The notes beneath the pieces were generated by a model. The model saw only the letters and a list, made by a program, of their open reading frames with translations, did not search any database and had not been told where the DNA came from. A program made the position numbers and the translations under genes. Below are positions 1-58,301 of a stretch of DNA of 58,301 bases, piece by piece (positions within the stretch are counted from its first letter, which is position 1; each line of letters begins with the position of its first letter). Source of the DNA: Ruminococcus sp. (GTDB lineage Bacteria; Bacillota; Clostridia; Oscillospirales; Ruminococcaceae); the NCBI GenBank assembly GCA_017516465.1, contig JAFXCR010000002.1, positions 1 to 58,301 of the forward strand, read 5' to 3'.

Positions 1-1000
1 CACAACAACAACTACTACTACTACTACATCTGGCGATACAGACACAACAACAACAACAACTACTACTACATCTGGCGATACAGACAAAACAACTACTACT
101 ACAACATCATCTGGTGATATAGACGGCACAACAACTACTACAACATCATCTGGTGATATAGACGGCACAACAACTACTACAACATCATCTGGTGATATAG
201 ACGGCACAACAACTACTACAACAATTTATACAACAACTACTACACCTCCTCACTCAATAACAACAACAACTACTATTGTTACAGATGTTCGTAAGGAAAT
301 AGTTAAGACATACGCAGAAGTAGATTCTGAGTACGGATTCTATTTCAGCTACGAAGAAAGCTTCAATACAGCACAGCTTGGTGAAGCTAAACTTGTAGAA
401 GTTTATGAGATGATCGCTGTTAATGAAAAAGGCGAGGATATTCTCGATGTAGAAGGAAACAAGATCGTTGTGAGTGAAGGTTCAGATGAAACTGATATCA
501 CAGGAAAGGTTGACTTCGGAACAGCTACGCCTGCAAACACATTTGATGTTGAAAATCTTACATTCCGTTATGATGTGCCACTCTCATACAATGGTAAGGC
601 ACTCTTAGATAATGAAGGCAATGCTATTACAGCTGAAGCTTACATCGGTAAGAAGGGTGACGTTACACTCGATAACATTCTTTCACCTTCTGACGCAACA
701 TATATGTTGATCGCTTATACAAAGATCAATGCTACTGTTGGAGCTGTTGATCCTAATTCAGTTCTCTTCACAAGAGAAACAATGACTAAGGATCCTGCAA
801 GTGTACTTGATCATTTTGCTGCATTCCTCGGAGATGTTGACTGCAATATCACCGACAACTGGAAGGCTAAAAAGGCTGAAAGAGCTATCATTGGTACAGA
901 TGCTACATATGTACTGAAGGCTGCTACACTCCTCAGTGGTTCATTCCAGGGTTCAGAAATTGAGCTTTGGAAAGCTGTAATGGGCAGCGAAGAAGCATAA
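1..1000 (+). CDS. cttA: CttA-like cellulose-binding cellulosome protein, C-terminal XDoc part (5' truncated)
   Basis: The reading frame is open from position 2, so the gene starts upstream of the window and the ATG at 410 is internal. The visible part is a Thr-rich linker (to about 285), then an X module and a dockerin. The dockerin halves are split: one Ca-binding-like segment is near YIGKKGDVTLDNILSPSDAT, and the second is LGDVDCN...IIGTDATYVLKAATLLSG with an inserted KKAER stretch. This split layout, ending in LWKAVMG, is what I know of the R. flavefaciens CttA XDoc, which binds the ScaE cohesin and so tethers cellulose-binding modules to the cell. The next gene encodes the matching ScaE-like protein, which supports the call. 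The cellulose-binding modules themselves lie outside the window. Family placement is from memory of CttA, not from a search. Confidence 0.75.
   Translation, partial: TTTTTTTTTSGDTDTTTTTTTTTSGDTDKTTTTTTSSGDIDGTTTTTTSSGDIDGTTTTTTSSGDIDGTTTTTTIYTTTTTPPHSITTTTTIVTDVRKEIVKTYAEVDSEYGFYFSYEESFNTAQLGEAKLVEVYEMIAVNEKGEDILDVEGNKIVVSEGSDETDITGKVDFGTATPANTFDVENLTFRYDVPLSYNGKALLDNEGNAITAEAYIGKKGDVTLDNILSPSDATYMLIAYTKINATVGAVDPNSVLFTRETMTKDPASVLDHFAAFLGDVDCNITDNWKAKKAERAIIGTDATYVLKAATLLSGSFQGSEIELWKAVMGSEEA
2..245 (+). repeat. In-frame Thr-rich linker tandem repeat
   Basis: Short runs of ACA/ACT codons alternate with SGDTD (two units) and SSGDIDG (three near-identical 39-nt units, 13 codons each). This is a coding minisatellite that lengthens or shortens the flexible linker between the binding modules and the XDoc. 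The near-identity of the last three DNA units suggests recent duplication by slippage or recombination. Confidence 0.85.
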
Positions 1001-1013
1001 TTAAAGTTTATAA

Positions 1014-1041
1014 GATCTGCCGCTTTAAACGGCGGCAGATC
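1014..1041 (+). promoter_or_regulatory. Intercistronic hairpin between cttA and scaE
   Basis: A perfect 10-bp inverted repeat (GATCTGCCGC / GCGGCAGATC, 8-nt loop) sits 14 nt after the cttA stop. It is followed by A residues rather than T on the plus strand, so it is not a convincing terminator for cttA. It more likely protects or processes the cttA-scaE mRNA, or sets the amount of scaE message. Confidence 0.55.
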
Positions 1042-1080
1042 AAAAAATATTATAAAATGACTGAAAGGAAATGAAAAACA

Positions 1081-2025
1081 ATGAACAAGAATACACTTAA
1101 GAGAGTATTCTCAGCACTCGCAGTATCTGCAGTAGCTGTTTCTACTACATCTATGTTTGCTTCCGCTGAAACACTCAGCAATCCTTGCGATCTTCAGGAC
1201 AACAAGGAAGCAGCTTATGTTGATTTCTATTCAACAAGCCCTAACACAAAAATTACAGCTGCAGAGGCTGCAAACGCTGAAACAAAGCTTAATATCACAA
1301 TTGACAAGATTGATCTTACTCTCGAGCAGGCAAAGGCTAACCCTGTTCAGACTGTAAACTTCAACCTTGCTGGTGAAGAGTTAAAGATTAGTACATTCGG
1401 TCTCCACCCAATCTGGGATACACGTCTTACAGTTGAAAAGAGTGGCTTAAAGTACGTTAAGAGACAGGATGCTTTCAGTGAATTCAGCTTTGGTGAAGAT
1501 GTTTCCAACCTTGATAAGGGTTACCTCACTGTAACAGGTATGTGCGACATGGAAGCTAACTCAACAGGTTCTATGTTCTCAATCAACTTCAGAATTCCTG
1601 ATAACGCAAAGGCTGGCGATCTTTATCCTATCGGTATCAGATATCAGAACCCTGGTAACACAATGGACCAGTTCACAGGTCTCAAGTATGATAGCGAAGC
1701 TTGTATGCTGATGGAAGCTTATGTATTCACACAGGGTATCACAAACGGCTACATCAAGATTCAGCCTGAGGCAACATCATCATCAACATCATCAACAACT
1801 ACAACAACAACTACAACAACAGGTGCAGCAATAGATACAACAACTACAACAACAGGTAAGAAGACAACAACAACAACTAAGGCTAAGACAACAGCTAAGC
1901 CCAAGGCTACAACAACTAAGAAGCAGGATCCTCCGAAGACAGGTGTTGCTGGCGTAGGTATTGCAACAGCTGGTCTCGCAGTTGCAATCGGAACTGCATT
2001 TGTTCTCAGAAAGAAGGAAGACTAA
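1081..2025 (+). CDS. scaE: ScaE-like cell-wall-anchored cohesin protein
   Basis: 314 residues. In order: a signal peptide (positive MNKNTLKR, hydrophobic stretch, cleavage near FASAE), one cohesin-like beta domain (about 35-225), a Thr-rich linker (about 230-283), and a C-terminal sorting signal made of PPKTG, a hydrophobic segment and RKKED. ScaE of R. flavefaciens is the sortase-attached cohesin that anchors scaffoldin ScaB and CttA through their XDocs; position after a cttA-like gene fits this. The sorting motif reads DPPKTG, with Pro where LPXTG has Leu. The start is the ATG about 11 nt after AAAGGA; an out-of-frame ATG at 1071 is too close to that site. A strong terminator follows, so this is the last gene of its operon. 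Confidence 0.78.
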   Translation: MNKNTLKRVFSALAVSAVAVSTTSMFASAETLSNPCDLQDNKEAAYVDFYSTSPNTKITAAEAANAETKLNITIDKIDLTLEQAKANPVQTVNFNLAGEELKISTFGLHPIWDTRLTVEKSGLKYVKRQDAFSEFSFGEDVSNLDKGYLTVTGMCDMEANSTGSMFSINFRIPDNAKAGDLYPIGIRYQNPGNTMDQFTGLKYDSEACMLMEAYVFTQGITNGYIKIQPEATSSSTSSTTTTTTTTTGAAIDTTTTTTGKKTTTTTKAKTTAKPKATTTKKQDPPKTGVAGVGIATAGLAVAIGTAFVLRKKED

Positions 2026-2056
2026 TTAATTAGTCCTTAATTAACTGTTAAAATAA

Positions 2057-2088
2057 AATCCTCTCCGTAAGGAGAGGATTTTTTTATT
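2057..2088 (+). terminator. Intrinsic terminator of scaE
   Basis: AATCCTCTCC-GTAA-GGAGAGGATT followed by a T run. It lies between convergent scaE and the minus-strand ttcA-like gene, overlaps the latter's 3' end, and could stop transcription from both sides. Confidence 0.9.
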
Positions 2089-2806
2089 TATCAGGACCCC
2101 AGCCGTCAAGGTCAAAACGCTGCATTGCACCGAAAATCCGGTTTTTAATTCCTTCGTAGGTTTTGTCGGCTTCTGCAAGAAAATCTTTAGTCCTCTGTCT
2201 GTTTGTGTGGCCATCAGCCGGACAGACAGATTTGACTATGGGGAGTTCATTTTTAACAGCGGCTCTTTTTATATCTTTTTCTGGAGCATACAGAAGCGGT
2301 CTTATCATGTGGATGTCTTTACGTTCAAGGTAGGACATTGGCGAAAAACATCCGATTCTTCCCTCAGTAAAGAGATTCATGATGAAAGTCTCAACAGCGT
2401 CGTCGTAGTTATGCCCAAGAGCGATTTTATTGCATCCAAGAGCAACAGTTGCGTCATGGAGAGCTCCTCTGCGCATTCTTGCACAAAGACTGCATGGATT
2501 TGTTTCTTTCCGCACGTCAAAAACTATCTCAGCAATCTGCGTTTTTATAACTTTATATTCGATTCCTTTCTCATGGCAGAAATCTGCGATCGGCGAATAA
2601 TCGGCACTTACGCCTTTGAATCCGGGATCAAGCGTAACTCCGGTTATTGTGTAATCTATGTTTATAAACCTCTGTAAGAGATGAAGTCCGTAAAGCATAA
2701 CGAGACTATCTTTGCCACCGGAAACTCCAACACAAATTCGGTCGCCGTCCTTAATAAGATTGTATTCCTGAATTGCTTTTCTCATATAGCCGAGAATCCT
2801 CTGCAT
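2084..2806 (-). CDS. ttcA: TtcA-family tRNA 2-thiocytidine synthetase (PP-loop ATPase)
   Basis: 240 residues. The PP-loop SGGKDS is at about 29-34. The pair C105-x-x-C108 (NPCSLCARM) plus a third Cys in KSVCPADG near 197 match the three Cys that hold the Fe-S cluster in TtcA. TtcA adenylates and thiolates cytidine 32 of certain tRNAs. The protein is shorter than E. coli TtcA, as Gram-positive members often are. The start has a good site (GAGGAGG, about 8 nt upstream). It is a single gene facing scaE. Exact target position is inferred; a related thiolase activity (TtuA-like) is less likely given the CxxC position. Confidence 0.78.
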   Translation of the reverse strand: MQRILGYMRKAIQEYNLIKDGDRICVGVSGGKDSLVMLYGLHLLQRFINIDYTITGVTLDPGFKGVSADYSPIADFCHEKGIEYKVIKTQIAEIVFDVRKETNPCSLCARMRRGALHDATVALGCNKIALGHNYDDAVETFIMNLFTEGRIGCFSPMSYLERKDIHMIRPLLYAPEKDIKRAAVKNELPIVKSVCPADGHTNRQRTKDFLAEADKTYEGIKNRIFGAMQRFDLDGWGPDK

Positions 2807-2932
2807 TAAAAATCCTCCTCAACAAATAATATAGAAAGTATAACATATTTTCAAGAAAATTGCAAATATATCTTGCAAAAATTCAGAAAATATATTATAA
2901 TAATAATATATAACACAATGGAGGATATAAAA

Positions 2933-3946
2933 ATGTCAAAGATCCTTGTTACTGGTGGTACTGGCTTTATAGGCAGCCATACCTGCGTTGAACTTTTAGC
3001 AAATAACTACGAAATTGTTGTTGTAGATAATCTTTCAAATTCAAAGGCAGCAGCAGTTGACAGAATTGAAAAAATCAGCGGGAAAAAGATAGGCTTTTAT
3101 CAGGCTGATATATGTGATTACGATAAAATGACAGAAATATTCAAGGAAAATGATATAAGTGCTGTAATACACTTTGCCGGACTGAAGGCGGTAGGCGAAT
3201 CTGTTCAGAAGCCTCTTGAATACTATACGAATAATATTTATGGAACACTTGTGCTTCTTCGTGTTATGCGTGAGAATGGCTGTAAAAGAATAGTATTTTC
3301 TTCGTCTGCTACGGTTTATGGCATGAATAACGAAGCACCTTATACAGAGGATATGCCGACATCTGCGACGAACCCATACGGCTATACAAAGGTTATGATC
3401 GAGCAGATTCTCAGGGATTGCTGTGTTTCTGACAAGGAAATGAGCGTTGTTGCGTTGAGATATTTCAATCCCATCGGTGCCCACAAAAGCGGACTTATCG
3501 GCGAGGATCCCAATGGAATTCCGAACAATCTTGTGCCGTACATTGCACAGGTGGCAGCTGGAAAACTCCAGCAACTTAGTGTTTTCGGTGATGACTACGA
3601 TACTCCTGACGGTACTGGCGTGAGAGATTACATCCACGTTGTAGATCTTGCGGCTGGTCATGTATGTGCTATTGAATACGCAGAAAAAAATACAGGATTT
3701 GAGGCTGTAAATCTCGGAACAGGAAATGGCTCCAGTGTACTTGAGGTTGTTTCTGCATACGAAAAAGCGTGTGGAAGTCCGATAAACAAGCGTATTGCTC
3801 CGAGACGATCTGGCGACATTGCAACCTGCTTTGCCGACGCTTCAAAGGCAAAGAATCTTTTCGGCTGGGAAGCAAAGTCGGATATAAACGAGATGTGTGC
3901 CGATAGCTGGAACTTCACAAAGCTTAATCCTAACGGAATTGAGTAA
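2933..3946 (+). CDS. galE: UDP-glucose 4-epimerase
   Basis: 337 residues from the ATG at 2933. This start is preferred over the longer upstream frame because GGAGGA lies 7 nt before it and the protein then begins MSKILVTGGTGFIG, the normal GalE N-terminus. The Rossmann motif GxxGxxG is at residues 8-14. The active-site YxxxK is in NPYGYTKVMIEQ, and SSSATVYG supplies the catalytic Ser/Thr region. GalE interconverts UDP-glucose and UDP-galactose in the Leloir pathway and for wall or exopolysaccharide sugars. Length is normal for the family. An unrelated small membrane-protein gene follows after 45 nt. Confidence 0.95.
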   Translation: MSKILVTGGTGFIGSHTCVELLANNYEIVVVDNLSNSKAAAVDRIEKISGKKIGFYQADICDYDKMTEIFKENDISAVIHFAGLKAVGESVQKPLEYYTNNIYGTLVLLRVMRENGCKRIVFSSSATVYGMNNEAPYTEDMPTSATNPYGYTKVMIEQILRDCCVSDKEMSVVALRYFNPIGAHKSGLIGEDPNGIPNNLVPYIAQVAAGKLQQLSVFGDDYDTPDGTGVRDYIHVVDLAAGHVCAIEYAEKNTGFEAVNLGTGNGSSVLEVVSAYEKACGSPINKRIAPRRSGDIATCFADASKAKNLFGWEAKSDINEMCADSWNFTKLNPNGIE

Positions 3947-3991
3947 TCAGTACATATTTAAATAAATATTCAAACAGAAAGGACTGTTAAA

Positions 3992-4462
3992 ATGTCAGAA
4001 CAGCTTAAAAATCTGTTGATTCTTCTTGCCGGAATAATTGTAATTCTACTTGTGGTAATCCTGCTTTTCAGCGGTAAAAGTACATTCCGTAGATTTCTCT
4101 CTGTTTTTCTTGATGGTCAGAGCAGCGGCGGATATGATGCAGGCCGTCGTCAGACCACAGTCAGAACTGCCTCTGAAAACAGAGATAATAATCAGAAAAA
4201 GTCGTCCGGACCTGTTGTTGAAATGGCAACGCTCATCAGAAAATGTGATGACCGACTTCGTATCATCGAAAGCACCGGCAAGGTTGAAATCAAGGATGCA
4301 CGCTATGAGCTTATTTTCGTTACCCGAAAGGGCAGAAACGTTGTTATAGAGTGCTCGCCTGAAGCTTATGAGAAGGTTCCGTTCAACCAGCAGGGATCCC
4401 TCACATACAAGAAAAATACACTTGTAAAGTTCAAATATTACGAGGATACGGTTTATAATTAA
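3992..4462 (+). CDS. Small single-pass membrane protein, unknown function
   Basis: 156 residues. One strong transmembrane helix lies near the N-terminus (about 8-28, LLILLAGIIVILLVVILLF). A polar, Gly/Ser/Arg-rich region follows (about 40-70), then a compact C-terminal domain (about 75-156) rich in beta-type sequence. I do not recognise the family. It has a good ribosome site (AGAAAGGA) and ends one base before the ung start, so the two are co-transcribed and possibly translationally coupled. No catalytic motif is visible. Confidence 0.75.
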   Translation: MSEQLKNLLILLAGIIVILLVVILLFSGKSTFRRFLSVFLDGQSSGGYDAGRRQTTVRTASENRDNNQKKSSGPVVEMATLIRKCDDRLRIIESTGKVEIKDARYELIFVTRKGRNVVIECSPEAYEKVPFNQQGSLTYKKNTLVKFKYYEDTVYN

Positions 4463-4463
4463 A

Positions 4464-5135
4464 ATGGTGAATTTCAATAACGACTGGGATGAGCTTCTCA
4501 GGGATGAGTTTACAAAGGAATACTACCTTTCACTTCGGCAAAAGCTTATAAATGAGTACCGCACACAGAGGATTTATCCGGGAATGTATGATATCTTCAA
4601 TGCGATGAAGTATACACCATATAATAATGTGAAGTGCGTGATAATTGGACAGGATCCCTATCATGGCGAGGGACAGGCACACGGGCTTAGTTTTTCCGTC
4701 TGTCGTGGAATTGCACCGCCGCCGTCTCTTGTGAATATATTTAAGGAAATACGGGATGATCTCGGAATAAATAATCTCGGAAAGCATGGAGAACTCGTAA
4801 AATGGGCTGAGGAAGGCGTATTGCTTCTGAATTCCGTATTGACCGTCCGTGCGAATCAGGCAAGAAGTCACAGGGGACTGGGCTGGGAGGAATTCACAAC
4901 AGACGTGATAAAGCTTCTAAATAAGCGAGAAAAACCGATGGTTTTCATGCTCTGGGGAAGTGATGCGAAAGCAAAGCAGCAATTTATAACAAATCCTACA
5001 CATCTGGTGCTAAAGGCGGCACATCCGAGTCCGCTTTCAGCGTATAACGGATTTTTCGGGTGCAGACATTTTTCACAGGCAAATGAATTTCTTCGTTCAA
5101 ATGGTATGACGGAGATCGACTGGTCGATTGACTGA
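4464..5135 (+). CDS. ung: Uracil-DNA glycosylase, family 1
   Basis: 223 residues, the normal UNG length. The water-activating Asp is in GQDPYHGEG (D64), and the second active-site motif is HPSPLSAYNGFFGC near 187-200. It removes uracil from DNA as the first step of base excision repair. The ATG lies one base after the stop of the small membrane protein gene, and metF begins 11 nt after its end, so it sits in the middle of an operon. Confidence 0.96.
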   Translation: MVNFNNDWDELLRDEFTKEYYLSLRQKLINEYRTQRIYPGMYDIFNAMKYTPYNNVKCVIIGQDPYHGEGQAHGLSFSVCRGIAPPPSLVNIFKEIRDDLGINNLGKHGELVKWAEEGVLLLNSVLTVRANQARSHRGLGWEEFTTDVIKLLNKREKPMVFMLWGSDAKAKQQFITNPTHLVLKAAHPSPLSAYNGFFGCRHFSQANEFLRSNGMTEIDWSID

Positions 5136-5146
5136 AATGAGGGAAT

Positions 5147-6007
5147 ATGCGTATTAAAGAGCTTTTTAAGGAGAAAACAGTCTTTTCATTCGAGATTTTT
5201 CCGCCTAAAAAAACAAGCGGTGTTGATGTTATCTACAAGACTCTTGACGAAATGAAGGGACTTGAACCTGATTTTATAAGTGTAACTTTTAGTGCCGGAG
5301 GAAGCGGAAACGGCGGCTTTGCGTGTGATATTGCGTCCAGAATCAAGGAAATGGGAATTACTCCGGTAATTCACCTTCCTTGTATCAACAACACTAAGGA
5401 AGAAATTTCAGCAACACTTGATGAGATCAAGGAGAGGGGAATCGAAAATATCCTCGCACTCAGGGGCGATATTAATCCGGATATACCGCCGAAAACTGAC
5501 TTTCTTCACGCAAGTGATCTCATCACATTTATAAAGTCAAAGGGCGATTTTGATATCGCCGGAGCCTGCTATCCAGAGGGACATCCCGATTCTGACAGCC
5601 TTGTGGATGATATCATCAATCTCCGCAAAAAGGTCGAAGCGGGTGCAGATCACCTTATAACACAGCTTTTCTTTGATAACGATCACTTTTACTCCTTCCG
5701 TGAAAAAGCAGCTATCGCTGGTATAAATGTTCCGCTTGAAGCCGGAATTATGCCGGTCGTAAATAAGAATCAGATTGAGCGTATGGTTACAACCTGTGGT
5801 GCAAGTCTGCCGAATAAATTTGTAAGGATCATGCAAAAATACGAGCATAATCCCGAGGCACTTCGTGACGCCGGAATCGCTTACGCTGTAAATCAGATTG
5901 TAGATCTCGTGGCAAATGGTGTTGACGGAATTCATCTTTATACAATGAATAATGCTTACGTTGCACGGAAGATAAGCGAAGCAGTTCTTGGAATTATACG
6001 TTCATGA
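5147..6007 (+). CDS. metF: 5,10-methylenetetrahydrofolate reductase
   Basis: 286 residues. A TIM-barrel MetF: FSFEIFPPKK at the start, NILALRGD and GACYPEGHPDS in the middle, and ITQLFFDND for flavin and folate contacts. It reduces methylene-THF to methyl-THF, the methyl donor for methionine synthase. Its last four bases overlap the next gene (ATGA), which encodes a B12 methionine-synthase reactivation protein. The pair therefore works on the methyl-THF to methionine step. The methionine synthase gene itself is not in the window. Confidence 0.95.
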   Translation: MRIKELFKEKTVFSFEIFPPKKTSGVDVIYKTLDEMKGLEPDFISVTFSAGGSGNGGFACDIASRIKEMGITPVIHLPCINNTKEEISATLDEIKERGIENILALRGDINPDIPPKTDFLHASDLITFIKSKGDFDIAGACYPEGHPDSDSLVDDIINLRKKVEAGADHLITQLFFDNDHFYSFREKAAIAGINVPLEAGIMPVVNKNQIERMVTTCGASLPNKFVRIMQKYEHNPEALRDAGIAYAVNQIVDLVANGVDGIHLYTMNNAYVARKISEAVLGIIRS

Positions 6008-6669
6008 TTGTTCTGGAGCCTGTTTCTGTCGGCGAAGCAGCACGCTATATGGGAGTAAAGGGAGATCCGGACGGGAATATCCGGAGGCTCATAGAAGAAA
6101 CTGACGTTACAGTACGAATGACGGTTGTTCCTAAGTATGTCTATCGTGTCAGCGGCGTGGAGATTCTCAGTGAAGGAGTAAGACTTCCAGACTGCGGAAT
6201 TTTTCTGCCAGGAGATGATATAAAAAAGCACCTTGAAAGGTGCGGAAAAGCAGTTGTCTTTGCGGCAACTCTTTCAGCTGAGGCTGACAAGCTTATACGA
6301 AAAGCAGAGGTTTCTGATATGGCAGAAGCCCTTGCAATGGACTGCGTTTGCAGTTCGCTGATCGAACAGTTCTGCGATAAGGCAGAAGAAGAAATTTTTC
6401 GGGAAGTAAAAGCCTCATACAGAACATGGCGGTTTAGTCCCGGATACGGTGATTTACCGATATCGGTACAGGAGGAGTTGGTAAAAGCTCTGAATGCTCA
6501 ACGAAGAATAGGCCTTACGGTAACACCGGAAAATATAATGATTCCGTCAAAGTCGGTAACGGCAGTGATTGGAATTTCAGAAGTACCTGTCCATGAAAGG
6601 GCAGGGAAGTGTGAGTTTTGTAATATGAGGGGGATGTGTGCATTTTCGGCACAATGTAAAGAGGAATGA
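6004..6669 (+). CDS. B12-dependent methionine synthase activation-domain protein
   Basis: 221 residues. It resembles the stand-alone MetH activation domain seen in Firmicutes, which binds S-adenosylmethionine and helps return oxidised cob(II)alamin to the methyl form. Supporting stretches are RTWRFSPGYGDLPISVQ (the conserved R-x-SPGYGD region) and IMIPSKSVTAVIGIS. The C-terminus carries a small Cys cluster (CEFCNMRGMC...C) that might hold an Fe-S centre or reductant contact; this is inference. It overlaps metF by 4 nt and is translationally coupled to it. A separate activation protein implies a MetH lacking that domain elsewhere in the genome. Confidence 0.85.
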   Translation: MIVLEPVSVGEAARYMGVKGDPDGNIRRLIEETDVTVRMTVVPKYVYRVSGVEILSEGVRLPDCGIFLPGDDIKKHLERCGKAVVFAATLSAEADKLIRKAEVSDMAEALAMDCVCSSLIEQFCDKAEEEIFREVKASYRTWRFSPGYGDLPISVQEELVKALNAQRRIGLTVTPENIMIPSKSVTAVIGISEVPVHERAGKCEFCNMRGMCAFSAQCKEE

Positions 6670-6758
6670 ATTATTACAGAACTGGCATATAAAATTTAAA
6701 GCGGTATAGCCCTAAAAATTCCCCTCCTCTCAAAATGTGAAGAAAGAGGTATGGTAGA

Positions 6759-8180
6759 ATGAAAAAAATCAAGATTTTTCTTGCCGCACTGCTTATGTCG
6801 TCAATGACATTTACAGCAACAGGATGCGGAAAATCCGACAAAAGTTCTGGAGACGGAACAAAGGAAAACGAAAAACAGGATTTTACAATGCCGGCTGAAA
6901 GAGAAGAAAAACTCCTTCAGGCATTGGAAAATGAAAAGGATATTGTACTTGATGGAGAACTTGAAAACAAGACAATAAAGTGGATGTCAGACTGGGACAT
7001 AAATCCAAGAGAGAGCGATCCTATCCCACATTCCGACCTGTATTACTTTCAGGAGATATATGGCGGTAACATCGAATATCATCACGTTGACTATGAACAG
7101 AGATATGACAAGCTTGCTGAGGCTATAAGCAGTGGTGAGGGCATAGACTTCTTTTATGCCGGAAATGGCGATGCTATTCCAAAGGGAGCAATCCGTGAAT
7201 TATTTATGCCTGTTGACGATTACATCGACTATGAATCTCCGCTTTGGAAGGATGTCAAGGATGTAAACGACAGTCTTATGTGGAATGATAAACATTATAC
7301 TGCGATTGTCCAGACTTCTGCGGACGCTATTGCTGTACTCTATAACAGAAAAACAATTCAGGAAGCAGGTCTTGATGATCCGGCTGTTCTTTATGAGAAC
7401 GGAGAGTGGACATGGGATACCTTTCAGGAGCTTCTTGAAAAGTTCGTGGATACGTCAGATCAGCGTTTTGGAATTGACGGATGGTGGTTTGAATTCGGTC
7501 TTATCAATACTATCGGAGTACCGCCCATCAGCATTGAGAATGGCGAGCTTGTAAATAATCTGGGAAATCCCGATATGGAACGTGTTCAGAACTGGATATA
7601 TGAGATGTATCAGAAGGATCTTATAGCTATCGGTGTCGGTGATTACGGTTGGGAAGCAAAGCCGAACTACATCGGTGAGGGTAAGCTTCTGTTTTATCCT
7701 GTTGGTCTTTATGAACTCTATACAACTCCTGAAATCTGGAAGGAAAAGTATGGAGAAGATGTTTTCTTCGTGCCTATGCCCAAGGATCCCGAAGCTGACG
7801 AATATTATCTTCCTGCAAAAATGGAGGCTTATTGTATCGTCAACGGAGCGTCAAATCCGGAAGGTGTGGCAAAATATCTCGATTGCAAGCGTTATATCCT
7901 GCTTAATGAAGAAGCAAGAGCCGTTGCTGATACAGCAATGTTTGTGGATTCCTACGGCTGGACTCAGGAAATGTTGGACATGAAGGAAAGCATGGAAAAG
8001 CTTGCTGAAAAGAATCCTGTAATAGATATTTCAATGGGAGTTTCTGCCGATTGCGGAGAAGTAATCGACAGCGATCTGAGAAAAACAGCAAGAGGAACAC
8101 CGTGGAATGAAACGTATGACTCTACAAATCCTGTTATACAGAAGTATATAGATAAGGTGAACAGCGGCGAAATAGATTAA
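6759..8180 (+). CDS. Extracellular solute-binding lipoprotein (ABC transporter type)
   Basis: 473 residues. A lipoprotein signal with lipobox TATGC puts lipidated Cys at residue 23. A charged, disordered linker follows to about 60, then a two-lobe binding domain of the family-1 sugar-binding kind (for example FYAGNGDAIPKGAI, VLYNRKTIQEAGLDDP and NGEWTWDTFQELLEKF). Such proteins deliver oligosaccharides or other solutes to a membrane permease, but no permease or ATPase gene is adjacent, so the substrate is unknown. The ribosome site AAAGAGG lies upstream; a C/T-rich CCCCTCCTCT run just before it could pair with this site. Confidence 0.88.
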   Translation: MKKIKIFLAALLMSSMTFTATGCGKSDKSSGDGTKENEKQDFTMPAEREEKLLQALENEKDIVLDGELENKTIKWMSDWDINPRESDPIPHSDLYYFQEIYGGNIEYHHVDYEQRYDKLAEAISSGEGIDFFYAGNGDAIPKGAIRELFMPVDDYIDYESPLWKDVKDVNDSLMWNDKHYTAIVQTSADAIAVLYNRKTIQEAGLDDPAVLYENGEWTWDTFQELLEKFVDTSDQRFGIDGWWFEFGLINTIGVPPISIENGELVNNLGNPDMERVQNWIYEMYQKDLIAIGVGDYGWEAKPNYIGEGKLLFYPVGLYELYTTPEIWKEKYGEDVFFVPMPKDPEADEYYLPAKMEAYCIVNGASNPEGVAKYLDCKRYILLNEEARAVADTAMFVDSYGWTQEMLDMKESMEKLAEKNPVIDISMGVSADCGEVIDSDLRKTARGTPWNETYDSTNPVIQKYIDKVNSGEID

Positions 8181-8222
8181 TTGTGCAGTATTCTGAAAAT
8201 TGTAAATAAACTATTAAAAACA

Positions 8223-8251
8223 TTGAAAAAGTAAAAAAAATATGATACAAT
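8223..8251 (+). promoter_or_regulatory. Sigma-A-type promoter of the epimerase gene
   Basis: TTGAAA, 17 nt, TACAAT, about 33 nt before the start of the NAD-dependent epimerase gene. It gives that gene its own transcript, separate from the binding-protein gene upstream. Confidence 0.7.
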
Positions 8252-8283
8252 GATGTAGTTGAGTAAGGAAGGAGGCTGTGATA

Positions 8284-9237
8284 ATGAATACAGTTGTTGT
8301 GACAGGCGGGTGCGGTCTTATAGGCCAGCATATCTGTTCTGGACTCCTGAAAAAGGGGTATGAAGTCATAGCTGTTGACCGTGAACAAGGATTCTATAAT
8401 GAGGGTAAGCTTCATTACTCTTTTGTACAGGCAAGTCCTACTGATAAAGATGGGTATGCAGAGATTTTTGAGAAAAATAAGGTGGATATTCTTATCCACG
8501 CAGCCTGTACTGTTGATAATGACCTCGGACCGATTGTAACTGAAAAGGAAATGATTGAAAGCAGAAACTGCGATAAGTTTATGTATCGCTATGCAATGAC
8601 GGAAAAGGTCGGGAAAATTATCCTTATCAGCACAGATAGAGTTTATTCTTTCCCGAAAACAAGAGAACCCATCCGTGAGGATTCTGAGCTTAAGCCGGCT
8701 TCAAATTATGGTATAATGAAGCTTGAATCAGAAAAGGCTCTTGTCTCTGAAATGCAGCATCATAAGGATATAATGTGTTGTATTATCAGATCCTCTCCTG
8801 TATATACACACGATTTCACAGAGAATCTTGTATCAAGAATCACCAATCCGAAGGATGGCACTCTCTTTGTAATCGGTCAGGGGCAAAACGGATTCCAGCT
8901 TTGCTGTGTTCATAACCTTGTTGATTTTATACTTTGTTATGTGAAGAATGCTGATGATATGAGCTATGCCGGTGTATACAACGTAAGCGACAAGTATCTT
9001 ACAACGTGTGCTGATATAATCAATTTCATGAGAGAGAATCATCGTCTCGGACCTGTACTTCAGAAGAATCCCGGAGGAGCTATTTCTAAGATTAAGGGTA
9101 TCCTCGGAGGAAATAAGGACGAAAAGACGAATTATCGTTATCTTGATCTGGGCAAGCTTGAAAATAACAATATGCTTGATAACACTAAGGCTGCAAAGCT
9201 TACAACATCACGTTGGAATCTTTCAAACACAAAATAA
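8284..9237 (+). CDS. NAD-dependent epimerase/dehydratase (extended SDR)
   Basis: 317 residues from the ATG at 8284. GGAGG lies 8 nt upstream; a GTG at 8278 is only 2 nt from it and is rejected. Rossmann motif TGGCGLIGQH at the N-terminus; the catalytic YxxxK is in NYGIMKLESEK. It is an extended short-chain dehydrogenase acting on a nucleotide sugar or similar compound, but the substrate cannot be told. It differs clearly from the galE product in this window. A hairpin terminator follows. Confidence 0.85.
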   Translation: MNTVVVTGGCGLIGQHICSGLLKKGYEVIAVDREQGFYNEGKLHYSFVQASPTDKDGYAEIFEKNKVDILIHAACTVDNDLGPIVTEKEMIESRNCDKFMYRYAMTEKVGKIILISTDRVYSFPKTREPIREDSELKPASNYGIMKLESEKALVSEMQHHKDIMCCIIRSSPVYTHDFTENLVSRITNPKDGTLFVIGQGQNGFQLCCVHNLVDFILCYVKNADDMSYAGVYNVSDKYLTTCADIINFMRENHRLGPVLQKNPGGAISKIKGILGGNKDEKTNYRYLDLGKLENNNMLDNTKAAKLTTSRWNLSNTK

Positions 9238-9244
9238 AAATAAG

Positions 9245-9277
9245 AGGCTGCATGGAATTCCATGCAGCCTTGTTTCA
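9245..9277 (+). terminator. Terminator between convergent genes
   Basis: AGGCTGCATGG-AATT-CCATGCAGCCT followed by TTGTTTCATT. A long near-perfect stem between the plus-strand epimerase gene and the minus-strand rqcP. The plus-strand T run is better, but it could serve both. Confidence 0.8.
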
Positions 9278-9517
9278 TTCTATAACCGTGTAATTGTCAG
9301 CGGCGTTTTCTTTTGTTGCGTGTTCGGTAACGTTGAGAACTTTGACCTTAAGAGGACGGTTTCCCATATTAATTTCGATGATATCTCCGACCTTTACGTC
9401 GTAAGATGCACGAGCAACTTTGCCGTTTACGACAATTTTTTCAGCGTCACAGGCTTCATTAGCGATAGTTCTGCGCTTGATGAGCCTTGTGACTTTCAGG
9501 TATTTATCCAATCTCAA
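9275..9517 (-). CDS. rqcP: S4-domain RNA-binding protein RqcP
   Basis: 80 residues, almost entirely an S4 domain (MRLDKYLKVTRLIKRR...VNGKVARASYDVKVGD). RqcP (formerly YabO, similar to Hsp15) binds stalled 50S-peptidyl-tRNA complexes with RqcH and supports Ala tailing in ribosome quality control. The start is TTG, with AGGAGG 9 nt upstream and the conserved MRLDKYL N-terminus. It follows hup and mazG on the same strand. Confidence 0.85.
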   Translation of the reverse strand: MRLDKYLKVTRLIKRRTIANEACDAEKIVVNGKVARASYDVKVGDIIEINMGNRPLKVKVLNVTEHATKENAADNYTVIE

Positions 9518-9552
9518 TGAATATTACCTCCTTCCGGGGTAAACCACCGGAA

Positions 9553-9843
9553 TTACTTATTTACAGCGTCCTTGAGAGTCTTGCCGGGCTTGAAAGCAGG
9601 AGTCTTGCAGGGAGGGCATACCATGGGCTGCTTAGTTCTGGGATTGATTCCCTTCTTTTCACCTCTTTCACGGATCTCGAATGTACCGAAGCCTGTGATA
9701 GAAACCTTCTCTCCATTTTCAAGAGCTTCCTGAATAGCTGCAAGAGTTGCTTCAAGAGCACATCCAGCGTCTTTCTTTGTGCAGTTAGCTTTGTCTGCGA
9801 TAGAATTAATAAGTTCTGCTTTTGTCATTTTTATTTCCTCCAA
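9553..9843 (-). CDS. hup: HU-type DNA-binding protein
   Basis: 96 residues with the HU/IHF fold: MTKAELINSIADKANC at the start, FGTFEIRERGEKKGINPRT for the DNA-binding arms, and FKPGKTLKDAVN at the end. It bends and compacts DNA as a homodimer. GGAGGAAA is just upstream of the ATG. It lies between mazG and rqcP, an arrangement common in Firmicutes. Confidence 0.95.
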   Translation of the reverse strand: MEEIKMTKAELINSIADKANCTKKDAGCALEATLAAIQEALENGEKVSITGFGTFEIRERGEKKGINPRTKQPMVCPPCKTPAFKPGKTLKDAVNK

Positions 9844-9870
9844 TAATTTAATACGGTTTTATTACAGCTT

Positions 9871-10668
9871 TCAGAGCTGTTTTTTTGCTTTTTCCCAGTA
9901 AACGTCAAGCTCCTCAATAGAGAGCTGAGGCATATCGAGACCGTTTTCAACAACGAGCTTTTCTGTTGCATCAAAACGTCTGATAAACTTGTCTGTTGCG
10001 GCTTTAAGAGCAAGCTCAGCGTCGATGCCAAGATGACGTGCTGCATTTACGCAGCTAAAGAGCAGATCGCCGAGTTCTTCCTCGATATTTGCCTTGTCTC
10101 CGGAAAGAACAGCATTATCGAGTTCTTTCTTTTCGTTGGCGATACAAGCGATAGCATCGTCAGTGCAACGGAAATCCATTCCGGCACGCATAGCACGCTT
10201 GCCGACTTTCTGGGCTCTCATAAGAGCGGGCAGCGATTTTGCAACGCTGTTGAGGGTGTCAGTATAGCTTGTCTGTCCTTTGGTTTCCATTTTGATAGCG
10301 TCCCAGTTTTTGAGCACCTGATCGGTGTCATCTGCGATCACTTCGCCGAAAACGTGCGGATGACGGATGATGAGCTTTTTGCAGATACCATCGCAGATAT
10401 CCTCGAATTTGAAGGAGTTGAGTTCCTCCTCGATTCTGCAGTGGAAAACGACCTGTAAGAGGACATCGCCGAGTTCTTCACGGAGAAGCTCAGTATCCTT
10501 GAGATCGATAGCCTCGATAACCTCACAGGTTTCCTCGAGAAAATCTGTTCTTATAGATTCATGAGTCTGATCACGATCCCAAGGACAGCCGCCCTCACTG
10601 CGGAGAAGTCTCACGATATCAATAAGATCATCAATGTTATAATTCTGCTTCTGTTCATATTCAACCAT
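9871..10668 (-). CDS. mazG: Nucleoside triphosphate pyrophosphohydrolase MazG
   Basis: 265 residues with two MazG repeats. The first holds GGCPWDRDQTHESIR and EETCEVIEAID...REELGDVLLQVVFH; the second holds EEELGDLLFSCVNAARH. The Glu/Asp metal ligands (ExxE and ExxD) are present. It hydrolyses non-canonical or excess NTPs to NMP and pyrophosphate, a housecleaning role. It is first in the mazG-hup-rqcP operon behind its own promoter. Confidence 0.95.
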   Translation of the reverse strand: MVEYEQKQNYNIDDLIDIVRLLRSEGGCPWDRDQTHESIRTDFLEETCEVIEAIDLKDTELLREELGDVLLQVVFHCRIEEELNSFKFEDICDGICKKLIIRHPHVFGEVIADDTDQVLKNWDAIKMETKGQTSYTDTLNSVAKSLPALMRAQKVGKRAMRAGMDFRCTDDAIACIANEKKELDNAVLSGDKANIEEELGDLLFSCVNAARHLGIDAELALKAATDKFIRRFDATEKLVVENGLDMPQLSIEELDVYWEKAKKQL

Positions 10669-10713
10669 AATAAAACTCCCTGAAAAGCGTATACACGATA
10701 TTCGTGCAATATT

Positions 10714-10742
10714 ATAATACCTTAAAGCAGGCTGAAAATCAA
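10714..10742 (-). promoter_or_regulatory. Promoter of mazG-hup-rqcP
   Basis: On the minus strand TTGATT, 17 nt, TATTAT, about 45 nt before the mazG ATG. Confidence 0.6.
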
Positions 10743-10843
10743 GTGTTTTTTACAAATTTGTGGATATAGTATAATTTTTATGTTGAAAAATGTTGCTCCT
10801 TATCCACATAGACTACCTTTGAAATGATATGTCGAGAGTGAAA

Positions 10844-12151
10844 TTATTTTTCATCGAGCATAGCTCTGATGGATGGGCTGTTTTTGGTAAGCTTTCTTAC
10901 TGAGACATTATCCACCTTTTCATTGGCTAACCGGAGCTGATTTCCTGATTTGAGGAGACTTTCCTTTACCTTGTTAAGATGTTCGATAGTCTTGTCGATT
11001 TCAGATATAGCCTCATCAAAGCGTTTTGCCGCTTGATTGTAATTATACCCGAATTTATCCTTGAAATCAGCGAATGCAGCTTCAAAATTCTGAAGATCAA
11101 TATCCTGCTGCTGCATACGGAAAAGCTCTTGTTTGGCAGAAAGATTTGTGAGTGCAGCATTCCTTAGCAGAGTTATAAGTGGAATGAAAAACTGCGGACG
11201 GATAACGTACATTTTTTCATATTTGTACGACATATCAACGATCCCCTGATTATAATAATCGTTATCGTTTTCGAGCAGACTTACAAGAACTGCATATTCG
11301 CATTTCTTTTCACGTCTGTCCTTGTCGAGTTCTTTCAGAAAATGGTCATTAGTTTTTTTAGTTGACGTTGTATCCATTTCGTTTTTCATTTCAAACATGA
11401 TACTAATGATTTCAACGTCATTTTCGTCGTATTCTCTGAAAATATAGTCGCCCTTTGAGCCGGATTTTGAAACGAGATTATCCTTTCCAAATTCAGCATT
11501 AGGAAATGCTGCCATACGGATTTTGTTAAATTCGATTTCACAGTGCTGTTCAAGGGATTCGCCTATCATTTTTGTAGACTGACGCGCCTTGAAATCCTTG
11601 TAGAAATCACGTTCACGTTCTGCGTTTTCCTTGTCGGAGTTCAGGGAAGCAATTTTCTTATCATATTCAGATTTTGTATCAATAATAGCCTGCTGAATGT
11701 CGATTTCAGACTGCTTCACAGCCAGAGCGAGATCATTTCTGGCTTTCTGAGCTTCATCTTTAAGGGAATCAGCTTCATTTTTAGCTTCTGAAAGGATTTT
11801 TTCGTATTTCAGACGTTCTTCCTGAGCAGATTCGATTTTCGCAAGACGGATACTGCTTTCGTGATTTTTTTCAGCCGCCTCAGCCTGAGCCTTTAATTCA
11901 GCGAAATCAAGCTGGAGTTTTTCAGCCTTGATTCTTTCGGCTTCAAGAAGCTTTTCCGATTTTTCACGTTCAGCGATAATAGCTTCGCTGACAGCATTTT
12001 CACGCTGAACCTCGTAATTTTTCTTAACTTCTGTAAGCCGTGCGTTGAGTTCCTTTTCAAATTCCTTTGTGCGGATCTGTTCACGGATACGATTTGCAAT
12101 ATCCTCTGACAGATCGAAGAAATTGTTGCATTTAGGACACTTTATTTCCAT
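10844..12151 (-). CDS. DUF2130 family coiled-coil/nuclease-like protein
   Basis: 435 residues from the ATG at 12151. The N-terminus has a CPKC motif (MEIKCPKCNNFFDLSE). A long coiled coil (about 25-200, rich in E/K/A) follows, then a domain with GDYIFRE...ISIMFEMKNE, which resembles the core of PD-(D/E)xK nucleases, and a final coiled coil. DUF2130 proteins are widespread but their role is not settled; nuclease activity is inference. A longer TTG start at 12181 overlapping the trpS stop is possible but has no better ribosome site, while AGAAGGGA precedes the chosen ATG. It is in one operon with trpS. Confidence 0.82.
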   Translation of the reverse strand: MEIKCPKCNNFFDLSEDIANRIREQIRTKEFEKELNARLTEVKKNYEVQRENAVSEAIIAEREKSEKLLEAERIKAEKLQLDFAELKAQAEAAEKNHESSIRLAKIESAQEERLKYEKILSEAKNEADSLKDEAQKARNDLALAVKQSEIDIQQAIIDTKSEYDKKIASLNSDKENAERERDFYKDFKARQSTKMIGESLEQHCEIEFNKIRMAAFPNAEFGKDNLVSKSGSKGDYIFREYDENDVEIISIMFEMKNEMDTTSTKKTNDHFLKELDKDRREKKCEYAVLVSLLENDNDYYNQGIVDMSYKYEKMYVIRPQFFIPLITLLRNAALTNLSAKQELFRMQQQDIDLQNFEAAFADFKDKFGYNYNQAAKRFDEAISEIDKTIEHLNKVKESLLKSGNQLRLANEKVDNVSVRKLTKNSPSIRAMLDEK

Positions 12152-12177
12152 AAGTACACGTTCCCTTCTGCGGAAAA

Positions 12178-13176
12178 TCAACCCTTATCCACGAAGCCGA
12201 CCTTTCTGTAAACCTTTGAAAGGATGCGTTGAGAGTATCTGAGAGCCTTTTCAGCGCCCTCAGTGTAGCACTTTTTCAGATATTCCTTATCCTTGGAGAG
12301 ACGAGCGAATTCAGTGCGTACAGGTTCAAGATGATCTGCGACTGCCTCACCGACAGCAAGCTTGAAATCGCCGTATCCTTTGCCGGCGAATTCGGATTCG
12401 ATAGAAGCGAAATCCTTGCCGGTAACAGTGGAATAAATAGTCATAAGATTGTTTATGCCGTCCTTGCCGTCACGGTAGCAGACCTCAGTTTCGCTGTCTG
12501 TAACGGCACGCTTGAACTTGCGGATGATAGTATCCTTATCGTCGAGGATAAGAATAACCGCATTGGGATTATCATCAGATTTGGACATTTTCTTTGTCGG
12601 ATCCTGAAGAGACATAACCTTTGCTCCAACTTTAGGGATGTAAGGCTCAGGGAGCGTAAAGAAGTCGCCGTAACGCTGATTGAAACGCTGAGCGATATTT
12701 CTTGCAAGCTCAAGATGCTGTTTCTGATCAACGCCCACAGGAACGAGATCGGCATTGTAGGCGAGGATATCGGCTGCCATAAGTACAGGGTAGGTAAAGA
12801 GACCGGAGTTTATATCGTCGGGGTGACGCTGGCTCTTGTCCTTGAACTGAGTCATGCGTGAAAGCTCGCCGAACTGGGTATTGCATCCGAGAACCCAGCT
12901 TAATTCTGCATGAGTTCTGACGTGGCTCTGGATAAAGAGAATGGACTTTTCCGGATCAATACCGCACGCCATAAGAAGTGCGTAGGAATTGAGACTGCTC
13001 TGACGGAGCTTCACGGGGTCCTGCTTTACAGTAATAGCGTGCATATCAACAACGCAGTAAATGCAGTTGTATTCATCCTGAAGAGGTCCCCAGTTTCTTA
13101 CGGCACCGATGTAGTTGCCGAGAGTAAATGTTCCCGTAGGCTGAATACCGCTGAAAATCAGCTTTTTATCTTCCAT
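12178..13176 (-). CDS. trpS: Tryptophanyl-tRNA synthetase
   Basis: 332 residues, a class I synthetase. The HIGH-type motif is in GIQPTGTFTLGNYIGA and the KMSKS motif in PTKKMSKSDDNPNA; GVDQKQHLELARNIA helps bind tryptophan and ATP. It charges tRNA-Trp. No T-box leader precedes it: only 53 nt separate it from the gene upstream, and that gap holds a hairpin and the ribosome site AAGGAG. Confidence 0.97.
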   Translation of the reverse strand: MEDKKLIFSGIQPTGTFTLGNYIGAVRNWGPLQDEYNCIYCVVDMHAITVKQDPVKLRQSSLNSYALLMACGIDPEKSILFIQSHVRTHAELSWVLGCNTQFGELSRMTQFKDKSQRHPDDINSGLFTYPVLMAADILAYNADLVPVGVDQKQHLELARNIAQRFNQRYGDFFTLPEPYIPKVGAKVMSLQDPTKKMSKSDDNPNAVILILDDKDTIIRKFKRAVTDSETEVCYRDGKDGINNLMTIYSTVTGKDFASIESEFAGKGYGDFKLAVGEAVADHLEPVRTEFARLSKDKEYLKKCYTEGAEKALRYSQRILSKVYRKVGFVDKG

Positions 13177-13190
13177 AGTAAAAATTCTCC

Positions 13191-13215
13191 TTAAAGCCTG
13201 CCGGAGAGGGCAGGC
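13191..13215 (-). terminator. Weak hairpin terminator upstream of trpS
   Basis: On the minus strand GCCTGCC-CTCTCC-GGCAGGC is followed by TTTAAGG, 14 nt after the stop of the 174-residue gene. The T run is short, so partial read-through into trpS is likely. Confidence 0.5.
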
Positions 13216-13229
13216 ATAGTTGCGTAGGT

Positions 13230-13754
13230 TTACTTGATGGGATTAATTCCTGTTGCAGCGGCATCCTTAAGCTGACAGCTTCTGAGCTCGTTGAGAACAC
13301 GCTGGTAGAGAACGTAAAAGGAACGCTTTTCAATTTCTTCTGCTGGAATCTTGCCGGAGGGGAGATTTACCTTGTAAACGCCACCCTTTGTAAGAAGGAA
13401 GATGTTGTGGCTTCTGTTTGTAGGAAGATCAAACTTTGTTGTCTTTTCTGCCTTGGGAAGAAGCTGACCAGCGTTTGCAACGAGAGTATGTGAAACCTGA
13501 ACGAGATTTCTGTGCTTCTGAGCAGCACCTGAATATTCTCCGCCATTGTTGAAGTAAAGATTAGCCGCACCGTTGATGAAGCATACCATAGTTGTAAGGA
13601 TTTCAGGTGACATAGGAATGTCGATAACAACGCCGTAAACGTCGTTTTTCTTTAAATTAGGATCAAATATTTCAGCCGGAAAGTTGATAGCCTGTCCTCT
13701 TGTCATGAGGTATTTCTGTGTAACTGAATATCTGCCTGTGTTTGTGATTGCCAT
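13230..13754 (-). CDS. Conserved-looking protein of unknown function
   Basis: 174 residues, no signal peptide or membrane segment. It begins MAITNTGRYSVTQKYLMTRG and is rich in beta-type sequence and Asn/Gly, with a helical C-terminus. I do not recognise the family. It has a good ribosome site (GAAAGGA), sits 33 nt after the aminotransferase gene, and is followed by a weak terminator before trpS. A cytosolic role is likely; nothing more can be said. Confidence 0.7.
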   Translation of the reverse strand: MAITNTGRYSVTQKYLMTRGQAINFPAEIFDPNLKKNDVYGVVIDIPMSPEILTTMVCFINGAANLYFNNGGEYSGAAQKHRNLVQVSHTLVANAGQLLPKAEKTTKFDLPTNRSHNIFLLTKGGVYKVNLPSGKIPAEEIEKRSFYVLYQRVLNELRSCQLKDAAATGINPIK

Positions 13755-13787
13755 AGTAATTTTCCTTTCGTTTTACATGTATTTTGA

Positions 13788-14981
13788 TTAATCAAGCATT
13801 TCCCTTGTCATTTTGGCAAGGATTTCCATACCGGTTCTGATCTGCTCATTTGTGGGAGTTGAGTAGTTCAGGCGGAAGGAACTGCATTTTTCATTTTCGC
13901 TTATGCTGAATGAATTTCCGGGTACAATTGCAATTTTGTATTCCTCAACAGCCTTCTTGCAGAAGGACATCATATCGCAGTCATCGGGGAGGGTACACCA
14001 GATAAAGAGTCCGCCTTCCGGTCTGATATATGAGATTTTCTTTGAGAAGCCGCTGTCGATATAGCTGAGCATAAGCTCTGCCTTATCTCTGTAAATACTA
14101 CGGAGCTTGTTAAAGTGTTCCTCACGGTTTATTGTTGTCATAAAGCGGTGAGAAATTACCTGTGCCCAGATGTTTGAGTGAACGTCAGATACCTGCTTGC
14201 ATACAACGATTTTCTGAATAATCGGAGCAGGAGCAGATACGAATCCAGTTCTGAATCCGGGGGAGATAAGCTTTGAGAAGGTGCTGGAGTAGATAACACG
14301 TCCTTCTGTATCAAAGCTCTTGATTGAAGGGATGTTTTCACCGGCAAATCGGAGTTCTCCGTAAGGATCATCCTCAAGGATTATGAAATCATATTTGCAG
14401 GCAAGCTCATAGACAGCCTTTCTCTTAGCGAGAGACATAGTGCGTCCTGTCGGATTCTGAAAATTCGGGATAAGATACAGAATCTTTACATTGTTGTCTG
14501 TTTTTAAGACAGCTTCAAGCTTTTCAAGATCAATTCCGTCATCCTCCATTTCGATTCCCTTAAGGTTTACGTTGTATGAACGGAATGCGTTAAGAGAGCC
14601 TATAAAGCTTGGGGATTCGCAGAGAAGTGTGTCTCCCTCGTTAAGGAGAACCTTGCATGAGAGCTCGTTAGCCTGCTGACCGCCGGATGTGATAATAAGC
14701 TCATCTGAGCCGGAACGGAAGCAGCCTTTTTCTGTCATCCAGCCTTTGAGATAGTCTCTCAGGGGAGTATATCCCTCGGTGATGCTGTACTGGAGAGCGA
14801 GAATAGGCTCATTTCTGAGAAGCTCATCGGAAAGCTCAGCGATACGTTCAGCAGGGAAGGCTTCGGGAGCAGGATTTCCGGCAGCGAATGAAATAACGCT
14901 CGGATCAGCTGTATGTTTTAGTATTTCACGGATAGCAGAAGCCTGCAGACCGCTTACTTTATCGGAAAATTTATATTCCAT
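13788..14981 (-). CDS. PLP-dependent aminotransferase, class I/II (2-aminoadipate/MocR-like fold)
   Basis: 397 residues from the ATG at 14981, chosen because the protein then starts MEYKFSDKVSGLQASAIREI and GAAAGG precedes it; the upstream extension is not aminotransferase-like. The PLP Lys is in YSSTFSKLISPGFRTG. Other family marks are ISFAAGNPAPEAFP, ITSGGQQANEL and YLIPNFQNPTGRTMS. It resembles 2-aminoadipate or aromatic aminotransferases of the LysN type without a DNA-binding domain. Substrate is not determined. Confidence 0.88.
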   Translation of the reverse strand: MEYKFSDKVSGLQASAIREILKHTADPSVISFAAGNPAPEAFPAERIAELSDELLRNEPILALQYSITEGYTPLRDYLKGWMTEKGCFRSGSDELIITSGGQQANELSCKVLLNEGDTLLCESPSFIGSLNAFRSYNVNLKGIEMEDDGIDLEKLEAVLKTDNNVKILYLIPNFQNPTGRTMSLAKRKAVYELACKYDFIILEDDPYGELRFAGENIPSIKSFDTEGRVIYSSTFSKLISPGFRTGFVSAPAPIIQKIVVCKQVSDVHSNIWAQVISHRFMTTINREEHFNKLRSIYRDKAELMLSYIDSGFSKKISYIRPEGGLFIWCTLPDDCDMMSFCKKAVEEYKIAIVPGNSFSISENEKCSSFRLNYSTPTNEQIRTGMEILAKMTREMLD

Positions 14982-15110
14982 GAAAAAAACCAACCTTTCA
15001 TTGTATACATGAGACAGTGCGGCACGTTGACGTGCGGCAGATTGAGTAAAGGCAACACCGCACAAAACTTTACAAAACTTTTCATGTGCAATGCAGTAAA
15101 GTCTTTTATT

Positions 15111-15139
15111 ATTATACCACATATTTTTCAATTCTGCAA
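15111..15139 (-). promoter_or_regulatory. Promoter of the aminotransferase gene
   Basis: On the minus strand TTGCAG, 17 nt, TATAAT. It lies in the divergent gap before the flippase gene and implies a leader of about 120 nt for the aminotransferase mRNA. Confidence 0.65.
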
Positions 15140-15238
15140 CATATATTTGTAAAAACCGTATTCTTTAGGCAACAATGCACAAAGTTGACAGCCAATAATT
15201 GTACGGTATGTCATTGGAAAAAAGAAAGAGTTGATTAT

Positions 15239-16825
15239 ATGAAAAAACAATCGTTTATCAAAGGATCGCTCATACTAATGCTTTCTGCCGTAGCTGCAAA
15301 GGTTCTCGGAGCCCTTTTCAAGATACCGTTGACGAATATACTTGGCGGCATAGGCATGAGTTATTTCAGCTGTGCATATAGTTTGTTCATGCCGGTTTAT
15401 GCTCTTACAGTAACGGGGGTTTCGTCTGCTGTGGCACGGATGACAGCACAGAGTATGGCTCTTGGAATGGCTGAAAATGCAAAGAAAATCCGAAGTACAG
15501 CTCTCGTGATTTTCTCTGTCACAGGACTTGCCGGAAGCATATTTACATTTGTTCTTGCGAAGCCGTTCAGCGTGTATTCCGTGAATAGTCCTCAGGCTGC
15601 AGCGGCAGTTGCTATGATATCACCGGCAGTATTCTTCGGATGCATAACTGCCGTGGAGCGTGGATATTACGAGGGATTAAGCAATATGTATCCTACTGCA
15701 CTGTCGCAGGTTGCTGAAGGCGTGGTAAAGGTTTTCGGAGGTCTGTGGCTTTGTGGATACGTTACTGCCCATAGTGAAAGCATTATAAGATTATTTCCGG
15801 CAATTACGGATGTGAGGGCACTTGCCGCCGCTGCCGGAATTATGGGAGTTACGCTGTCGTCGCTGGGAGCAGTTTTGTTTTTTGCAGTACTCAGACTGTT
15901 CAGCCGATGTGAAAATTCCGATGAGAGAACAGTCATGAGCAGAAGGAGGATAACCCGTGAGCTTATCGGTACAGCACTTCCGACAGGTGTGAGTGCTCTT
16001 GTAACGAATCTTACTGCACTTATTGATATGTGGACGGTTATTGGTTGTATATCGTACTTTGGCACATCCGTGAAGGCTCCTGCCGGAGTATCTGCAGCGG
16101 AGCTTCCACATTTTATATACGGTTCTTTTGCTGGAATAGCGTTGACGGTATTCAATCTTGTACCGTCAGTAACAAATATGCTTGGCAAGGGTGCACTCTC
16201 CTGCATTACAGATCACTGGGAATGCGGAAGTCGTACTGCACTTGAAAAAAGCTCGTCTCAGGCTATATTGACTTCACTTGTGATTGCAGTTCCGGCAGCG
16301 GCAGGAATAATAGTTTTAGCACCTGAGATTATGGAATTTTTGTTTCCTCGTCAGTCGGATGAGGTGGTGGTGTGTATCAATGCTCTCCGCCTGATGATGC
16401 CGGGAATGGTTTTTTTGTGTGTATCCTATCCGCTTTTCAGTATGCTTCAGGCGATAGGAAAATCAATTCTGCCATTGAAAATAATGCTTGTCGGATCAAC
16501 CGTAAAGCTTGTAGGAAATCTCGTTCTTATTCCGTCTATGGGTGTTGACGGAGCTGCTTTTTCAACTACAATATGCTATGGGGTTATACTTGCACTATCG
16601 CTGATTGCTTTTGTAAGGTCGTCGGGAGTACATATAAATATCGCTCCGCTTATAGGTGTCGTCTATGCTGGTTTGATGTGCGGCGGAACAGCGTATCTTA
16701 CGGCTTCTGTTGCGGAATCTCACAGAATAGACGGTACTGCGGTAATACTTCTATCAGCACTCACAGGCGGAATAACCTATGTTCTGTCTGTTTTCTTTAC
16801 AATAAAAAAGCAGTCCCATATATGA
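15239..16825 (+). CDS. MurJ/SpoVB-type lipid flippase (MOP superfamily)
   Basis: 528 residues from the ATG at 15239 (MKKQSFIKGSLILMLSAVAA), preceded by GAAAG. It shows about 14 hydrophobic segments and the family start KVLGALFKIPLTNILGGIGM, typical of the SpoVB/YtgP/MurJ branch. These proteins flip lipid-linked peptidoglycan or polysaccharide precursors across the membrane. It is a lone gene divergent from the aminotransferase. A TTGACA at 15185 with TATGTC 16 nt later could be its promoter. Which lipid it carries (lipid II or a polysaccharide unit) is not clear. Confidence 0.85.
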   Translation: MKKQSFIKGSLILMLSAVAAKVLGALFKIPLTNILGGIGMSYFSCAYSLFMPVYALTVTGVSSAVARMTAQSMALGMAENAKKIRSTALVIFSVTGLAGSIFTFVLAKPFSVYSVNSPQAAAAVAMISPAVFFGCITAVERGYYEGLSNMYPTALSQVAEGVVKVFGGLWLCGYVTAHSESIIRLFPAITDVRALAAAAGIMGVTLSSLGAVLFFAVLRLFSRCENSDERTVMSRRRITRELIGTALPTGVSALVTNLTALIDMWTVIGCISYFGTSVKAPAGVSAAELPHFIYGSFAGIALTVFNLVPSVTNMLGKGALSCITDHWECGSRTALEKSSSQAILTSLVIAVPAAAGIIVLAPEIMEFLFPRQSDEVVVCINALRLMMPGMVFLCVSYPLFSMLQAIGKSILPLKIMLVGSTVKLVGNLVLIPSMGVDGAAFSTTICYGVILALSLIAFVRSSGVHINIAPLIGVVYAGLMCGGTAYLTASVAESHRIDGTAVILLSALTGGITYVLSVFFTIKKQSHI

Positions 16826-16838
16826 GACTGCTTTAATT
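16807..16838 (+). terminator. Bidirectional terminator after the flippase gene
   Basis: AAAGCAGTC-CCATATATGA-GACTGCTTT overlaps the end of the flippase coding region and lies before the stop of the minus-strand lipoprotein gene. A and T runs on both sides allow use on either strand. Confidence 0.75.
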
Positions 16839-16843
16839 AATGT

Positions 16844-17491
16844 TTAGTTATTAATAGGCTGGATGTCATCAGGAGTTACTTCAATTTCGATAACAGTCTG
16901 CTTGTTGCCAATATCGTTCTGAGTGGGGTAGAAGCCAACGATAAAGCTGTCGAGGTTGGGATCAACTTCAAAGCCGGAGATAAATCCGGAGAATTTACTG
17001 TTAGCAGGAATGATTATAGGATCCTGAGTGATTTCAATATCCTTGAGATTGTTTTTAGCATAGAACATTGTGGAAAGGTCGGAGGTTTCCATGATATTGT
17101 CGTCGTGGAGGAGGTAGAAGTTGTTAAGGCTGCTGAGACTGTAATCTTCGTCAGTGTTGTTTGTGATGTCAACGTTGAGATAGATATATTTTTTTCCGTT
17201 TGAACCCTGAACACCGGCGTCAACAACAGAATTAAGCTTGAATACAGTATCGTTTGCGTCAGCTTCCTCGTCAATACCTGCGGAGATCTGATTTTCACCG
17301 AGATTCGGGTTAATAGTCATTTCCTGAGGAGTATTTTTTGTAGATTCCTCATTTCCGGGGTTGTTGTATTTTTCTGCATTGGAAGCAGATTTATCAGCCT
17401 TACTGCTCTTGTTGTTGTTATCACATCCTGCGGATACAGACAGAGCCATAGCTGCACAGAGAAGAAGTGCTGAGATTTTTGATTTTTTCAT
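16844..17491 (-). CDS. Lipoprotein with DUF4352-like immunoglobulin-type domain
   Basis: 215 residues. Lipobox VSAGC puts the lipidated Cys at residue 23. A polar N/K/S-rich linker follows to about 70, then a beta domain (about 75-205) with KYIYLNVDITNNTDEDYSLS, the pattern of DUF4352-like extracellular domains. Function is unknown; such proteins sit on the outer face of the membrane. It has its own promoter. Confidence 0.82.
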   Translation of the reverse strand: MKKSKISALLLCAAMALSVSAGCDNNNKSSKADKSASNAEKYNNPGNEESTKNTPQEMTINPNLGENQISAGIDEEADANDTVFKLNSVVDAGVQGSNGKKYIYLNVDITNNTDEDYSLSSLNNFYLLHDDNIMETSDLSTMFYAKNNLKDIEITQDPIIIPANSKFSGFISGFEVDPNLDSFIVGFYPTQNDIGNKQTVIEIEVTPDDIQPINN

Positions 17492-17524
17492 GTTTTTTCC
17501 TCGCTTTTTAAGATGTTTTTTATT

Positions 17525-17553
17525 AGTATATCACAATAAGGGGGTTGCGTCAA
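17525..17553 (-). promoter_or_regulatory. Promoter of the DUF4352-like lipoprotein gene
   Basis: On the minus strand TTGACG, 17 nt, TATACT, about 33 nt before the ATG. Confidence 0.7.
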
Positions 17554-17660
17554 GTGGATAATAATAGAATAAGTGCAATACCGCACAAAGATTGTGCAAA
17601 ATATGAAAGCAAATCATATATAAAGCCGTCAGGCGGGCTTTGTGCGTCATTGCCTAAGAA

Positions 17661-18500
17661 TTACTTTTTGATTTTCATGGAAATATCGAAGCATTTAACG
17701 GAATGTGTAAGAGCTCCGAGAGAGATGATATCAACGCCGGTTTCTGCAACAGAGCGTATATTTTCCGATGTGATATTTCCAGATGCTTCAAGGAGAGCAC
17801 ATCCGGCAGTAATTTCAACAGCCTGAGACATTTCCTGACAATTCATGTTGTCGAGCATGATGATTTCCACGTTGTTCTCGAGAGCTTCTTTCAGCTCATC
17901 AAGAGTTCTGACTTCGACTTCAATCTTTACTGTGTGACCGATTTTTTCACGGAGAGCTGAAACTGCGGCTGTAATTCCGCCGTAAGCGTCGATGTGGTTG
18001 TCCTTGAGCATTGCGGCGTCGGAGAGATTGAAGCGGTGATTCTTTCCGCCTCCGACGGTCACTGCATATTTTTGGAGAGCACGGAGACCTGGGAGAGTCT
18101 TTCTTGTATCGGTAACAGAAGCGTTTGTTCCGCTGACAAGCTCCACACATTTGTTTGTGGCAGTTGAGATTCCTGACATATGCTGGAGAAGGTTAAGAGC
18201 AGTTCTTTCTCCCTTGAGCAGAGTGAGAGTGCTTCCTTCAAGCTCAGCGATGATATCGCCTTTATTTACCTTTGTACCGTCCTTCAGAAGGATGTTGAAA
18301 TTCACGTTTCCGCCGGCGAGTTCAAAAACACGCTTTGCAATTTCTATACCGCAGACAATGCCTGTATCCTTTGCGACATAGTAGGCGGAGCTTCTGTGCT
18401 CCTCGGGGATAAGATTATCCGCAGCGGCGTCGATATAGTTAATATCCTCCATAAGGGCGGTAGTAATGATATTGTCAATATAGCATTGTAAAAGCTTCAT
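17661..18500 (-). CDS. nadC: Nicotinate-nucleotide pyrophosphorylase (carboxylating)
   Basis: 279 residues. Quinolinate phosphoribosyltransferase: NLLQHMSGISTATNKCVEL, TRKTLPGLRALQKYAV, GGGKNHRFNLSDAAMLKDNH and VEVRTLDELKEALEN are the known blocks for substrate and PRPP binding. It makes nicotinate mononucleotide from quinolinate in de novo NAD synthesis. It starts 11 nt after nadB with AAAGGAG upstream. A small hairpin (AAGCC/GGCTT) follows on the minus strand near 17625 and may end the transcript. Confidence 0.96.
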   Translation of the reverse strand: MKLLQCYIDNIITTALMEDINYIDAAADNLIPEEHRSSAYYVAKDTGIVCGIEIAKRVFELAGGNVNFNILLKDGTKVNKGDIIAELEGSTLTLLKGERTALNLLQHMSGISTATNKCVELVSGTNASVTDTRKTLPGLRALQKYAVTVGGGKNHRFNLSDAAMLKDNHIDAYGGITAAVSALREKIGHTVKIEVEVRTLDELKEALENNVEIIMLDNMNCQEMSQAVEITAGCALLEASGNITSENIRSVAETGVDIISLGALTHSVKCFDISMKIKK

Positions 18501-18511
18501 AATAATCTCCT

Positions 18512-19969
18512 TTACTGAGTTACTTCACTGAGGATTATTTCTGCAACGGTAACGATTGATTTTGCAAGAACGTAGTCTGCGTCCATGAGATAGTTTCCGG
18601 TAAGCAGATCGTTCCGCATTTTCTTAATGCGTTCAAGACCTTCAGTAGCAGCCTGTTTGTCGGGGATGACGAAATGAGCCTGCTGCATGATATTTCTTGT
18701 TTCTGTGCGGTATCCCTTTGGGATCCGGCTATTTCCGATATGTGCATCAAATTCTGCTTCATCGAAGCCTTCCGGAGCAGAATCAATACGGGAAGCGATT
18801 GTATCTGCGGCATGACGCGAGAATACGAGAGCTTCCAGAAGCGAATTGCTTGCGAGTCTGTTGCTTCCGTGAACGCCTGTATGAGAACATTCTCCGCAGG
18901 CAAAGAGGTTGGTCAGGGATGTTTCGGAGTTCATATCGACGTCTATGCCGCCCATGAGATAATGCTGGCACGGATAAATCGGGATAGGCTCTTTTGTAAG
19001 ATCAAAGCCCTGTTCCATAAGATTATGGTAAATCATGGGGAATCGTTTTTTCAGGAAATCGCTGTCCTTGTAGCTGATATCAAGGAAGAAGTCGGTAGAA
19101 TTCTGTTTTCTTGCTTCCAGAATAATAGAATGTGAAACGACATCTCTCGGAGCAAGCTCAAGACGCTGGTCGTAATTGTGCATAAAGCGTTCTTTTTTGC
19201 AATTGAGCAGGTACGCACCTTCTCCGCGGACAGCCTCGGAAATGAGGAAGCATTCACGGGTTTCCTTGTTGTTGAAGGCTGTGGGGTGGAACTGAACGTA
19301 ACTTAGGTTTTTTATTTTAGCTCCCATTTCGTAGGCAAATGTGATACCGTCTCCGGTAGCGATAGCGGAATTAGTTGTATATTTATAAACTCTGCCGATA
19401 CCGCCGGTAGCAAGAATCATGAAGTGGCAGTTGCAGGTTTCGTAGGAGTTGTCCGGCATTTTCAGGAAAGCGGAATAGCCTGTGGAGGTCTTTTTAACTT
19501 CGCACATAAAGGTGTTTTCCATTATTTCGACGTTATCGAGAGTCTGGACATAGCTGAGGAGCTTTGAAGCGATTTCCTTGCCGGTAGAATCGGCATGGTG
19601 GAAGATACGGTGATGACTGTGACCGCCTTCAAGGGTGCGGTGGTACGAGCCATCGGGATTTTTGTCAAAGTCAACACCGAGATTTATAATGCGTTCGATA
19701 TCCTGTGCAGCTTCGCTGACAAGAGTATGAACGGCGTCTGCATTGTTTTTAAATCCGCCAGCTATCATAGTATCATTCTGGTGATACTGAGGATTATCAG
19801 TAGGTGAATTATAAACGCCTGCGATGCCTCCCTGAGCGAGAGAGGAGTTGCAGAGAGTAAGCTCACGCTTGCAGAGGATAAGAATATTAAGATCAGCCGG
19901 AAGATTTATTGCGGCATAGAGACCGGCAGCACCGCAGCCAGCGATAATGACATCATAGTTACGAGACAT
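18512..19969 (-). CDS. nadB: L-aspartate oxidase
   Basis: 485 residues. FAD-binding GCGAAGLYAAINLP at the N-terminus, SSLAQGGIAGVYN, the substrate-gating histidines in TLEGGHSHHRIFHHADSTGK, and AACGECSHTGVHGSNRLASNS-like sequence for the second FAD contact (here FACGECSHTGVHGSNRLASN). It oxidises aspartate to iminoaspartate for NAD synthesis. It lacks part of the C-terminal helical domain of E. coli NadB (about 540 residues). It leads a nadB-nadC operon; nadA is not in the window. Confidence 0.95.
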   Translation of the reverse strand: MSRNYDVIIAGCGAAGLYAAINLPADLNILILCKRELTLCNSSLAQGGIAGVYNSPTDNPQYHQNDTMIAGGFKNNADAVHTLVSEAAQDIERIINLGVDFDKNPDGSYHRTLEGGHSHHRIFHHADSTGKEIASKLLSYVQTLDNVEIMENTFMCEVKKTSTGYSAFLKMPDNSYETCNCHFMILATGGIGRVYKYTTNSAIATGDGITFAYEMGAKIKNLSYVQFHPTAFNNKETRECFLISEAVRGEGAYLLNCKKERFMHNYDQRLELAPRDVVSHSIILEARKQNSTDFFLDISYKDSDFLKKRFPMIYHNLMEQGFDLTKEPIPIYPCQHYLMGGIDVDMNSETSLTNLFACGECSHTGVHGSNRLASNSLLEALVFSRHAADTIASRIDSAPEGFDEAEFDAHIGNSRIPKGYRTETRNIMQQAHFVIPDKQAATEGLERIKKMRNDLLTGNYLMDADYVLAKSIVTVAEIILSEVTQ

Positions 19970-20004
19970 ATAATCACATCCTTTTGTAAATATATACTTA
20001 TTTT

Positions 20005-20033
20005 ATTATAACACAAATTTTTTAAAATGTCAC
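20005..20033 (-). promoter_or_regulatory. Promoter of nadB-nadC
   Basis: On the minus strand GTGACA, 17 nt, TATAAT, about 35 nt before nadB. No NiaR/YrxA-type operator was recognised by eye. Confidence 0.7.
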
Positions 20034-20063
20034 TACCTTTTGAGAAAATAGTGGTGATTTTTG

Positions 20064-20103
20064 CAAAAAAAATAGACAGCCCTCTTGAAAGAGAGCTGTC
20101 TAT
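20064..20103 (-). terminator. Terminator of the ferredoxin gene
   Basis: On the minus strand ATAGACAGC-TCTCTTTCAAGAGG-GCTGTCTAT followed by eight T. A strong hairpin that isolates the ferredoxin gene from nadB. Confidence 0.9.
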
Positions 20104-20121
20104 CATTGTTTTCTGATAGAA

Positions 20122-20292
20122 TTATTCAGCAACAGGAGCTGAAACAGGGCAAACACCTGCACAAGCACCGCAGTCAACGCAAGTGTCAGCGTTGATAACG
20201 TACTTTCCGTCTCCCTCTGAAATAGCACCTACTGGACACTCGCCCATGCAAGCACCACAGCTGATGCAATCATCTGAAATTTTGTATGCCAT
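20122..20292 (-). CDS. Small 2[4Fe-4S] ferredoxin
   Basis: 56 residues, MAYKISDDCISCGACMGECP and then a second CVDCGACAGVCP. The two CxxCxxCxxxCP motifs each supply ligands for a [4Fe-4S] cluster, so this is a clostridial-type low-potential electron carrier. The ATG follows CGGAGGTG by about 7 nt. A candidate promoter (TTGATT, 16 nt, TACAAT) lies upstream, and the leader has a small hairpin (AAGAGTG/CACTCTT). The gene stands alone between two terminated or separate units. Confidence 0.96.
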   Translation of the reverse strand: MAYKISDDCISCGACMGECPVGAISEGDGKYVINADTCVDCGACAGVCPVSAPVAE

Positions 20293-20391
20293 AAGTATGC
20301 ACCTCCGTATTATTTAAGAGTGATACACTCTTATTTAAATATATTGTAACATATTTTCTGAAAAAATCAAGCGTTTTTTGTTAGTCATGAC

Positions 20392-21843
20392 TTACGAATT
20401 GCTTTCAGTTTTCTGTTTTTCAGGCAGCTTCTTTTTTTCGAGGCATACACATGAAGCTCCGGCAGCAGCCCAGAAAATCGGTGCAAAAGTGATATTGCTG
20501 CATCCGATGAGGAAGATAAGTGCTCCGCCGAGAGTTACAAGGAAAAGAACGGCATTTTCTGGTTCAACAGCGATCTTTGCATTTTTGAAGCCGAAACAGA
20601 GAACAGGAATGAGTATACAGAGCAGAGCGATAAGTGAGGGGATTCCTCTTGTTGCTGCGGTGTAGAGATATTCGTTGTAGACCTTGTCGAAGGTTCCTTT
20701 GTTGTTGCTGACGATATCAGTAACGGATTTGAGTTCTTCACCAGTCAAAGATTTTACAGTGTATAACTGAGGATATACAAGCTGTTCAGGGCCTGTACCA
20801 GTCATGGAAGATTCCTTGATGATATCAATTGTTTTTGTGTTGAGGAAATAATATACATCAAAAGTATCATTGATATCAACGGCACGGTCGTCATAAAGTC
20901 CGCTTGCTGAAATTCTGTTATATGAGTCGAAAGTCCAGAGAGTCTTGCCGTCAAGAAGCTTGTAGCTGTTTGATTTTGAGCCGATTCCGGCAAAGCAGAG
21001 TACAAAAGCGAGTGCTCCGGATGCTGCGGGGAGAATCAGAAGTAAAAGTGCTTTTTTGGGTGATTTTCTGATTATAACGGCTGCAATTGCAAATATAACT
21101 GCCAGAGCTATACCGGCAAGGCTCATGAAAGAGAAGGTATAGATCATGACAAAAGTGAATATACAGGAGCTTGTCAGACAGAATATGCGGTATTTTCCGG
21201 AAGATGTAAGAGCAAATGATACCAGTGCTGCTATAAGTGCAAGAGAGAGTGTCATTGCAAGAAAGATAGGAGACTGTGAAAGTCCGGAAGCGGCGAAATC
21301 AAGATTGGTGAGAACTGGCGGATAATGTGTGAACTCGCCTGTGAATATCTGTATCATAGCAAAAACAGAGTTCACGATACCGGCAAGAATAATTCCGTTG
21401 ATAACGCTTTTCAGAGCTTTCTGACGTTTCAACGAGGCAGCCGTTATGAAGAAACAGCAATAGAAGATGATTGCAAGAAGTCCTTCACCACGCTGCGGAA
21501 ATCCGTAGAATCCGATGTTGATGTCGTATGAATCGAGCATGGAAACTGCTCCCCAACCGATCATTGCACCGAAAGCACAGGCGGAGAAGATTGCACTGCC
21601 TGTGATGAATTTCCTGATTATAGCGATAAGAGCCATAATCATGCAGAAAACTCCGGGAATAACAAGGCCGAACGTGGCACTGGAATATGTCATTTCTTTG
21701 CTGACTTCAGGAGGAATGGTAAAGAGCGATACAGAAAGACAGGCAGCGATAAGACCGAGAGAGGCTGTCTTTGAGTACTGTTCCTCTGTCATATTGAGGA
21801 TAAAGTTGGATTTATCCGAGGTATTCATTAGATTTTTAGCCAT
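20392..21843 (-). CDS. O-antigen ligase/polymerase-like membrane protein
   Basis: 483 residues with about 11-12 membrane segments. The C-terminal half has the Wzy_C-type pattern: GTGPEQLVYPQ, then an extracytoplasmic stretch with YNEYLYTAATRGIPSLIALLCIL. Such proteins polymerise or ligate lipid-linked glycans outside the membrane. No other polysaccharide genes lie beside it; it follows rny by 74 nt. Whether it acts on a wall polymer or another acceptor is unknown. Confidence 0.75.
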   Translation of the reverse strand: MAKNLMNTSDKSNFILNMTEEQYSKTASLGLIAACLSVSLFTIPPEVSKEMTYSSATFGLVIPGVFCMIMALIAIIRKFITGSAIFSACAFGAMIGWGAVSMLDSYDINIGFYGFPQRGEGLLAIIFYCCFFITAASLKRQKALKSVINGIILAGIVNSVFAMIQIFTGEFTHYPPVLTNLDFAASGLSQSPIFLAMTLSLALIAALVSFALTSSGKYRIFCLTSSCIFTFVMIYTFSFMSLAGIALAVIFAIAAVIIRKSPKKALLLLILPAASGALAFVLCFAGIGSKSNSYKLLDGKTLWTFDSYNRISASGLYDDRAVDINDTFDVYYFLNTKTIDIIKESSMTGTGPEQLVYPQLYTVKSLTGEELKSVTDIVSNNKGTFDKVYNEYLYTAATRGIPSLIALLCILIPVLCFGFKNAKIAVEPENAVLFLVTLGGALIFLIGCSNITFAPIFWAAAGASCVCLEKKKLPEKQKTESNS

Positions 21844-21917
21844 AGCTTCAGACCTTTCTTATTGAAATTCGATGGTTTAAAAAAGCGGACGGAATTAACC
21901 GTCCGCAATTTTCAGCG

Positions 21918-23495
21918 TTATTTAGCGTAGTCAGTAACTCTGCTTTCACGAATAAGATTAATCTTGATTTGTCCGGGATAATCCATTTCGTTTTCAATCT
22001 GCTGGGAGATCTGTCTTGCAACAAGAACCATTTTTTCATCATTAATAATCTCAGGAATAACCATGATTCTGACCTCACGACCTGCCTGAACGGCGAAGCA
22101 TTTTTCAACGCCCTCGTAGGATGTGCAGATTTCCTCAAGCTTTTGGAGACGCTTGATGTAGCTTTCGTAATTTTCGCTTCTTGCGGCAGGTCTTGCGGCG
22201 GATATAGCGTCAGCAGCCTGAACGATACAAGCGATAACAGTTTTAGGTTCAACGTCGTTGTGGTGAGCCTCAACTGCATGGATAACAACGGGATTTTCGT
22301 TGTATTTTTTACATACATCAACACCGATCTGAACGTGTGAGCCTTCAATTTCAGAAGTAAGAGCCTTACCGATATCGTGGAGAAGACCGGCACGGCGTGC
22401 GATATTTGCGTCAACGCCAAGCTCAGATGCGAGAACTCCGCAGAGTTTTGCCACTTCGATGGAGTGGTCAAGAACGTTCTGACGATAGCTTGTACGGAAT
22501 TTAAGGCGTCCGATAAGCTTGATAAGCTCGTGATTTACGCCATGTACATTAGTTTCGATAACAGCTCGCTCACCTTCCTGCTTGATGCGGTATTCAACCT
22601 CACGGCGAGCCTTGTCGACCATTTCCTCAATGCGTGTGGGGTGGATACGTCCGTCAGCGATAAGCTTTTCGAGGGCAATTCTTGCAACCTCACGGCGAAT
22701 CTGGTCGAAGCAGGAGAGAGTAATAGCTTCGGGTGTATCATCGATGATGAGATCGACGCCGGTAAGAGTTTCGAGAGTTCTGATGTTTCTGCCTTCGCGT
22801 CCGATGATGCGTCCCTTCATTTCGTCATTTGGGAGAGGAACAACGGAGACAGCGGCTTCCGACACCTGATCTGCCGCCACCTTAGCGATAGCAAGCGAGA
22901 TATAGCCTCTTGCTTTTTCGTGACATTCATCTTTAATCTGCTGTTCATAGGCTGCAACCTTGACGGCCTTTTCGTGAACAAGATCCTCCTCAAGCTTGGA
23001 GATTATGTATTCCTTAGCCTGATCCTTTGTGAATTCGGAGATTCTTTCAAGGACATCGAGCTGACCTTTTTTGATAGTTTCCGCTTCTTTAAGCTTTTCA
23101 TCGGCGGATTTTATCTTCTGATTGAGGATATCCTCTTTCTTTTCGAGGTTGTCGTTTTTCTTATCGAGATTCTCTTCTTTCTGCTGCATACGTCTTTCCT
23201 GACGTGATAAATCTGCTCTGCGATCCTTGATTTCCTTGTCAGCTTCTGTGCGGAGCTTATGAATTTCGTCCTTTGCCTCAATGAGAGCACTTTTCTTTTT
23301 GTTGTCGGCATCTTTTTTTGCGTCCTCAACGATACGTTCTGCCTGCTGTTCAGCGGAGCCGATCAAAGATTCTGCCTGCTGCTTACGTTTTTCGATGCCG
23401 GCAGCGATACCTTTTTTGTATGCGATGAGTCCGGCAATTGCTGCACCTGCGATGAGAGCTACAACAATCAGAATAATAGCAACAATCAAGTCCAT
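21918..23495 (-). CDS. rny: Ribonuclease Y
   Basis: 525 residues from the ATG at 23495. An N-terminal membrane helix ([20 protein letters not shown]) is followed by a long coiled coil (about 25-200), a KH domain ([15 protein letters not shown]) and an HD domain ([13 protein letters not shown]). RNase Y is the membrane-bound endonuclease that starts much mRNA decay in Firmicutes. An ATG at 23504 lies only 2 nt from AGGAGG, so the second ATG (11 nt away) is preferred. The gene lies behind a long structured leader or RNA gene. Confidence 0.96.
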
Positions 23496-23629
23496 ACAGT
23501 GCATTACCTCCTTTTTTAATAATTAATTTAATAATCTTGTATTATAAACCTATTACTAAAAGGCGGTAAATGCCGCATTATTTTATTCATTTAAATATAT
23601 TGATTAAGAGCCTGCTTAAAGCAGTACTC

Positions 23630-23826
23630 GTAAAACAAAATGGACGTTCAACGTCCGGTGCATATAACTGACGGGAAAATATGAGTATCGTCAGGTATAA
23701 CTGCACAGTTGTTTGAATCATATTTATACTGCGGAGGGCAAATGTTTATTTTTAGCTGCCTTCCGAGGATGATGTAAAACAAAGCCGCATAAACTGCCAT
23801 AGTAATACTATGCAAATAAATACAAC
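23630..23826 (-). ncRNA. Candidate structured small RNA or rny leader
   Basis: From a consensus promoter, a non-coding stretch of about 195 nt folds by eye into: a 5' hairpin (CATAGT/ACTATG); a stem TTTAT-GCGG / CCGC-AGT-ATAAA enclosing GGCA/TGCC; and a long hairpin GTGCA..TATA..CTGACG / CGTCAG..TATA..TGCAC. It ends with GGACGT-TGA-ACGTCC and ATTTTGTTTT, which looks like a weak terminator. rny begins about 140 nt further on, so the RNA may be free-standing, a 5' leader, or both. Size and layout are compatible with 6S RNA, but I could not confirm its conserved bulge. Class is unassigned. Confidence 0.5.
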
Positions 23827-23832
23827 ATAATT

Positions 23833-23861
23833 ATTATACACTTTTTTGATATATATGTCAA
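23833..23861 (-). promoter_or_regulatory. Consensus promoter of the small RNA/rny unit
   Basis: On the minus strand TTGACA, exactly 17 nt, TATAAT: a perfect sigma-A promoter about 340 nt before the rny start. Such strength is unusual for rny alone and fits an abundant RNA. The remaining gap to the next promoter (about 23870-23940) is AT-rich with nothing recognisable. Confidence 0.88.
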
Positions 23862-23939
23862 TAGACTTTTAGCAATAAATGCAAGTAAAAAAATATATTT
23901 TTATAGTAAGCCTGCTAATTTTTGTCAATGAATATCTGC

Positions 23940-23968
23940 TTGACAATTTGTTAAGAATAGTTTATAAT
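23940..23968 (+). promoter_or_regulatory. Consensus promoter of the dockerin GDSL esterase gene
   Basis: TTGACA, 17 nt, TATAAT, about 60 nt before the ATG. It is divergent from the small RNA/rny promoter about 80 nt away. Confidence 0.88.
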
Positions 23969-24028
23969 ACGGTTAAGGAAAATTAAAAATTATAGGATTG
24001 AACTTAATTTGGCACAAGGAGGACAAAA

Positions 24029-25372
24029 ATGAAAAAGATATTATCTGTATTTATTTCAGCGGTTATGGGTGCGACAATTGCAGCTATTCCGCCTGTACAC
24101 GCCACAGGTGAAACTGACGGTATCGACGGAATTGCGATTTTCGGCGACAGTATAGCTTCAGGATATGGTCTCGATCCTGACAAGGAATATAATTATGGTC
24201 AGATAATCGGAGATTATCTTGACTGTAAGGTGGAAAATTATGCCGTTTCAGGTGATACTACATTCGATATGCTTGATGATGTGAAAAATCTTTCAGATGA
24301 ACAGAAAAAATTTATATCCAGTGCTGAAGTGGTAGTTGTTTCAATCGGCGGCAACGACCTGATGAATTATTCTGCAAAGGAGATTCTGGGTTTTGCGGCT
24401 GATAACGGACTTCTTAATGAAGGCTACACAAAGGACAACATTCCGCAGGAGCTTTCAATTTCTGAGCTTATGACGTACGTTAATATCGATGTTGTTACTG
24501 AATTTGCTTCCACAGGTCTTGCAGCCCAGCTTAAGCTTGGCATGGTTCTTATGGATATTTATTCCGGTCTCTGTGTAGGTTCGGGAAAGGATGAGGGTTA
24601 TATCAGCGAGGTGATGATTCCGAATATCACAGAAGCTGTCGGCATCATAAAATCGCTTAACCCCGATGCAAGAATCATCGTCCAGAGCGTTTATCAGCCT
24701 TTACAGTTCTCCCCTGAGTTCATGGAGGAAAAGCTGGCAGGAGACAGAGCAGTTGCGGCAGGTATGGTAAGACTTAGATTCGAGGAGATTCTTGCTGATT
24801 TCAGAACAAAGCTTGCGGCAATAGAGGGCGTTGAGCTTGCAGATGTTCTTTATGAATTTACATCGCTTACACCTGAACAGGCGGAAACAGAACAGGGCTA
24901 CGCATATTATTTTACTGATATTGAGCTTTCAGGCAAGGACAGGGATTTTCACCCGAATCAGAGAGGTCATCTTGCGATTGCGGCGGAGATTCTTGATACT
25001 ATCGGAGTTCTTCATAACGATAACGGTCTCCTGACAAAGGTTTACCGCAGTCTGCCGGAAACAGGACGTGAGGTGACATATCCTCATATTGCTCTTGACA
25101 CTTACAAGAAGGTTGCAGGAAATTTTATGCTTGGTGATGTTGATTTCGACAACATTATTACCGGATCAGACGCTACTCTTGTCCTCAGAGAGTATACACT
25201 GCTTGGCAGTAATGTTGATACGATTTTCTCTTCAACGCAGAAAGAAGCTGCTGATGTTGACGATAATGGAATAATTACCGGATCAGATGCACAGATGATT
25301 CTTAATTACTACACGTATCTTTCTTCCGGAGGAAATCTCTCTTTTGAGGAGTATTTCAAAATCCCTGACTGA
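24029..25372 (+). CDS. Secreted GDSL esterase with C-terminal dockerin
   Basis: 447 residues. Signal peptide (MKKILSVFISAVMGATIAAI, cleavage near HATG). The SGNH-hydrolase blocks are IAIFGDSIASGYGL (Ser nucleophile), VSIGGNDLM (Gly/Asn oxyanion) and DFHPNQRGH (Asp/His). A dockerin follows at about 368-440 with two Ca-binding repeats, GDVDFDNIITGSDATLVL and DVDDNGIITGSDAQMIL. It likely removes ester groups such as acetyl from plant polysaccharides while docked on a scaffoldin; the exact ester is not known. AAGGAGGA precedes the ATG and a strong terminator follows. Confidence 0.92.
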   Translation: MKKILSVFISAVMGATIAAIPPVHATGETDGIDGIAIFGDSIASGYGLDPDKEYNYGQIIGDYLDCKVENYAVSGDTTFDMLDDVKNLSDEQKKFISSAEVVVVSIGGNDLMNYSAKEILGFAADNGLLNEGYTKDNIPQELSISELMTYVNIDVVTEFASTGLAAQLKLGMVLMDIYSGLCVGSGKDEGYISEVMIPNITEAVGIIKSLNPDARIIVQSVYQPLQFSPEFMEEKLAGDRAVAAGMVRLRFEEILADFRTKLAAIEGVELADVLYEFTSLTPEQAETEQGYAYYFTDIELSGKDRDFHPNQRGHLAIAAEILDTIGVLHNDNGLLTKVYRSLPETGREVTYPHIALDTYKKVAGNFMLGDVDFDNIITGSDATLVLREYTLLGSNVDTIFSSTQKEAADVDDNGIITGSDAQMILNYYTYLSSGGNLSFEEYFKIPD

Positions 25373-25393
25373 TATATTCTTTAATAATACAGA

Positions 25394-25430
25394 AAAATCG
25401 CCGCAGAGTTGACCTGCGGCGATTTTAGTT
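25394..25430 (+). terminator. Terminator of the GDSL esterase gene
   Basis: AAAATCGCCGCAG-AGTTGAC-CTGCGGCGATTTT, a 13-bp stem with A and T runs on its sides. Confidence 0.92.
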
Positions 25431-25452
25431 CGTTATGTTTTTTGTTGGGATA

Positions 25453-25495
25453 AATATCCGCATTTCGTGTAAAGAGGAAATGCGGATATTTTTAT
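25453..25495 (-). terminator. Terminator of the minus-strand membrane-protein gene
   Basis: AATATCCGCATTTC / GAAATGCGGATATT with a 10-nt loop lies directly after the minus-strand stop. It also has a T run on the plus strand, so it forms a second barrier in this convergent gap. Confidence 0.75.
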
Positions 25496-26103
25496 TATGT
25501 ACGATGAATTGTTTTTAATGAGATAATTGGAACTGCAATTGCAGCGGCAAGTGTGATAATAACAAAGATGGAAATGTTTACGGAGCCTGTAATTAATTCG
25601 TCAGGTGAGGGAACAGTGTGAAGAATACCGGATACAGATTCTTCAACAGAGTCGGGGTTTGCAAAATTTTTGATTTGTAAATGAGTGATGAAAAGCGAAA
25701 GTTTTGCCAGAACCATAGGGATAAACGCAACTGTAAGCGTGGTGCAGGCTTTGTTAGTATTCTTCATCATTTGGATAATACTGATAATAATATATACAGC
25801 ACATACTGCAAGACATATACATGATATTGCCAGAACACCGGTTATTGCAAGTTCGCTGTGGTTTTTTACACATGTGATATCCATTTCATAGTCGTTGTTG
25901 GATAAAAAAGTAAGCTGTGATAATGAAATTGAATATTTTTTTCCGTCTTCTGCTTTTATTGTAGATACTGGCAGGAAAAATTGTGCGACGCTCATAAGAA
26001 TAAGCGAGATGATGAGAATACAGGCGTACATAGTTCCGAATGATGTTTTGTGGCTCTGATTGCTGACAAGTTCTGTTGAAACAGCGTTTTGCTTTAAATT
26101 CAT
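25495..26103 (-). CDS. Small multi-pass membrane protein, unknown function
   Basis: 202 residues from the ATG at 26103 (MNLKQNAVSTELVSNQSHKT), which has AAAGGAG upstream; the frame continues upstream without a site. Four membrane segments are visible: about 30-50, 90-115, 122-145 and 180-200. One extracytoplasmic stretch (KAEDGKKYSISLSQL) follows the first. The family is not recognised. It is divergent from an XRE-type regulator, which may control it. Confidence 0.7.
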   Translation of the reverse strand: MNLKQNAVSTELVSNQSHKTSFGTMYACILIISLILMSVAQFFLPVSTIKAEDGKKYSISLSQLTFLSNNDYEMDITCVKNHSELAITGVLAISCICLAVCAVYIIISIIQMMKNTNKACTTLTVAFIPMVLAKLSLFITHLQIKNFANPDSVEESVSGILHTVPSPDELITGSVNISIFVIITLAAAIAVPIISLKTIHRT

Positions 26104-26134
26104 AATAAAATCTCCTTTGATGTAATAATTGCAG

Positions 26135-26163
26135 ATAATACAATAAATGATGTGGTTTATCAA
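26135..26163 (-). promoter_or_regulatory. Promoter of the small membrane-protein gene
   Basis: On the minus strand TTGATA, 17 nt, TATTAT. It lies close to a TATAAT at 26184-26189 that could serve the divergent XRE gene, so one bound repressor could reach both. Confidence 0.65.
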
Positions 26164-26223
26164 TAGGAATACATGATTTATGATATAATTTGGTATAACT
26201 ACTAAAAAAAGGAGCGGTGAGTT

Positions 26224-26568
26224 ATGCAACATTATCACAGGATCCGTGATCTTAGAGAGGACAGCGATCTTACTCAAGAGGAGCTTTGCCGTCAGCTTTA
26301 TATGCACAAGACGACCTATACGAATTACGAGCAGGGGAAGCATACGGTTCCGCTGGATTTTGCTGTCACAATCGCCGATTTCTATGATGTCAGCATTGAT
26401 TATATAGCTGGCAGGACGAACTTTCTTAAAGGGAAAGCCAATCCGCAGTTTACAGAAGATGAACTTAGTTTCATTGAGAAATTTTCACTTCTGACAGAGA
26501 GAAACAAGGGTAAGCTGGAGCTTTTTCTGGAACAGCTCATCGAACAGCAGGGGGAATCTAAAAAATAG
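26224..26568 (+). CDS. XRE-family helix-turn-helix regulator
   Basis: 114 residues. The HTH_3 domain occupies about 6-62 (RIRDLREDSDLTQEELCRQL, then TTYTNYEQGKHTVPLDF). A linker and a helical C-terminus (about 75-114) probably dimerise. AAAGGAGCGGTG precedes the ATG. It is divergent from the four-helix membrane-protein gene, with promoters within about 120 nt, which suggests local autoregulation and control of that neighbour. Ligand and stimulus are unknown. Confidence 0.9.
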   Translation: MQHYHRIRDLREDSDLTQEELCRQLYMHKTTYTNYEQGKHTVPLDFAVTIADFYDVSIDYIAGRTNFLKGKANPQFTEDELSFIEKFSLLTERNKGKLELFLEQLIEQQGESKK

Positions 26569-26583
26569 CTGAAACAAAGAAAA

Positions 26584-26624
26584 CCGCAGTATCGGAAAAT
26601 ATCCGTACTGCGGCTTTTGTTTTG
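26584..26624 (+). terminator. Terminator between the XRE gene and metG
   Basis: CCGCAGTA-T-CGGA / TCCG-TACTGCGG followed by CTTTTGTTTT. One bulged base. It ends the XRE transcript and may also act for convergent metG. Confidence 0.85.
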
Positions 26625-26631
26625 TGTTAGT

Positions 26632-28578
26632 TTATTTGATTTTAGCTCCGACAGGAACACTGTCATCAAGAAAGATTACCTTAACACCATCGGGAGTATC
26701 AGCGGCACAGATCATGCCGAAGCTGTCAACTCCGCAGAGCTTGCAGGGCTTGAGGTTAGCGATAAGCTGTATTTTCTTTCCGACAAGATCTTCCGGAGCG
26801 TAATACTGAGCGATTCCGGAAACTACCTGACGTCCGCCCATTCCATCATCAAGTTGTAAGCAAAGGAGCTTTTTGGATTTCTTCACCTTTTCGCAGGAAA
26901 TAACCTTTGCGGCTCTTATTTCCACCTTAGCGAAGTCGTCGATAGAGATTTCGGGAGCGAGGATGATTTCCTCCTTAGCGGCTTCTTCCTTCTGAGCGGC
27001 AGCAGCCTGAGCAGCCATTTTAGCGTTGGCTTCTTCGATGAACTTTTTAGCGTCGATTCTTGCGAACAGCGGGACAGGCTCGCCTACTGATTTGCCTGCT
27101 TCAAGACCTCCGAATGATGCAAGGCTGTCGAGATTACGCTTTTCAGCACCGATTTCGTCGAGGATCTTCTCAGAAGTTTCGGGCATAAATGGAGCAAGAG
27201 CAACACCGATGAAGCGGATAGCTTCGAGGAGGTTGTAAAGAACAGTTCCGAGTCTTTCCTTCGTGCTTTCGTCCTTTGCGAGAACCCATGGAGCAGTTTC
27301 GTCGATATACTTGTTAGCACGGCGTGCAAGGCTCATGATAGCGTCCATGGTGTCAGCCATGCGGTATTCGTCCATGTATTTTGCAACAAGAACTGGCATT
27401 TCAACAGCTTTTGCCTTGAGTTCGTCATCTGTATCTTCGGAAGCACCGGGAACCATAATTTCGCCGTTGAAGTACTTCTTAGCCATAGCAACGCTTCTGT
27501 TTACGAGATTTCCGAGAGTGTTTGCGAGGTCGGAATTGTATCTTTCGATAAGTGATTCGTAAGTGATAGAACCGTCAGAGTTGAGGGGCATTTCGCTGAG
27601 GAGGTAGTATCTTGCACCGTCAACTCCGAATGATTCAACAACATCGTCGGAGTAGATAACATTTCCCTTGGACTTGCTCATCTTGTCCTCGCCGAAAAGG
27701 ATCCAGTTGTGACCAAAGAGTTTCTTGGGAATTTCAAGACCAAGAGCGTGAAGCATGATAGGCCAGTAAATTGAGTGGAAACGCATGATATCCTTTCCGA
27801 TAACGTGGCAGTCACAAGGCCAGTACTTGTTGAAAAGCTCGGAAGAACCGTCGGGATCGTAACCCATAGCGGTAATGTAGTTTGAAAGTGCGTCGATCCA
27901 CACATAGATAACGTGCTTGGGGTCGAAAGTTACAGGGATACTCCATGTGAAAGTAGTTCTTGAAACGCAGAGATCCTGAAGACCGGGCTTGATGAAGTTA
28001 TTAAGCATTTCCTTCTTGCGGCTTTCGGGAACGATGAAATCGGGATTTTCCTCAATGTAATCCTCAAGCCACTTCTGATACTTTGAAAGTCGGAGGAAGT
28101 AAGCTTCCTCATTAGCTGGTTTTACCTCACGACCGCAGTCGGGACATTTGCCGTCAACAAGCTGAGAAGCTGTCCAGAAACTTTCGCAGGGAGTGCAGTA
28201 AAGTCCCTCATAGGAGCTTTTGTAGATATCGCCCTGATCGTAAAGCTTCTTGAATATCTTCTGAACGATTTTCTCGTGTTGTTCGTCAGTAGTTCTGATA
28301 AATCCGTCGTAGGAAATATTCATAAGCTTGCAGATAGACTTGATCTCATCAGCGACACGGTCAACGTGTTCTTTGGGGGAGATACCTTCTTCCTTTGCGA
28401 GTTCTTCTATTTTAAGACCATGCTCGTCAGTTCCGGTGAGCATATAAACGTCATATCCCTGCATTCTCTTGAAACGTGCAACAGCGTCGGTGAAAACTAT
28501 TTCATAGGTGTTGCCGATATGAGGTTTTTTTGACGCATAAGCGATAGCCGTAGTTATATAGAATGGTTTTTTTGACAT
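26632..28578 (-). CDS. metG: Methionyl-tRNA synthetase
   Basis: 648 residues. HIGH-type motif in KKPHIGNTYEIVFTDA, a Cys4 zinc knuckle (CTPCESF...CPDC), KMSKS in GEDKMSKSKGNVIY, an anticodon domain, and a C-terminal Trbp111/EMAP-type tRNA-binding domain (KVEIRAAKVISCEKV...). It charges tRNA-Met for initiation and elongation. An Ala/Glu-rich linker joins the last domain. No T-box is seen upstream. Confidence 0.97.
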   Translation of the reverse strand: MSKKPFYITTAIAYASKKPHIGNTYEIVFTDAVARFKRMQGYDVYMLTGTDEHGLKIEELAKEEGISPKEHVDRVADEIKSICKLMNISYDGFIRTTDEQHEKIVQKIFKKLYDQGDIYKSSYEGLYCTPCESFWTASQLVDGKCPDCGREVKPANEEAYFLRLSKYQKWLEDYIEENPDFIVPESRKKEMLNNFIKPGLQDLCVSRTTFTWSIPVTFDPKHVIYVWIDALSNYITAMGYDPDGSSELFNKYWPCDCHVIGKDIMRFHSIYWPIMLHALGLEIPKKLFGHNWILFGEDKMSKSKGNVIYSDDVVESFGVDGARYYLLSEMPLNSDGSITYESLIERYNSDLANTLGNLVNRSVAMAKKYFNGEIMVPGASEDTDDELKAKAVEMPVLVAKYMDEYRMADTMDAIMSLARRANKYIDETAPWVLAKDESTKERLGTVLYNLLEAIRFIGVALAPFMPETSEKILDEIGAEKRNLDSLASFGGLEAGKSVGEPVPLFARIDAKKFIEEANAKMAAQAAAAQKEEAAKEEIILAPEISIDDFAKVEIRAAKVISCEKVKKSKKLLCLQLDDGMGGRQVVSGIAQYYAPEDLVGKKIQLIANLKPCKLCGVDSFGMICAADTPDGVKVIFLDDSVPVGAKIK

Positions 28579-28664
28579 GATAATCTCTCCGATCTTCAGA
28601 TAATCCTTGGCAGCATCGTGCAGAATATGTCTGATAATTTTGTACGATATTGCCTATTATTTCT

Positions 28665-28693
28665 ATTATACACTATATTTATTGATTTGTCAC
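28665..28693 (-). promoter_or_regulatory. Promoter of metG
   Basis: On the minus strand GTGACA, 17 nt, TATAAT, about 85 nt before the metG ATG. The rest of the gap to 28876 is very AT-rich with no recognisable element. Confidence 0.7.
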
Positions 28694-28876
28694 GCATTTT
28701 TTTAAAAAATAATCAAGAATTACAATAATCTCAAAATATTTCAAATAAATAATATATTAATATTTTATTAAGGAAATAGATTTAAAATAATAACATAGAA
28801 AACGCAATTTTATGATAAGATATTATTGCGTAATTATGACTATATTTGTATATACGAAGTATTTGGGGGGGATATT

Positions 28877-30043
28877 GTGGCATCATATTCAGATTCTGAA
28901 GAAAAAGTAATAATAAATGTTGCAGAAGATTTCGACGCCGCAACACAAGGCTCCGGATATAACGGACATTTTAGTGAATGGCGGAAAAATAAGGATAATC
29001 CATTTACATTCAATTTTGAAAAGAATACCAAAGAAAAAATATTCAATGAAAGCCGAGGTTTTGAGACTCCTTCCCAGACGGAGGAAGGAAAAAAAGTACT
29101 TGGTGCAATAATGCGTGAAACCGGAATAATTATGCTCATTGTAATAGTACTCCGGAATATCGTCGGTAAAATTGCAGTTGTAGCTCTTGACGCAGTTGGT
29201 GTTGATATTCATACCAATCTGTTCAGTACAGGAATATACGGGGGGAGCACGGAAATTGTAGCAATTACAATTGTGCTTGCTCTGGTGACGCTGCTCATAC
29301 CTGTGGTGTATCTTCACAAGAGAATGAAAATACCGGTTAAAGCCGGTATCATGCACACTGTACGGGATTCGGCAGAAATTATCGGTGCAATAGGCTTTGC
29401 AATGATATTTTGTACTATTGTATGTCTGCCGGAGGCTTATTCAAGCGAAACGAAGGATATCTACACTTACTTTGCGAGTGCGGAAACCGATGTTTCTGTG
29501 TGGAATCAGAAAGATTTCATAATTTATACCGTGTTTGATGTTGTTATTCTCTCTGTCCTGACGGAATTGCTTTTTAGAGGCGGCATATTCTCAGTACTCA
29601 GACAGTTCGGGGATGTAACGGCGGTAGTAGTTACAACGGCTATGGCGGTGCTTCTTACCAGTGATTTCTTTTCCATGCCGGCGGCTCTGTTTATTTCGTT
29701 TGTTTCCTCAATCGGAATGCTGAGAAGCGGAACTATCTATACGGCGATAATAGTGCGTATTGTTTATAAAATGTATCAGCTTGCAATTGTGATACTTGAG
29801 GTTGATCCTTCAGCAAATATGATAATTACACGAAATCTGTTCATGATATGTGTTTTTACTGTCGGAGTTATTCTTGCTGCGATAGTAATAAACACAGGCG
29901 ACAGAAAAAACAAACGCTATATGGTCAAATATAAATCGGAGTTTACTGAATCAAGACGATTGCTTTTTGCAGTGAAGGTATTTCCGTTTCCGGCTGTTGC
30001 TATGCTTTGTATTGTTCAGGCTATAAGTGCACTGATGTATTAG
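28877..30043 (+). CDS. Degenerate CPBP (CAAX protease-like) membrane protein
   Basis: 388 residues from a GTG start, chosen because a run of seven G ends 5 nt before it; an upstream in-frame TTG at 28826 has no site. A soluble N-terminus of about 75 residues precedes about 8-9 membrane segments. The segment SVLTELLFRGGIFSVLRQFG matches CPBP motif 1, but the usual EExxxR has Thr for the first Glu. Where motif 3 should give His the sequence reads IIVRIVYK. The metal and catalytic residues therefore seem partly lost, so it may be a non-proteolytic relative. tadA starts 8 nt after its stop. Confidence 0.75.
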   Translation: MASYSDSEEKVIINVAEDFDAATQGSGYNGHFSEWRKNKDNPFTFNFEKNTKEKIFNESRGFETPSQTEEGKKVLGAIMRETGIIMLIVIVLRNIVGKIAVVALDAVGVDIHTNLFSTGIYGGSTEIVAITIVLALVTLLIPVVYLHKRMKIPVKAGIMHTVRDSAEIIGAIGFAMIFCTIVCLPEAYSSETKDIYTYFASAETDVSVWNQKDFIIYTVFDVVILSVLTELLFRGGIFSVLRQFGDVTAVVVTTAMAVLLTSDFFSMPAALFISFVSSIGMLRSGTIYTAIIVRIVYKMYQLAIVILEVDPSANMIITRNLFMICVFTVGVILAAIVINTGDRKNKRYMVKYKSEFTESRRLLFAVKVFPFPAVAMLCIVQAISALMY

Positions 30044-30051
30044 GAGAAGCT

Positions 30052-30528
30052 ATGGAAGAATATATGAAGCGTGCTCTGGAACTTGCAAAAGAAGCGGCTG
30101 ATGAAGGTGAGGTTCCGGTAGGAGCTGTAATAGTTCAGCGGAAAACAGGAAAAATCATCGGGGAAGGCAGGAATATGCGTGAAAATGCACGTAATGCCCT
30201 TGCTCATGCAGAAATAATGGCAATAGATATGGCGTGTCATACTCTTGGAGGATGGCGTTTGCCGGATTGTGCTATGTATGTCACGCTTGAGCCGTGTCCC
30301 ATGTGCTGCGGAGCAATAATCAATTCCCGTATAGATCAGGTGATCTTCGGGGCGTATGATCTGAAAAGCGGTTCTGCGGCTTCCGTTCAGAAAATGTTCG
30401 ACCTGCCGTATAACTACCGTCCGGAGCTTATCGGCGGAGTTATGGAACAGGAATGTGCGTATCTGTTGTCTGAATTCTTCCGGAAATTAAGAGAACGTGG
30501 TAAGAAGTACAAAAAAATACAGAAATGA
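30052..30528 (+). CDS. tadA: tRNA-specific adenosine deaminase
   Basis: 158 residues from the ATG at 30052 (MEEYMKRALELAKEAADEGE), with AGGAGA upstream. Zinc site H52-A-E54 (ALAHAEIMAI) and C82/C85 (LEPCPMCCGA). It converts A34 to inosine in tRNA-Arg(ACG) so that one tRNA reads several codons. It overlaps nothing but is probably co-transcribed with the CPBP-like gene. Confidence 0.95.
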   Translation: MEEYMKRALELAKEAADEGEVPVGAVIVQRKTGKIIGEGRNMRENARNALAHAEIMAIDMACHTLGGWRLPDCAMYVTLEPCPMCCGAIINSRIDQVIFGAYDLKSGSAASVQKMFDLPYNYRPELIGGVMEQECAYLLSEFFRKLRERGKKYKKIQK

Positions 30529-30532
30529 AAAA

Positions 30533-30565
30533 AACGGACGACCAGTGGTCGTCCGTTTGATTTTG
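30533..30565 (+). terminator. Terminator of tadA
   Basis: AACGGACGACC-AGT-GGTCGTCCGTT followed by TGATTTTG, starting 4 nt after the stop. Confidence 0.88.
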
Positions 30566-30750
30566 TAGAAAAGCAAGAACAGCGAATATGGGATTAGATG
30601 CCGTCCTCTACAAATGGCTATTCTGCGTTTAATAAATGTAGGGGCGAACTGTGTTCGCCTGTAAAAAATTATGCTTATTGACACTCAGAACGCAAGACCA
30701 CTGGTTGCCCTTGTTTTTATATAAAGAACATTAGTAATTTAATTCTGATA
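30566..30750. repeat. REP-like intergenic sequence with GGCGAAC/GTTCGCC palindrome
   Basis: About 185 nt without a plausible gene. It contains TGTAGGGGCGAACTGTGTTCGCC, whose core GGCGAAC-TGT-GTTCGCC is a 7-bp inverted repeat. I recall similar GTAGGGGCGAAC...GTTCGCC sequences scattered in genomes of related gut Firmicutes, which suggests a decayed small repeat. No transposase and no second copy in this window. Confidence 0.4.
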
Positions 30751-30781
30751 AAATAAAAAACTCCACGATAATCGTGGAGTT
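30751..30781 (-). terminator. Terminator of tRNA-Leu
   Basis: On the minus strand AACTCCACGAT-TATCGTGGAGT followed by TTTTTATTTT, directly after the encoded CCA. Confidence 0.9.
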
Positions 30782-30866
30782 TGGTGCGAGTGATGGGACT
30801 TGAACCCATACGTCGGTTGACACACGCCCCTCAAACGTGCCTGTCTGCCTATTCCAGCACACTCGC
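30782..30866 (-). tRNA. tRNA-Leu(GAG)
   Basis: 85 nt including an encoded CCA. Acceptor stem GCGAGTG/CACTCGC; anticodon stem CACGT/GCGTG with loop TTGAGGG giving anticodon GAG for CUC and CUU; a long variable arm (class II) as expected for Leu; T arm ATGGG-TTCAAGT-CCCAT. It is a single tRNA with its own promoter and terminator. Confidence 0.96.
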
Positions 30867-30894
30867 ATATATTCTATTTCCTGACTGCTTTAAT

Positions 30895-30923
30895 ATTATA
30901 TCAGATAAAAAACGATTTGTCAA
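30895..30923 (-). promoter_or_regulatory. Consensus promoter of tRNA-Leu
   Basis: On the minus strand TTGACA, 17 nt, TATAAT, about 28 nt before the tRNA 5' end. Confidence 0.9.
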
Positions 30924-30984
30924 CCCCTTTTTTCAAAAAAATCAAAAAAATTTGAAAAAATTTTTGTGCTGGAAATTTCTGCAT

Positions 30985-31019
30985 TAAATAAATAAAAAAC
31001 GGACTCCGAAGAGTCCGTT
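30985..31019 (-). terminator. Terminator of the rhamnogalacturonan lyase gene
   Basis: On the minus strand AACGGACTC-TTCG-GAGTCCGTT followed by TTTTATTTATT. A UUCG tetraloop closes a 9-bp stem. Confidence 0.92.
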
Positions 31020-31045
31020 AAATGGGGGAAAAGGGATTTTTGTCT

Positions 31046-34000
31046 TCAGGATTCAGGAAGCTCAGGAATAATCTTAAGCAGATATTTCTGTATAGCGAGA
31101 GCGTCTGAGTTTGTAAGACCGTCACCGACATTGGCAACATCACCGTTTATTGCACCCTGTTCTGTTATATGAGAGTTGTCTGAGCCTGTTATGCCGTAAG
31201 AATCAGGATTTCCGATAACCTGAAGAATAAGAATTGCGTCTGAGAGATTAACTGTTCCATCGCAGTTGGCATCGCCGTAGTCGGGACTTAAAGGCTGAGC
31301 AGATGTTTCCTTAGCCATTACAGTATAGTTAATAACATATCCGGTCATGCCGTTAGTGCCTAAGCTAACGGATTCGCCACTTTTAACGTCTTTTTCGTAT
31401 ACATTGAAAGTAACTTCGTTGCTGCTCTGTGCTGTCATTGAAGTTTTTGTCCAGCCGTCAAGCCATGAAGGAACAGAATTGTTTTCCTCTACTCTTGTAT
31501 CAAGGAGAATATATACTGTCATATCCTTTGCTGCTGAGAAATAGCCAAGATCGCCGGAAGCATTCTTTGAATCACAGGCTGTGAGGATAGACTCAGAGCC
31601 GATAAGCTCATCTGGGAGAGCTGAATAAGTGAAATCACGGTCGCCGAAAACGGGGCTGCCGACATTGACATTCTTTTCTATCTTCCAGTCAGGGCGGTTA
31701 TCGGTGTCCTGAACGATAAGTCCCTTGATAAGATCGCCGTCAACAGCATCAATTTTAACTTCAACGATCCATTTCTGATCTGCACTGTCATTGCATTCCC
31801 ACTGAACAGCAGTTGTGCCTTCGTCTTTGGAGCTGGAGCTGATGCCTATACAGCTTGCGTCCCTTGTTGCCTTTGTACAGATTGTATAAGTTCCGTCGTC
31901 GTTTTTAACGAACTTGAACGACTGAGCGTCACTGTCAGTATCGGTGTAGATACCGATATTTGTGCCGTTGTCAGTTTTGCCGTAATCAAGATCGAGCATG
32001 AATGTCTTGCCATCGCCGACCTCAGAGAAAATTTTGTAGTATCCGCCGCCAGCGTCAACGAGAGTCCAGCTCTGACCTGAATCTGACTGAATAACGTCAG
32101 TTCCGGCTGCGGCTGTTCCGCCGGCAACTTCGAGGTAAAGACCGCTGTTTACGTTCTTGAAGCGGTATTTTTCGTTTGTATTGAAGGCTGTTCCTGTTTT
32201 GGGAGGAGCAGCGATTCCTGTTGAATTTACAACACCCTCAGGTCTTGCGGGAAGATCGTATCCTGTTCCAAGGAAAAAGCTTGTGTGAGGAGGCTGATTG
32301 TATGCGGTATTCTGAGAAGAAACCTGCATACGATACTGAGCGTCGTGCATGAGAGTTGTGATACGGTAGTCTGTTGTATACGGAGTGCAGTAGATTCTCA
32401 CACCGTCGTTTGTAGATTTTCTCACGATAAGTTCTTCACGCCAGTCACCGAAGATATCAGCTGAGAGACAAGCGTTAGCCTTTGTTGAGTTGTTTGTTGC
32501 ACATCCGTCAGTAGTAAGGAGTGTACTTGTTTTGAAATCTGCACTCATTTTTGTAATGGAAGCCGGAGCGTTATCAGAACCGTCAAGCATTTCGCGTTCA
32601 AGATCTCCGTCCCAGTAAATGTAGGAGTTTGTAGTTGTTTTTGATGAAGTGACCTTTTCGCCTTTTGCATTGAGTATTCCGTCAGTATAAGGTCCGCAGT
32701 ATTCTGAACCTGGATTTCCAGAGGAAACATTTGCAGCACCGCAGCGTCCCGTGTCCTTGGGACCGTCCTGATGGAATATGCTTTTGCCTGTTGCAGCTTC
32801 AATAAGACTTACGCCCCATCCGGATGATTTGTCCTCGTGGCAGACAAAAAGCTCAAGACCTGATCTTGTTGGATCAAGATCGCTGAGATGCATTGCGTCA
32901 CCGTGACCGAGATTTGTGCACCATAATACCTTGCCGTTGTCGTCAATACAAGTTGCGCCTGTGATGATTTCCTGTTTGCCGTCGCCGTCAACGTCAGCCG
33001 GCATACTGTTGTGGTTACCGTCGCTGTATCCGGCAGCAGAGCTGTTGTTTCCAGTATCGAAGAACCACTTCTTAACGAGCTTTTTGTTTTCAACACCGTA
33101 GCAGGCGGCTGTCATTCGTGTATAGTATCCACGTCCTGTTACAACGCAGGGGTGAACGCCGTCAGCGTACATTACAGAGCCCCAGAAACGGTCAACACGG
33201 TTTCCGTAGTTGTCGCCCCATTTTGAAACTTCACCACGCTGAGGTTCATAATCAATAGTATCGAGAGCTGCGCCTGTAGCTCCGTCAAAGAGGGTATAGT
33301 ATTCCGGACCTGAAAGGATATATCCGTCAGAGTTGCGGTAGTCCTTGGAAGCGTCGCCTATAACTTTTCCTGTACCGTCAACTGTTCCGTCGGCTGTTTT
33401 GCAGGTCATTTCTGCGATTCCGTCCAGATCAAAGTCTGCAACATAGAACTGAGTATAATGTGCACCGGCACGGATATTCTTACCGAGATCGATACGCCAT
33501 ACTCTTGTTCCGTCAAGTCTTATACAGTCAATGTAGACATTGCCTGTAACTCCGCCTTTGGAGTTGTCCTGAGAATTATTCGGATCCCACTTAAGGAAAA
33601 GTTCATATTGACCGTCGCCGTCTATGTCGCCTACTGACATATCATTAGGTCTGTATGTGATTCCTGAAGCCGACGGGGGCTGAAGCGGGATATCGAAATA
33701 GCTGTTGTTTGAGATAAGACGGCAGTCGTCCGAGCTTACTACCTTTCCGTCTGAGAGGGTATCGACACGGTAAGAGGAAGTGTTCTTGCCGTTTTTGTCA
33801 AGATAGCATGTGGACTTGCCGCTTTCACTTGTATAGATAAGTTCACCGTCACGATAGAGATTAAAGACAGCGTTATCGTCATCATTTGCAACGAATCGCC
33901 AGCTCACGAGCATTCCTGAGCCGGTATTTATTGCGGCTATGCCTCTGTCAAGATGCTCAAGAACATTAGTTGTCTGTGCGGCAGAGACATTGAGAGGGAG

Positions 34001-34087
34001 TGATGTCTCTGCCGGAATGGATATAGCTGATGTTCCTATAAGCATAGCCGTTGCTGATGCGGTTAATCTTTTTATATTCTTGTTCAT
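31046..34087 (-). CDS. Rhamnogalacturonan lyase (PL11) with ricin-type module and dockerin
   Basis: 1013 residues. Signal peptide to about 37. The PL11 catalytic beta-propeller spans about 40-625: GIAAINTGSGMLVSWRF at the start, GDIDGDGQYELFLKWDP, VADFDLDGIAEMTCKTADGT, and AGYSDGNHNSMPADVDGDGK with its Ca-binding Asp clusters. A ricin-type carbohydrate-binding module follows (about 645-785, YRFKNVNSGLYLEVAGGTA). Next is a beta module of unknown role (about 790-925), then a dockerin (about 930-1013, GDANCDGTVNLSDAILILQ and GLTNSDALAIQKYLL). It cleaves rhamnogalacturonan I backbones by beta-elimination as a cellulosomal enzyme. A regulator gene is divergent from it. Confidence 0.94.
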   Translation of the reverse strand: MNKNIKRLTASATAMLIGTSAISIPAETSLPLNVSAAQTTNVLEHLDRGIAAINTGSGMLVSWRFVANDDDNAVFNLYRDGELIYTSESGKSTCYLDKNGKNTSSYRVDTLSDGKVVSSDDCRLISNNSYFDIPLQPPSASGITYRPNDMSVGDIDGDGQYELFLKWDPNNSQDNSKGGVTGNVYIDCIRLDGTRVWRIDLGKNIRAGAHYTQFYVADFDLDGIAEMTCKTADGTVDGTGKVIGDASKDYRNSDGYILSGPEYYTLFDGATGAALDTIDYEPQRGEVSKWGDNYGNRVDRFWGSVMYADGVHPCVVTGRGYYTRMTAACYGVENKKLVKKWFFDTGNNSSAAGYSDGNHNSMPADVDGDGKQEIITGATCIDDNGKVLWCTNLGHGDAMHLSDLDPTRSGLELFVCHEDKSSGWGVSLIEAATGKSIFHQDGPKDTGRCGAANVSSGNPGSEYCGPYTDGILNAKGEKVTSSKTTTNSYIYWDGDLEREMLDGSDNAPASITKMSADFKTSTLLTTDGCATNNSTKANACLSADIFGDWREELIVRKSTNDGVRIYCTPYTTDYRITTLMHDAQYRMQVSSQNTAYNQPPHTSFFLGTGYDLPARPEGVVNSTGIAAPPKTGTAFNTNEKYRFKNVNSGLYLEVAGGTAAAGTDVIQSDSGQSWTLVDAGGGYYKIFSEVGDGKTFMLDLDYGKTDNGTNIGIYTDTDSDAQSFKFVKNDDGTYTICTKATRDASCIGISSSSKDEGTTAVQWECNDSADQKWIVEVKIDAVDGDLIKGLIVQDTDNRPDWKIEKNVNVGSPVFGDRDFTYSALPDELIGSESILTACDSKNASGDLGYFSAAKDMTVYILLDTRVEENNSVPSWLDGWTKTSMTAQSSNEVTFNVYEKDVKSGESVSLGTNGMTGYVINYTVMAKETSAQPLSPDYGDANCDGTVNLSDAILILQVIGNPDSYGITGSDNSHITEQGAINGDVANVGDGLTNSDALAIQKYLLKIIPELPES

Positions 34088-34155
34088 AAGTAATTCCCCA
34101 TTTCAATAATTTTTAAACCGGTAAAAAAGTTATCAATTGAATTGCCTATGTTTAT

Positions 34156-34184
34156 ATTATACAGAAATCTTCAAAATAAAACAA
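34156..34184 (-). promoter_or_regulatory. Promoter of the PL11 lyase gene
   Basis: On the minus strand TTGTTT, 17 nt, TATAAT, about 68 nt before the ATG. The -35 is weak, as expected for an activator-dependent promoter. Confidence 0.65.
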
Positions 34185-34197
34185 TACAATATTGTAT
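34184..34197. promoter_or_regulatory. Candidate operator: 14-bp perfect palindrome
   Basis: ATACAAT-ATTGTAT abuts the -35 box of the PL11 promoter on its upstream side and lies about 50 nt from the -35 of the divergent regulator gene. Its place fits an activator or autoregulatory site for the AraC-type protein, though AT-rich palindromes can arise by chance. Confidence 0.45.
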
Positions 34198-34247
34198 CAT
34201 TCTGAGAAGATTATTTTCAAAATCACTGACAAATGTGTAAAATAGTC

Positions 34248-34276
34248 TTGCCAAAAGTAGTACGGAATGATATAAT
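34248..34276 (+). promoter_or_regulatory. Promoter of the sensor/AraC regulator gene
   Basis: TTGCCA, 17 nt, TATAAT, about 33 nt before the ATG. Confidence 0.75.
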
Positions 34277-34308
34277 AGTATACAGCAATACGTTGAAAGG
34301 AGGATACA

Positions 34309-36522
34309 ATGAAAAAACGTCTTCTGATAGGTGTAGTAATGACCGACTGCAACAATGATTTTCAGGAAGAACAGCTTCGTGGTATAATATCACAGGCATT
34401 CAGAAGTGATACGGATATTGCAGTGATTACCACAATGCATAATTTCTATTTCGATTCCCTGCATAAAAATACTGATAAGTATATATGTGACCTTGTGTTT
34501 TCTGATAAATTCAGCGGGTTTCTCTATGTCCGCAATTCTTTTGGTACCGAAAAGATTCGAAGGTACATAGATGATATTCTCCTGATGACGGGAAAGCCGG
34601 TAATGCTTCTTGATTTCCCCGGACACAGACATTTTGAAACTACTGCTATTGATGACTGCTCTGCTTTTGAAAAAATTACCGATCACCTTATTGAAGTTCA
34701 TGGGTGCAGGAAAATATACTGCCTGACTGGTCCGAAAGGAATTTTTGTTTCTGAGGAGAGGCTCAAAGGTTACAGAAATTCCATGAAGCTTCACGGAATT
34801 CCAGTTGAAAAGAATTACTGCCGGTACGGAGATTTCTGGAAGGACGCTTCAAAGAGTCTGGCAGCTGAAATAATTACCGGAAAAAACGGACGTCCTGACG
34901 CTGTTGTGTGCGGAAATGATGTTATGGCTATTGAACTTACAAACGCACTTATTTCCGGAGGAGTGAGAGTTCCTGAGGATATTGCTGTTACCGGCTATGA
35001 TGATTCTGCGGATGCACGGAGCAATATTCCTTCAATTACGACATACAAACGCCCTAATTTCCAGCTCGGAGCAGAAGCATTCCGCCGTCTGTACAGGATA
35101 ATTACAGGAAAGATATGCAGTATGATTCCTAACGAATACGGTAAAATAAGCCTCGGCAGAAGCTGTGGATGTTTTGGAACTGAACGAATCCGCAGAGAGG
35201 ATACAAGACGGGAAATAATGGATAAAAGGCTTGAGTCCTATCTGCTCTACGGAGATATGCTTTTTGATATTACAAATACAGACAGCCTGTCCGTTTTTGC
35301 CGATAAGCTTGATAACTATACATATCTGGTATACAAAAACTCAAAACTTAAGATATGCCTTACAAAAAAATACATAGAATCCACAATGGGTATATATAAT
35401 GATAAGCTCAGCTTCCATTGTGGCGATGAACTCAAGATAATTCTGTCAAAGGTAATGGCTACCAGAAAATATGATGAAATCAGCGAATATTTCAGCTCTG
35501 CGGAGATTCTTCCGGAATACAGCCAGAACAGAAATTATCCTGTGGCTTACTATATATCACCACTACACTATAATGATAATTTCTTCGGCTACTGTGCTGT
35601 TTCCTTCGGAAAAAATCCTATGGCATACAGTACACATTATCTGCAATGGATCAACTATGTTAATGTCGCACTGGAGCAAGTAAGAATCAAGGGGATACTG
35701 TCGAATAATATACTCAGAAGTAATATGTCGATGCTTTACGACAGCACAACGGATCTTCTCAACAGATCGGGAACAGAACAGGAACTTCTTCGGCACCGTG
35801 AATTCTTTACCGGTGATTTGGCGGCTGAAATTATTACTATTGAGCTTGTCGGATTGAATAAAGTATATTACAGCAGCGGAGAGGAAAGATGCAGCAATAT
35901 TCTGAAAGCTTTTGCCGATGTTCTGAAAAGATGCGTCAGGGATAACGAGATATGCGGATTGTGGAACAATAATACAATGTGCATTTTTTCCCGTGATAAG
36001 AAGCGTGCCTGTGAGATATCTGAGTTCTTCCGCAATGAGGTGGAGGAGAGTAGGTTTTCAGAAAACAACTTCAATATAGATTTTTCTGTCGGTCTTTACA
36101 GTGTTGTCCTGAACGAAGAAGTCAATTTTGGCAGTGCTGTATATCAGTCTATGGTAAATAAGATTTTCAGCTACAATAATGCGGAAAATCTTGAAAATCC
36201 GCAGTATGAAAAGCTTTGTGCTCTCAGAAGCAGTATAAGGAAGAATCCTGCGTTTCCGTGGAAGATAAACGAAATTGCTGAAAGCCTGTATCTCAGCAAA
36301 AGCTATCTGCAAAAGATTTATAAGAACTTCTTTAATAAGAGTATCATTGAGGAAATGATCGGATTCAGAATAGAAATGGCAAGAAATCTTCTTGAGAAAA
36401 CTCAGCTGACAGTAACGGAGATATCCAGAAAATGCGGATATTCCTCTTATAACTACTTTGTCCGTCAGTTCCGGTCCATTGTGGGCTGTACTCCTGTTGA
36501 ATATCGTGAAAAATCAAGATAA
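34309..36522 (+). CDS. Three-part regulator: LacI-type sensor, degenerate GGDEF, AraC DNA-binding domain
   Basis: 737 residues. Residues about 1-285 form a periplasmic-binding-fold sensor of the LacI/GalR kind (PDAVVCGNDVMAIELTNAL, VAVTGYDDS-like DIAVTGYDDSADAR) without the usual N-terminal LacI helix-turn-helix. A middle region (about 300-480) is unrecognised. Residues about 485-610 look like GGDEF (DSTTDLLNRSGTEQELL), but the signature loop reads LWNNNTM, so no cyclase activity is expected. Residues about 640-737 are a complete AraC-type HTH (INEIAESLYLSKSYLQKIYK and VTEISRKCGYSSYNYFVRQF). It probably senses a sugar inside the cell and controls the divergent PL11 gene; this target is inference. 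Confidence 0.85.
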   Translation: MKKRLLIGVVMTDCNNDFQEEQLRGIISQAFRSDTDIAVITTMHNFYFDSLHKNTDKYICDLVFSDKFSGFLYVRNSFGTEKIRRYIDDILLMTGKPVMLLDFPGHRHFETTAIDDCSAFEKITDHLIEVHGCRKIYCLTGPKGIFVSEERLKGYRNSMKLHGIPVEKNYCRYGDFWKDASKSLAAEIITGKNGRPDAVVCGNDVMAIELTNALISGGVRVPEDIAVTGYDDSADARSNIPSITTYKRPNFQLGAEAFRRLYRIITGKICSMIPNEYGKISLGRSCGCFGTERIRREDTRREIMDKRLESYLLYGDMLFDITNTDSLSVFADKLDNYTYLVYKNSKLKICLTKKYIESTMGIYNDKLSFHCGDELKIILSKVMATRKYDEISEYFSSAEILPEYSQNRNYPVAYYISPLHYNDNFFGYCAVSFGKNPMAYSTHYLQWINYVNVALEQVRIKGILSNNILRSNMSMLYDSTTDLLNRSGTEQELLRHREFFTGDLAAEIITIELVGLNKVYYSSGEERCSNILKAFADVLKRCVRDNEICGLWNNNTMCIFSRDKKRACEISEFFRNEVEESRFSENNFNIDFSVGLYSVVLNEEVNFGSAVYQSMVNKIFSYNNAENLENPQYEKLCALRSSIRKNPAFPWKINEIAESLYLSKSYLQKIYKNFFNKSIIEEMIGFRIEMARNLLEKTQLTVTEISRKCGYSSYNYFVRQFRSIVGCTPVEYREKSR

Positions 36523-36533
36523 GTAAGAAAATT

Positions 36534-36668
36534 ACCGCCGTACAAAAGCAGCAATACTTTTATAGAAACTTTATATGTATTTATCGGGGGCAACCTTTCT
36601 GAGGAAAGGTTTTCTTCAATAAAACGTAACAAACTACTATAAGAGTACTGCTATATTTGTACGGTGGT
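36534..36668. repeat. Foldback element, copy 1 (short form)
   Basis: 135 bp between convergent genes, starting 11 nt after the regulator stop. Outer arms ACCGCCGTACAAA...AGCAG and its complement pair, with differences that allow G-U. Inside are the family core TATGTATTTATCGGGGG, the hairpin AACCTTTC-TGAG-GAAAGGTT, and TTCTTCAATAAAACG. Conserved CTNTTATAG / CTATAAGAG sequence marks the boundary between variable arms and core. T-rich sequence (GATTTTGTTATTT) follows the right arm. No gene inside. Confidence 0.8.
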
Positions 36669-36675
36669 GATTTTG

Positions 36676-37839
36676 TTATTTGACGAATATCTCACGCTGT
36701 ATGCCGATTTCGCCTTCAAGCTGATAGGTTACGGTATAGGTAAGAGCTTCATCGTTATTTGTCTCAGTTATTTTTCTGTCGAGGATTTTTTTGTCATGTA
36801 GAAAATTCTTTTCATACAGATATATTTTCTTCATGAGGCGGTCGGAAAGTTCTTTTTTTGTAAGAGTCTGAGATTTTATATCCGTTTCGGAAAGCTTTTC
36901 CTTTTTAATGCCGATCGGAAGCTGTTTTCCGAACAGATTCAGGTAATTCTCTGATACTTCGGAAGTATAGTCCTTGAAGTCTGTTTCTCCGATATACAGC
37001 GGAATTTCAAGGCTGAACAGATAAAGATGACGTTTTGTTTCCTCTTTTCCGGTAAGAGCCGCTTCATCTGTATTGTATTCTCCGGTGAAGGTGAGAGTTT
37101 CTTCATAAATTCCTCTGATTTCGCCCATTGCATGATGAAGCGTGCTGTGACCTGTATCGTCAGTTGTAACTCCGGTGACAATCAGTGTTCCGGCAGGAAC
37201 GTAATCCCCGACCTTGTGCATGAGCATACCGTCATAGACTGTTGTGTATGTAATCCTTGCGTCCTTTGACGATACTATATTGCATGGGATTCTTTTAAGT
37301 TCGGTTTCCGGCTTTTCGACTATCTCTGTAACATCAACGACAACACGGTTTCCGGTATGGCGGATAGCTGCCCATGATACTCCCTGCACCATGACGCGGA
37401 GTTGATTTTCGCAGTGGTGAAAATTTATGCTTCTGATGGGAGTTCCCTTTTTGATATTAAGCTCCTCCAGAGCCGCCAGTATAGCCTGATCGCTTACTTT
37501 GGAATTTCCGTTTATCTCGATAGTCACCACCACATTCGAGAAGTAAAGTGCAGATATTGCTGCGATGAGAACTCCGATAATAATACCGAAGCGTTTTCTG
37601 TATCGCCGGAGTCTGAGAGAAAGAGAGGCATATTCAGCACACGTCAGCTCAATGCCGTACAGTTCTGCAAGCGTTTTTGTTTCTTTCAGATCACAGTGGC
37701 GGATATCGGCGTAAAATACATCCTTTTTTACATATTGTCCGCTGCATTTTACAGAACAGCTGTGTAAAGCGTTTATAAAGCCGTAGAGATCCTTTCCGGC
37801 GGCGTTAATTCTTACCCGACCTGATATGCTGTTTCTCAT
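36676..37839 (-). CDS. yqfD: Sporulation protein YqfD family
   Basis: 387 residues. A soluble N-terminus (about 1-85), one membrane helix (about 87-108, FGIIIGVLIAAISALYFSNV), and an extracytoplasmic part with KGTPIRSINF and DARITYTTVYDGMLMHKVGDYV, known YqfD blocks. In Bacillus yqfC and yqfD are sigma-E-controlled and needed for sporulation; the exact role is unknown. It overlaps yqfC by 35 nt. Confidence 0.9.
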   Translation of the reverse strand: MRNSISGRVRINAAGKDLYGFINALHSCSVKCSGQYVKKDVFYADIRHCDLKETKTLAELYGIELTCAEYASLSLRLRRYRKRFGIIIGVLIAAISALYFSNVVVTIEINGNSKVSDQAILAALEELNIKKGTPIRSINFHHCENQLRVMVQGVSWAAIRHTGNRVVVDVTEIVEKPETELKRIPCNIVSSKDARITYTTVYDGMLMHKVGDYVPAGTLIVTGVTTDDTGHSTLHHAMGEIRGIYEETLTFTGEYNTDEAALTGKEETKRHLYLFSLEIPLYIGETDFKDYTSEVSENYLNLFGKQLPIGIKKEKLSETDIKSQTLTKKELSDRLMKKIYLYEKNFLHDKKILDRKITETNNDEALTYTVTYQLEGEIGIQREIFVK

Positions 37840-38101
37840 TTTTGCTGCCGCCCCTTTCGATAAATTCCACTCTTGATATTTTGCCTCTTACGACAAGTCC
37901 TTTCGATTTGAAGTCGTATGCACGGAGATCGTTTCCCCATATCTGTATGTAAAGAGTTCCTGAAACCAACCGCATGAATATCTCGTTGTATTCTTCTATT
38001 CTTTTGCAGTTTTCAATAAGAAGTTCACGGTTGCAGTCGAAATATATCTGCGGATTGAGATAAAATGTATCCAATCCCTTTTCTTTTATTCTATTAAACA
38101 A
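37805..38101 (-). CDS. yqfC: YabP/YqfC family sporulation protein
   Basis: 98 residues, beta-rich YabP-type domain (YNEIFMRLVSGTLYIQIWGNDL, KGLVVRGKISRVEFIER). It precedes yqfD with a 35-nt overlap, the standard yqfCD order. The C-terminus is charged and runs into the yqfD start. Confidence 0.85.
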   Translation of the reverse strand: MFNRIKEKGLDTFYLNPQIYFDCNRELLIENCKRIEEYNEIFMRLVSGTLYIQIWGNDLRAYDFKSKGLVVRGKISRVEFIERGGSKNEKQHIRSGKN

Positions 38102-38164
38102 TCATATCCACTCCTCTGAGTATAATTCTCCTCTACAAATAATATGATTAATCGGGTGATTAAT

Positions 38165-39271
38165 ATGAAGAAAACAGAAGAAAAAGGAATAATCTGTCTG
38201 AAATGTGTACTGCTTATTGCTGCTGTATATTTCTGTGCCGCCGAAACTGATCTCGTCAGGACGGCAGTATCTGACGGAATAAACCGCTGTCTTACTGTTG
38301 TAATTCCTTCGCTTTATGCAATGATGATAATAGCCGTTATTATTGCGAAAAGCGGTATTCTCGGATATATTCCTTGTTTTATCAGACGTATAGGAGAAAT
38401 TCTTTTCGGAATGAGGGGGGAAAGCCTTGCTGTTTTTGCATTCAGTATGTTTGCCGGATATCCTGCCGGAACTAAAATAATAACGGAGCAGTATTCATCA
38501 GGAAGGCTCTCTGAAAGAACTGCTTCTGTACTCTGCGGAGTATGCTTCGGTGCAGGTCCGGCATTCATCATGGGATGTATATCGTGTACACTTTACGGTT
38601 CATCTCTTTCCGGAAGGATAATTATTCTTTCCACTGTTTCAGCAAATATCCTGACGGCTTTCATAGTATCGTTCATTCTCCGGAAAAGCAGTTACGCAGA
38701 AGGAGATTCACGGCGGCAGATATCCCTGAACGGCAGACTTCTGACAGAATCATTAGTTTCTGCCGGCAGGACAATGGGGGAACTATGCTTTATGATAACG
38801 GCTTTTTCCGTTATGACCGCAATGCTTGACTATTGCGGCGTGATTTCTGCTGCGGCAGGAGTTTTTTCCTCGCTTACGGGCTTCAGCAGAGAAATATCTG
38901 AAGCCTTTATTCCGGCGGTGCTTGATATAACGGCTGTGAACGGACTTCCGGCAGATAATTACGCTATGCTTCCGTGGCTTTGTGCACTTGTATCGTCCGG
39001 AGGCGTATGCGTTTTATTCCAGACAGCAGCGATTATCGCCGGACGCTTTCCTATCCGGATATTTATTCTGCTGCGTTTCTGTGCTTCTGCACTGAGCTTC
39101 GGGATATGCCGGATTGTTATGCCGTACCTGATAAGGGATGAAATTGTTCCGGCTTCGACGGTGAATGTCAGCGTATGCGGAAGTACGTCGCCCGTACCAT
39201 CGGTAATGCTTCTTCTCATGACCTTCATTATAATAGCTGAATATGACAAAATAGTAAAAATTCCAAAATAG
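38165..39271 (+). CDS. ylbJ: Sporulation integral membrane protein YlbJ family
   Basis: 368 residues from the ATG at 38165, with GGGTG about 7 nt upstream; an ATG at 38144 is in frame but lacks a site. About 8-9 membrane segments and nucleoside-recognition-type blocks (FAGYPAGTKIITEQYSSG, CFGAGPAFIMGCI). In Bacillus, YlbJ (SpoVV) helps move dipicolinic acid into the forespore. It is divergent from yqfCD with only 60-odd nt between, so the three are probably co-regulated. Confidence 0.82.
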   Translation: MKKTEEKGIICLKCVLLIAAVYFCAAETDLVRTAVSDGINRCLTVVIPSLYAMMIIAVIIAKSGILGYIPCFIRRIGEILFGMRGESLAVFAFSMFAGYPAGTKIITEQYSSGRLSERTASVLCGVCFGAGPAFIMGCISCTLYGSSLSGRIIILSTVSANILTAFIVSFILRKSSYAEGDSRRQISLNGRLLTESLVSAGRTMGELCFMITAFSVMTAMLDYCGVISAAAGVFSSLTGFSREISEAFIPAVLDITAVNGLPADNYAMLPWLCALVSSGGVCVLFQTAAIIAGRFPIRIFILLRFCASALSFGICRIVMPYLIRDEIVPASTVNVSVCGSTSPVPSVMLLLMTFIIIAEYDKIVKIPK

Positions 39272-39380
39272 TATGGAAATTCAGTGGAAAGTGTGTTATA
39301 ATAATAACATATTCGCTTTTCGGTGATTATACTATGACCGGATAGCGTCATATCAATCAGGAACAGGAGTGTTACCGCCA

Positions 39381-40643
39381 ATGAAATATGAAAGAACAGA
39401 GCTTGCCGATAATATCGGTTATTCATCTGTGATTGACGAAAAATTCAAAACGAGCTTTCTTACGGTAAGATTCATTACCGTTCTGGGCAGCAGAACTGCA
39501 GCTGCAAATGCTCTTGGAATAAGTTCATTGTCTTCGTCAAGCAGAAGCTACGACAGCATAGCAAAGCTTAACGAAAAGCTTTCGGCTCTCTATGGAGCGT
39601 CCCTGAGCAGCTTTACAAGAAAAAGAGGAGATGTTCAGATTCTTGGGTTGTCCTCCTCATGGATAAACAGCCGCTTTGCAATTGACGGTGAGGATCTTGA
39701 CGTCGAAATGCTTGAAATAGTAAAGGGATGTATATTTGATCCCAATGCGTCGGAAGGGGAATTTGAAGCGGATTCCTTCCGCATCACAAAGAAGGATCTT
39801 CTTGACCGCATTGACGCTGAACTGAACAACAAGCGTGGATATGCCATTTCAAGAGCTTCAGAGGTTGCATACAGGGGCGAGCCTGCTGAGAATTCCTGCT
39901 ACGGAACAAAAGAAACAGCAGAAGCGGTTTCGGCAAAGGAAGCTTTTGAAGCTTATAAAAGACTTCTTGAAACAGCACAGATTGAAATCTACTATATCTC
40001 ATCTGAGAAAAACGACCGTATTCCTGAAATGCTCAGAGAAGCATTTGCCGGTATAAACCGTACTCCTGAAAAGGTTGTGTTTGATGGAATAAGTCCGGTA
40101 AAGGAAGAACTGGCAGAGGTTTCCGATGAATTCGATGTAAATCAGTGCAAGATGGTTATGAACTTCAAGACGGACTGTCGGGATAAATACGCACTTAAAT
40201 TTGTGAGTACTATCTTCGGTGAAACTCCGGTATCAAAGCTGTTTGTGAATGTTCGTGAGAAGCTAAGCCTCTGCTACTATTGTGCCTGTCGTATGGTATC
40301 TTCAAAGGGTACTCTTATGGTTGACAGCGGTGTAGAGAAAAATAATATTAAAAAGGCACGAACTGAGATACTGGCACAGCTTGAAGAAATCTGTCGTGGA
40401 AATATAACTGACGACGAGATCCAGAGTGCAATGCTTTCTTTTGAAAACTCACTTTCTCAGGTCGGCGATGTGCCTTCTTCCTACGAGACATATTATTTCG
40501 AGCAATTCTGCTCTGGAAATATCATTACTCCGGCTGAACGTCTTGCTGAATACAAGGCAGTGACAAAAGAACGTATCATTGAAGCGGCAAAATCGCTCAA
40601 GCCCGACAGTGTTTATCTGATGCTCAATAAGGAGGCTGAATAA
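39381..40643 (+). CDS. yfmF: M16 peptidase-like protein YfmF
   Basis: 420 residues from the ATG at 39381 (AGGAG about 11 nt upstream; the in-frame GTG at 39369 lies within that site). M16 fold but no HxxEH zinc motif, as in the non-catalytic partner of this pair. YfmF/YfmH proteins are annotated as linked to EF-P modification in Bacillus. Its stop overlaps the next start (TAATG), so the pair is translated together. Confidence 0.85.
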   Translation: MKYERTELADNIGYSSVIDEKFKTSFLTVRFITVLGSRTAAANALGISSLSSSSRSYDSIAKLNEKLSALYGASLSSFTRKRGDVQILGLSSSWINSRFAIDGEDLDVEMLEIVKGCIFDPNASEGEFEADSFRITKKDLLDRIDAELNNKRGYAISRASEVAYRGEPAENSCYGTKETAEAVSAKEAFEAYKRLLETAQIEIYYISSEKNDRIPEMLREAFAGINRTPEKVVFDGISPVKEELAEVSDEFDVNQCKMVMNFKTDCRDKYALKFVSTIFGETPVSKLFVNVREKLSLCYYCACRMVSSKGTLMVDSGVEKNNIKKARTEILAQLEEICRGNITDDEIQSAMLSFENSLSQVGDVPSSYETYYFEQFCSGNIITPAERLAEYKAVTKERIIEAAKSLKPDSVYLMLNKEAE

Positions 40644-41917
40644 TGGAAAAGAAAATCCTTACAAGTGCAAGAACAGGCGACAGCTGTATCCATGTGAAGC
40701 ACAGCAGCGGTCTTGATATCTATATATGCGAAATGCCGGGATTCAGCAGTGTTGAGGCTCTTTTCGGAACAAAATATGGCTCAATCAATACAATGTTCAG
40801 AATGAAGGATGATGTAGAATATACAGTTGTTCCCGAAGGAATAGCACATTTTCTGGAGCATAAGCTCTTTGAAAACGAGGACTGCGATGTTTTTGAGCTT
40901 TACGCTAAAACAGGTGCAAACGGCAACGCATATACTTCCTTCGACAAGACCTGCTATCTCTTTAACTGCTCCGGGAATTATCAGGAATCACTGAAAATTC
41001 TTCTTGATTTCGTCCAGAAACCGTATTTTACTCAGGCTACTGTTGACAAGGAGCAGGGAATTATCGGTCAGGAAATCAAAATGACCAATGATAATCCTGA
41101 ATGGCGTGTGTTCTTCAATATGCTCCGCTGTATGTATCACGAGCATCCCGTTAAGATTGACATCGCAGGTACAGTCGAGAGTATTGCAAAGATCGACGCT
41201 GATCTGCTCTACAAGTGCTATCATACGTTTTATAATCTCAATAATATGGTGCTGTCGATTGCCGGAAATATTAAGGCTGACGAGGTTCTTGCGATATGCG
41301 ATGAATGCCTCAGACCGTGCGAGGATAAAGGATTGGAAACAGTATTCCCTGATGAGCCGGAAACTGTCGTTGAGCCGGAAATCTATGAGATACAGCCGGT
41401 TGGTGCCCCCATATTCCATCTGGGCTACAAGTGCCGTCCATGCAGCGGTCAGGAGCGTCTGAAAAAATCTATGGCAGCATCACTTGCAGTTTCACTCATA
41501 ACTGACGCTTCCACAGATATGTACAAAAAACTCCTTGACGACGGTGTTATCAATTCCAGCTTCGGCGGAGAGGTTTTTGTCGGTGACGGATATTTCTCTG
41601 TGATATTCAGCGGAGAATCAGCTTCTCCAGAGATCATCCGTGACAGCATCAGAAACGAAGCTGAAAGGCTCATCAGCGAGGGCATAAATGAAAAGGATTT
41701 CCAGCGTATAAAGAAATCTGCATACGGTATGTCAATCCGTGAGCTTAACAATGTCGAGGTTGTCGCAAATCTCATGATAAACGCTCACATGGAGGGTGCC
41801 GGTCCGTATGATTCAATCGAAGTTCTTTCAGAAATGACCTCACAGGATGTACTTGATTTTATCCGTAGTGAGCTTGATCCTGAAAAGCTTGTACTATCCG
41901 TTGTAAAAGGAGAGTGA
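40643..41917 (+). CDS. yfmH: M16 zinc peptidase YfmH
   Basis: 424 residues. The inverted zinc motif HxxEH is at H69-F-L-E72-H73 (GIAHFLEHKLFE), and the third ligand is probably the Glu in DKEQGIIGQEIKM. It is the catalytic partner of the preceding HxxEH-less protein; together they form a heterodimeric M16 peptidase. One-base overlap with yfmF and 4-nt region of overlap with the lgt leader show tight coupling. Confidence 0.9.
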   Translation: MEKKILTSARTGDSCIHVKHSSGLDIYICEMPGFSSVEALFGTKYGSINTMFRMKDDVEYTVVPEGIAHFLEHKLFENEDCDVFELYAKTGANGNAYTSFDKTCYLFNCSGNYQESLKILLDFVQKPYFTQATVDKEQGIIGQEIKMTNDNPEWRVFFNMLRCMYHEHPVKIDIAGTVESIAKIDADLLYKCYHTFYNLNNMVLSIAGNIKADEVLAICDECLRPCEDKGLETVFPDEPETVVEPEIYEIQPVGAPIFHLGYKCRPCSGQERLKKSMAASLAVSLITDASTDMYKKLLDDGVINSSFGGEVFVGDGYFSVIFSGESASPEIIRDSIRNEAERLISEGINEKDFQRIKKSAYGMSIRELNNVEVVANLMINAHMEGAGPYDSIEVLSEMTSQDVLDFIRSELDPEKLVLSVVKGE

Positions 41918-41922
41918 TTAAA

Positions 41923-43044
41923 GTGAAGGCAGTTGAAAAAATAACGGAACTTGATAAAATATCCTTCCCTAAGCTTGGCTGGGAATTCAAAATTGATCCT
42001 ACTGCATTCAGAATAGGAAATCTCGAAATCCAGTGGTATGGAATCCTTATCACACTTGGACTTGTGCTTGCGGTTCTTTACTGTATGCCAAAAATGAAAC
42101 GCTTCGGTCTTGACGCCGACAGAGCTATCGATGCTGTTATCGGCGGAGTTATCGGCGGAATTATCGGTGCAAGAGCATATTATGTGATATTCAACTGGAG
42201 CGAATACAAAGGCGATTTCAAGGAAATATTCAACACCCGCGGCGGAGGTCTTGCGATATACGGCGGAATTATCGGAGCAGTTCTTGTGGGGCTGCTGATA
42301 TGTAAGCTGCGTAAAGTAAAAATGCTCCCCATGCTTGATATTACCGTTCTCGGATTCCTGATAGGACAAGGTATCGGACGCTGGGGAAACTTTATAAATC
42401 AGGAAGCTTATGGTACAAATACCGACAGCCTTTTTGGCATGACAGGCGGAAGAATTCAGGCAGAGCTTGCATGGGAATCTACTGATATATCTGGCGATAT
42501 GGCTCAGAAGGGGATAGAAGTTTTCGCTGATTATGCCGTTCATCCCTGTTTCTTATACGAGTCCCTCTGGTGTCTGCTGGGATTTGTAATCCTTGCGTTT
42601 ATCTCAAAGCACAGAAAATATGACGGACAGATATTCCTTATGTATCTCGGCTGGTACGGTGCAGAAAGATTCTTCGTTGAAGGTTTGCGTACAGACAGCC
42701 TTATGGTCGGAAATATCAGAGTTTCACAGCTTCTCTCTGCCGTACTTTTCGTGGTGTCGGTAATCCTTCAGATAGTGATTTTCTCCAGAAGAAGGAGAGA
42801 TCCGGAAGCATTTGTACTCTATGTAAATACGGAAGAATCAAGAAGACTTATTGAGGAATCACGCAGAAAGCGTATGGGAGTTCCTGTTGAGGATATCGGG
42901 CTTGGTGCAGATGACGACGATATTGAAGAAGAATTCTTTGATGATATTGACGATGATGATATCCCTGCTGATGCCGATGACATTGACGAGGCACAGGAAG
43001 TTTCAATGGAAAAACAGGATAATGAAAATAAGGAGGATAAATAA
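41923..43044 (+). CDS. lgt: Prolipoprotein diacylglyceryl transferase with acidic tail
   Basis: 373 residues from a GTG at 41923, 10 nt after AGGAG; a GTG at 41914 overlaps the yfmH stop and is too close. Lgt blocks: IQWYGILITLG, GGIIGARAYYVIF, RGGGLAIYGGIIGA, GIGRWGNFINQEAYG and YGAERFFVEGLRTD. It adds diacylglycerol to the lipobox Cys, and so serves the several lipoproteins in this window. After the last membrane helix (about 295) a cytosolic tail of about 75 residues ends in a strongly acidic stretch (DDDDIEEEFFDDIDDDD), not part of the usual enzyme. Confidence 0.95.
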   Translation: MKAVEKITELDKISFPKLGWEFKIDPTAFRIGNLEIQWYGILITLGLVLAVLYCMPKMKRFGLDADRAIDAVIGGVIGGIIGARAYYVIFNWSEYKGDFKEIFNTRGGGLAIYGGIIGAVLVGLLICKLRKVKMLPMLDITVLGFLIGQGIGRWGNFINQEAYGTNTDSLFGMTGGRIQAELAWESTDISGDMAQKGIEVFADYAVHPCFLYESLWCLLGFVILAFISKHRKYDGQIFLMYLGWYGAERFFVEGLRTDSLMVGNIRVSQLLSAVLFVVSVILQIVIFSRRRRDPEAFVLYVNTEESRRLIEESRRKRMGVPVEDIGLGADDDDIEEEFFDDIDDDDIPADADDIDEAQEVSMEKQDNENKEDK

Positions 43045-43902
43045 ATGGCACAGATAATTGACGGAAAGGCAGTTTCAGCTGCTGTAAAACAGGAGGTTGC
43101 TGAGGAAACAGCAAGACTTAAGGACGAGAAAGGTCTGAAAATTGGACTTGCAGTTGTTATCGTGGGAAATAATCCTGCATCAAGGGTTTATGTAAACAAC
43201 AAGAAAAAGGCTTGCGAAGCAGTAGGCTTCCAGTCATTTGAGTATGCTCTTGATGAAAATACTACTCAGGAACAGCTCCTTGATCTTATTAATGTACTTA
43301 ACCGCGATGTAAGAGTAAACGGAATTCTTGTTCAGCTTCCTCTCCCTGCACATATCGACGAGAAAAAGGTTATCGATGCTATTTCTCCCGACAAGGATGT
43401 TGACGCATTTCATGCAATAAACGTAGGTAAAATTATGATCGGCGAGTACGCATTCCTTCCCTGTACACCGGCTGGAGTTATGCGTCTCATCGAAAGCACA
43501 GGCACAGAGATTTCCGGAAAGCAGTGCGTTGTTATCGGTAGAAGCAATATCGTGGGCAAGCCTATGGCAATGCTTCTCCTTCACCAGAGCGGAACAGTTA
43601 CAATCTGCCACTCCAGAACACAGAATCTTAAGGAAATCTGCCTCGGTGCTGATATTCTTGTCGTTGCTGTCGGAAAGGCTAACTTTGTTACCGGCGATAT
43701 GATTAAGGAAGGTGCAGTTGTTATTGACGTTGGTATGAATCGTCTCGATAACGGTAAGCTCTGCGGAGACGTTGAGTATGAATCTGCTGAGAAAAAGGCT
43801 TCTTATATTACACCTGTTCCCGGCGGAGTTGGTCCTATGACTATCGCTATGCTTATGAAAAATACTCTCACTGCTGCTAAACAGCAGGTTGGTATTGAAT
43901 AA
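43045..43902 (+). CDS. folD: Methylenetetrahydrofolate dehydrogenase/cyclohydrolase
   Basis: 285 residues. FolD blocks: YVNNKKKACEAVGF (catalytic Lys), VQLPLPAHI, PDKDVDAFH, PCTPAGVMRLI, VIGRSNIVGKPMA and PVPGGVGPMTIAML. It interconverts methylene-, methenyl- and formyl-THF. The ATG directly follows the lgt stop, with AAGGAGGA inside the lgt 3' end. Last gene of yfmF-yfmH-lgt-folD. Confidence 0.97.
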   Translation: MAQIIDGKAVSAAVKQEVAEETARLKDEKGLKIGLAVVIVGNNPASRVYVNNKKKACEAVGFQSFEYALDENTTQEQLLDLINVLNRDVRVNGILVQLPLPAHIDEKKVIDAISPDKDVDAFHAINVGKIMIGEYAFLPCTPAGVMRLIESTGTEISGKQCVVIGRSNIVGKPMAMLLLHQSGTVTICHSRTQNLKEICLGADILVVAVGKANFVTGDMIKEGAVVIDVGMNRLDNGKLCGDVEYESAEKKASYITPVPGGVGPMTIAMLMKNTLTAAKQQVGIE

Positions 43903-43919
43903 TTAGATAATATAAAAAC

Positions 43920-44041
43920 AACCTGTAATAGTGGTTCTCTTATAGAGTTTTACACGTTTTTGTTGAGGAAAAACCTTTTGAAAAAGGTTTCCACCGATAA
44001 ATACATGTAAAGATTCCATAAAAGAATCATTGTTACAGGTT
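43920..44041. repeat. Foldback element, copy 2 (short form, inverted)
   Basis: 122 bp, 17 nt after the folD stop, between convergent genes. Outer arms AACCTGTAATAGTGG... and ...CATTGTTACAGGTT pair over about 28 nt; four of six differences still allow G-U. Inside: GTTGAGGAA, hairpin AAACCTTTT-GA-AAAAGGTTT, CCACCGATAAATACATGTAAAG, which is the family core read in the opposite direction from copy 1. TTATTTTAG follows, like a terminator T run. Confidence 0.8.
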
Positions 44042-44058
44042 ATTTTAGTATTATCTGA

Positions 44059-44658
44059 TTATTCTGCATCTGATGTTGTTTCGGTGTTTGTACCATATCG
44101 CTCAACGAGACCATTGAGAGTACCGACAAATTTCCAGCCATCGCCTTCGACCTTTACAAGACAAGAGGTATCTGATTTTTCATTGCCGTTGTTATCAATG
44201 ACAGTGCATTTGAAATTATAGCCTTCTGTAACAACGAGGTCATCTGCGGTGATACCACGGGTTGCAGTAAAGTCTTTAAGGTACTGTTCTGCCCAGCCGA
44301 GCTGTTCTTCAGATAGGCTTATTTTTTCGTCAATGCTTTTAAGTGACGGAGTATATTCGCTGAGATCGAGCATCTGGTTTTTTCCATTATTATAGTTGAG
44401 AATAAGCTGTCTGTATTCGTTTTTTGCGATCATATCGTCGATCATCTGCTGAGTGTACATATAATTGAACGCAGCTTCTCCGGCGTCTCTGGTATAGTTA
44501 GCTGTAAAGAAGTCTTTGAGAGCATCTTCGCCGGAGCCATTTTTCTGCTCTTCGCCGTAAACGATAGTGCTTTCGGTATCACTGCTTTTTTTCTCACAGG
44601 AGGCTCCGCAGGCAGTGATGAGACAGCAGGCAAGAATTGCCGATAATATTTTTTTCAT
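44059..44658 (-). CDS. Lipoprotein of unknown function
   Basis: 199 residues. Signal with candidate lipobox LITAC (Cys 17) and another Cys at 21. A polar linker follows, then a mixed alpha/beta domain (about 45-190) with an end like a small secreted sensor or NTF2-like fold (SCLVKVEGDGWKFVGTLNGL). This last point is weak inference. It follows the TraB/GumN-like gene by 15 nt on the same strand, so they share a transcript. Confidence 0.75.
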   Translation of the reverse strand: MKKILSAILACCLITACGASCEKKSSDTESTIVYGEEQKNGSGEDALKDFFTANYTRDAGEAAFNYMYTQQMIDDMIAKNEYRQLILNYNNGKNQMLDLSEYTPSLKSIDEKISLSEEQLGWAEQYLKDFTATRGITADDLVVTEGYNFKCTVIDNNGNEKSDTSCLVKVEGDGWKFVGTLNGLVERYGTNTETTSDAE

Positions 44659-44673
44659 AGTATTTTCTCCTTA

Positions 44674-45768
44674 TTAATAAAGTCTTTCAACGGTATATCC
44701 CATATCTTCAAGCAGAGCTGTTACTCCTCTGTCTCCGGCGAAGTGGAGAACTCCCACCATGAAGAAGTAATTTTTGCCGTTTTCTATGAATTCAGCAGCT
44801 TTGTCAGCCATGCCTTCATTTCTATTGTAGAGCATTATATCGTAGTATGCTTCTGCGTCATCGAGCAAGTCCTCAGGAATACCTTCTGTATCGTTGGAAA
44901 GCTTGTCGAGACCTTCCATATCACCGGTTGCCCACATATCGTAGAGCTGACCGAGAGACTGTGCTGTTTCTTCAAGATTTTCGAGATCTTCAGGGAGTTG
45001 TCTGAGACAGTAATCAGCGTATTCATCGGAATAACCTACGAGAGCCTGAGCCTGAATATCAAGAGTTTCAATGCTGACGATTTCCTTGCCATCCTCTGCT
45101 GCCATGTCGAGGAACTGCGAATCAACGCCGTTTTCAGAGAGATTTTCAAAGCTGAGCATAGCCATAGATTCTATCTGATTCACCCAGAAGCCGGGCTTAT
45201 AGACATCAAGCAAGCTGGAGTACATACCAAGATCGGAAAGGCATTTTTTGCCGGCTTCGTATGCTTCTTCTGAGATATGGTCGCTGATGGATGAGCCGTC
45301 CGAATAGATCATCTTTAAAAGAAGCTCCTGAGCACCAGATATTTCTTCAAGCTCTCGGATATCGTATTCAACAGCAATACCGTCACTGTTTTCGTAGACG
45401 TCGAGGAGATAATCAGGCATAGAGAATTTTTCTTCGCTGAGAACGTGAATCGTTCCCATGAGATAAAGCTCGTTGCCTGTTTCCGGATCAGTAGCCTTCC
45501 AGAGGGCAGGCTCAGGGGTATCAACAGTGATATAGTTGTTTATGTCGATGACTTCGCTGTTTTTGTCGTCATTATCATCCTTTGGCTTGGTTTCTTCTTC
45601 GGGTTCAGTTTCTTTTTCAGATTCAGTCTTTTCCTCTGTAACAGTAGTTGTTTCTGCTTCGGAGGAAGGCTGGCTGCGGTCTGAATCAGAAGGCTCATTA
45701 TTATCCGAGCATGAAGCGAATGTAAGGAGCATTGATGATATGATAAGAATAGCTGTAAGTTTTTTCAT
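44674..45768 (-). CDS. TraB/GumN family lipoprotein
   Basis: 364 residues. Lipobox TFASC gives Cys 20. A Glu/Thr/Ser-rich linker (about 22-75) leads to a TraB/GumN domain with the defining N-terminal block NELYLMGTIHVLSEEKF (GxxH) and a C-terminal GVLHFAGDRGV with a second conserved GxxH. The family is proposed to be a metal-dependent peptidase or hydrolase; in this case it faces outward. It leads a two-gene unit with the next lipoprotein. Confidence 0.88.
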   Translation of the reverse strand: MKKLTAILIISSMLLTFASCSDNNEPSDSDRSQPSSEAETTTVTEEKTESEKETEPEEETKPKDDNDDKNSEVIDINNYITVDTPEPALWKATDPETGNELYLMGTIHVLSEEKFSMPDYLLDVYENSDGIAVEYDIRELEEISGAQELLLKMIYSDGSSISDHISEEAYEAGKKCLSDLGMYSSLLDVYKPGFWVNQIESMAMLSFENLSENGVDSQFLDMAAEDGKEIVSIETLDIQAQALVGYSDEYADYCLRQLPEDLENLEETAQSLGQLYDMWATGDMEGLDKLSNDTEGIPEDLLDDAEAYYDIMLYNRNEGMADKAAEFIENGKNYFFMVGVLHFAGDRGVTALLEDMGYTVERLY

Positions 45769-45797
45769 TTAAAAATCCTTTCATGGTAAATAAATTC

Positions 45798-45821
45798 ACA
45801 GGAGCTCCCTATAACTCCTGT
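45798..45821 (-). promoter_or_regulatory. 5'-end hairpin of the TraB/GumN transcript
   Basis: ACAGGAG / CTCCTGT lies just after the predicted start point of the promoter at 45828-45856 and before the gene. A stem at the 5' end can stabilise mRNA; it could also be a weak terminator for read-through from rpoC. Confidence 0.45.
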
Positions 45822-45827
45822 TTAATT

Positions 45828-45856
45828 ATTTTAACACAATATAATTGCTTTGTCAA
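45828..45856 (-). promoter_or_regulatory. Promoter of the TraB/GumN gene
   Basis: On the minus strand TTGACA, 17 nt, TAAAAT, about 60 nt before the gene. Confidence 0.75.
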
Positions 45857-45885
45857 GGGGGAAGAAAGCCTTTGGCAGCAGATAA

Positions 45886-45920
45886 ATATCCCCCGTTACA
45901 ATTATGTATCGGGGGATAAT
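45886..45920 (-). terminator. Terminator of rpoC
   Basis: ATTATCCCCCG / CGGGGGATAT hairpin 3 nt after the rpoC stop on the minus strand. The following T run is poor (ATTTATCTG), so it may be leaky or work by 3'-end protection. Confidence 0.65.
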
Positions 45921-45923
45921 TTT

Positions 45924-48900
45924 TTATACTATGGGATTAGTTATCGGAGTTGCAGTCTGCTGTGAAGCGTGTTCGTTGAAGCCTTCATTCCTTACGACAT
46001 CAACGTGGTTGTAGCAGTCCATACCTGTACCGGCAGGAATGAGCTTACCGATAATAACATTTTCCTTAAGACCGAGGAGTCTGTCGCTCTTTCCTCTGAT
46101 AGCAGCGTCTGTGAGAGCCTTTGTTGTTTCCTGGAAGGAAGCGGCTGACATAAAGCTGTCAGAATTAGAGGACGCCTTTGTAATACCCTGAAGAACAGGA
46201 CTTGTCTGAACAAGCTGGAGGTCATACTCGCCAGCGTCGATTCGTGCCTGAATTTCCTCGTTGATAACGTCAATTTCCTTTCGGTCAACGAGAGTTCCGG
46301 GAAGGAGATAGCTGCTTCCTGTTTCTTCAACCTTGATCTTTCTGAGCATCTGACGTACAATAACCTCGATATGCTTATCATTGATATCAACACCCTGTAA
46401 ACGGTAAACCTTCTGTACTTCATTGATAATGTAGTTCTGTACATCCTGAGTTCCGAGGATATTGAGAATGTCAGCAGGATAGATATTACCTTCAGTGAGA
46501 CGTGTACCCTTTTCGATATGTTCACCCTCCTGAACACGTATCTTGAGGTTATAGGGGATCATATAGCTTTCAGAGTCGCCGTTTTCGTCGTTGGTAACGA
46601 TGATATTTCTTGTAGTCTTGATTTCTTCAATGTGAATCTTTCCTGCAAGTCTTGAAAGGATAGCTGCACCCTTGGGACGTCTGCTTTCAAAGAGTTCCTC
46701 AACACGGGGGAGACCCTGTGTGATATCTTCTGCGTCGGCAGAAGCAACACCACCGGTATGGAAGGTTCTCATGGTAAGCTGTGTACCAGGTTCACCGATA
46801 GACTGAGCAGCGATGATACCAACAGCTTCACCGACAGAAACGATATTGTTGTTTGCAAGGTTAGCACCGTAGCACTTTGCACATACGCCGGTTCTTGCCT
46901 TACAGTTGAGAACAGAACGGATCTTGATTCTTTCAACGCCTGAATCAATAATCTTCTTAGCGTCTGCGTCATTGATCATCTTGTTGTGGGAAACGATAAG
47001 CTCGCCTGATTCGTCACGGAGATCCTCGCAGAGGAATCTGCCTACAAGACGTTCTGCAAACGGCTCAACGATTTCGTTGCCGTTTCTGATTTCGTAAACT
47101 TCGATACCGTCAGTAGTTCCGCAGTCTTCCTCACGGATAATTACATCCTGTGAAACGTCAACAAGACGACGTGTAAGATATCCGGAGTCAGCTGTACGGA
47201 GAGCCGTATCGGCAAGACCCTTACGGGCACCACGGGAAGCGATGAAGTATTCGAGGATGTTAAGACCTTCACGGTAGTTAGCTCTGATCGGGATCTCAAT
47301 AACGCCGCCGGAGGTATTAGCGATAAGTCCACGCATACCAGCAAGCTGTCTGATCTGTGAGATAGAACCACGGGCACCGGAGTCAGCCATCATCCAGATA
47401 GGATTGTAGCGGTCGAAGTTAGCCTTCAGAGCAGCAGTAACTCTGTCGTTTGTTTCAGTCCAGAGAGCGATGATCTTCTTGGATTTTTCCTGAGAGGAGA
47501 TATATCCGTACTCATACTCAGCTGTGATCTGTTCAACCTCTGTATCAGCCTCAGCAAGGATGCTCTTTTTCTGGGGCGGGATAGAAGCGTCACATACAGC
47601 AACGGTAAGAGCTGCTCTTGTGGAGTATTTATAACCGAGAGCCTTGATTCTGTCAAGAACTTCGGAAGTTGTTGTTGTGCCGTGGATCTTGATGCAGCGT
47701 TCGATGATATCAGAGAGCTGCTTCTTTCCAACGAGGAATGCAACTTCAAGATCAAACTGCTTGTCTGAGTTTGTTCTGTCAACGTATCCGAGATTCTGCG
47801 GAATATTTTCGTTGAAGATAAGACGTCCGACAGTAGCGTCAATGATCTTTGATACCTTTTTATCGCCAATATCCTTAGTGATCTTTACCTTGATATTAGC
47901 ATGGAGGGATACATAATGCTCGTTATAAGCCATGAGGGCTTCATTTACATCACGGAATACCTTGCCTTCGCCGGGTTCACCGGGCTTATCCATAGTAAGG
48001 TAATAAGAACCAAGAACCATATCCTGTGACGGAACAGCAACAGGCTTACCGTCAGAGGGTTTTAGCAGGTTGTTTGCAGCAAGCATGAGGAAACGTGCTT
48101 CTGCCTGTGCTTCAGCGGAAAGAGGAAGATGTACAGCCATCTGGTCACCGTCGAAGTCAGCGTTGAAGGCGGAACATACGAGAGGATGAAGCTTGATTGC
48201 ACGTCCTTCAACGAGAACAGGCTCGAATGCCTGAATACCAAGACGGTGAAGAGTGGGAGCACGGTTGAGCATTACAGGGTGATCCTTGATAACATCCTCA
48301 AGAGCGTCCCATACCTTGTTGTCGGCACGGTCGATAAGCTTTCTTGCAGATTTTATATTGGCGATAGCCTTTTTGTCAACGAGTCTTTTCAGTACGAAGG
48401 GCTTGAAGAGTTCCAGAGCCATTTCCTTAGGGAGACCGCACTGGTACATTTTAAGTTCAGGACCTACTACGATAACTGAACGTCCGGAGTAGTCAACACG
48501 CTTACCGAGAAGGTTCTGACGGAAACGTCCCTGCTTACCCTTGAGCATATCTGAAAGTGATTTAAGAGCACGGTTGCTGGGGCCTGTAACAGGTCTGCCG
48601 TGTCTGCCGTTGTCGATAAGAGCGTCAACAGCTTCCTGAAGCATTCTCTTTTCGTTTCTTACGATGATGTCGGGAGCTTCAAGCTCAAGCATTCTCTTAA
48701 GACGGTTGTTTCTGTTGATAACACGTCTGTAAAGATCGTTAAGATCTGAAGTTGCATAGCGTCCGCCGTCGAGCATGATCATCGGGCGTAGATCAGGCGG
48801 AATTACAGGAATAACATCCATAATCATCCATTCAGGCTTGTTTCCGGAGAGACGGAAAGCCTCGACTATCTGGAGTCTCTTAAGGAGCTTTACCTTTTTC

Positions 48901-49658
48901 TGACCTGCGGGAAGTCCGACAAGTTCAGCCTTGAGATCGTCTGCAACGATTTCAATATTGTTTCTCCAGTCGATGCCTTCAAGCTCATTGAACTTTGCAC
49001 ATTCCTCACAGTCGCACTGATCAGGTCTGTTGAAACACTGGATTTTCTTGCCACCGAAGGAGATTTTTCCGAGTTCGATAAGACGATTCTTGTAAGCGTC
49101 ATATCTTACGGGATCGTACTCATTAAGGAGCTTCTTAATAGCCTCAGCACCCATTTCAGCCTTGAAATCGTCTCCGTACTTTTCACGGTAGGAGATGTAT
49201 TCCTTTTCGGAAAGGAGCTGTTTTTTCACAAGCTCAGTGCTGCCGGGATCAATTACGATGTATTTTGTGAAATAAAGAATTTCTTCAAGACGCTTCTGTG
49301 AAACTTCAAGAACCTGTCCGATACGGGAGGGAGTACCCTTGAAGTACCAGATATGTGAAACGGGAGCCGCAAGCTCAATGTGTCCCATTCTTTCACGGCG
49401 TACTCGTGCTCTTGTAACCTCAACACCGCAGCGGTCACAGACCTTGCCCTTGAAGCGGATCTTTTTGAATTTTCCGCAGTGACATTCCCAGTCCTTGGTT
49501 GGTCCGAAGATTTTTTCGCAGAAAAGACCTTCACGTTCCGGCTTCTGAGTTCTGTAATTTATAGTTTCAGGTCTTTCAACGATGCCGTAAGACCAGCTTC
49601 TGATCTTTTCGGGGGATGCAAGACCGATTTTTATTGATTCAAAAGTTGTAAATTCCAA
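45924..49658 (-). CDS. rpoC: RNA polymerase beta' subunit
   Basis: 1244 residues. N-terminal zinc site (CHCGKFK...CDRCGVEV), the catalytic Mg motif NADFDGD (in [16 protein letters not shown]), the bridge helix/trigger loop region ([23 protein letters not shown]) and a second Cys cluster ([13 protein letters not shown]). The start is TTG at 49656-49658, fixed by AGGAGG 7 nt upstream and by the normal N-terminus. Second gene of rpoBC, 94 nt after rpoB. Confidence 0.98.
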
Positions 49659-49696
49659 ACTGCTACCTCCTGTTTAGTAGGTATAAGATCTCACTG

Positions 49697-49724
49697 CTGC
49701 GGAAGTCATGTTATGCTCCCGCAG
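49697..49724 (-). promoter_or_regulatory. Intercistronic hairpin between rpoB and rpoC
   Basis: CTGCGG / CCGCAG with a 16-nt loop within the 94-nt gap. It may be a processing or stability site; no promoter is seen in the gap. Confidence 0.45.
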
Positions 49725-49752
49725 AGTGGGTATCATTGGTTTCAGGCTTATA

Positions 49753-52700
49753 TTAATCCTCATCGGAGGAGTCATCAAGATCAAAGCTGCCGAAGATATC
49801 GTCATCGTCATCATCGAGTCCGAGACTGCCGTCTTCTTCGTCGTCATCGTCGAATCTGAAATCGTCGCCATCGTCGAGCATACCGAAGTCATCGTCATCG
49901 CCGCTGTCTTCAAAGGAGAAGCCGCTTTCTTCAATGTCGCTGTCTGAGTATTCTGAGTTATCTCTTGTATCCTCATCAGCGTATGAATCGTTGGAAGGCA
50001 TCGGATCTTCATCGTCAAAGTTCTGCTTGAGGTCGATTTCCTGCTGATTTTCGTCAAGCACACGGACATCAAGACCGAGTGACTGCATTTCCTTGATAAG
50101 AACCTTGAAGGATTCAGGAATACCAGGAGTAGGAACATTCTGTCCCTTGACGATTGATTCGTATGTGTTGACACGACCGATAGTATCGTCTGATTTAACT
50201 GTAAGGATTTCCTGAAGGGTGTAAGCGGCACCGTAAGCTTCAAGAGCCCATACTTCCATTTCTCCGAAACGCTGACCGCCGAACTGAGCCTTACCGCCCA
50301 GAGGCTGCTGTGTAACGAGAGCGTAAGGTCCGACTGAACGTGCGTGGATCTTATCGTCAACGAGGTGGTGGAGTTTGAGGTAGTACATATATCCGACAGT
50401 TACCTTGTTATCGAACATTTCACCAGTACGTCCGTCATAAAGCGGGAACTTACAGTCCTCGTTGAATTCAAGACCATTGGGGTTGATAACCTTATCCATA
50501 GTGTTGAGTTCAAACATATCATTGCGGTGTTCTTTGCTTTTTTCGTTTGCCTGACGGAAGCAGGATCTGATATCGTCCTCGTGTGCACCATCAAATACAG
50601 GCGTCATGATGTGCCAGCCGAGAGCCTTGCACGCCATACCGAGGTGAACTTCAAGTACCTGACCGATGTTCATACGGGAAGGAACGCCCAGAGGGTTGAG
50701 TACGATGTCAAGAGGAGTTCCGTCAGGAAGGAAGGGCATATCTTCTTCAGGAAGGATTCTTGATACAACACCCTTGTTTCCGTGACGGCCAGCCATCTTA
50801 TCACCGACAGTAATTTTTCTCTTCTGTGCGATATAGCAGATAACACGCATATTTACGCCTGCACTGAGTTCATCGCAGTTTTCTCTTGTAAATACCTTTA
50901 CATCAACGATAACACCGGATTCACCGTGAGGAACCTTGAGTGAATTGTCACGGACTTCTCTTGCCTTTTCACCGAAGATAGCACGGAGAAGTCTTTCTTC
51001 AGCAGTGAGCTCAGTTTCGCCCTTTGGTGTTACCTTACCGACGAGGATATCGCCGGAATTTACTTCAGAACCGATGCGGATGATACCGTTTTCGTCGAGG
51101 TTGGCCAGAGCGTCATCACCGACATTGGGAATGTCACGGGTGATTTCCTCAGGACCAAGCTTTGTATCACGGCATTCGATTTCGTATTCTTCAATATGAA
51201 CGGAAGTGAATACATCCTCACGGACAAGACGCTCATTAAGGAGAACCGCGTCTTCGTAGTTGTAGCCTTCCCATGTCATGAAGCCGATAAGTGCGTTTTT
51301 ACCGAGGGATATTTCACCGTCTGCTGTTGCGGGACCATCAGCAAGGACCTGACCCTTTGTAACCTTTTCGCCTACTGAAACGATAGGACGCTGATTTACG
51401 CAGGTACCCTGGTTGGAACGCTTGAATTTGATAAGTTCGTATTTGTGTTCAATGCCTGTATCGTCGATAAGACGGATACTGTCTGCGTCAACGTAGGAGA
51501 TAGTTCCGTTGTACTTAGAAACAACGCATACACCGGAGTCAACAGCCGCCTTGTATTCCATACCTGTGCCGACGAAGGGACGCTCAGTCTTAAGAAGCGG
51601 AACAGCCTGACGCTGCATATTTGATCCCATAAGTGCACGGTTAGCGTCATCGTTTTCAAGGAAAGGAATCATCGATGTAGCAACTGAAACTACCATCTTA
51701 GGTGAAACGTCCATGTAATCAACGGATTCTCTGGGACATTCAAGGATCTGCTCACGGTAACGTGCATTTACACGGGGTCTTACGAACTTTCCTTCCTCAG
51801 TGAGGGGTTCGTTAGCCTGTGCAACAACGTAGTTATCCTCAGTATCGGCTGTCATGTAGACAACTTCGTTTGTAACAACGCCTGTTGCCTTGTCAACCCT
51901 TCTGTATGGAGCTTCAATGAAGCCGTACTCGTTGATGCGTGCGAATGTGGCAAGATATGAGATAAGTCCGATGTTAGGACCTTCAGGCGTCTCAATAGGA
52001 CACATTCTTCCGTAGTGGCTGTAATGAACGTCACGAACCTCGAATCCGGCACGGTCTCTTGAAAGACCTCCGGGACCGAGTGCGGAGAGACGTCTTTTAT
52101 GTGTAAGCTCAGCAAGAGGATTGTTCTGGTCCATGAACTGTGACAGTGGTGAGGAGCAGAAGAATTCCTTCATAGCTGAAGAAACAGGTCTGATATTGAT
52201 AAGAGTCTGTGGTGTGAGTGTATTTACATCCTGAGTCTGGATGTTCATTCTCTCACGGATACCTCTTTCCATACGGGCGTAACCGATACGGAACTGATTC
52301 TGGAGAAGTTCGCCCACACTGCGGATACGTCTGTTGCCGAGGTGGTCGATATCATCAACAGTTCCCACGCCCTCGCAGAGGTTGAGGAAGTAGCTGACAG
52401 TTGCGTAGATATCATCAAGGATGATGTGCTTGGGAACGAGTTCGTCAGCACGCTTCTTGATATTTTCTTCAAGCTCGTCTGCATCAGCGGAGGTTTCCAT
52501 AATTTCTCTGAGAACCTTGTATGAAACCTTTTCGTTGATACCGTACTTTGTAGCGTCAAAGTCAATGTAGCCAGCAATATCAACCATGCCGTTTCCGATG
52601 ATCTTGGCTACTTTCTCAACTATTTTGATAGTAGTTTCACCACGTTCGTCAGTAACGTATTCCTTGGCTTCAACGTTTACGAAAGCGTAGTATACGCCTG

Positions 52701-53667
52701 CCTGTTCGATTTCAAGAGCCTTGTCGTATGTGAGTGTTTCGCCTTCTTCAGCCATGATTTCGCCTGTATTGGGGTTGATGATAGGCTGAGCAATTGTACG
52801 CCCTGCAAGACGTGAAGCGATACCGAGCTTCTTGTTGTACTTGTAACGTCCGAAGCGGCAGAGGTCGTATCTTTTAGCATCGAAGAAGAGATTATTGAGA
52901 TGAGAAAGTGCACTTTCAACAGTAGGAGGCTCACCGGGACGGAGTTTCTTATAAACATCTATAAGAGCGTCAGAGTTGTTTTTTGTCTGATCCTTATGGA
53001 GGATAGTCTGCTTAAGGCGGTCATCATCGCCGAACATCTCAAAAATTTCCTCGTCAGTACCCACACCGAGAGCACGGATAAAGGTAGTGAGCGGGATTTT
53101 TCTGTTCTTGTCGATGCGGACATAAACAACGTCGTTGGAATCCATTTCATATTCCAGCCATGCACCTCTGTTAGGGATAACTGTTGAATTGAAAAGATCC
53201 TTACCGGTCTTGTCTTTTTCAAAAGCGTAGTAAACGCCGGGGGAACGTACAAGCTGTGAAACGATAACACGTTCTGCACCGTTGATCACAAAGGTTCCGC
53301 TTTCTGTCATAAGCGGAAAATCGCCCATGTAGATTTCGCTTTCACTTACTGCACCTGTTTCCTTGTTGCAGAGTGTAGCGGTAGCTCTCATAGCAACCTG
53401 ATACGTTGCACCTCTTGATTTACATTCAGCAAGGGTGTACTTTGGGGTTTCATCGAAGCGGTAGTCCTTGAAATTAAGGACGAGATTTCCGTTATAGTCA
53501 GTGATTGCGGTCATATCACGGAAAACCTCTCGCAGACCTTCTCCTCTGAACCATTCATAGGAGTTTTTCTGAACCTCGATGAGATTCGGCATTTTGAGAG
53601 GCTCGGTAATTTTTCCGAAGCTCATTCTGACATTTTTTCCCAACTGCTTAGGTGTGACATTCACCAT
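49753..53667 (-). CDS. rpoB: RNA polymerase beta subunit with long acidic C-terminal tail
   Basis: 1304 residues. Standard RpoB blocks: [40 protein letters not shown] (rifampicin pocket, quoted in two parts here: [17 protein letters not shown] and [13 protein letters not shown]), [15 protein letters not shown], and [20 protein letters not shown]. After the usual end near QEIDLKQNF about 80 residues form a low-complexity Asp/Glu/Ser tail ([20 protein letters not shown]). AAGGAGGT precedes the ATG. It has a perfect promoter and no rplJL genes before it. Confidence 0.98.
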
Positions 53668-53749
53668 AGGCGGAACCTCCTTATATTTTGTCTGTCCTGT
53701 TTCCGGGACGGATTATATGCTGTAATTCTGAAAAAATCTCACAAAGCTA

Positions 53750-53778
53750 TTGACAAAAGCTTTTCTGTGTGATATAAT
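53750..53778 (+). promoter_or_regulatory. Consensus promoter of the ABC-F gene
   Basis: TTGACA, 17 nt, TATAAT. Start point about 53785, giving a leader of about 230 nt. It points toward the rpoB promoter, which lies 45 nt further right, so the two face each other. Confidence 0.85.
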
Positions 53779-53823
53779 ATCTTAACAGAATAGTGATACT
53801 TTTCCATACTGATACATTATATT

Positions 53824-53852
53824 ATTATAATACAAATAATCTGCTGTGTCAA
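53824..53852 (-). promoter_or_regulatory. Consensus promoter of rpoBC
   Basis: On the minus strand TTGACA, 17 nt, TATAAT. Start point about 53817, leader about 150 nt. Its transcript runs through the plus-strand ABC-F promoter. Confidence 0.88.
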
Positions 53853-53879
53853 TAGGGTTTGGAAACATTTATCAAAACT

Positions 53880-53912
53880 GCCGGATTTCAAACTTTTGTC
53901 CGGCTTTTTTTT
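53880..53912 (+). terminator. Terminator/attenuator in the ABC-F leader
   Basis: GCCGGA-13 nt-TCCGGC followed by eight T, about 95 nt after the predicted start point and about 105 nt before the ABC-F ATG. Two further CCGGCATTG copies lie downstream (53963 and 53985). Genes for antibiotic-resistance ABC-F proteins are often controlled by such leader attenuators, so drug-induced read-through is plausible. No clear leader peptide with an ATG is visible. Confidence 0.75.
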
Positions 53913-54016
53913 GTAAATATTCATATCCGGTAATTTCAGACCATCGGAATGTATCAAAAAAATCCGGCATTGCCGAAGATTGTTCCGGCATTGTCTTTGT
54001 TTGAGGAAGATTTTCT

Positions 54017-55942
54017 ATGCTTGCAAGTCTTATAAATATAAACAAATTCTATAACGGAAACCAGCTTCTCAATAATGTATCTCTTACCATCGACGAGACT
54101 GACAAGATAGGTCTTGTGGGAAACAACGGCTGCGGAAAAACTACGCTTCTTAAGATACTGACGGGTTCAGTGGAGCCTGATCGTTTTACTGAAAAGGACG
54201 GCATCGTTTCAATTGCCGCAAAGACTACCGTGGGCTATCTGGAGCAGATGAATGGTCTTGATTCCGAAAAAACAGTCATCGAGGAAATGAGAAGCGTTTT
54301 CAGACCGATTCTTGACGCAATCGACAGACTCCGTGAAATCGAGCTTGAAATCGAGCTTGGCGATAATTCTTCCGCTGACGAGTATCAGCAGCTTTCGTCG
54401 TGGATTGAGGCAAATGACGGCTACAATACTGATGTTAAAATCCGCATGATCCTGAATGGCATGGGATTTTCCGGAGATGATCTTAACCGTGTCTGTGCAG
54501 GCTTCAGCGGAGGCGAAAAAACACGTCTCTGTATCGCCAGACTTCTTCTTGAAGAACCGAATCTGCTTGTTCTTGACGAGCCAACGAACCATCTTGACTT
54601 TAAAACAATCATGTGGCTGGAGGATTATCTGCGTTCTTACAGGGGAGCAATACTCATTGTATCGCATGACCGTTACTTTCTGGACAGACTGTGTACATCA
54701 ATTTGTGAGATTGAAAGAGGAACATTGACGAGATACAGAGGAAATTACTCTGCATTTGTTCGCCAGAGAAGCGAAAACGATGCCCGCCGTGAAAAGGAAT
54801 ACGAGATGCAGCAGAAGGAAATTGCTCAGCTGGAGGACTATGTTGCACGAAATCTTGTGAGGGCGTCCACAACAAAAATGGCACAGAGCCGCCGCAAGAA
54901 GCTTGAAAAGATTGAAAGGATTGAAAAGCCTTTTCACGAGACGAAAAACGCTAAAATAAGCTTTACTTATGCTGTGGAGCCTCCTATTGACGTGCTTAAG
55001 GTCAAGGGAATTGATATCTCTGTCGGTGAGGGGATCAGCCGGAAAACTCTTGTGGATGAAATGGATTTTGAAGTCCGCAGGGGAGAAAAAATCGGAATTA
55101 TCGGTGACAATGGCATTGGAAAATCCACACTTCTGCGGATTATTCAGGAAAAGCTTCCGCATAAGGGAATTGTTCGCTGGAACAGCAATATCAAAATTTC
55201 CTACTTTGAACAGGAAAGTGCAAATCTTAACCGTGAACTTACCGTTATGGAGGAGCTTCACAGCCGCTATCCCTCAATGTCTGAATTAGAGGTCAGGGGA
55301 CTTCTTGCACAGGTTCGGCTTGTGGGGGAAAATGTTTTCAAGGAGACGGGAGTAATCAGTGGCGGAGAACGTGCAAAGCTGTGTTTTGCGATAATGATGC
55401 AGGAACACGCCAATGTCCTTATCCTTGATGAGCCTACTAACCATCTTGATCTTTCGTCAAAAGAGGCTATCGAAGAAGCTCTTTCTGAATATACGGGAAC
55501 GGTGATTTTTGTTTCACATGACCGATATCTCCTCAGTAAGATAGCTGACAGACTTATCGAGCTTACAGACGGGGAATGCCGTTTGCATAACTATAATTTT
55601 GATAAATATCTTGATGTTCTCCGTGAGGAACAGGCAGAGCAGAAACGTATAGCAGATGCGGAGAAATTCGCAAAGGCGGCAGAAGCTGCAAAAGAGAAAT
55701 CCACAAAGATTTACCGCAGCAAGCAGCAGAGAAGTGCAGATGCCGCAAGAAAGAACGAAATGAGGGCACTTGAAAAGGAAATCGACGAGTTACAGGCAAA
55801 AATAGATCTGCTTACCGAGGAAATCGGACGTGAGGATGTTTACAGCGACTACGAGCTGATGAACTCGAAATGCTCTGAAATTGAAACTCTGAAACAGAAA
55901 ATCGACGAAAACTTTGAACGCCTGATTGAACTTGATGAATAA
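54017..55942 (+). CDS. ABC-F family ATPase (ribosome-acting)
   Basis: 641 residues, no membrane segment. Two ABC domains: Walker A GNNGCGKTT (35-43), signature FSGGEKTR, Walker B LVLDEPTNHLD; then GDNGIGKST, SGGERAK and LILDEPTNHLD. The linker between them is the P-site tRNA-interaction region, and the C-terminus is a coiled coil (about 560-641). ABC-F proteins bind the ribosomal E site and ease stalling or displace antibiotics. The layout resembles the YdiF/YfmR/resistance group; which one is not certain. The leader attenuator favours a stress- or drug-inducible role. Confidence 0.92.
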   Translation: MLASLININKFYNGNQLLNNVSLTIDETDKIGLVGNNGCGKTTLLKILTGSVEPDRFTEKDGIVSIAAKTTVGYLEQMNGLDSEKTVIEEMRSVFRPILDAIDRLREIELEIELGDNSSADEYQQLSSWIEANDGYNTDVKIRMILNGMGFSGDDLNRVCAGFSGGEKTRLCIARLLLEEPNLLVLDEPTNHLDFKTIMWLEDYLRSYRGAILIVSHDRYFLDRLCTSICEIERGTLTRYRGNYSAFVRQRSENDARREKEYEMQQKEIAQLEDYVARNLVRASTTKMAQSRRKKLEKIERIEKPFHETKNAKISFTYAVEPPIDVLKVKGIDISVGEGISRKTLVDEMDFEVRRGEKIGIIGDNGIGKSTLLRIIQEKLPHKGIVRWNSNIKISYFEQESANLNRELTVMEELHSRYPSMSELEVRGLLAQVRLVGENVFKETGVISGGERAKLCFAIMMQEHANVLILDEPTNHLDLSSKEAIEEALSEYTGTVIFVSHDRYLLSKIADRLIELTDGECRLHNYNFDKYLDVLREEQAEQKRIADAEKFAKAAEAAKEKSTKIYRSKQQRSADAARKNEMRALEKEIDELQAKIDLLTEEIGREDVYSDYELMNSKCSEIETLKQKIDENFERLIELDE

Positions 55943-55953
55943 AATCACTTTGA

Positions 55954-56236
55954 TGATAGTGTTGTTTTATAGAACTTTCATATGTATTTATCGGGGGAAA
56001 CCTTTCTGAGGAAAGGTTGTCCCCCAACCCCCCTTCCAAAGACTTTTAACATTAAAATTTCAGCCGGATAGGGCACACGCAAGCAAATAAGTAATTTGAG
56101 TATTTCTCTAAGTGCGCCCTATCCGGCTGAAATTTAATACTGAAAGTTTTAGGAAAGGAGTTTGAGGAAGAACCCTTTTTCAAAAGGGTTTTCCTCAATA
56201 ATGCGTACGAGAATTCCTATAAGAGCAACAATATTA
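55954..56236. repeat. Foldback element, copy 3 (long form)
   Basis: About 283 bp, starting about 11 nt after the ABC-F stop and ending before the SCIFF promoter. Outer arms (GATAGTGTTGTT / AGCAACAATATTATT) pair if G-U is allowed. Then the core CATATGTATTTATCGGGGG, hairpin AACCTTTC/GAAAGGTT, and an inner long stem: left arm 56056-56079 (AAATTTCAGCCGGATAGGGC...), right arm 56113-56135. The second hairpin AACCCTTTT/AAAAGGGTT and TTCCTCAATAATGCG follow. The short copies look like this one with the middle removed. Confidence 0.82.
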
Positions 56237-56319
56237 TTAAAGTGGTTTTGGTCATTAGGTCAAATTTATCAGCTTCAAAATAACTGGTTTGTCGAAAATA
56301 ACGAAAAAACAAAAAGCTA

Positions 56320-56348
56320 TTGAAAAATGTGATATATTGTGATATAAT
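56320..56348 (+). promoter_or_regulatory. Promoter of the SCIFF locus
   Basis: TTGAAA, 17 nt, TATAAT, about 65 nt before the precursor ATG. Confidence 0.78.
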
Positions 56349-56412
56349 GGTGATAAAGATATAGCGGTGCTGTGCTGATAGCATCGTAATTGGAAAACAG
56401 GAGGTTTTTAAA

Positions 56413-56550
56413 ATGAAACACATCAAGACTATCAATAAGGCTAATCTCAAGGAATCCGCTAAGAAGGGCGGCTGCGGCAAGTGCCAGGCTTCATGCCAGT
56501 CTGCATGTAAGACATCTTGCACAGTAGCTAACCAGAAGTGCGAGAGATAA
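56413..56550 (+). CDS. scfA: SCIFF ranthipeptide precursor
   Basis: 45 residues with exactly six Cys (21, 24, 28, 32, 36, 43) after a leader MKHIKTINKANLKESAKKGG. This is the SCIFF family (six cysteines in forty-five residues), found in nearly all Clostridia. The radical-SAM maturase encoded next forms a Cys-to-Thr thioether; Thr 34 and Thr 37 are the available Thr in the core. The mature product and its role are not known. The start follows GGAGG by about 9 nt. Confidence 0.96.
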   Translation: MKHIKTINKANLKESAKKGGCGKCQASCQSACKTSCTVANQKCER

Positions 56551-56594
56551 TCGTAGCAGCGAAATTCTGCTGACTATATTATAAGTATGCTATT

Positions 56595-56622
56595 GAGGCA
56601 GTTTTTACTGCCTCTATTTTTC
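56595..56622 (+). terminator. Partial terminator between scfA and scfB
   Basis: GAGGCAGT-TTTT-ACTGCCTC followed by TATTTTTCTACTTTTT. It lies after the peptide gene and before the maturase gene, so most transcripts should end here and a fraction read through. This would give excess precursor over enzyme. Confidence 0.85.
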
Positions 56623-56647
56623 TACTTTTTAGGATGGTGCGTTAAAT

Positions 56648-58021
56648 ATGATACATAAATACAAGCTTAACGGATTTAATATTGTTCTTGACGTAAACAG
56701 CGGCGGCGTTCATATCGTGGACGAGCTTACATATGATCTTCTTGACAATATCGAACCGCCATTTGATGAAAAATGCAGTGAAAAGGTTATCGAAAAGCTT
56801 TCAAAACACTACACAAGAGAGGATATCGAATCCTGCTATCAGGAAATCGTTGAGCTTTACAACGAAAAGATTCTTTTCTCCGATGACGATTACGAGAAAT
56901 ATGCAAAGTATTCCGTAGCTTCTCCGGTAAAGGCAATGTGTCTGAATATCGCTCATGACTGCAATCTCCGCTGTAAGTACTGCTTTGCGTCTACCGGCGA
57001 TTTCGGCAAGGGACGCAAGCTTATGTCACTTGAAACAGGTAAGCATGCTATTGATTTTCTCCTTGAAAATTCCGGCGACAGACCTAACCTTGAGCTTGAT
57101 TTCTTCGGCGGCGAACCGCTTATGAATTTCGATGTAGTCAAGCAGATCGTAAATTACGCAAGAAGCCGTGAGGGCGAATACAACAAGAAATTCCGCTTCA
57201 CTATCACTACAAACGGTCTTCTCCTTGACGACGACAAGATTGACTTCATCAACAAGGAAATGTCAAACGTTGTTCTTTCTATCGACGGAAGAAAAGAAGT
57301 CAACGACTACTTCAGAGTCCGTGTTGACGGCACAGGAAGCTACGATAAAATTATGCCCATGTACAAGAAGCTTGTTGCCGGCAGAGGCGATAAGGAGTAC
57401 TATGTAAGAGGTACTTTCACAAAGAAGAATCTCGACTTCTCAGAGGACGTTTTTGCCCTTTATAACGAGGGATTTGACCAGATCTCCGTTGAACCCGTAG
57501 TAGGCGATTCAGATGAATTTGCACTCACAGAAAAAGAACTTCCGGCAGTTTTCAATGAGTATGAAGTTCTTGCACAGAGAATCCTTGACAACGAGAAAAA
57601 GGGTGGAAAGTTCAACTTCTTCCACTTTATGATAGACCTCGATCAGGGTCCTTGTGCTATCAAGAGACTGAGAGGATGCGGCTGCGGTAACGATTATGTC
57701 GCAATTACTCCCGACGGTGATATTTTCCCGTGTCATCAGTTTGTTGGTATTGATGAGTATAAAATGGGTAATATCGACGAGGGGACTTTCAATCAGGAAA
57801 TGAAGGCGGATTTCGCTGCGGCTCATGTATATTCAAAACCTGAATGCCAGAAATGCTGGGCTAAATTCTACTGCAGCGGCGGCTGTAACGCTAATAATTA
57901 CCAGTATATGGGTGATATCCGCTCTGCTCATAAGCTTTCATGCCAGCTTGAAAAGAAACGCCTTGAATGTGCTATCATGATGAAGGCAATCAGACTTTTC
58001 GGCGAACAGGATGCAGAATAA
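56648..58021 (+). CDS. scfB: SCIFF radical SAM maturase with SPASM domain
   Basis: 457 residues. An N-terminal peptide-recognition (RRE-like) region (about 1-90), then the radical-SAM motif CxxxCxxC at C105/C109/C112 (DCNLRCKYCF) with DFFGGEPLMNF. The C-terminal SPASM domain carries more Fe-S ligands: CGCG near 347-350, FPCHQF, and CQKCWAKFYCSGGC. It binds S-adenosylmethionine and cross-links the SCIFF peptide. 97 nt separate it from scfA, with a terminator between. Confidence 0.96.
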   Translation: MIHKYKLNGFNIVLDVNSGGVHIVDELTYDLLDNIEPPFDEKCSEKVIEKLSKHYTREDIESCYQEIVELYNEKILFSDDDYEKYAKYSVASPVKAMCLNIAHDCNLRCKYCFASTGDFGKGRKLMSLETGKHAIDFLLENSGDRPNLELDFFGGEPLMNFDVVKQIVNYARSREGEYNKKFRFTITTNGLLLDDDKIDFINKEMSNVVLSIDGRKEVNDYFRVRVDGTGSYDKIMPMYKKLVAGRGDKEYYVRGTFTKKNLDFSEDVFALYNEGFDQISVEPVVGDSDEFALTEKELPAVFNEYEVLAQRILDNEKKGGKFNFFHFMIDLDQGPCAIKRLRGCGCGNDYVAITPDGDIFPCHQFVGIDEYKMGNIDEGTFNQEMKADFAAAHVYSKPECQKCWAKFYCSGGCNANNYQYMGDIRSAHKLSCQLEKKRLECAIMMKAIRLFGEQDAE

Positions 58022-58030
58022 TTATGCTTC

Positions 58031-58301
58031 CGTTATAACAGCGGTATTTTAGAAATTTTTATGCGTGTTATTGAGGAAAACCCTTTTGAAAAAGGGTTGT
58101 TCCTCAAACTCCTTTCCTAAAACTTTCAGTATTAAATTTCCGCCTGATAGGGCTCACACCACAAACATATGAGAAACTTGATTTTTTCTCTCTGTGAGCC
58201 CTATCAGGCGGAAATTTTAATGTTAAAAGTCTTTGGAAGGGGGTTCGGGGGACAACCTTTCCTCAGAAAGGTTTCCCCCGATAATATGTATAAATATTCT
58301 A
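58031..58301. repeat. Foldback element, copy 4 (long form, inverted, cut by window end)
   Basis: Starts about 9 nt after the scfB stop. Reading right to left it repeats copy 3: ATTGAGGAAAACCC, hairpin AACCCTTTT/AAAAGGGTT, inner stem left arm 58134-58158 (AAATTTCCGCCTGATAGGGC...), right arm 58193-58217, hairpin AACCTTTC/GAAAGGTT, CCCCCGATAATATGTA. The last outer arm (expected complement of CGTTATAACAGCGGTA) falls beyond the window. Confidence 0.8.

Follow-up and report, generated by a model that had tools for sequence, protein, structure and literature searches.

The window analysed here, the whole stretch of 58,301 nucleotides from Ruminococcus sp. that is contig C18 of genome G000, carries four copies of a self-folding repeat, each just downstream of a gene. 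The copies lie where the earlier note had placed them, at 36534, 43920, 55954 and 58031, and the starts it gave fall 10-18 nt past the stop codons at 36522, 43902, 55942 and 58021; by folding, the stems of copies 1, 2 and 3 start at 36528, 43906 and 55940. From each of the four stops to its copy, the scanned stretches hold no further terminator-like hairpin except short ones in copies 1 and 4, within their arms.

Copies 1 and 2 are short forms. Copy 1 (36528..36674, plus strand; fold z = -9.95) sits between the stop at 36522 and a convergent ORF at 36676-37839. Folding gives it an outer stem of 19 bp (36528-36546 with 36656-36674), a second stem (36550-36565 with 36637-36652) and an inner hairpin at 36574-36628, and the copy lacks the long central hairpin. 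Copy 2 (43906..44055, minus strand, inverted relative to copy 1; fold z = -9.98) lies between the stop at 43902 and a convergent ORF at 44059-44658 and folds into one near-continuous stem (43906-43965 with 43995-44055). It was not seen in the stretch inspected downstream of the same gene in G011 and in 18 other genomes of the genus.

Copy 3 (55940..56250, plus strand; fold z = -14.6) is a full form that is predicted to fold as a four-way junction. Its outer stem and terminal repeats pair 55940-55988 with 56200-56250 on folding. Alignment, covariation and folding together place a first conserved hairpin of the CGGGGG-AACCTTTCTGAGGAAAGGTT type at 55993..56025 and a third of the TTGAGGAA-AACCCTTTTTCAAAAGGGTT-TTCCTCAA type at 56162..56198, both on the plus strand. 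Between them, also on the plus strand, centre self-pairing, covariation and folding delimit a central hairpin (56031..56158) with a conserved base and an upper stem that is copy-specific yet self-complementary. None of the shuffled sequences folded as well as copies 1-3. Copy 4 (58031..58301, minus strand), identified by sequence match, is an inverted full form truncated at 58301, where the contig ends. The same type of element stands at the end of contig C37, which also has the right flank that synteny with G011 predicts for copy 4. An inversion within the G000 population is not claimed from this break between C18 and C37, which a head-to-head double copy would fit equally well.

In the genus (the Ruminococcus flavefaciens group), 24 of 36 genomes have matches to the repeat family, an insert of about 100-400 bp that folds on itself into four branches. 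G000 holds 22 matches, 20 of them clear and two at chance level; contig ends account for eight of the clear ones, and in R. flavefaciens MAGs several contigs break off near the element. The copies are short, multicopy and noncoding, and no listed ORF of at least 90 aa falls wholly within those of the window. Across the whole window no Rfam family reached its gathering score, and hits on copy 3, many of the microRNA type, were rejected as far below theirs. The plasmid and phage sequences searched contained no match. In IMG/VR the element occurs in two contigs, one of which has flanks that match a bacterial locus of G001 at 96-97% identity.

The outer arms had been described as pairing within each copy and differing among copies, and the arm sequences given for the window do so. 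The same property was measured on 147 copies, in one set of 85 that includes copy 3 of the window and a further set of 62; copies less than 110 nt from a locus end, or lacking either conserved hairpin, were excluded, and window copies 1, 2 and 4 fall outside the first set. Two 14-nt windows were tested in the 85, at 34-48 and 40-54 nt beyond the core hairpin; their pairing energies were -13.0 and -14.0 kcal/mol with the copy's own partner, and -5.3 and -5.4 kcal/mol with the partners of other copies (an own-partner effect of 2.6 and 2.8 sd). In 38 and 45 cases the copy's own partner was the best of all 85, and some 60 nt away from the core the signal has faded out. The 62 further copies gave effects of 2.7 and 2.6 sd, with the own partner on top in 30 and 33 of them.

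The arms as a group have the anatomy of intrinsic terminators, with a GC-rich stem and then a T tract shortly past a stop codon. The T fraction is 0.61 at 48-51 nt to the right and the A fraction 0.63 at 52-55 nt to the left, each falling to about 0.3 farther out (85 copies; similar in the 62). These values come from position profiles and strict helices; counts on free duplexes, which overran the stem, carry little signal (T 2.88 and A 3.64 per 10, against backgrounds of 2.96 and 3.09). In 58 of 82 and 30 of 51 assessable copies the core has a facing stop no more than 130 nt away on each side, compared with 117 of 3000 random positions. An outer helix of at least 6 bp is missing in five of the 85 copies, and in several others, such as L148 and L003, the stem extends into the gene end or the stop codon. 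Counts of G-T against A-C show no strand preference at convergent sites (73 vs 71) and, at single-gene sites, only a slight one (40 vs 29). Because the arms pair with their own partner, carry A and T tracts and mostly lie between convergent stops, they look like a putative bidirectional intrinsic terminator that holds a four-branched insert in its loop.

The insert itself is predicted to fold as a four-way junction made of the outer stem and three hairpins, and covariation shows this pairing being kept through changes on both sides. Such changes affect 34 of 71 consensus pairs in a 30-row alignment, in which one copy was entered twice (L042 and L172) and one row is partial (L112). The centre is self-complementary too, with a mean rank of 0.06-0.09 in windows 6-32 nt from the centre base; only ranks were used here because N letters spoil some of the energies.

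The edge of the insert is most visible in genome G007. As a correction to the earlier note, the box CTNTTATAG does not mark the outer edge of the element: the near-constant G007 sequence continues about 11 nt outward to TATGTG, beyond which it becomes site-specific. By reading, about a dozen G007 sites share this near-constant end sequence, each with a different flank that is nevertheless self-complementary. The two ends form terminal inverted repeats of the TATGTG...TACTC...AGAAG type in G007, with diverged versions elsewhere. The examined sites show no clean target duplication; the copy on C42 of G000, compared with G011, fits a duplication of TA or TAA, and the other empty sites are too diverged.

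Empty sites bear directly on the earlier proposal that the element inserts into terminator loops. Fourteen comparisons had both flanks aligned, and three of these reveal a matching stem in the relative. The C42 copy of G000 corresponds to a plain terminator in G011, the C11 copy of G011 to a plain terminator in G000, and the C51 copy of G007 to a related stem with several changes in G035 and G010, this last site being counted once. A fourth match, the C52 copy of G007 (L156) against G035, was aligned on one flank only. Nine of the 14 empty sites have a hairpin with an unrelated stem, namely those of C40 and C12 of G000 and of window copy 2, those of C64, C52, C106, C138 and C98:23.6k of G011, and that of C52 of G007 compared with G010. 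At the remaining two, L293 of XPD3002 against G012 and site 3 against G021, no terminator hairpin is visible. Thus the joined arms form the expected terminator at four loci and fail to do so at the other 11 two-sided empty sites. G000 and G011 have most of their ordinary terminators in common, which makes it hard to put the mismatches down to turnover. Insertion within terminator loops, as judged from aligned genomes, is shown at some loci and is not proven as a general rule.

The 14 comparisons do not include the single-flank cases, which are the C54 end, C57, C123 and C69; L213, L216, L218 and L156 against G035, with L156 giving the only matching stem; sites 3 and 4 against G013, site 4 against G021 and, beyond G011, the folD-like gene. 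C28 faces an element remnant in C33 of G011 and was counted neither way. L341 against L058 was unused, as these are different sites, and the L158 stretch, which contained part of the element, was dropped from one query. In the window, the genes orthologous to those at the G007 C51 site are separated by 26 nt without a terminator, and the counterpart of G011 C98:23.6k has 1.3 kb between its two genes.

Comparison of relatives also shows an insert flipped in place between unchanged flanking arms at two loci, an observation new to this analysis. The inserts are 97% and 100% identical when one is inverted, against 73% and 72% otherwise. Both are DNA inverted in place between inverted repeats, as in an inverton, and the border repeats of the two clean flips are unlike each other. 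Orientation differs between close relatives at seven of ten unambiguous shared sites, from which site 4 was kept out since its orientation is uncertain. The suggestion that the element inserts in either direction is right insofar as both orientations occur, but at these two loci the insert was inverted in place rather than inserted independently. The centre has been replaced inside constant arms at some sites, and at the copy 3 site G011 has the same outer arms with an inverted inner part and a different centre.

No mobilising transposase was found by a search for PF13358 (DDE_3, IS630-type) or among the G007 end matches. PF13358 is missing from G000 and occurs in two of 35 genomes, both of this genus (2 of 21); the stronger of these loci (L211) lacks a matching end motif. 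An IS630 transposase was rejected as the motor, being nearly absent from the genomes searched. The G007 end sequence gave 29 matches. At seven loci of G007, the one genome covered, the sequence was read for an autonomous version and none was seen: the readable loci hold short copies, full copies or a copy interrupted by other DNA, and one of the seven displays only DNA beside the end match.

By these observations, the Ruminococcus family would consist of non-autonomous palindromic inserts, MITE-like in kind, that occupy the loops of intrinsic terminator hairpins, a reading to which we assign a probability of roughly 0.65. The insert would arrive by transposition that favours hairpin loops, and its own folding could then reunite the split halves of the terminator stem so that termination survives. 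The terminator stem and the terminal repeats would together act as flanking inverted repeats, between which recombination or template switching might flip the inside, and inner modules may be exchanged by ectopic gene conversion. The broader idea, that the family lands on terminator hairpins of any sequence by recognising structure, is tolerated because its four-way junction rebuilds the split terminator, and flips by means of the host repeats, is held tentatively, at slightly less than even odds.

An unlikely alternative is that the whole unit is a single mobile structured RNA or terminator element, which takes its arms along and whose outer stem changes rapidly through compensatory substitutions. 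At the mismatching empty sites nothing in the relative corresponds to the arms, and the both-sided changes in the consensus pairs fit this proposal. So does site 1, where the arms of G000 and G011 differ strongly, mostly by transitions, and yet remain self-complementary. To this extent the alternative offered in the note, an RNA element whose outer stem changes quickly, is partly upheld. However, the arms barely differ between the same genomes at sites 3, 4, C50, C53, C29, C39 and C49, which indicates that they are not generally fast, and it would leave unexplained why the plain terminators of relatives carry the same or a related stem at four loci and why the G007 sequence turns abruptly locus-specific beyond TATGTG. 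It is quite improbable that the arms were made or repaired after insertion, with no prior terminator, by template switching that copied one flank onto the other (quasi-palindrome correction). That process would suit the mismatching empty sites, the stems that reach into a gene end or stop codon, and the centre, which is likewise copy-specific yet self-complementary; it does not explain empty sites that already bear the stem, nor a GC-rich stem and T tract at a fixed distance, which is terminator anatomy.

The in-place inversions would also suit an inverton, in which a site-specific recombinase flips the segment and switches neighbouring genes on and off. We regard this as highly improbable, since border repeats that differ between the two clean flips fit one sequence-specific recombinase poorly, and since most copies lie between two gene ends, where there is no promoter to switch. 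Next to no weight goes to ordinary dead MITE palindromes near gene ends whose self-pairing reflects the shared ancestry of their terminal repeats. Such repeats are present and resemble each other, but shared ancestry does not predict strong own-partner pairing alongside weak pairing across copies, both-sided changes, or stems at empty sites.

If the inserts do occupy terminator loops, the interior of a terminator may be a neutral niche for mobile DNA, in which genes are avoided and gene ends are kept working. The copies would offer naturally split terminators, with loops of 100-400 nt, on which to test how far co-transcriptional folding can join stem halves. They would also serve as natural markers of inversion between short inverted repeats. 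The element may also account for part of the fragmentation of Ruminococcus assemblies. A literature search, with most subscription papers outside its reach, found no account of terminator-loop inserts or of this Ruminococcus repeat.

Several known systems share single features with these inserts. IS1397, ISKpn1 and similar elements are autonomous insertion sequences that enter the loop of REP/PU palindromes; the Ruminococcus inserts resemble them in a putatively structure-guided insertion into a palindrome loop, whereas their apparent targets are unrelated terminators instead of one repeated palindrome, and they have no known enzyme. In chloroplast non-coding DNA, minute inversions flip hairpin loops between the inverted repeats of gene-end hairpins. 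The same kind of loop flip appears here, although in bacteria and with a whole repeat element of 100-400 bp as the loop. Terminator hairpins are landing sites for group IIC introns too, which are ribozymes and encode a reverse transcriptase; these introns insert downstream of the hairpin, whereas the Ruminococcus inserts seem to lie in its loop. Efar repeats of Enterococcus faecalis have reportedly been proposed as bidirectional terminators.

Bacterial MITEs such as RUP, Correia/NEMIS and ERIC are small palindromic repeats that occur between genes in many copies and have terminal repeats and TA ends (PMC2229807). The Ruminococcus inserts are like them in size, intergenic position, palindromy, copy number, terminal repeats and TA at the ends. 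That text contains no words starting with 'terminat' or 'hairpin' and so does not deal with terminator loops. It links RUP to IS630-Spn1, whereas no IS630-type transposase was found in G000. Efa-1 of Enterococcus faecalis is another intergenic family, which folds as two adjacent stem-loops, and the part of its description that was available is silent on locus-specific arms or loop insertion (PMC2267715). By that description, the Ruminococcus inserts share with Efa-1 the character of an intergenic, folding repeat family. Taken with these systems, they are best classed as a variant of the MITE-like palindromic repeats.

The repeat element in the window belongs to a family that has a conserved folded shape and that, at some loci, is shown to lie in the loop of a terminator hairpin and to have inverted in place. 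Its four copies were found where the earlier note had placed them, at 36534, 43920, 55954 and 58031 (copies 1-4); by folding, the stems of copies 1-3 begin at 36528, 43906 and 55940. A full copy consists of a site-specific arm, a terminal repeat (consensus TAAGnGTGnTACTCATATAGAAGTTTTATATG; TATGTGCGGTACTCGTAAAGAAG in the compared genome G007), hairpin 1, a long central hairpin whose base is conserved, hairpin 3, a second terminal repeat and the other arm. Copies 3 and 4 are full forms; the centre is missing from the short copies 1 and 2. In the consensus fold, an outer stem and three hairpins meet in a four-way junction, and 34 of 71 consensus pairs change on both sides, each in at least one of 30 alignment rows (29 distinct copies). 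Folding z-scores reach -9.95, -9.98 and -14.6 for copies 1, 2 and 3. Up to two additional hairpin modules may adjoin hairpins 1 and 3. At two pairs of loci (L136 and L121; L137 and L120), such a module is present in one genome and missing from the other while the sites are otherwise 99% identical, which indicates that modules are gained or lost independently.

The host genome G000 (2.0 Mb, 55 contigs, the window being contig C18) gives 22 blastn matches to copy 1, two of them at chance level. With a full-length copy as query, 25 of 60 genomes searched contain matches, including 24 of 36 from the same genus (G000 among them), and the single match outside the genus is weak. The matches listed include Ruminococcus flavefaciens FD-1, XPD3002, YRD2003, ND2009, SAb67 and MC2020, together with many rumen or gut MAGs; the plasmids and phages searched gave no match. 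In G007, some 10 kb of other DNA appears to interrupt one element (C54:32171-42543; L273, L254), and by eye the sequence beside one element end resembled a minus-strand recombinase gene. A separate dispersed repeat, resembling GTAGGGGCGGATATTATCCGCC, follows gene ends in several genomes of the genus, as in G011 downstream of a folD-like gene (C98, L059), in G013 (C3, L080) and in G035 (L065).

The claim that the outer arms pair within their own copy was borne out when the left arm of every copy was paired both with the right arm of that copy and with those of all other copies. At 34-54 nt from the core hairpin, the own partner far outperforms the others in a set of 85 copies (2.6-2.8 sd) and ranks best in 45 in the best window; the signal fades by about 60 nt. 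A second set of 62 copies, distinct in sequence and drawn from partly shared genomes, gives 2.6-2.7 sd, with the own partner best in 33. The upper centre is likewise copy-specific and self-matching, with a mean rank of 0.06-0.09 in windows 6-32 nt from the centre base across 129 unique centres.

The flanks have the base composition of a terminator: T peaks on the right at 0.61 (48-51 nt), against about 0.30 farther out, mirrored by A on the left at 0.63 (52-55 nt); the sequence immediately inside both peaks is GC-rich, and the second copy set agrees. In 58/82 and 30/51 assessable copies of the two sets, stop codons face the core from both sides at a distance of at most 130 nt, and in 2/82 and 3/51 from neither side, compared with both sides at 117 of 3000 random positions. 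In agreement with the earlier note, the stretches scanned between the four window stops and the element contain no other terminator-like hairpin. Pfam assigns genes near the copies to HTH_AraC with GGDEF, YqfD, tetrahydrofolate dehydrogenase/cyclohydrolase, an ABC ATPase (two ABC_tran stretches and ABC_tran_Xtn) and a radical SAM/SPASM protein, with no match for the ORF at 44059-44658 at the limit used. The counterpart in G021 (C112, L082) of the radical SAM/SPASM gene at 56648-58021 is preceded by a gene for a short cysteine-rich peptide, a putative pair resembling a SCIFF precursor and its maturase.

Empty sites in relatives only partly fit the expectation that the joined arms form a terminator. 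In 14 two-sided comparisons, judged by eye and counted once per site, the expectation held in three, plus one single-flank locus (G007 C52 vs G035), and failed in 11. The matches are G000 C42 vs G011 C125, where the left arm GACGACCAGTAA runs on into AGTCGTC at the empty site; G011 C11 vs G000 C41, with ATCCCCTGAT/ATCAGGGGAT around the insert and ATCCCCCGA/TCGGGGGAT in the empty site; and G007 C51 vs G035 and G010, a related stem with several changes. Nine comparisons show a hairpin with an unrelated stem (G000 C40 and C12; G011 C64, C52, C106 and C138; copy 2; G011 C98:23.6k vs the window; G007 C52 vs G010), although the stems at G000 C40, scored as a miss, may be diverged relatives. No terminator hairpin was seen in the empty sites of copy 3 in G021 or of XPD3002 L293 in G012. 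These misses are a real weakness, since ordinary terminators are mostly conserved between G000 and G011: the window stretch has eight terminator-like places, of which six, not necessarily all intergenic, show the same stem at the corresponding position in G011; the remaining two are the site of the element at 25397 and a place already counted, read in reverse. At G011 C33 (L201), a deletion remnant retains hairpin 1 alone followed by T-rich sequence, as if the inner hairpin had turned into a terminator.

Inversion is clearest at two loci. Between G001 and an IMG/VR contig of the same locus, the elements are 97% identical with one inverted and 73% otherwise (flanks 96-97%), and between G011 C57 and MAG RGIG4258 the values are 100% and 72% (flanks 97-98%); both times, the outside arms retain their orientation. 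G000 and G011 share nine further sites with recognisable ends, at all of which the end facing each arm was checked. Orientation is unchanged at C39, C29 and C49 (elements 99-100% identical) and inverted at the site of copy 3 and at C53 (82-83% inverted, 71-75% otherwise, with different centres), as well as at C50, C54:89k and C15/C7, where the element is only partly assembled in one or other of the two genomes. Together with the two clean flips, orientation differs at 7 of 10 clear sites. The site of copy 1 was left out of this count; its G011 counterpart is a degenerate short form with diverged yet self-complementary arms. The orientation of copy 4 (58031-58301) is uncertain: contigs C18 and C37 both end inside the element, and the element end next to the left arm (C18) is of the same type as that next to the right arm (C37), so either both orientations occur in the sample or a palindromic head-to-head double copy broke the assembly. 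Centres that differ within constant arms imply that inner parts are exchanged as well, with gene conversion among copies as the probable route.

In the most likely mechanism, transposition would be guided by structure, termination would be rescued through folding of the insert, and inversion would proceed by way of the outer arms. The two clean flips have different border repeats, which favours a process able to use any inverted repeat over a single sequence-specific recombinase. Precedents are the minute inversions of hairpin loops in chloroplast DNA and E. coli inversions between short inverted repeats.

By kind, the element is a MITE-like palindromic repeat, having the terminal repeats and the multicopy, non-coding character expected of MITEs. 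At one empty site, G000 C42 vs G011, the sequence is compatible with a TA or TAA target duplication. No autonomous partner was seen in the one genome searched (G007), and an IS630 origin was not supported. The literature searched, which included few subscription papers, described no comparable inserts in terminator loops. Among known repeats, RUP, Correia/NEMIS and ERIC are listed with TA ends in the part consulted of a review of such repeats (PMC2229807), and Efa-1 of E. faecalis is described, in the portion seen of its report, as two adjacent stem-loops (PMC2267715).
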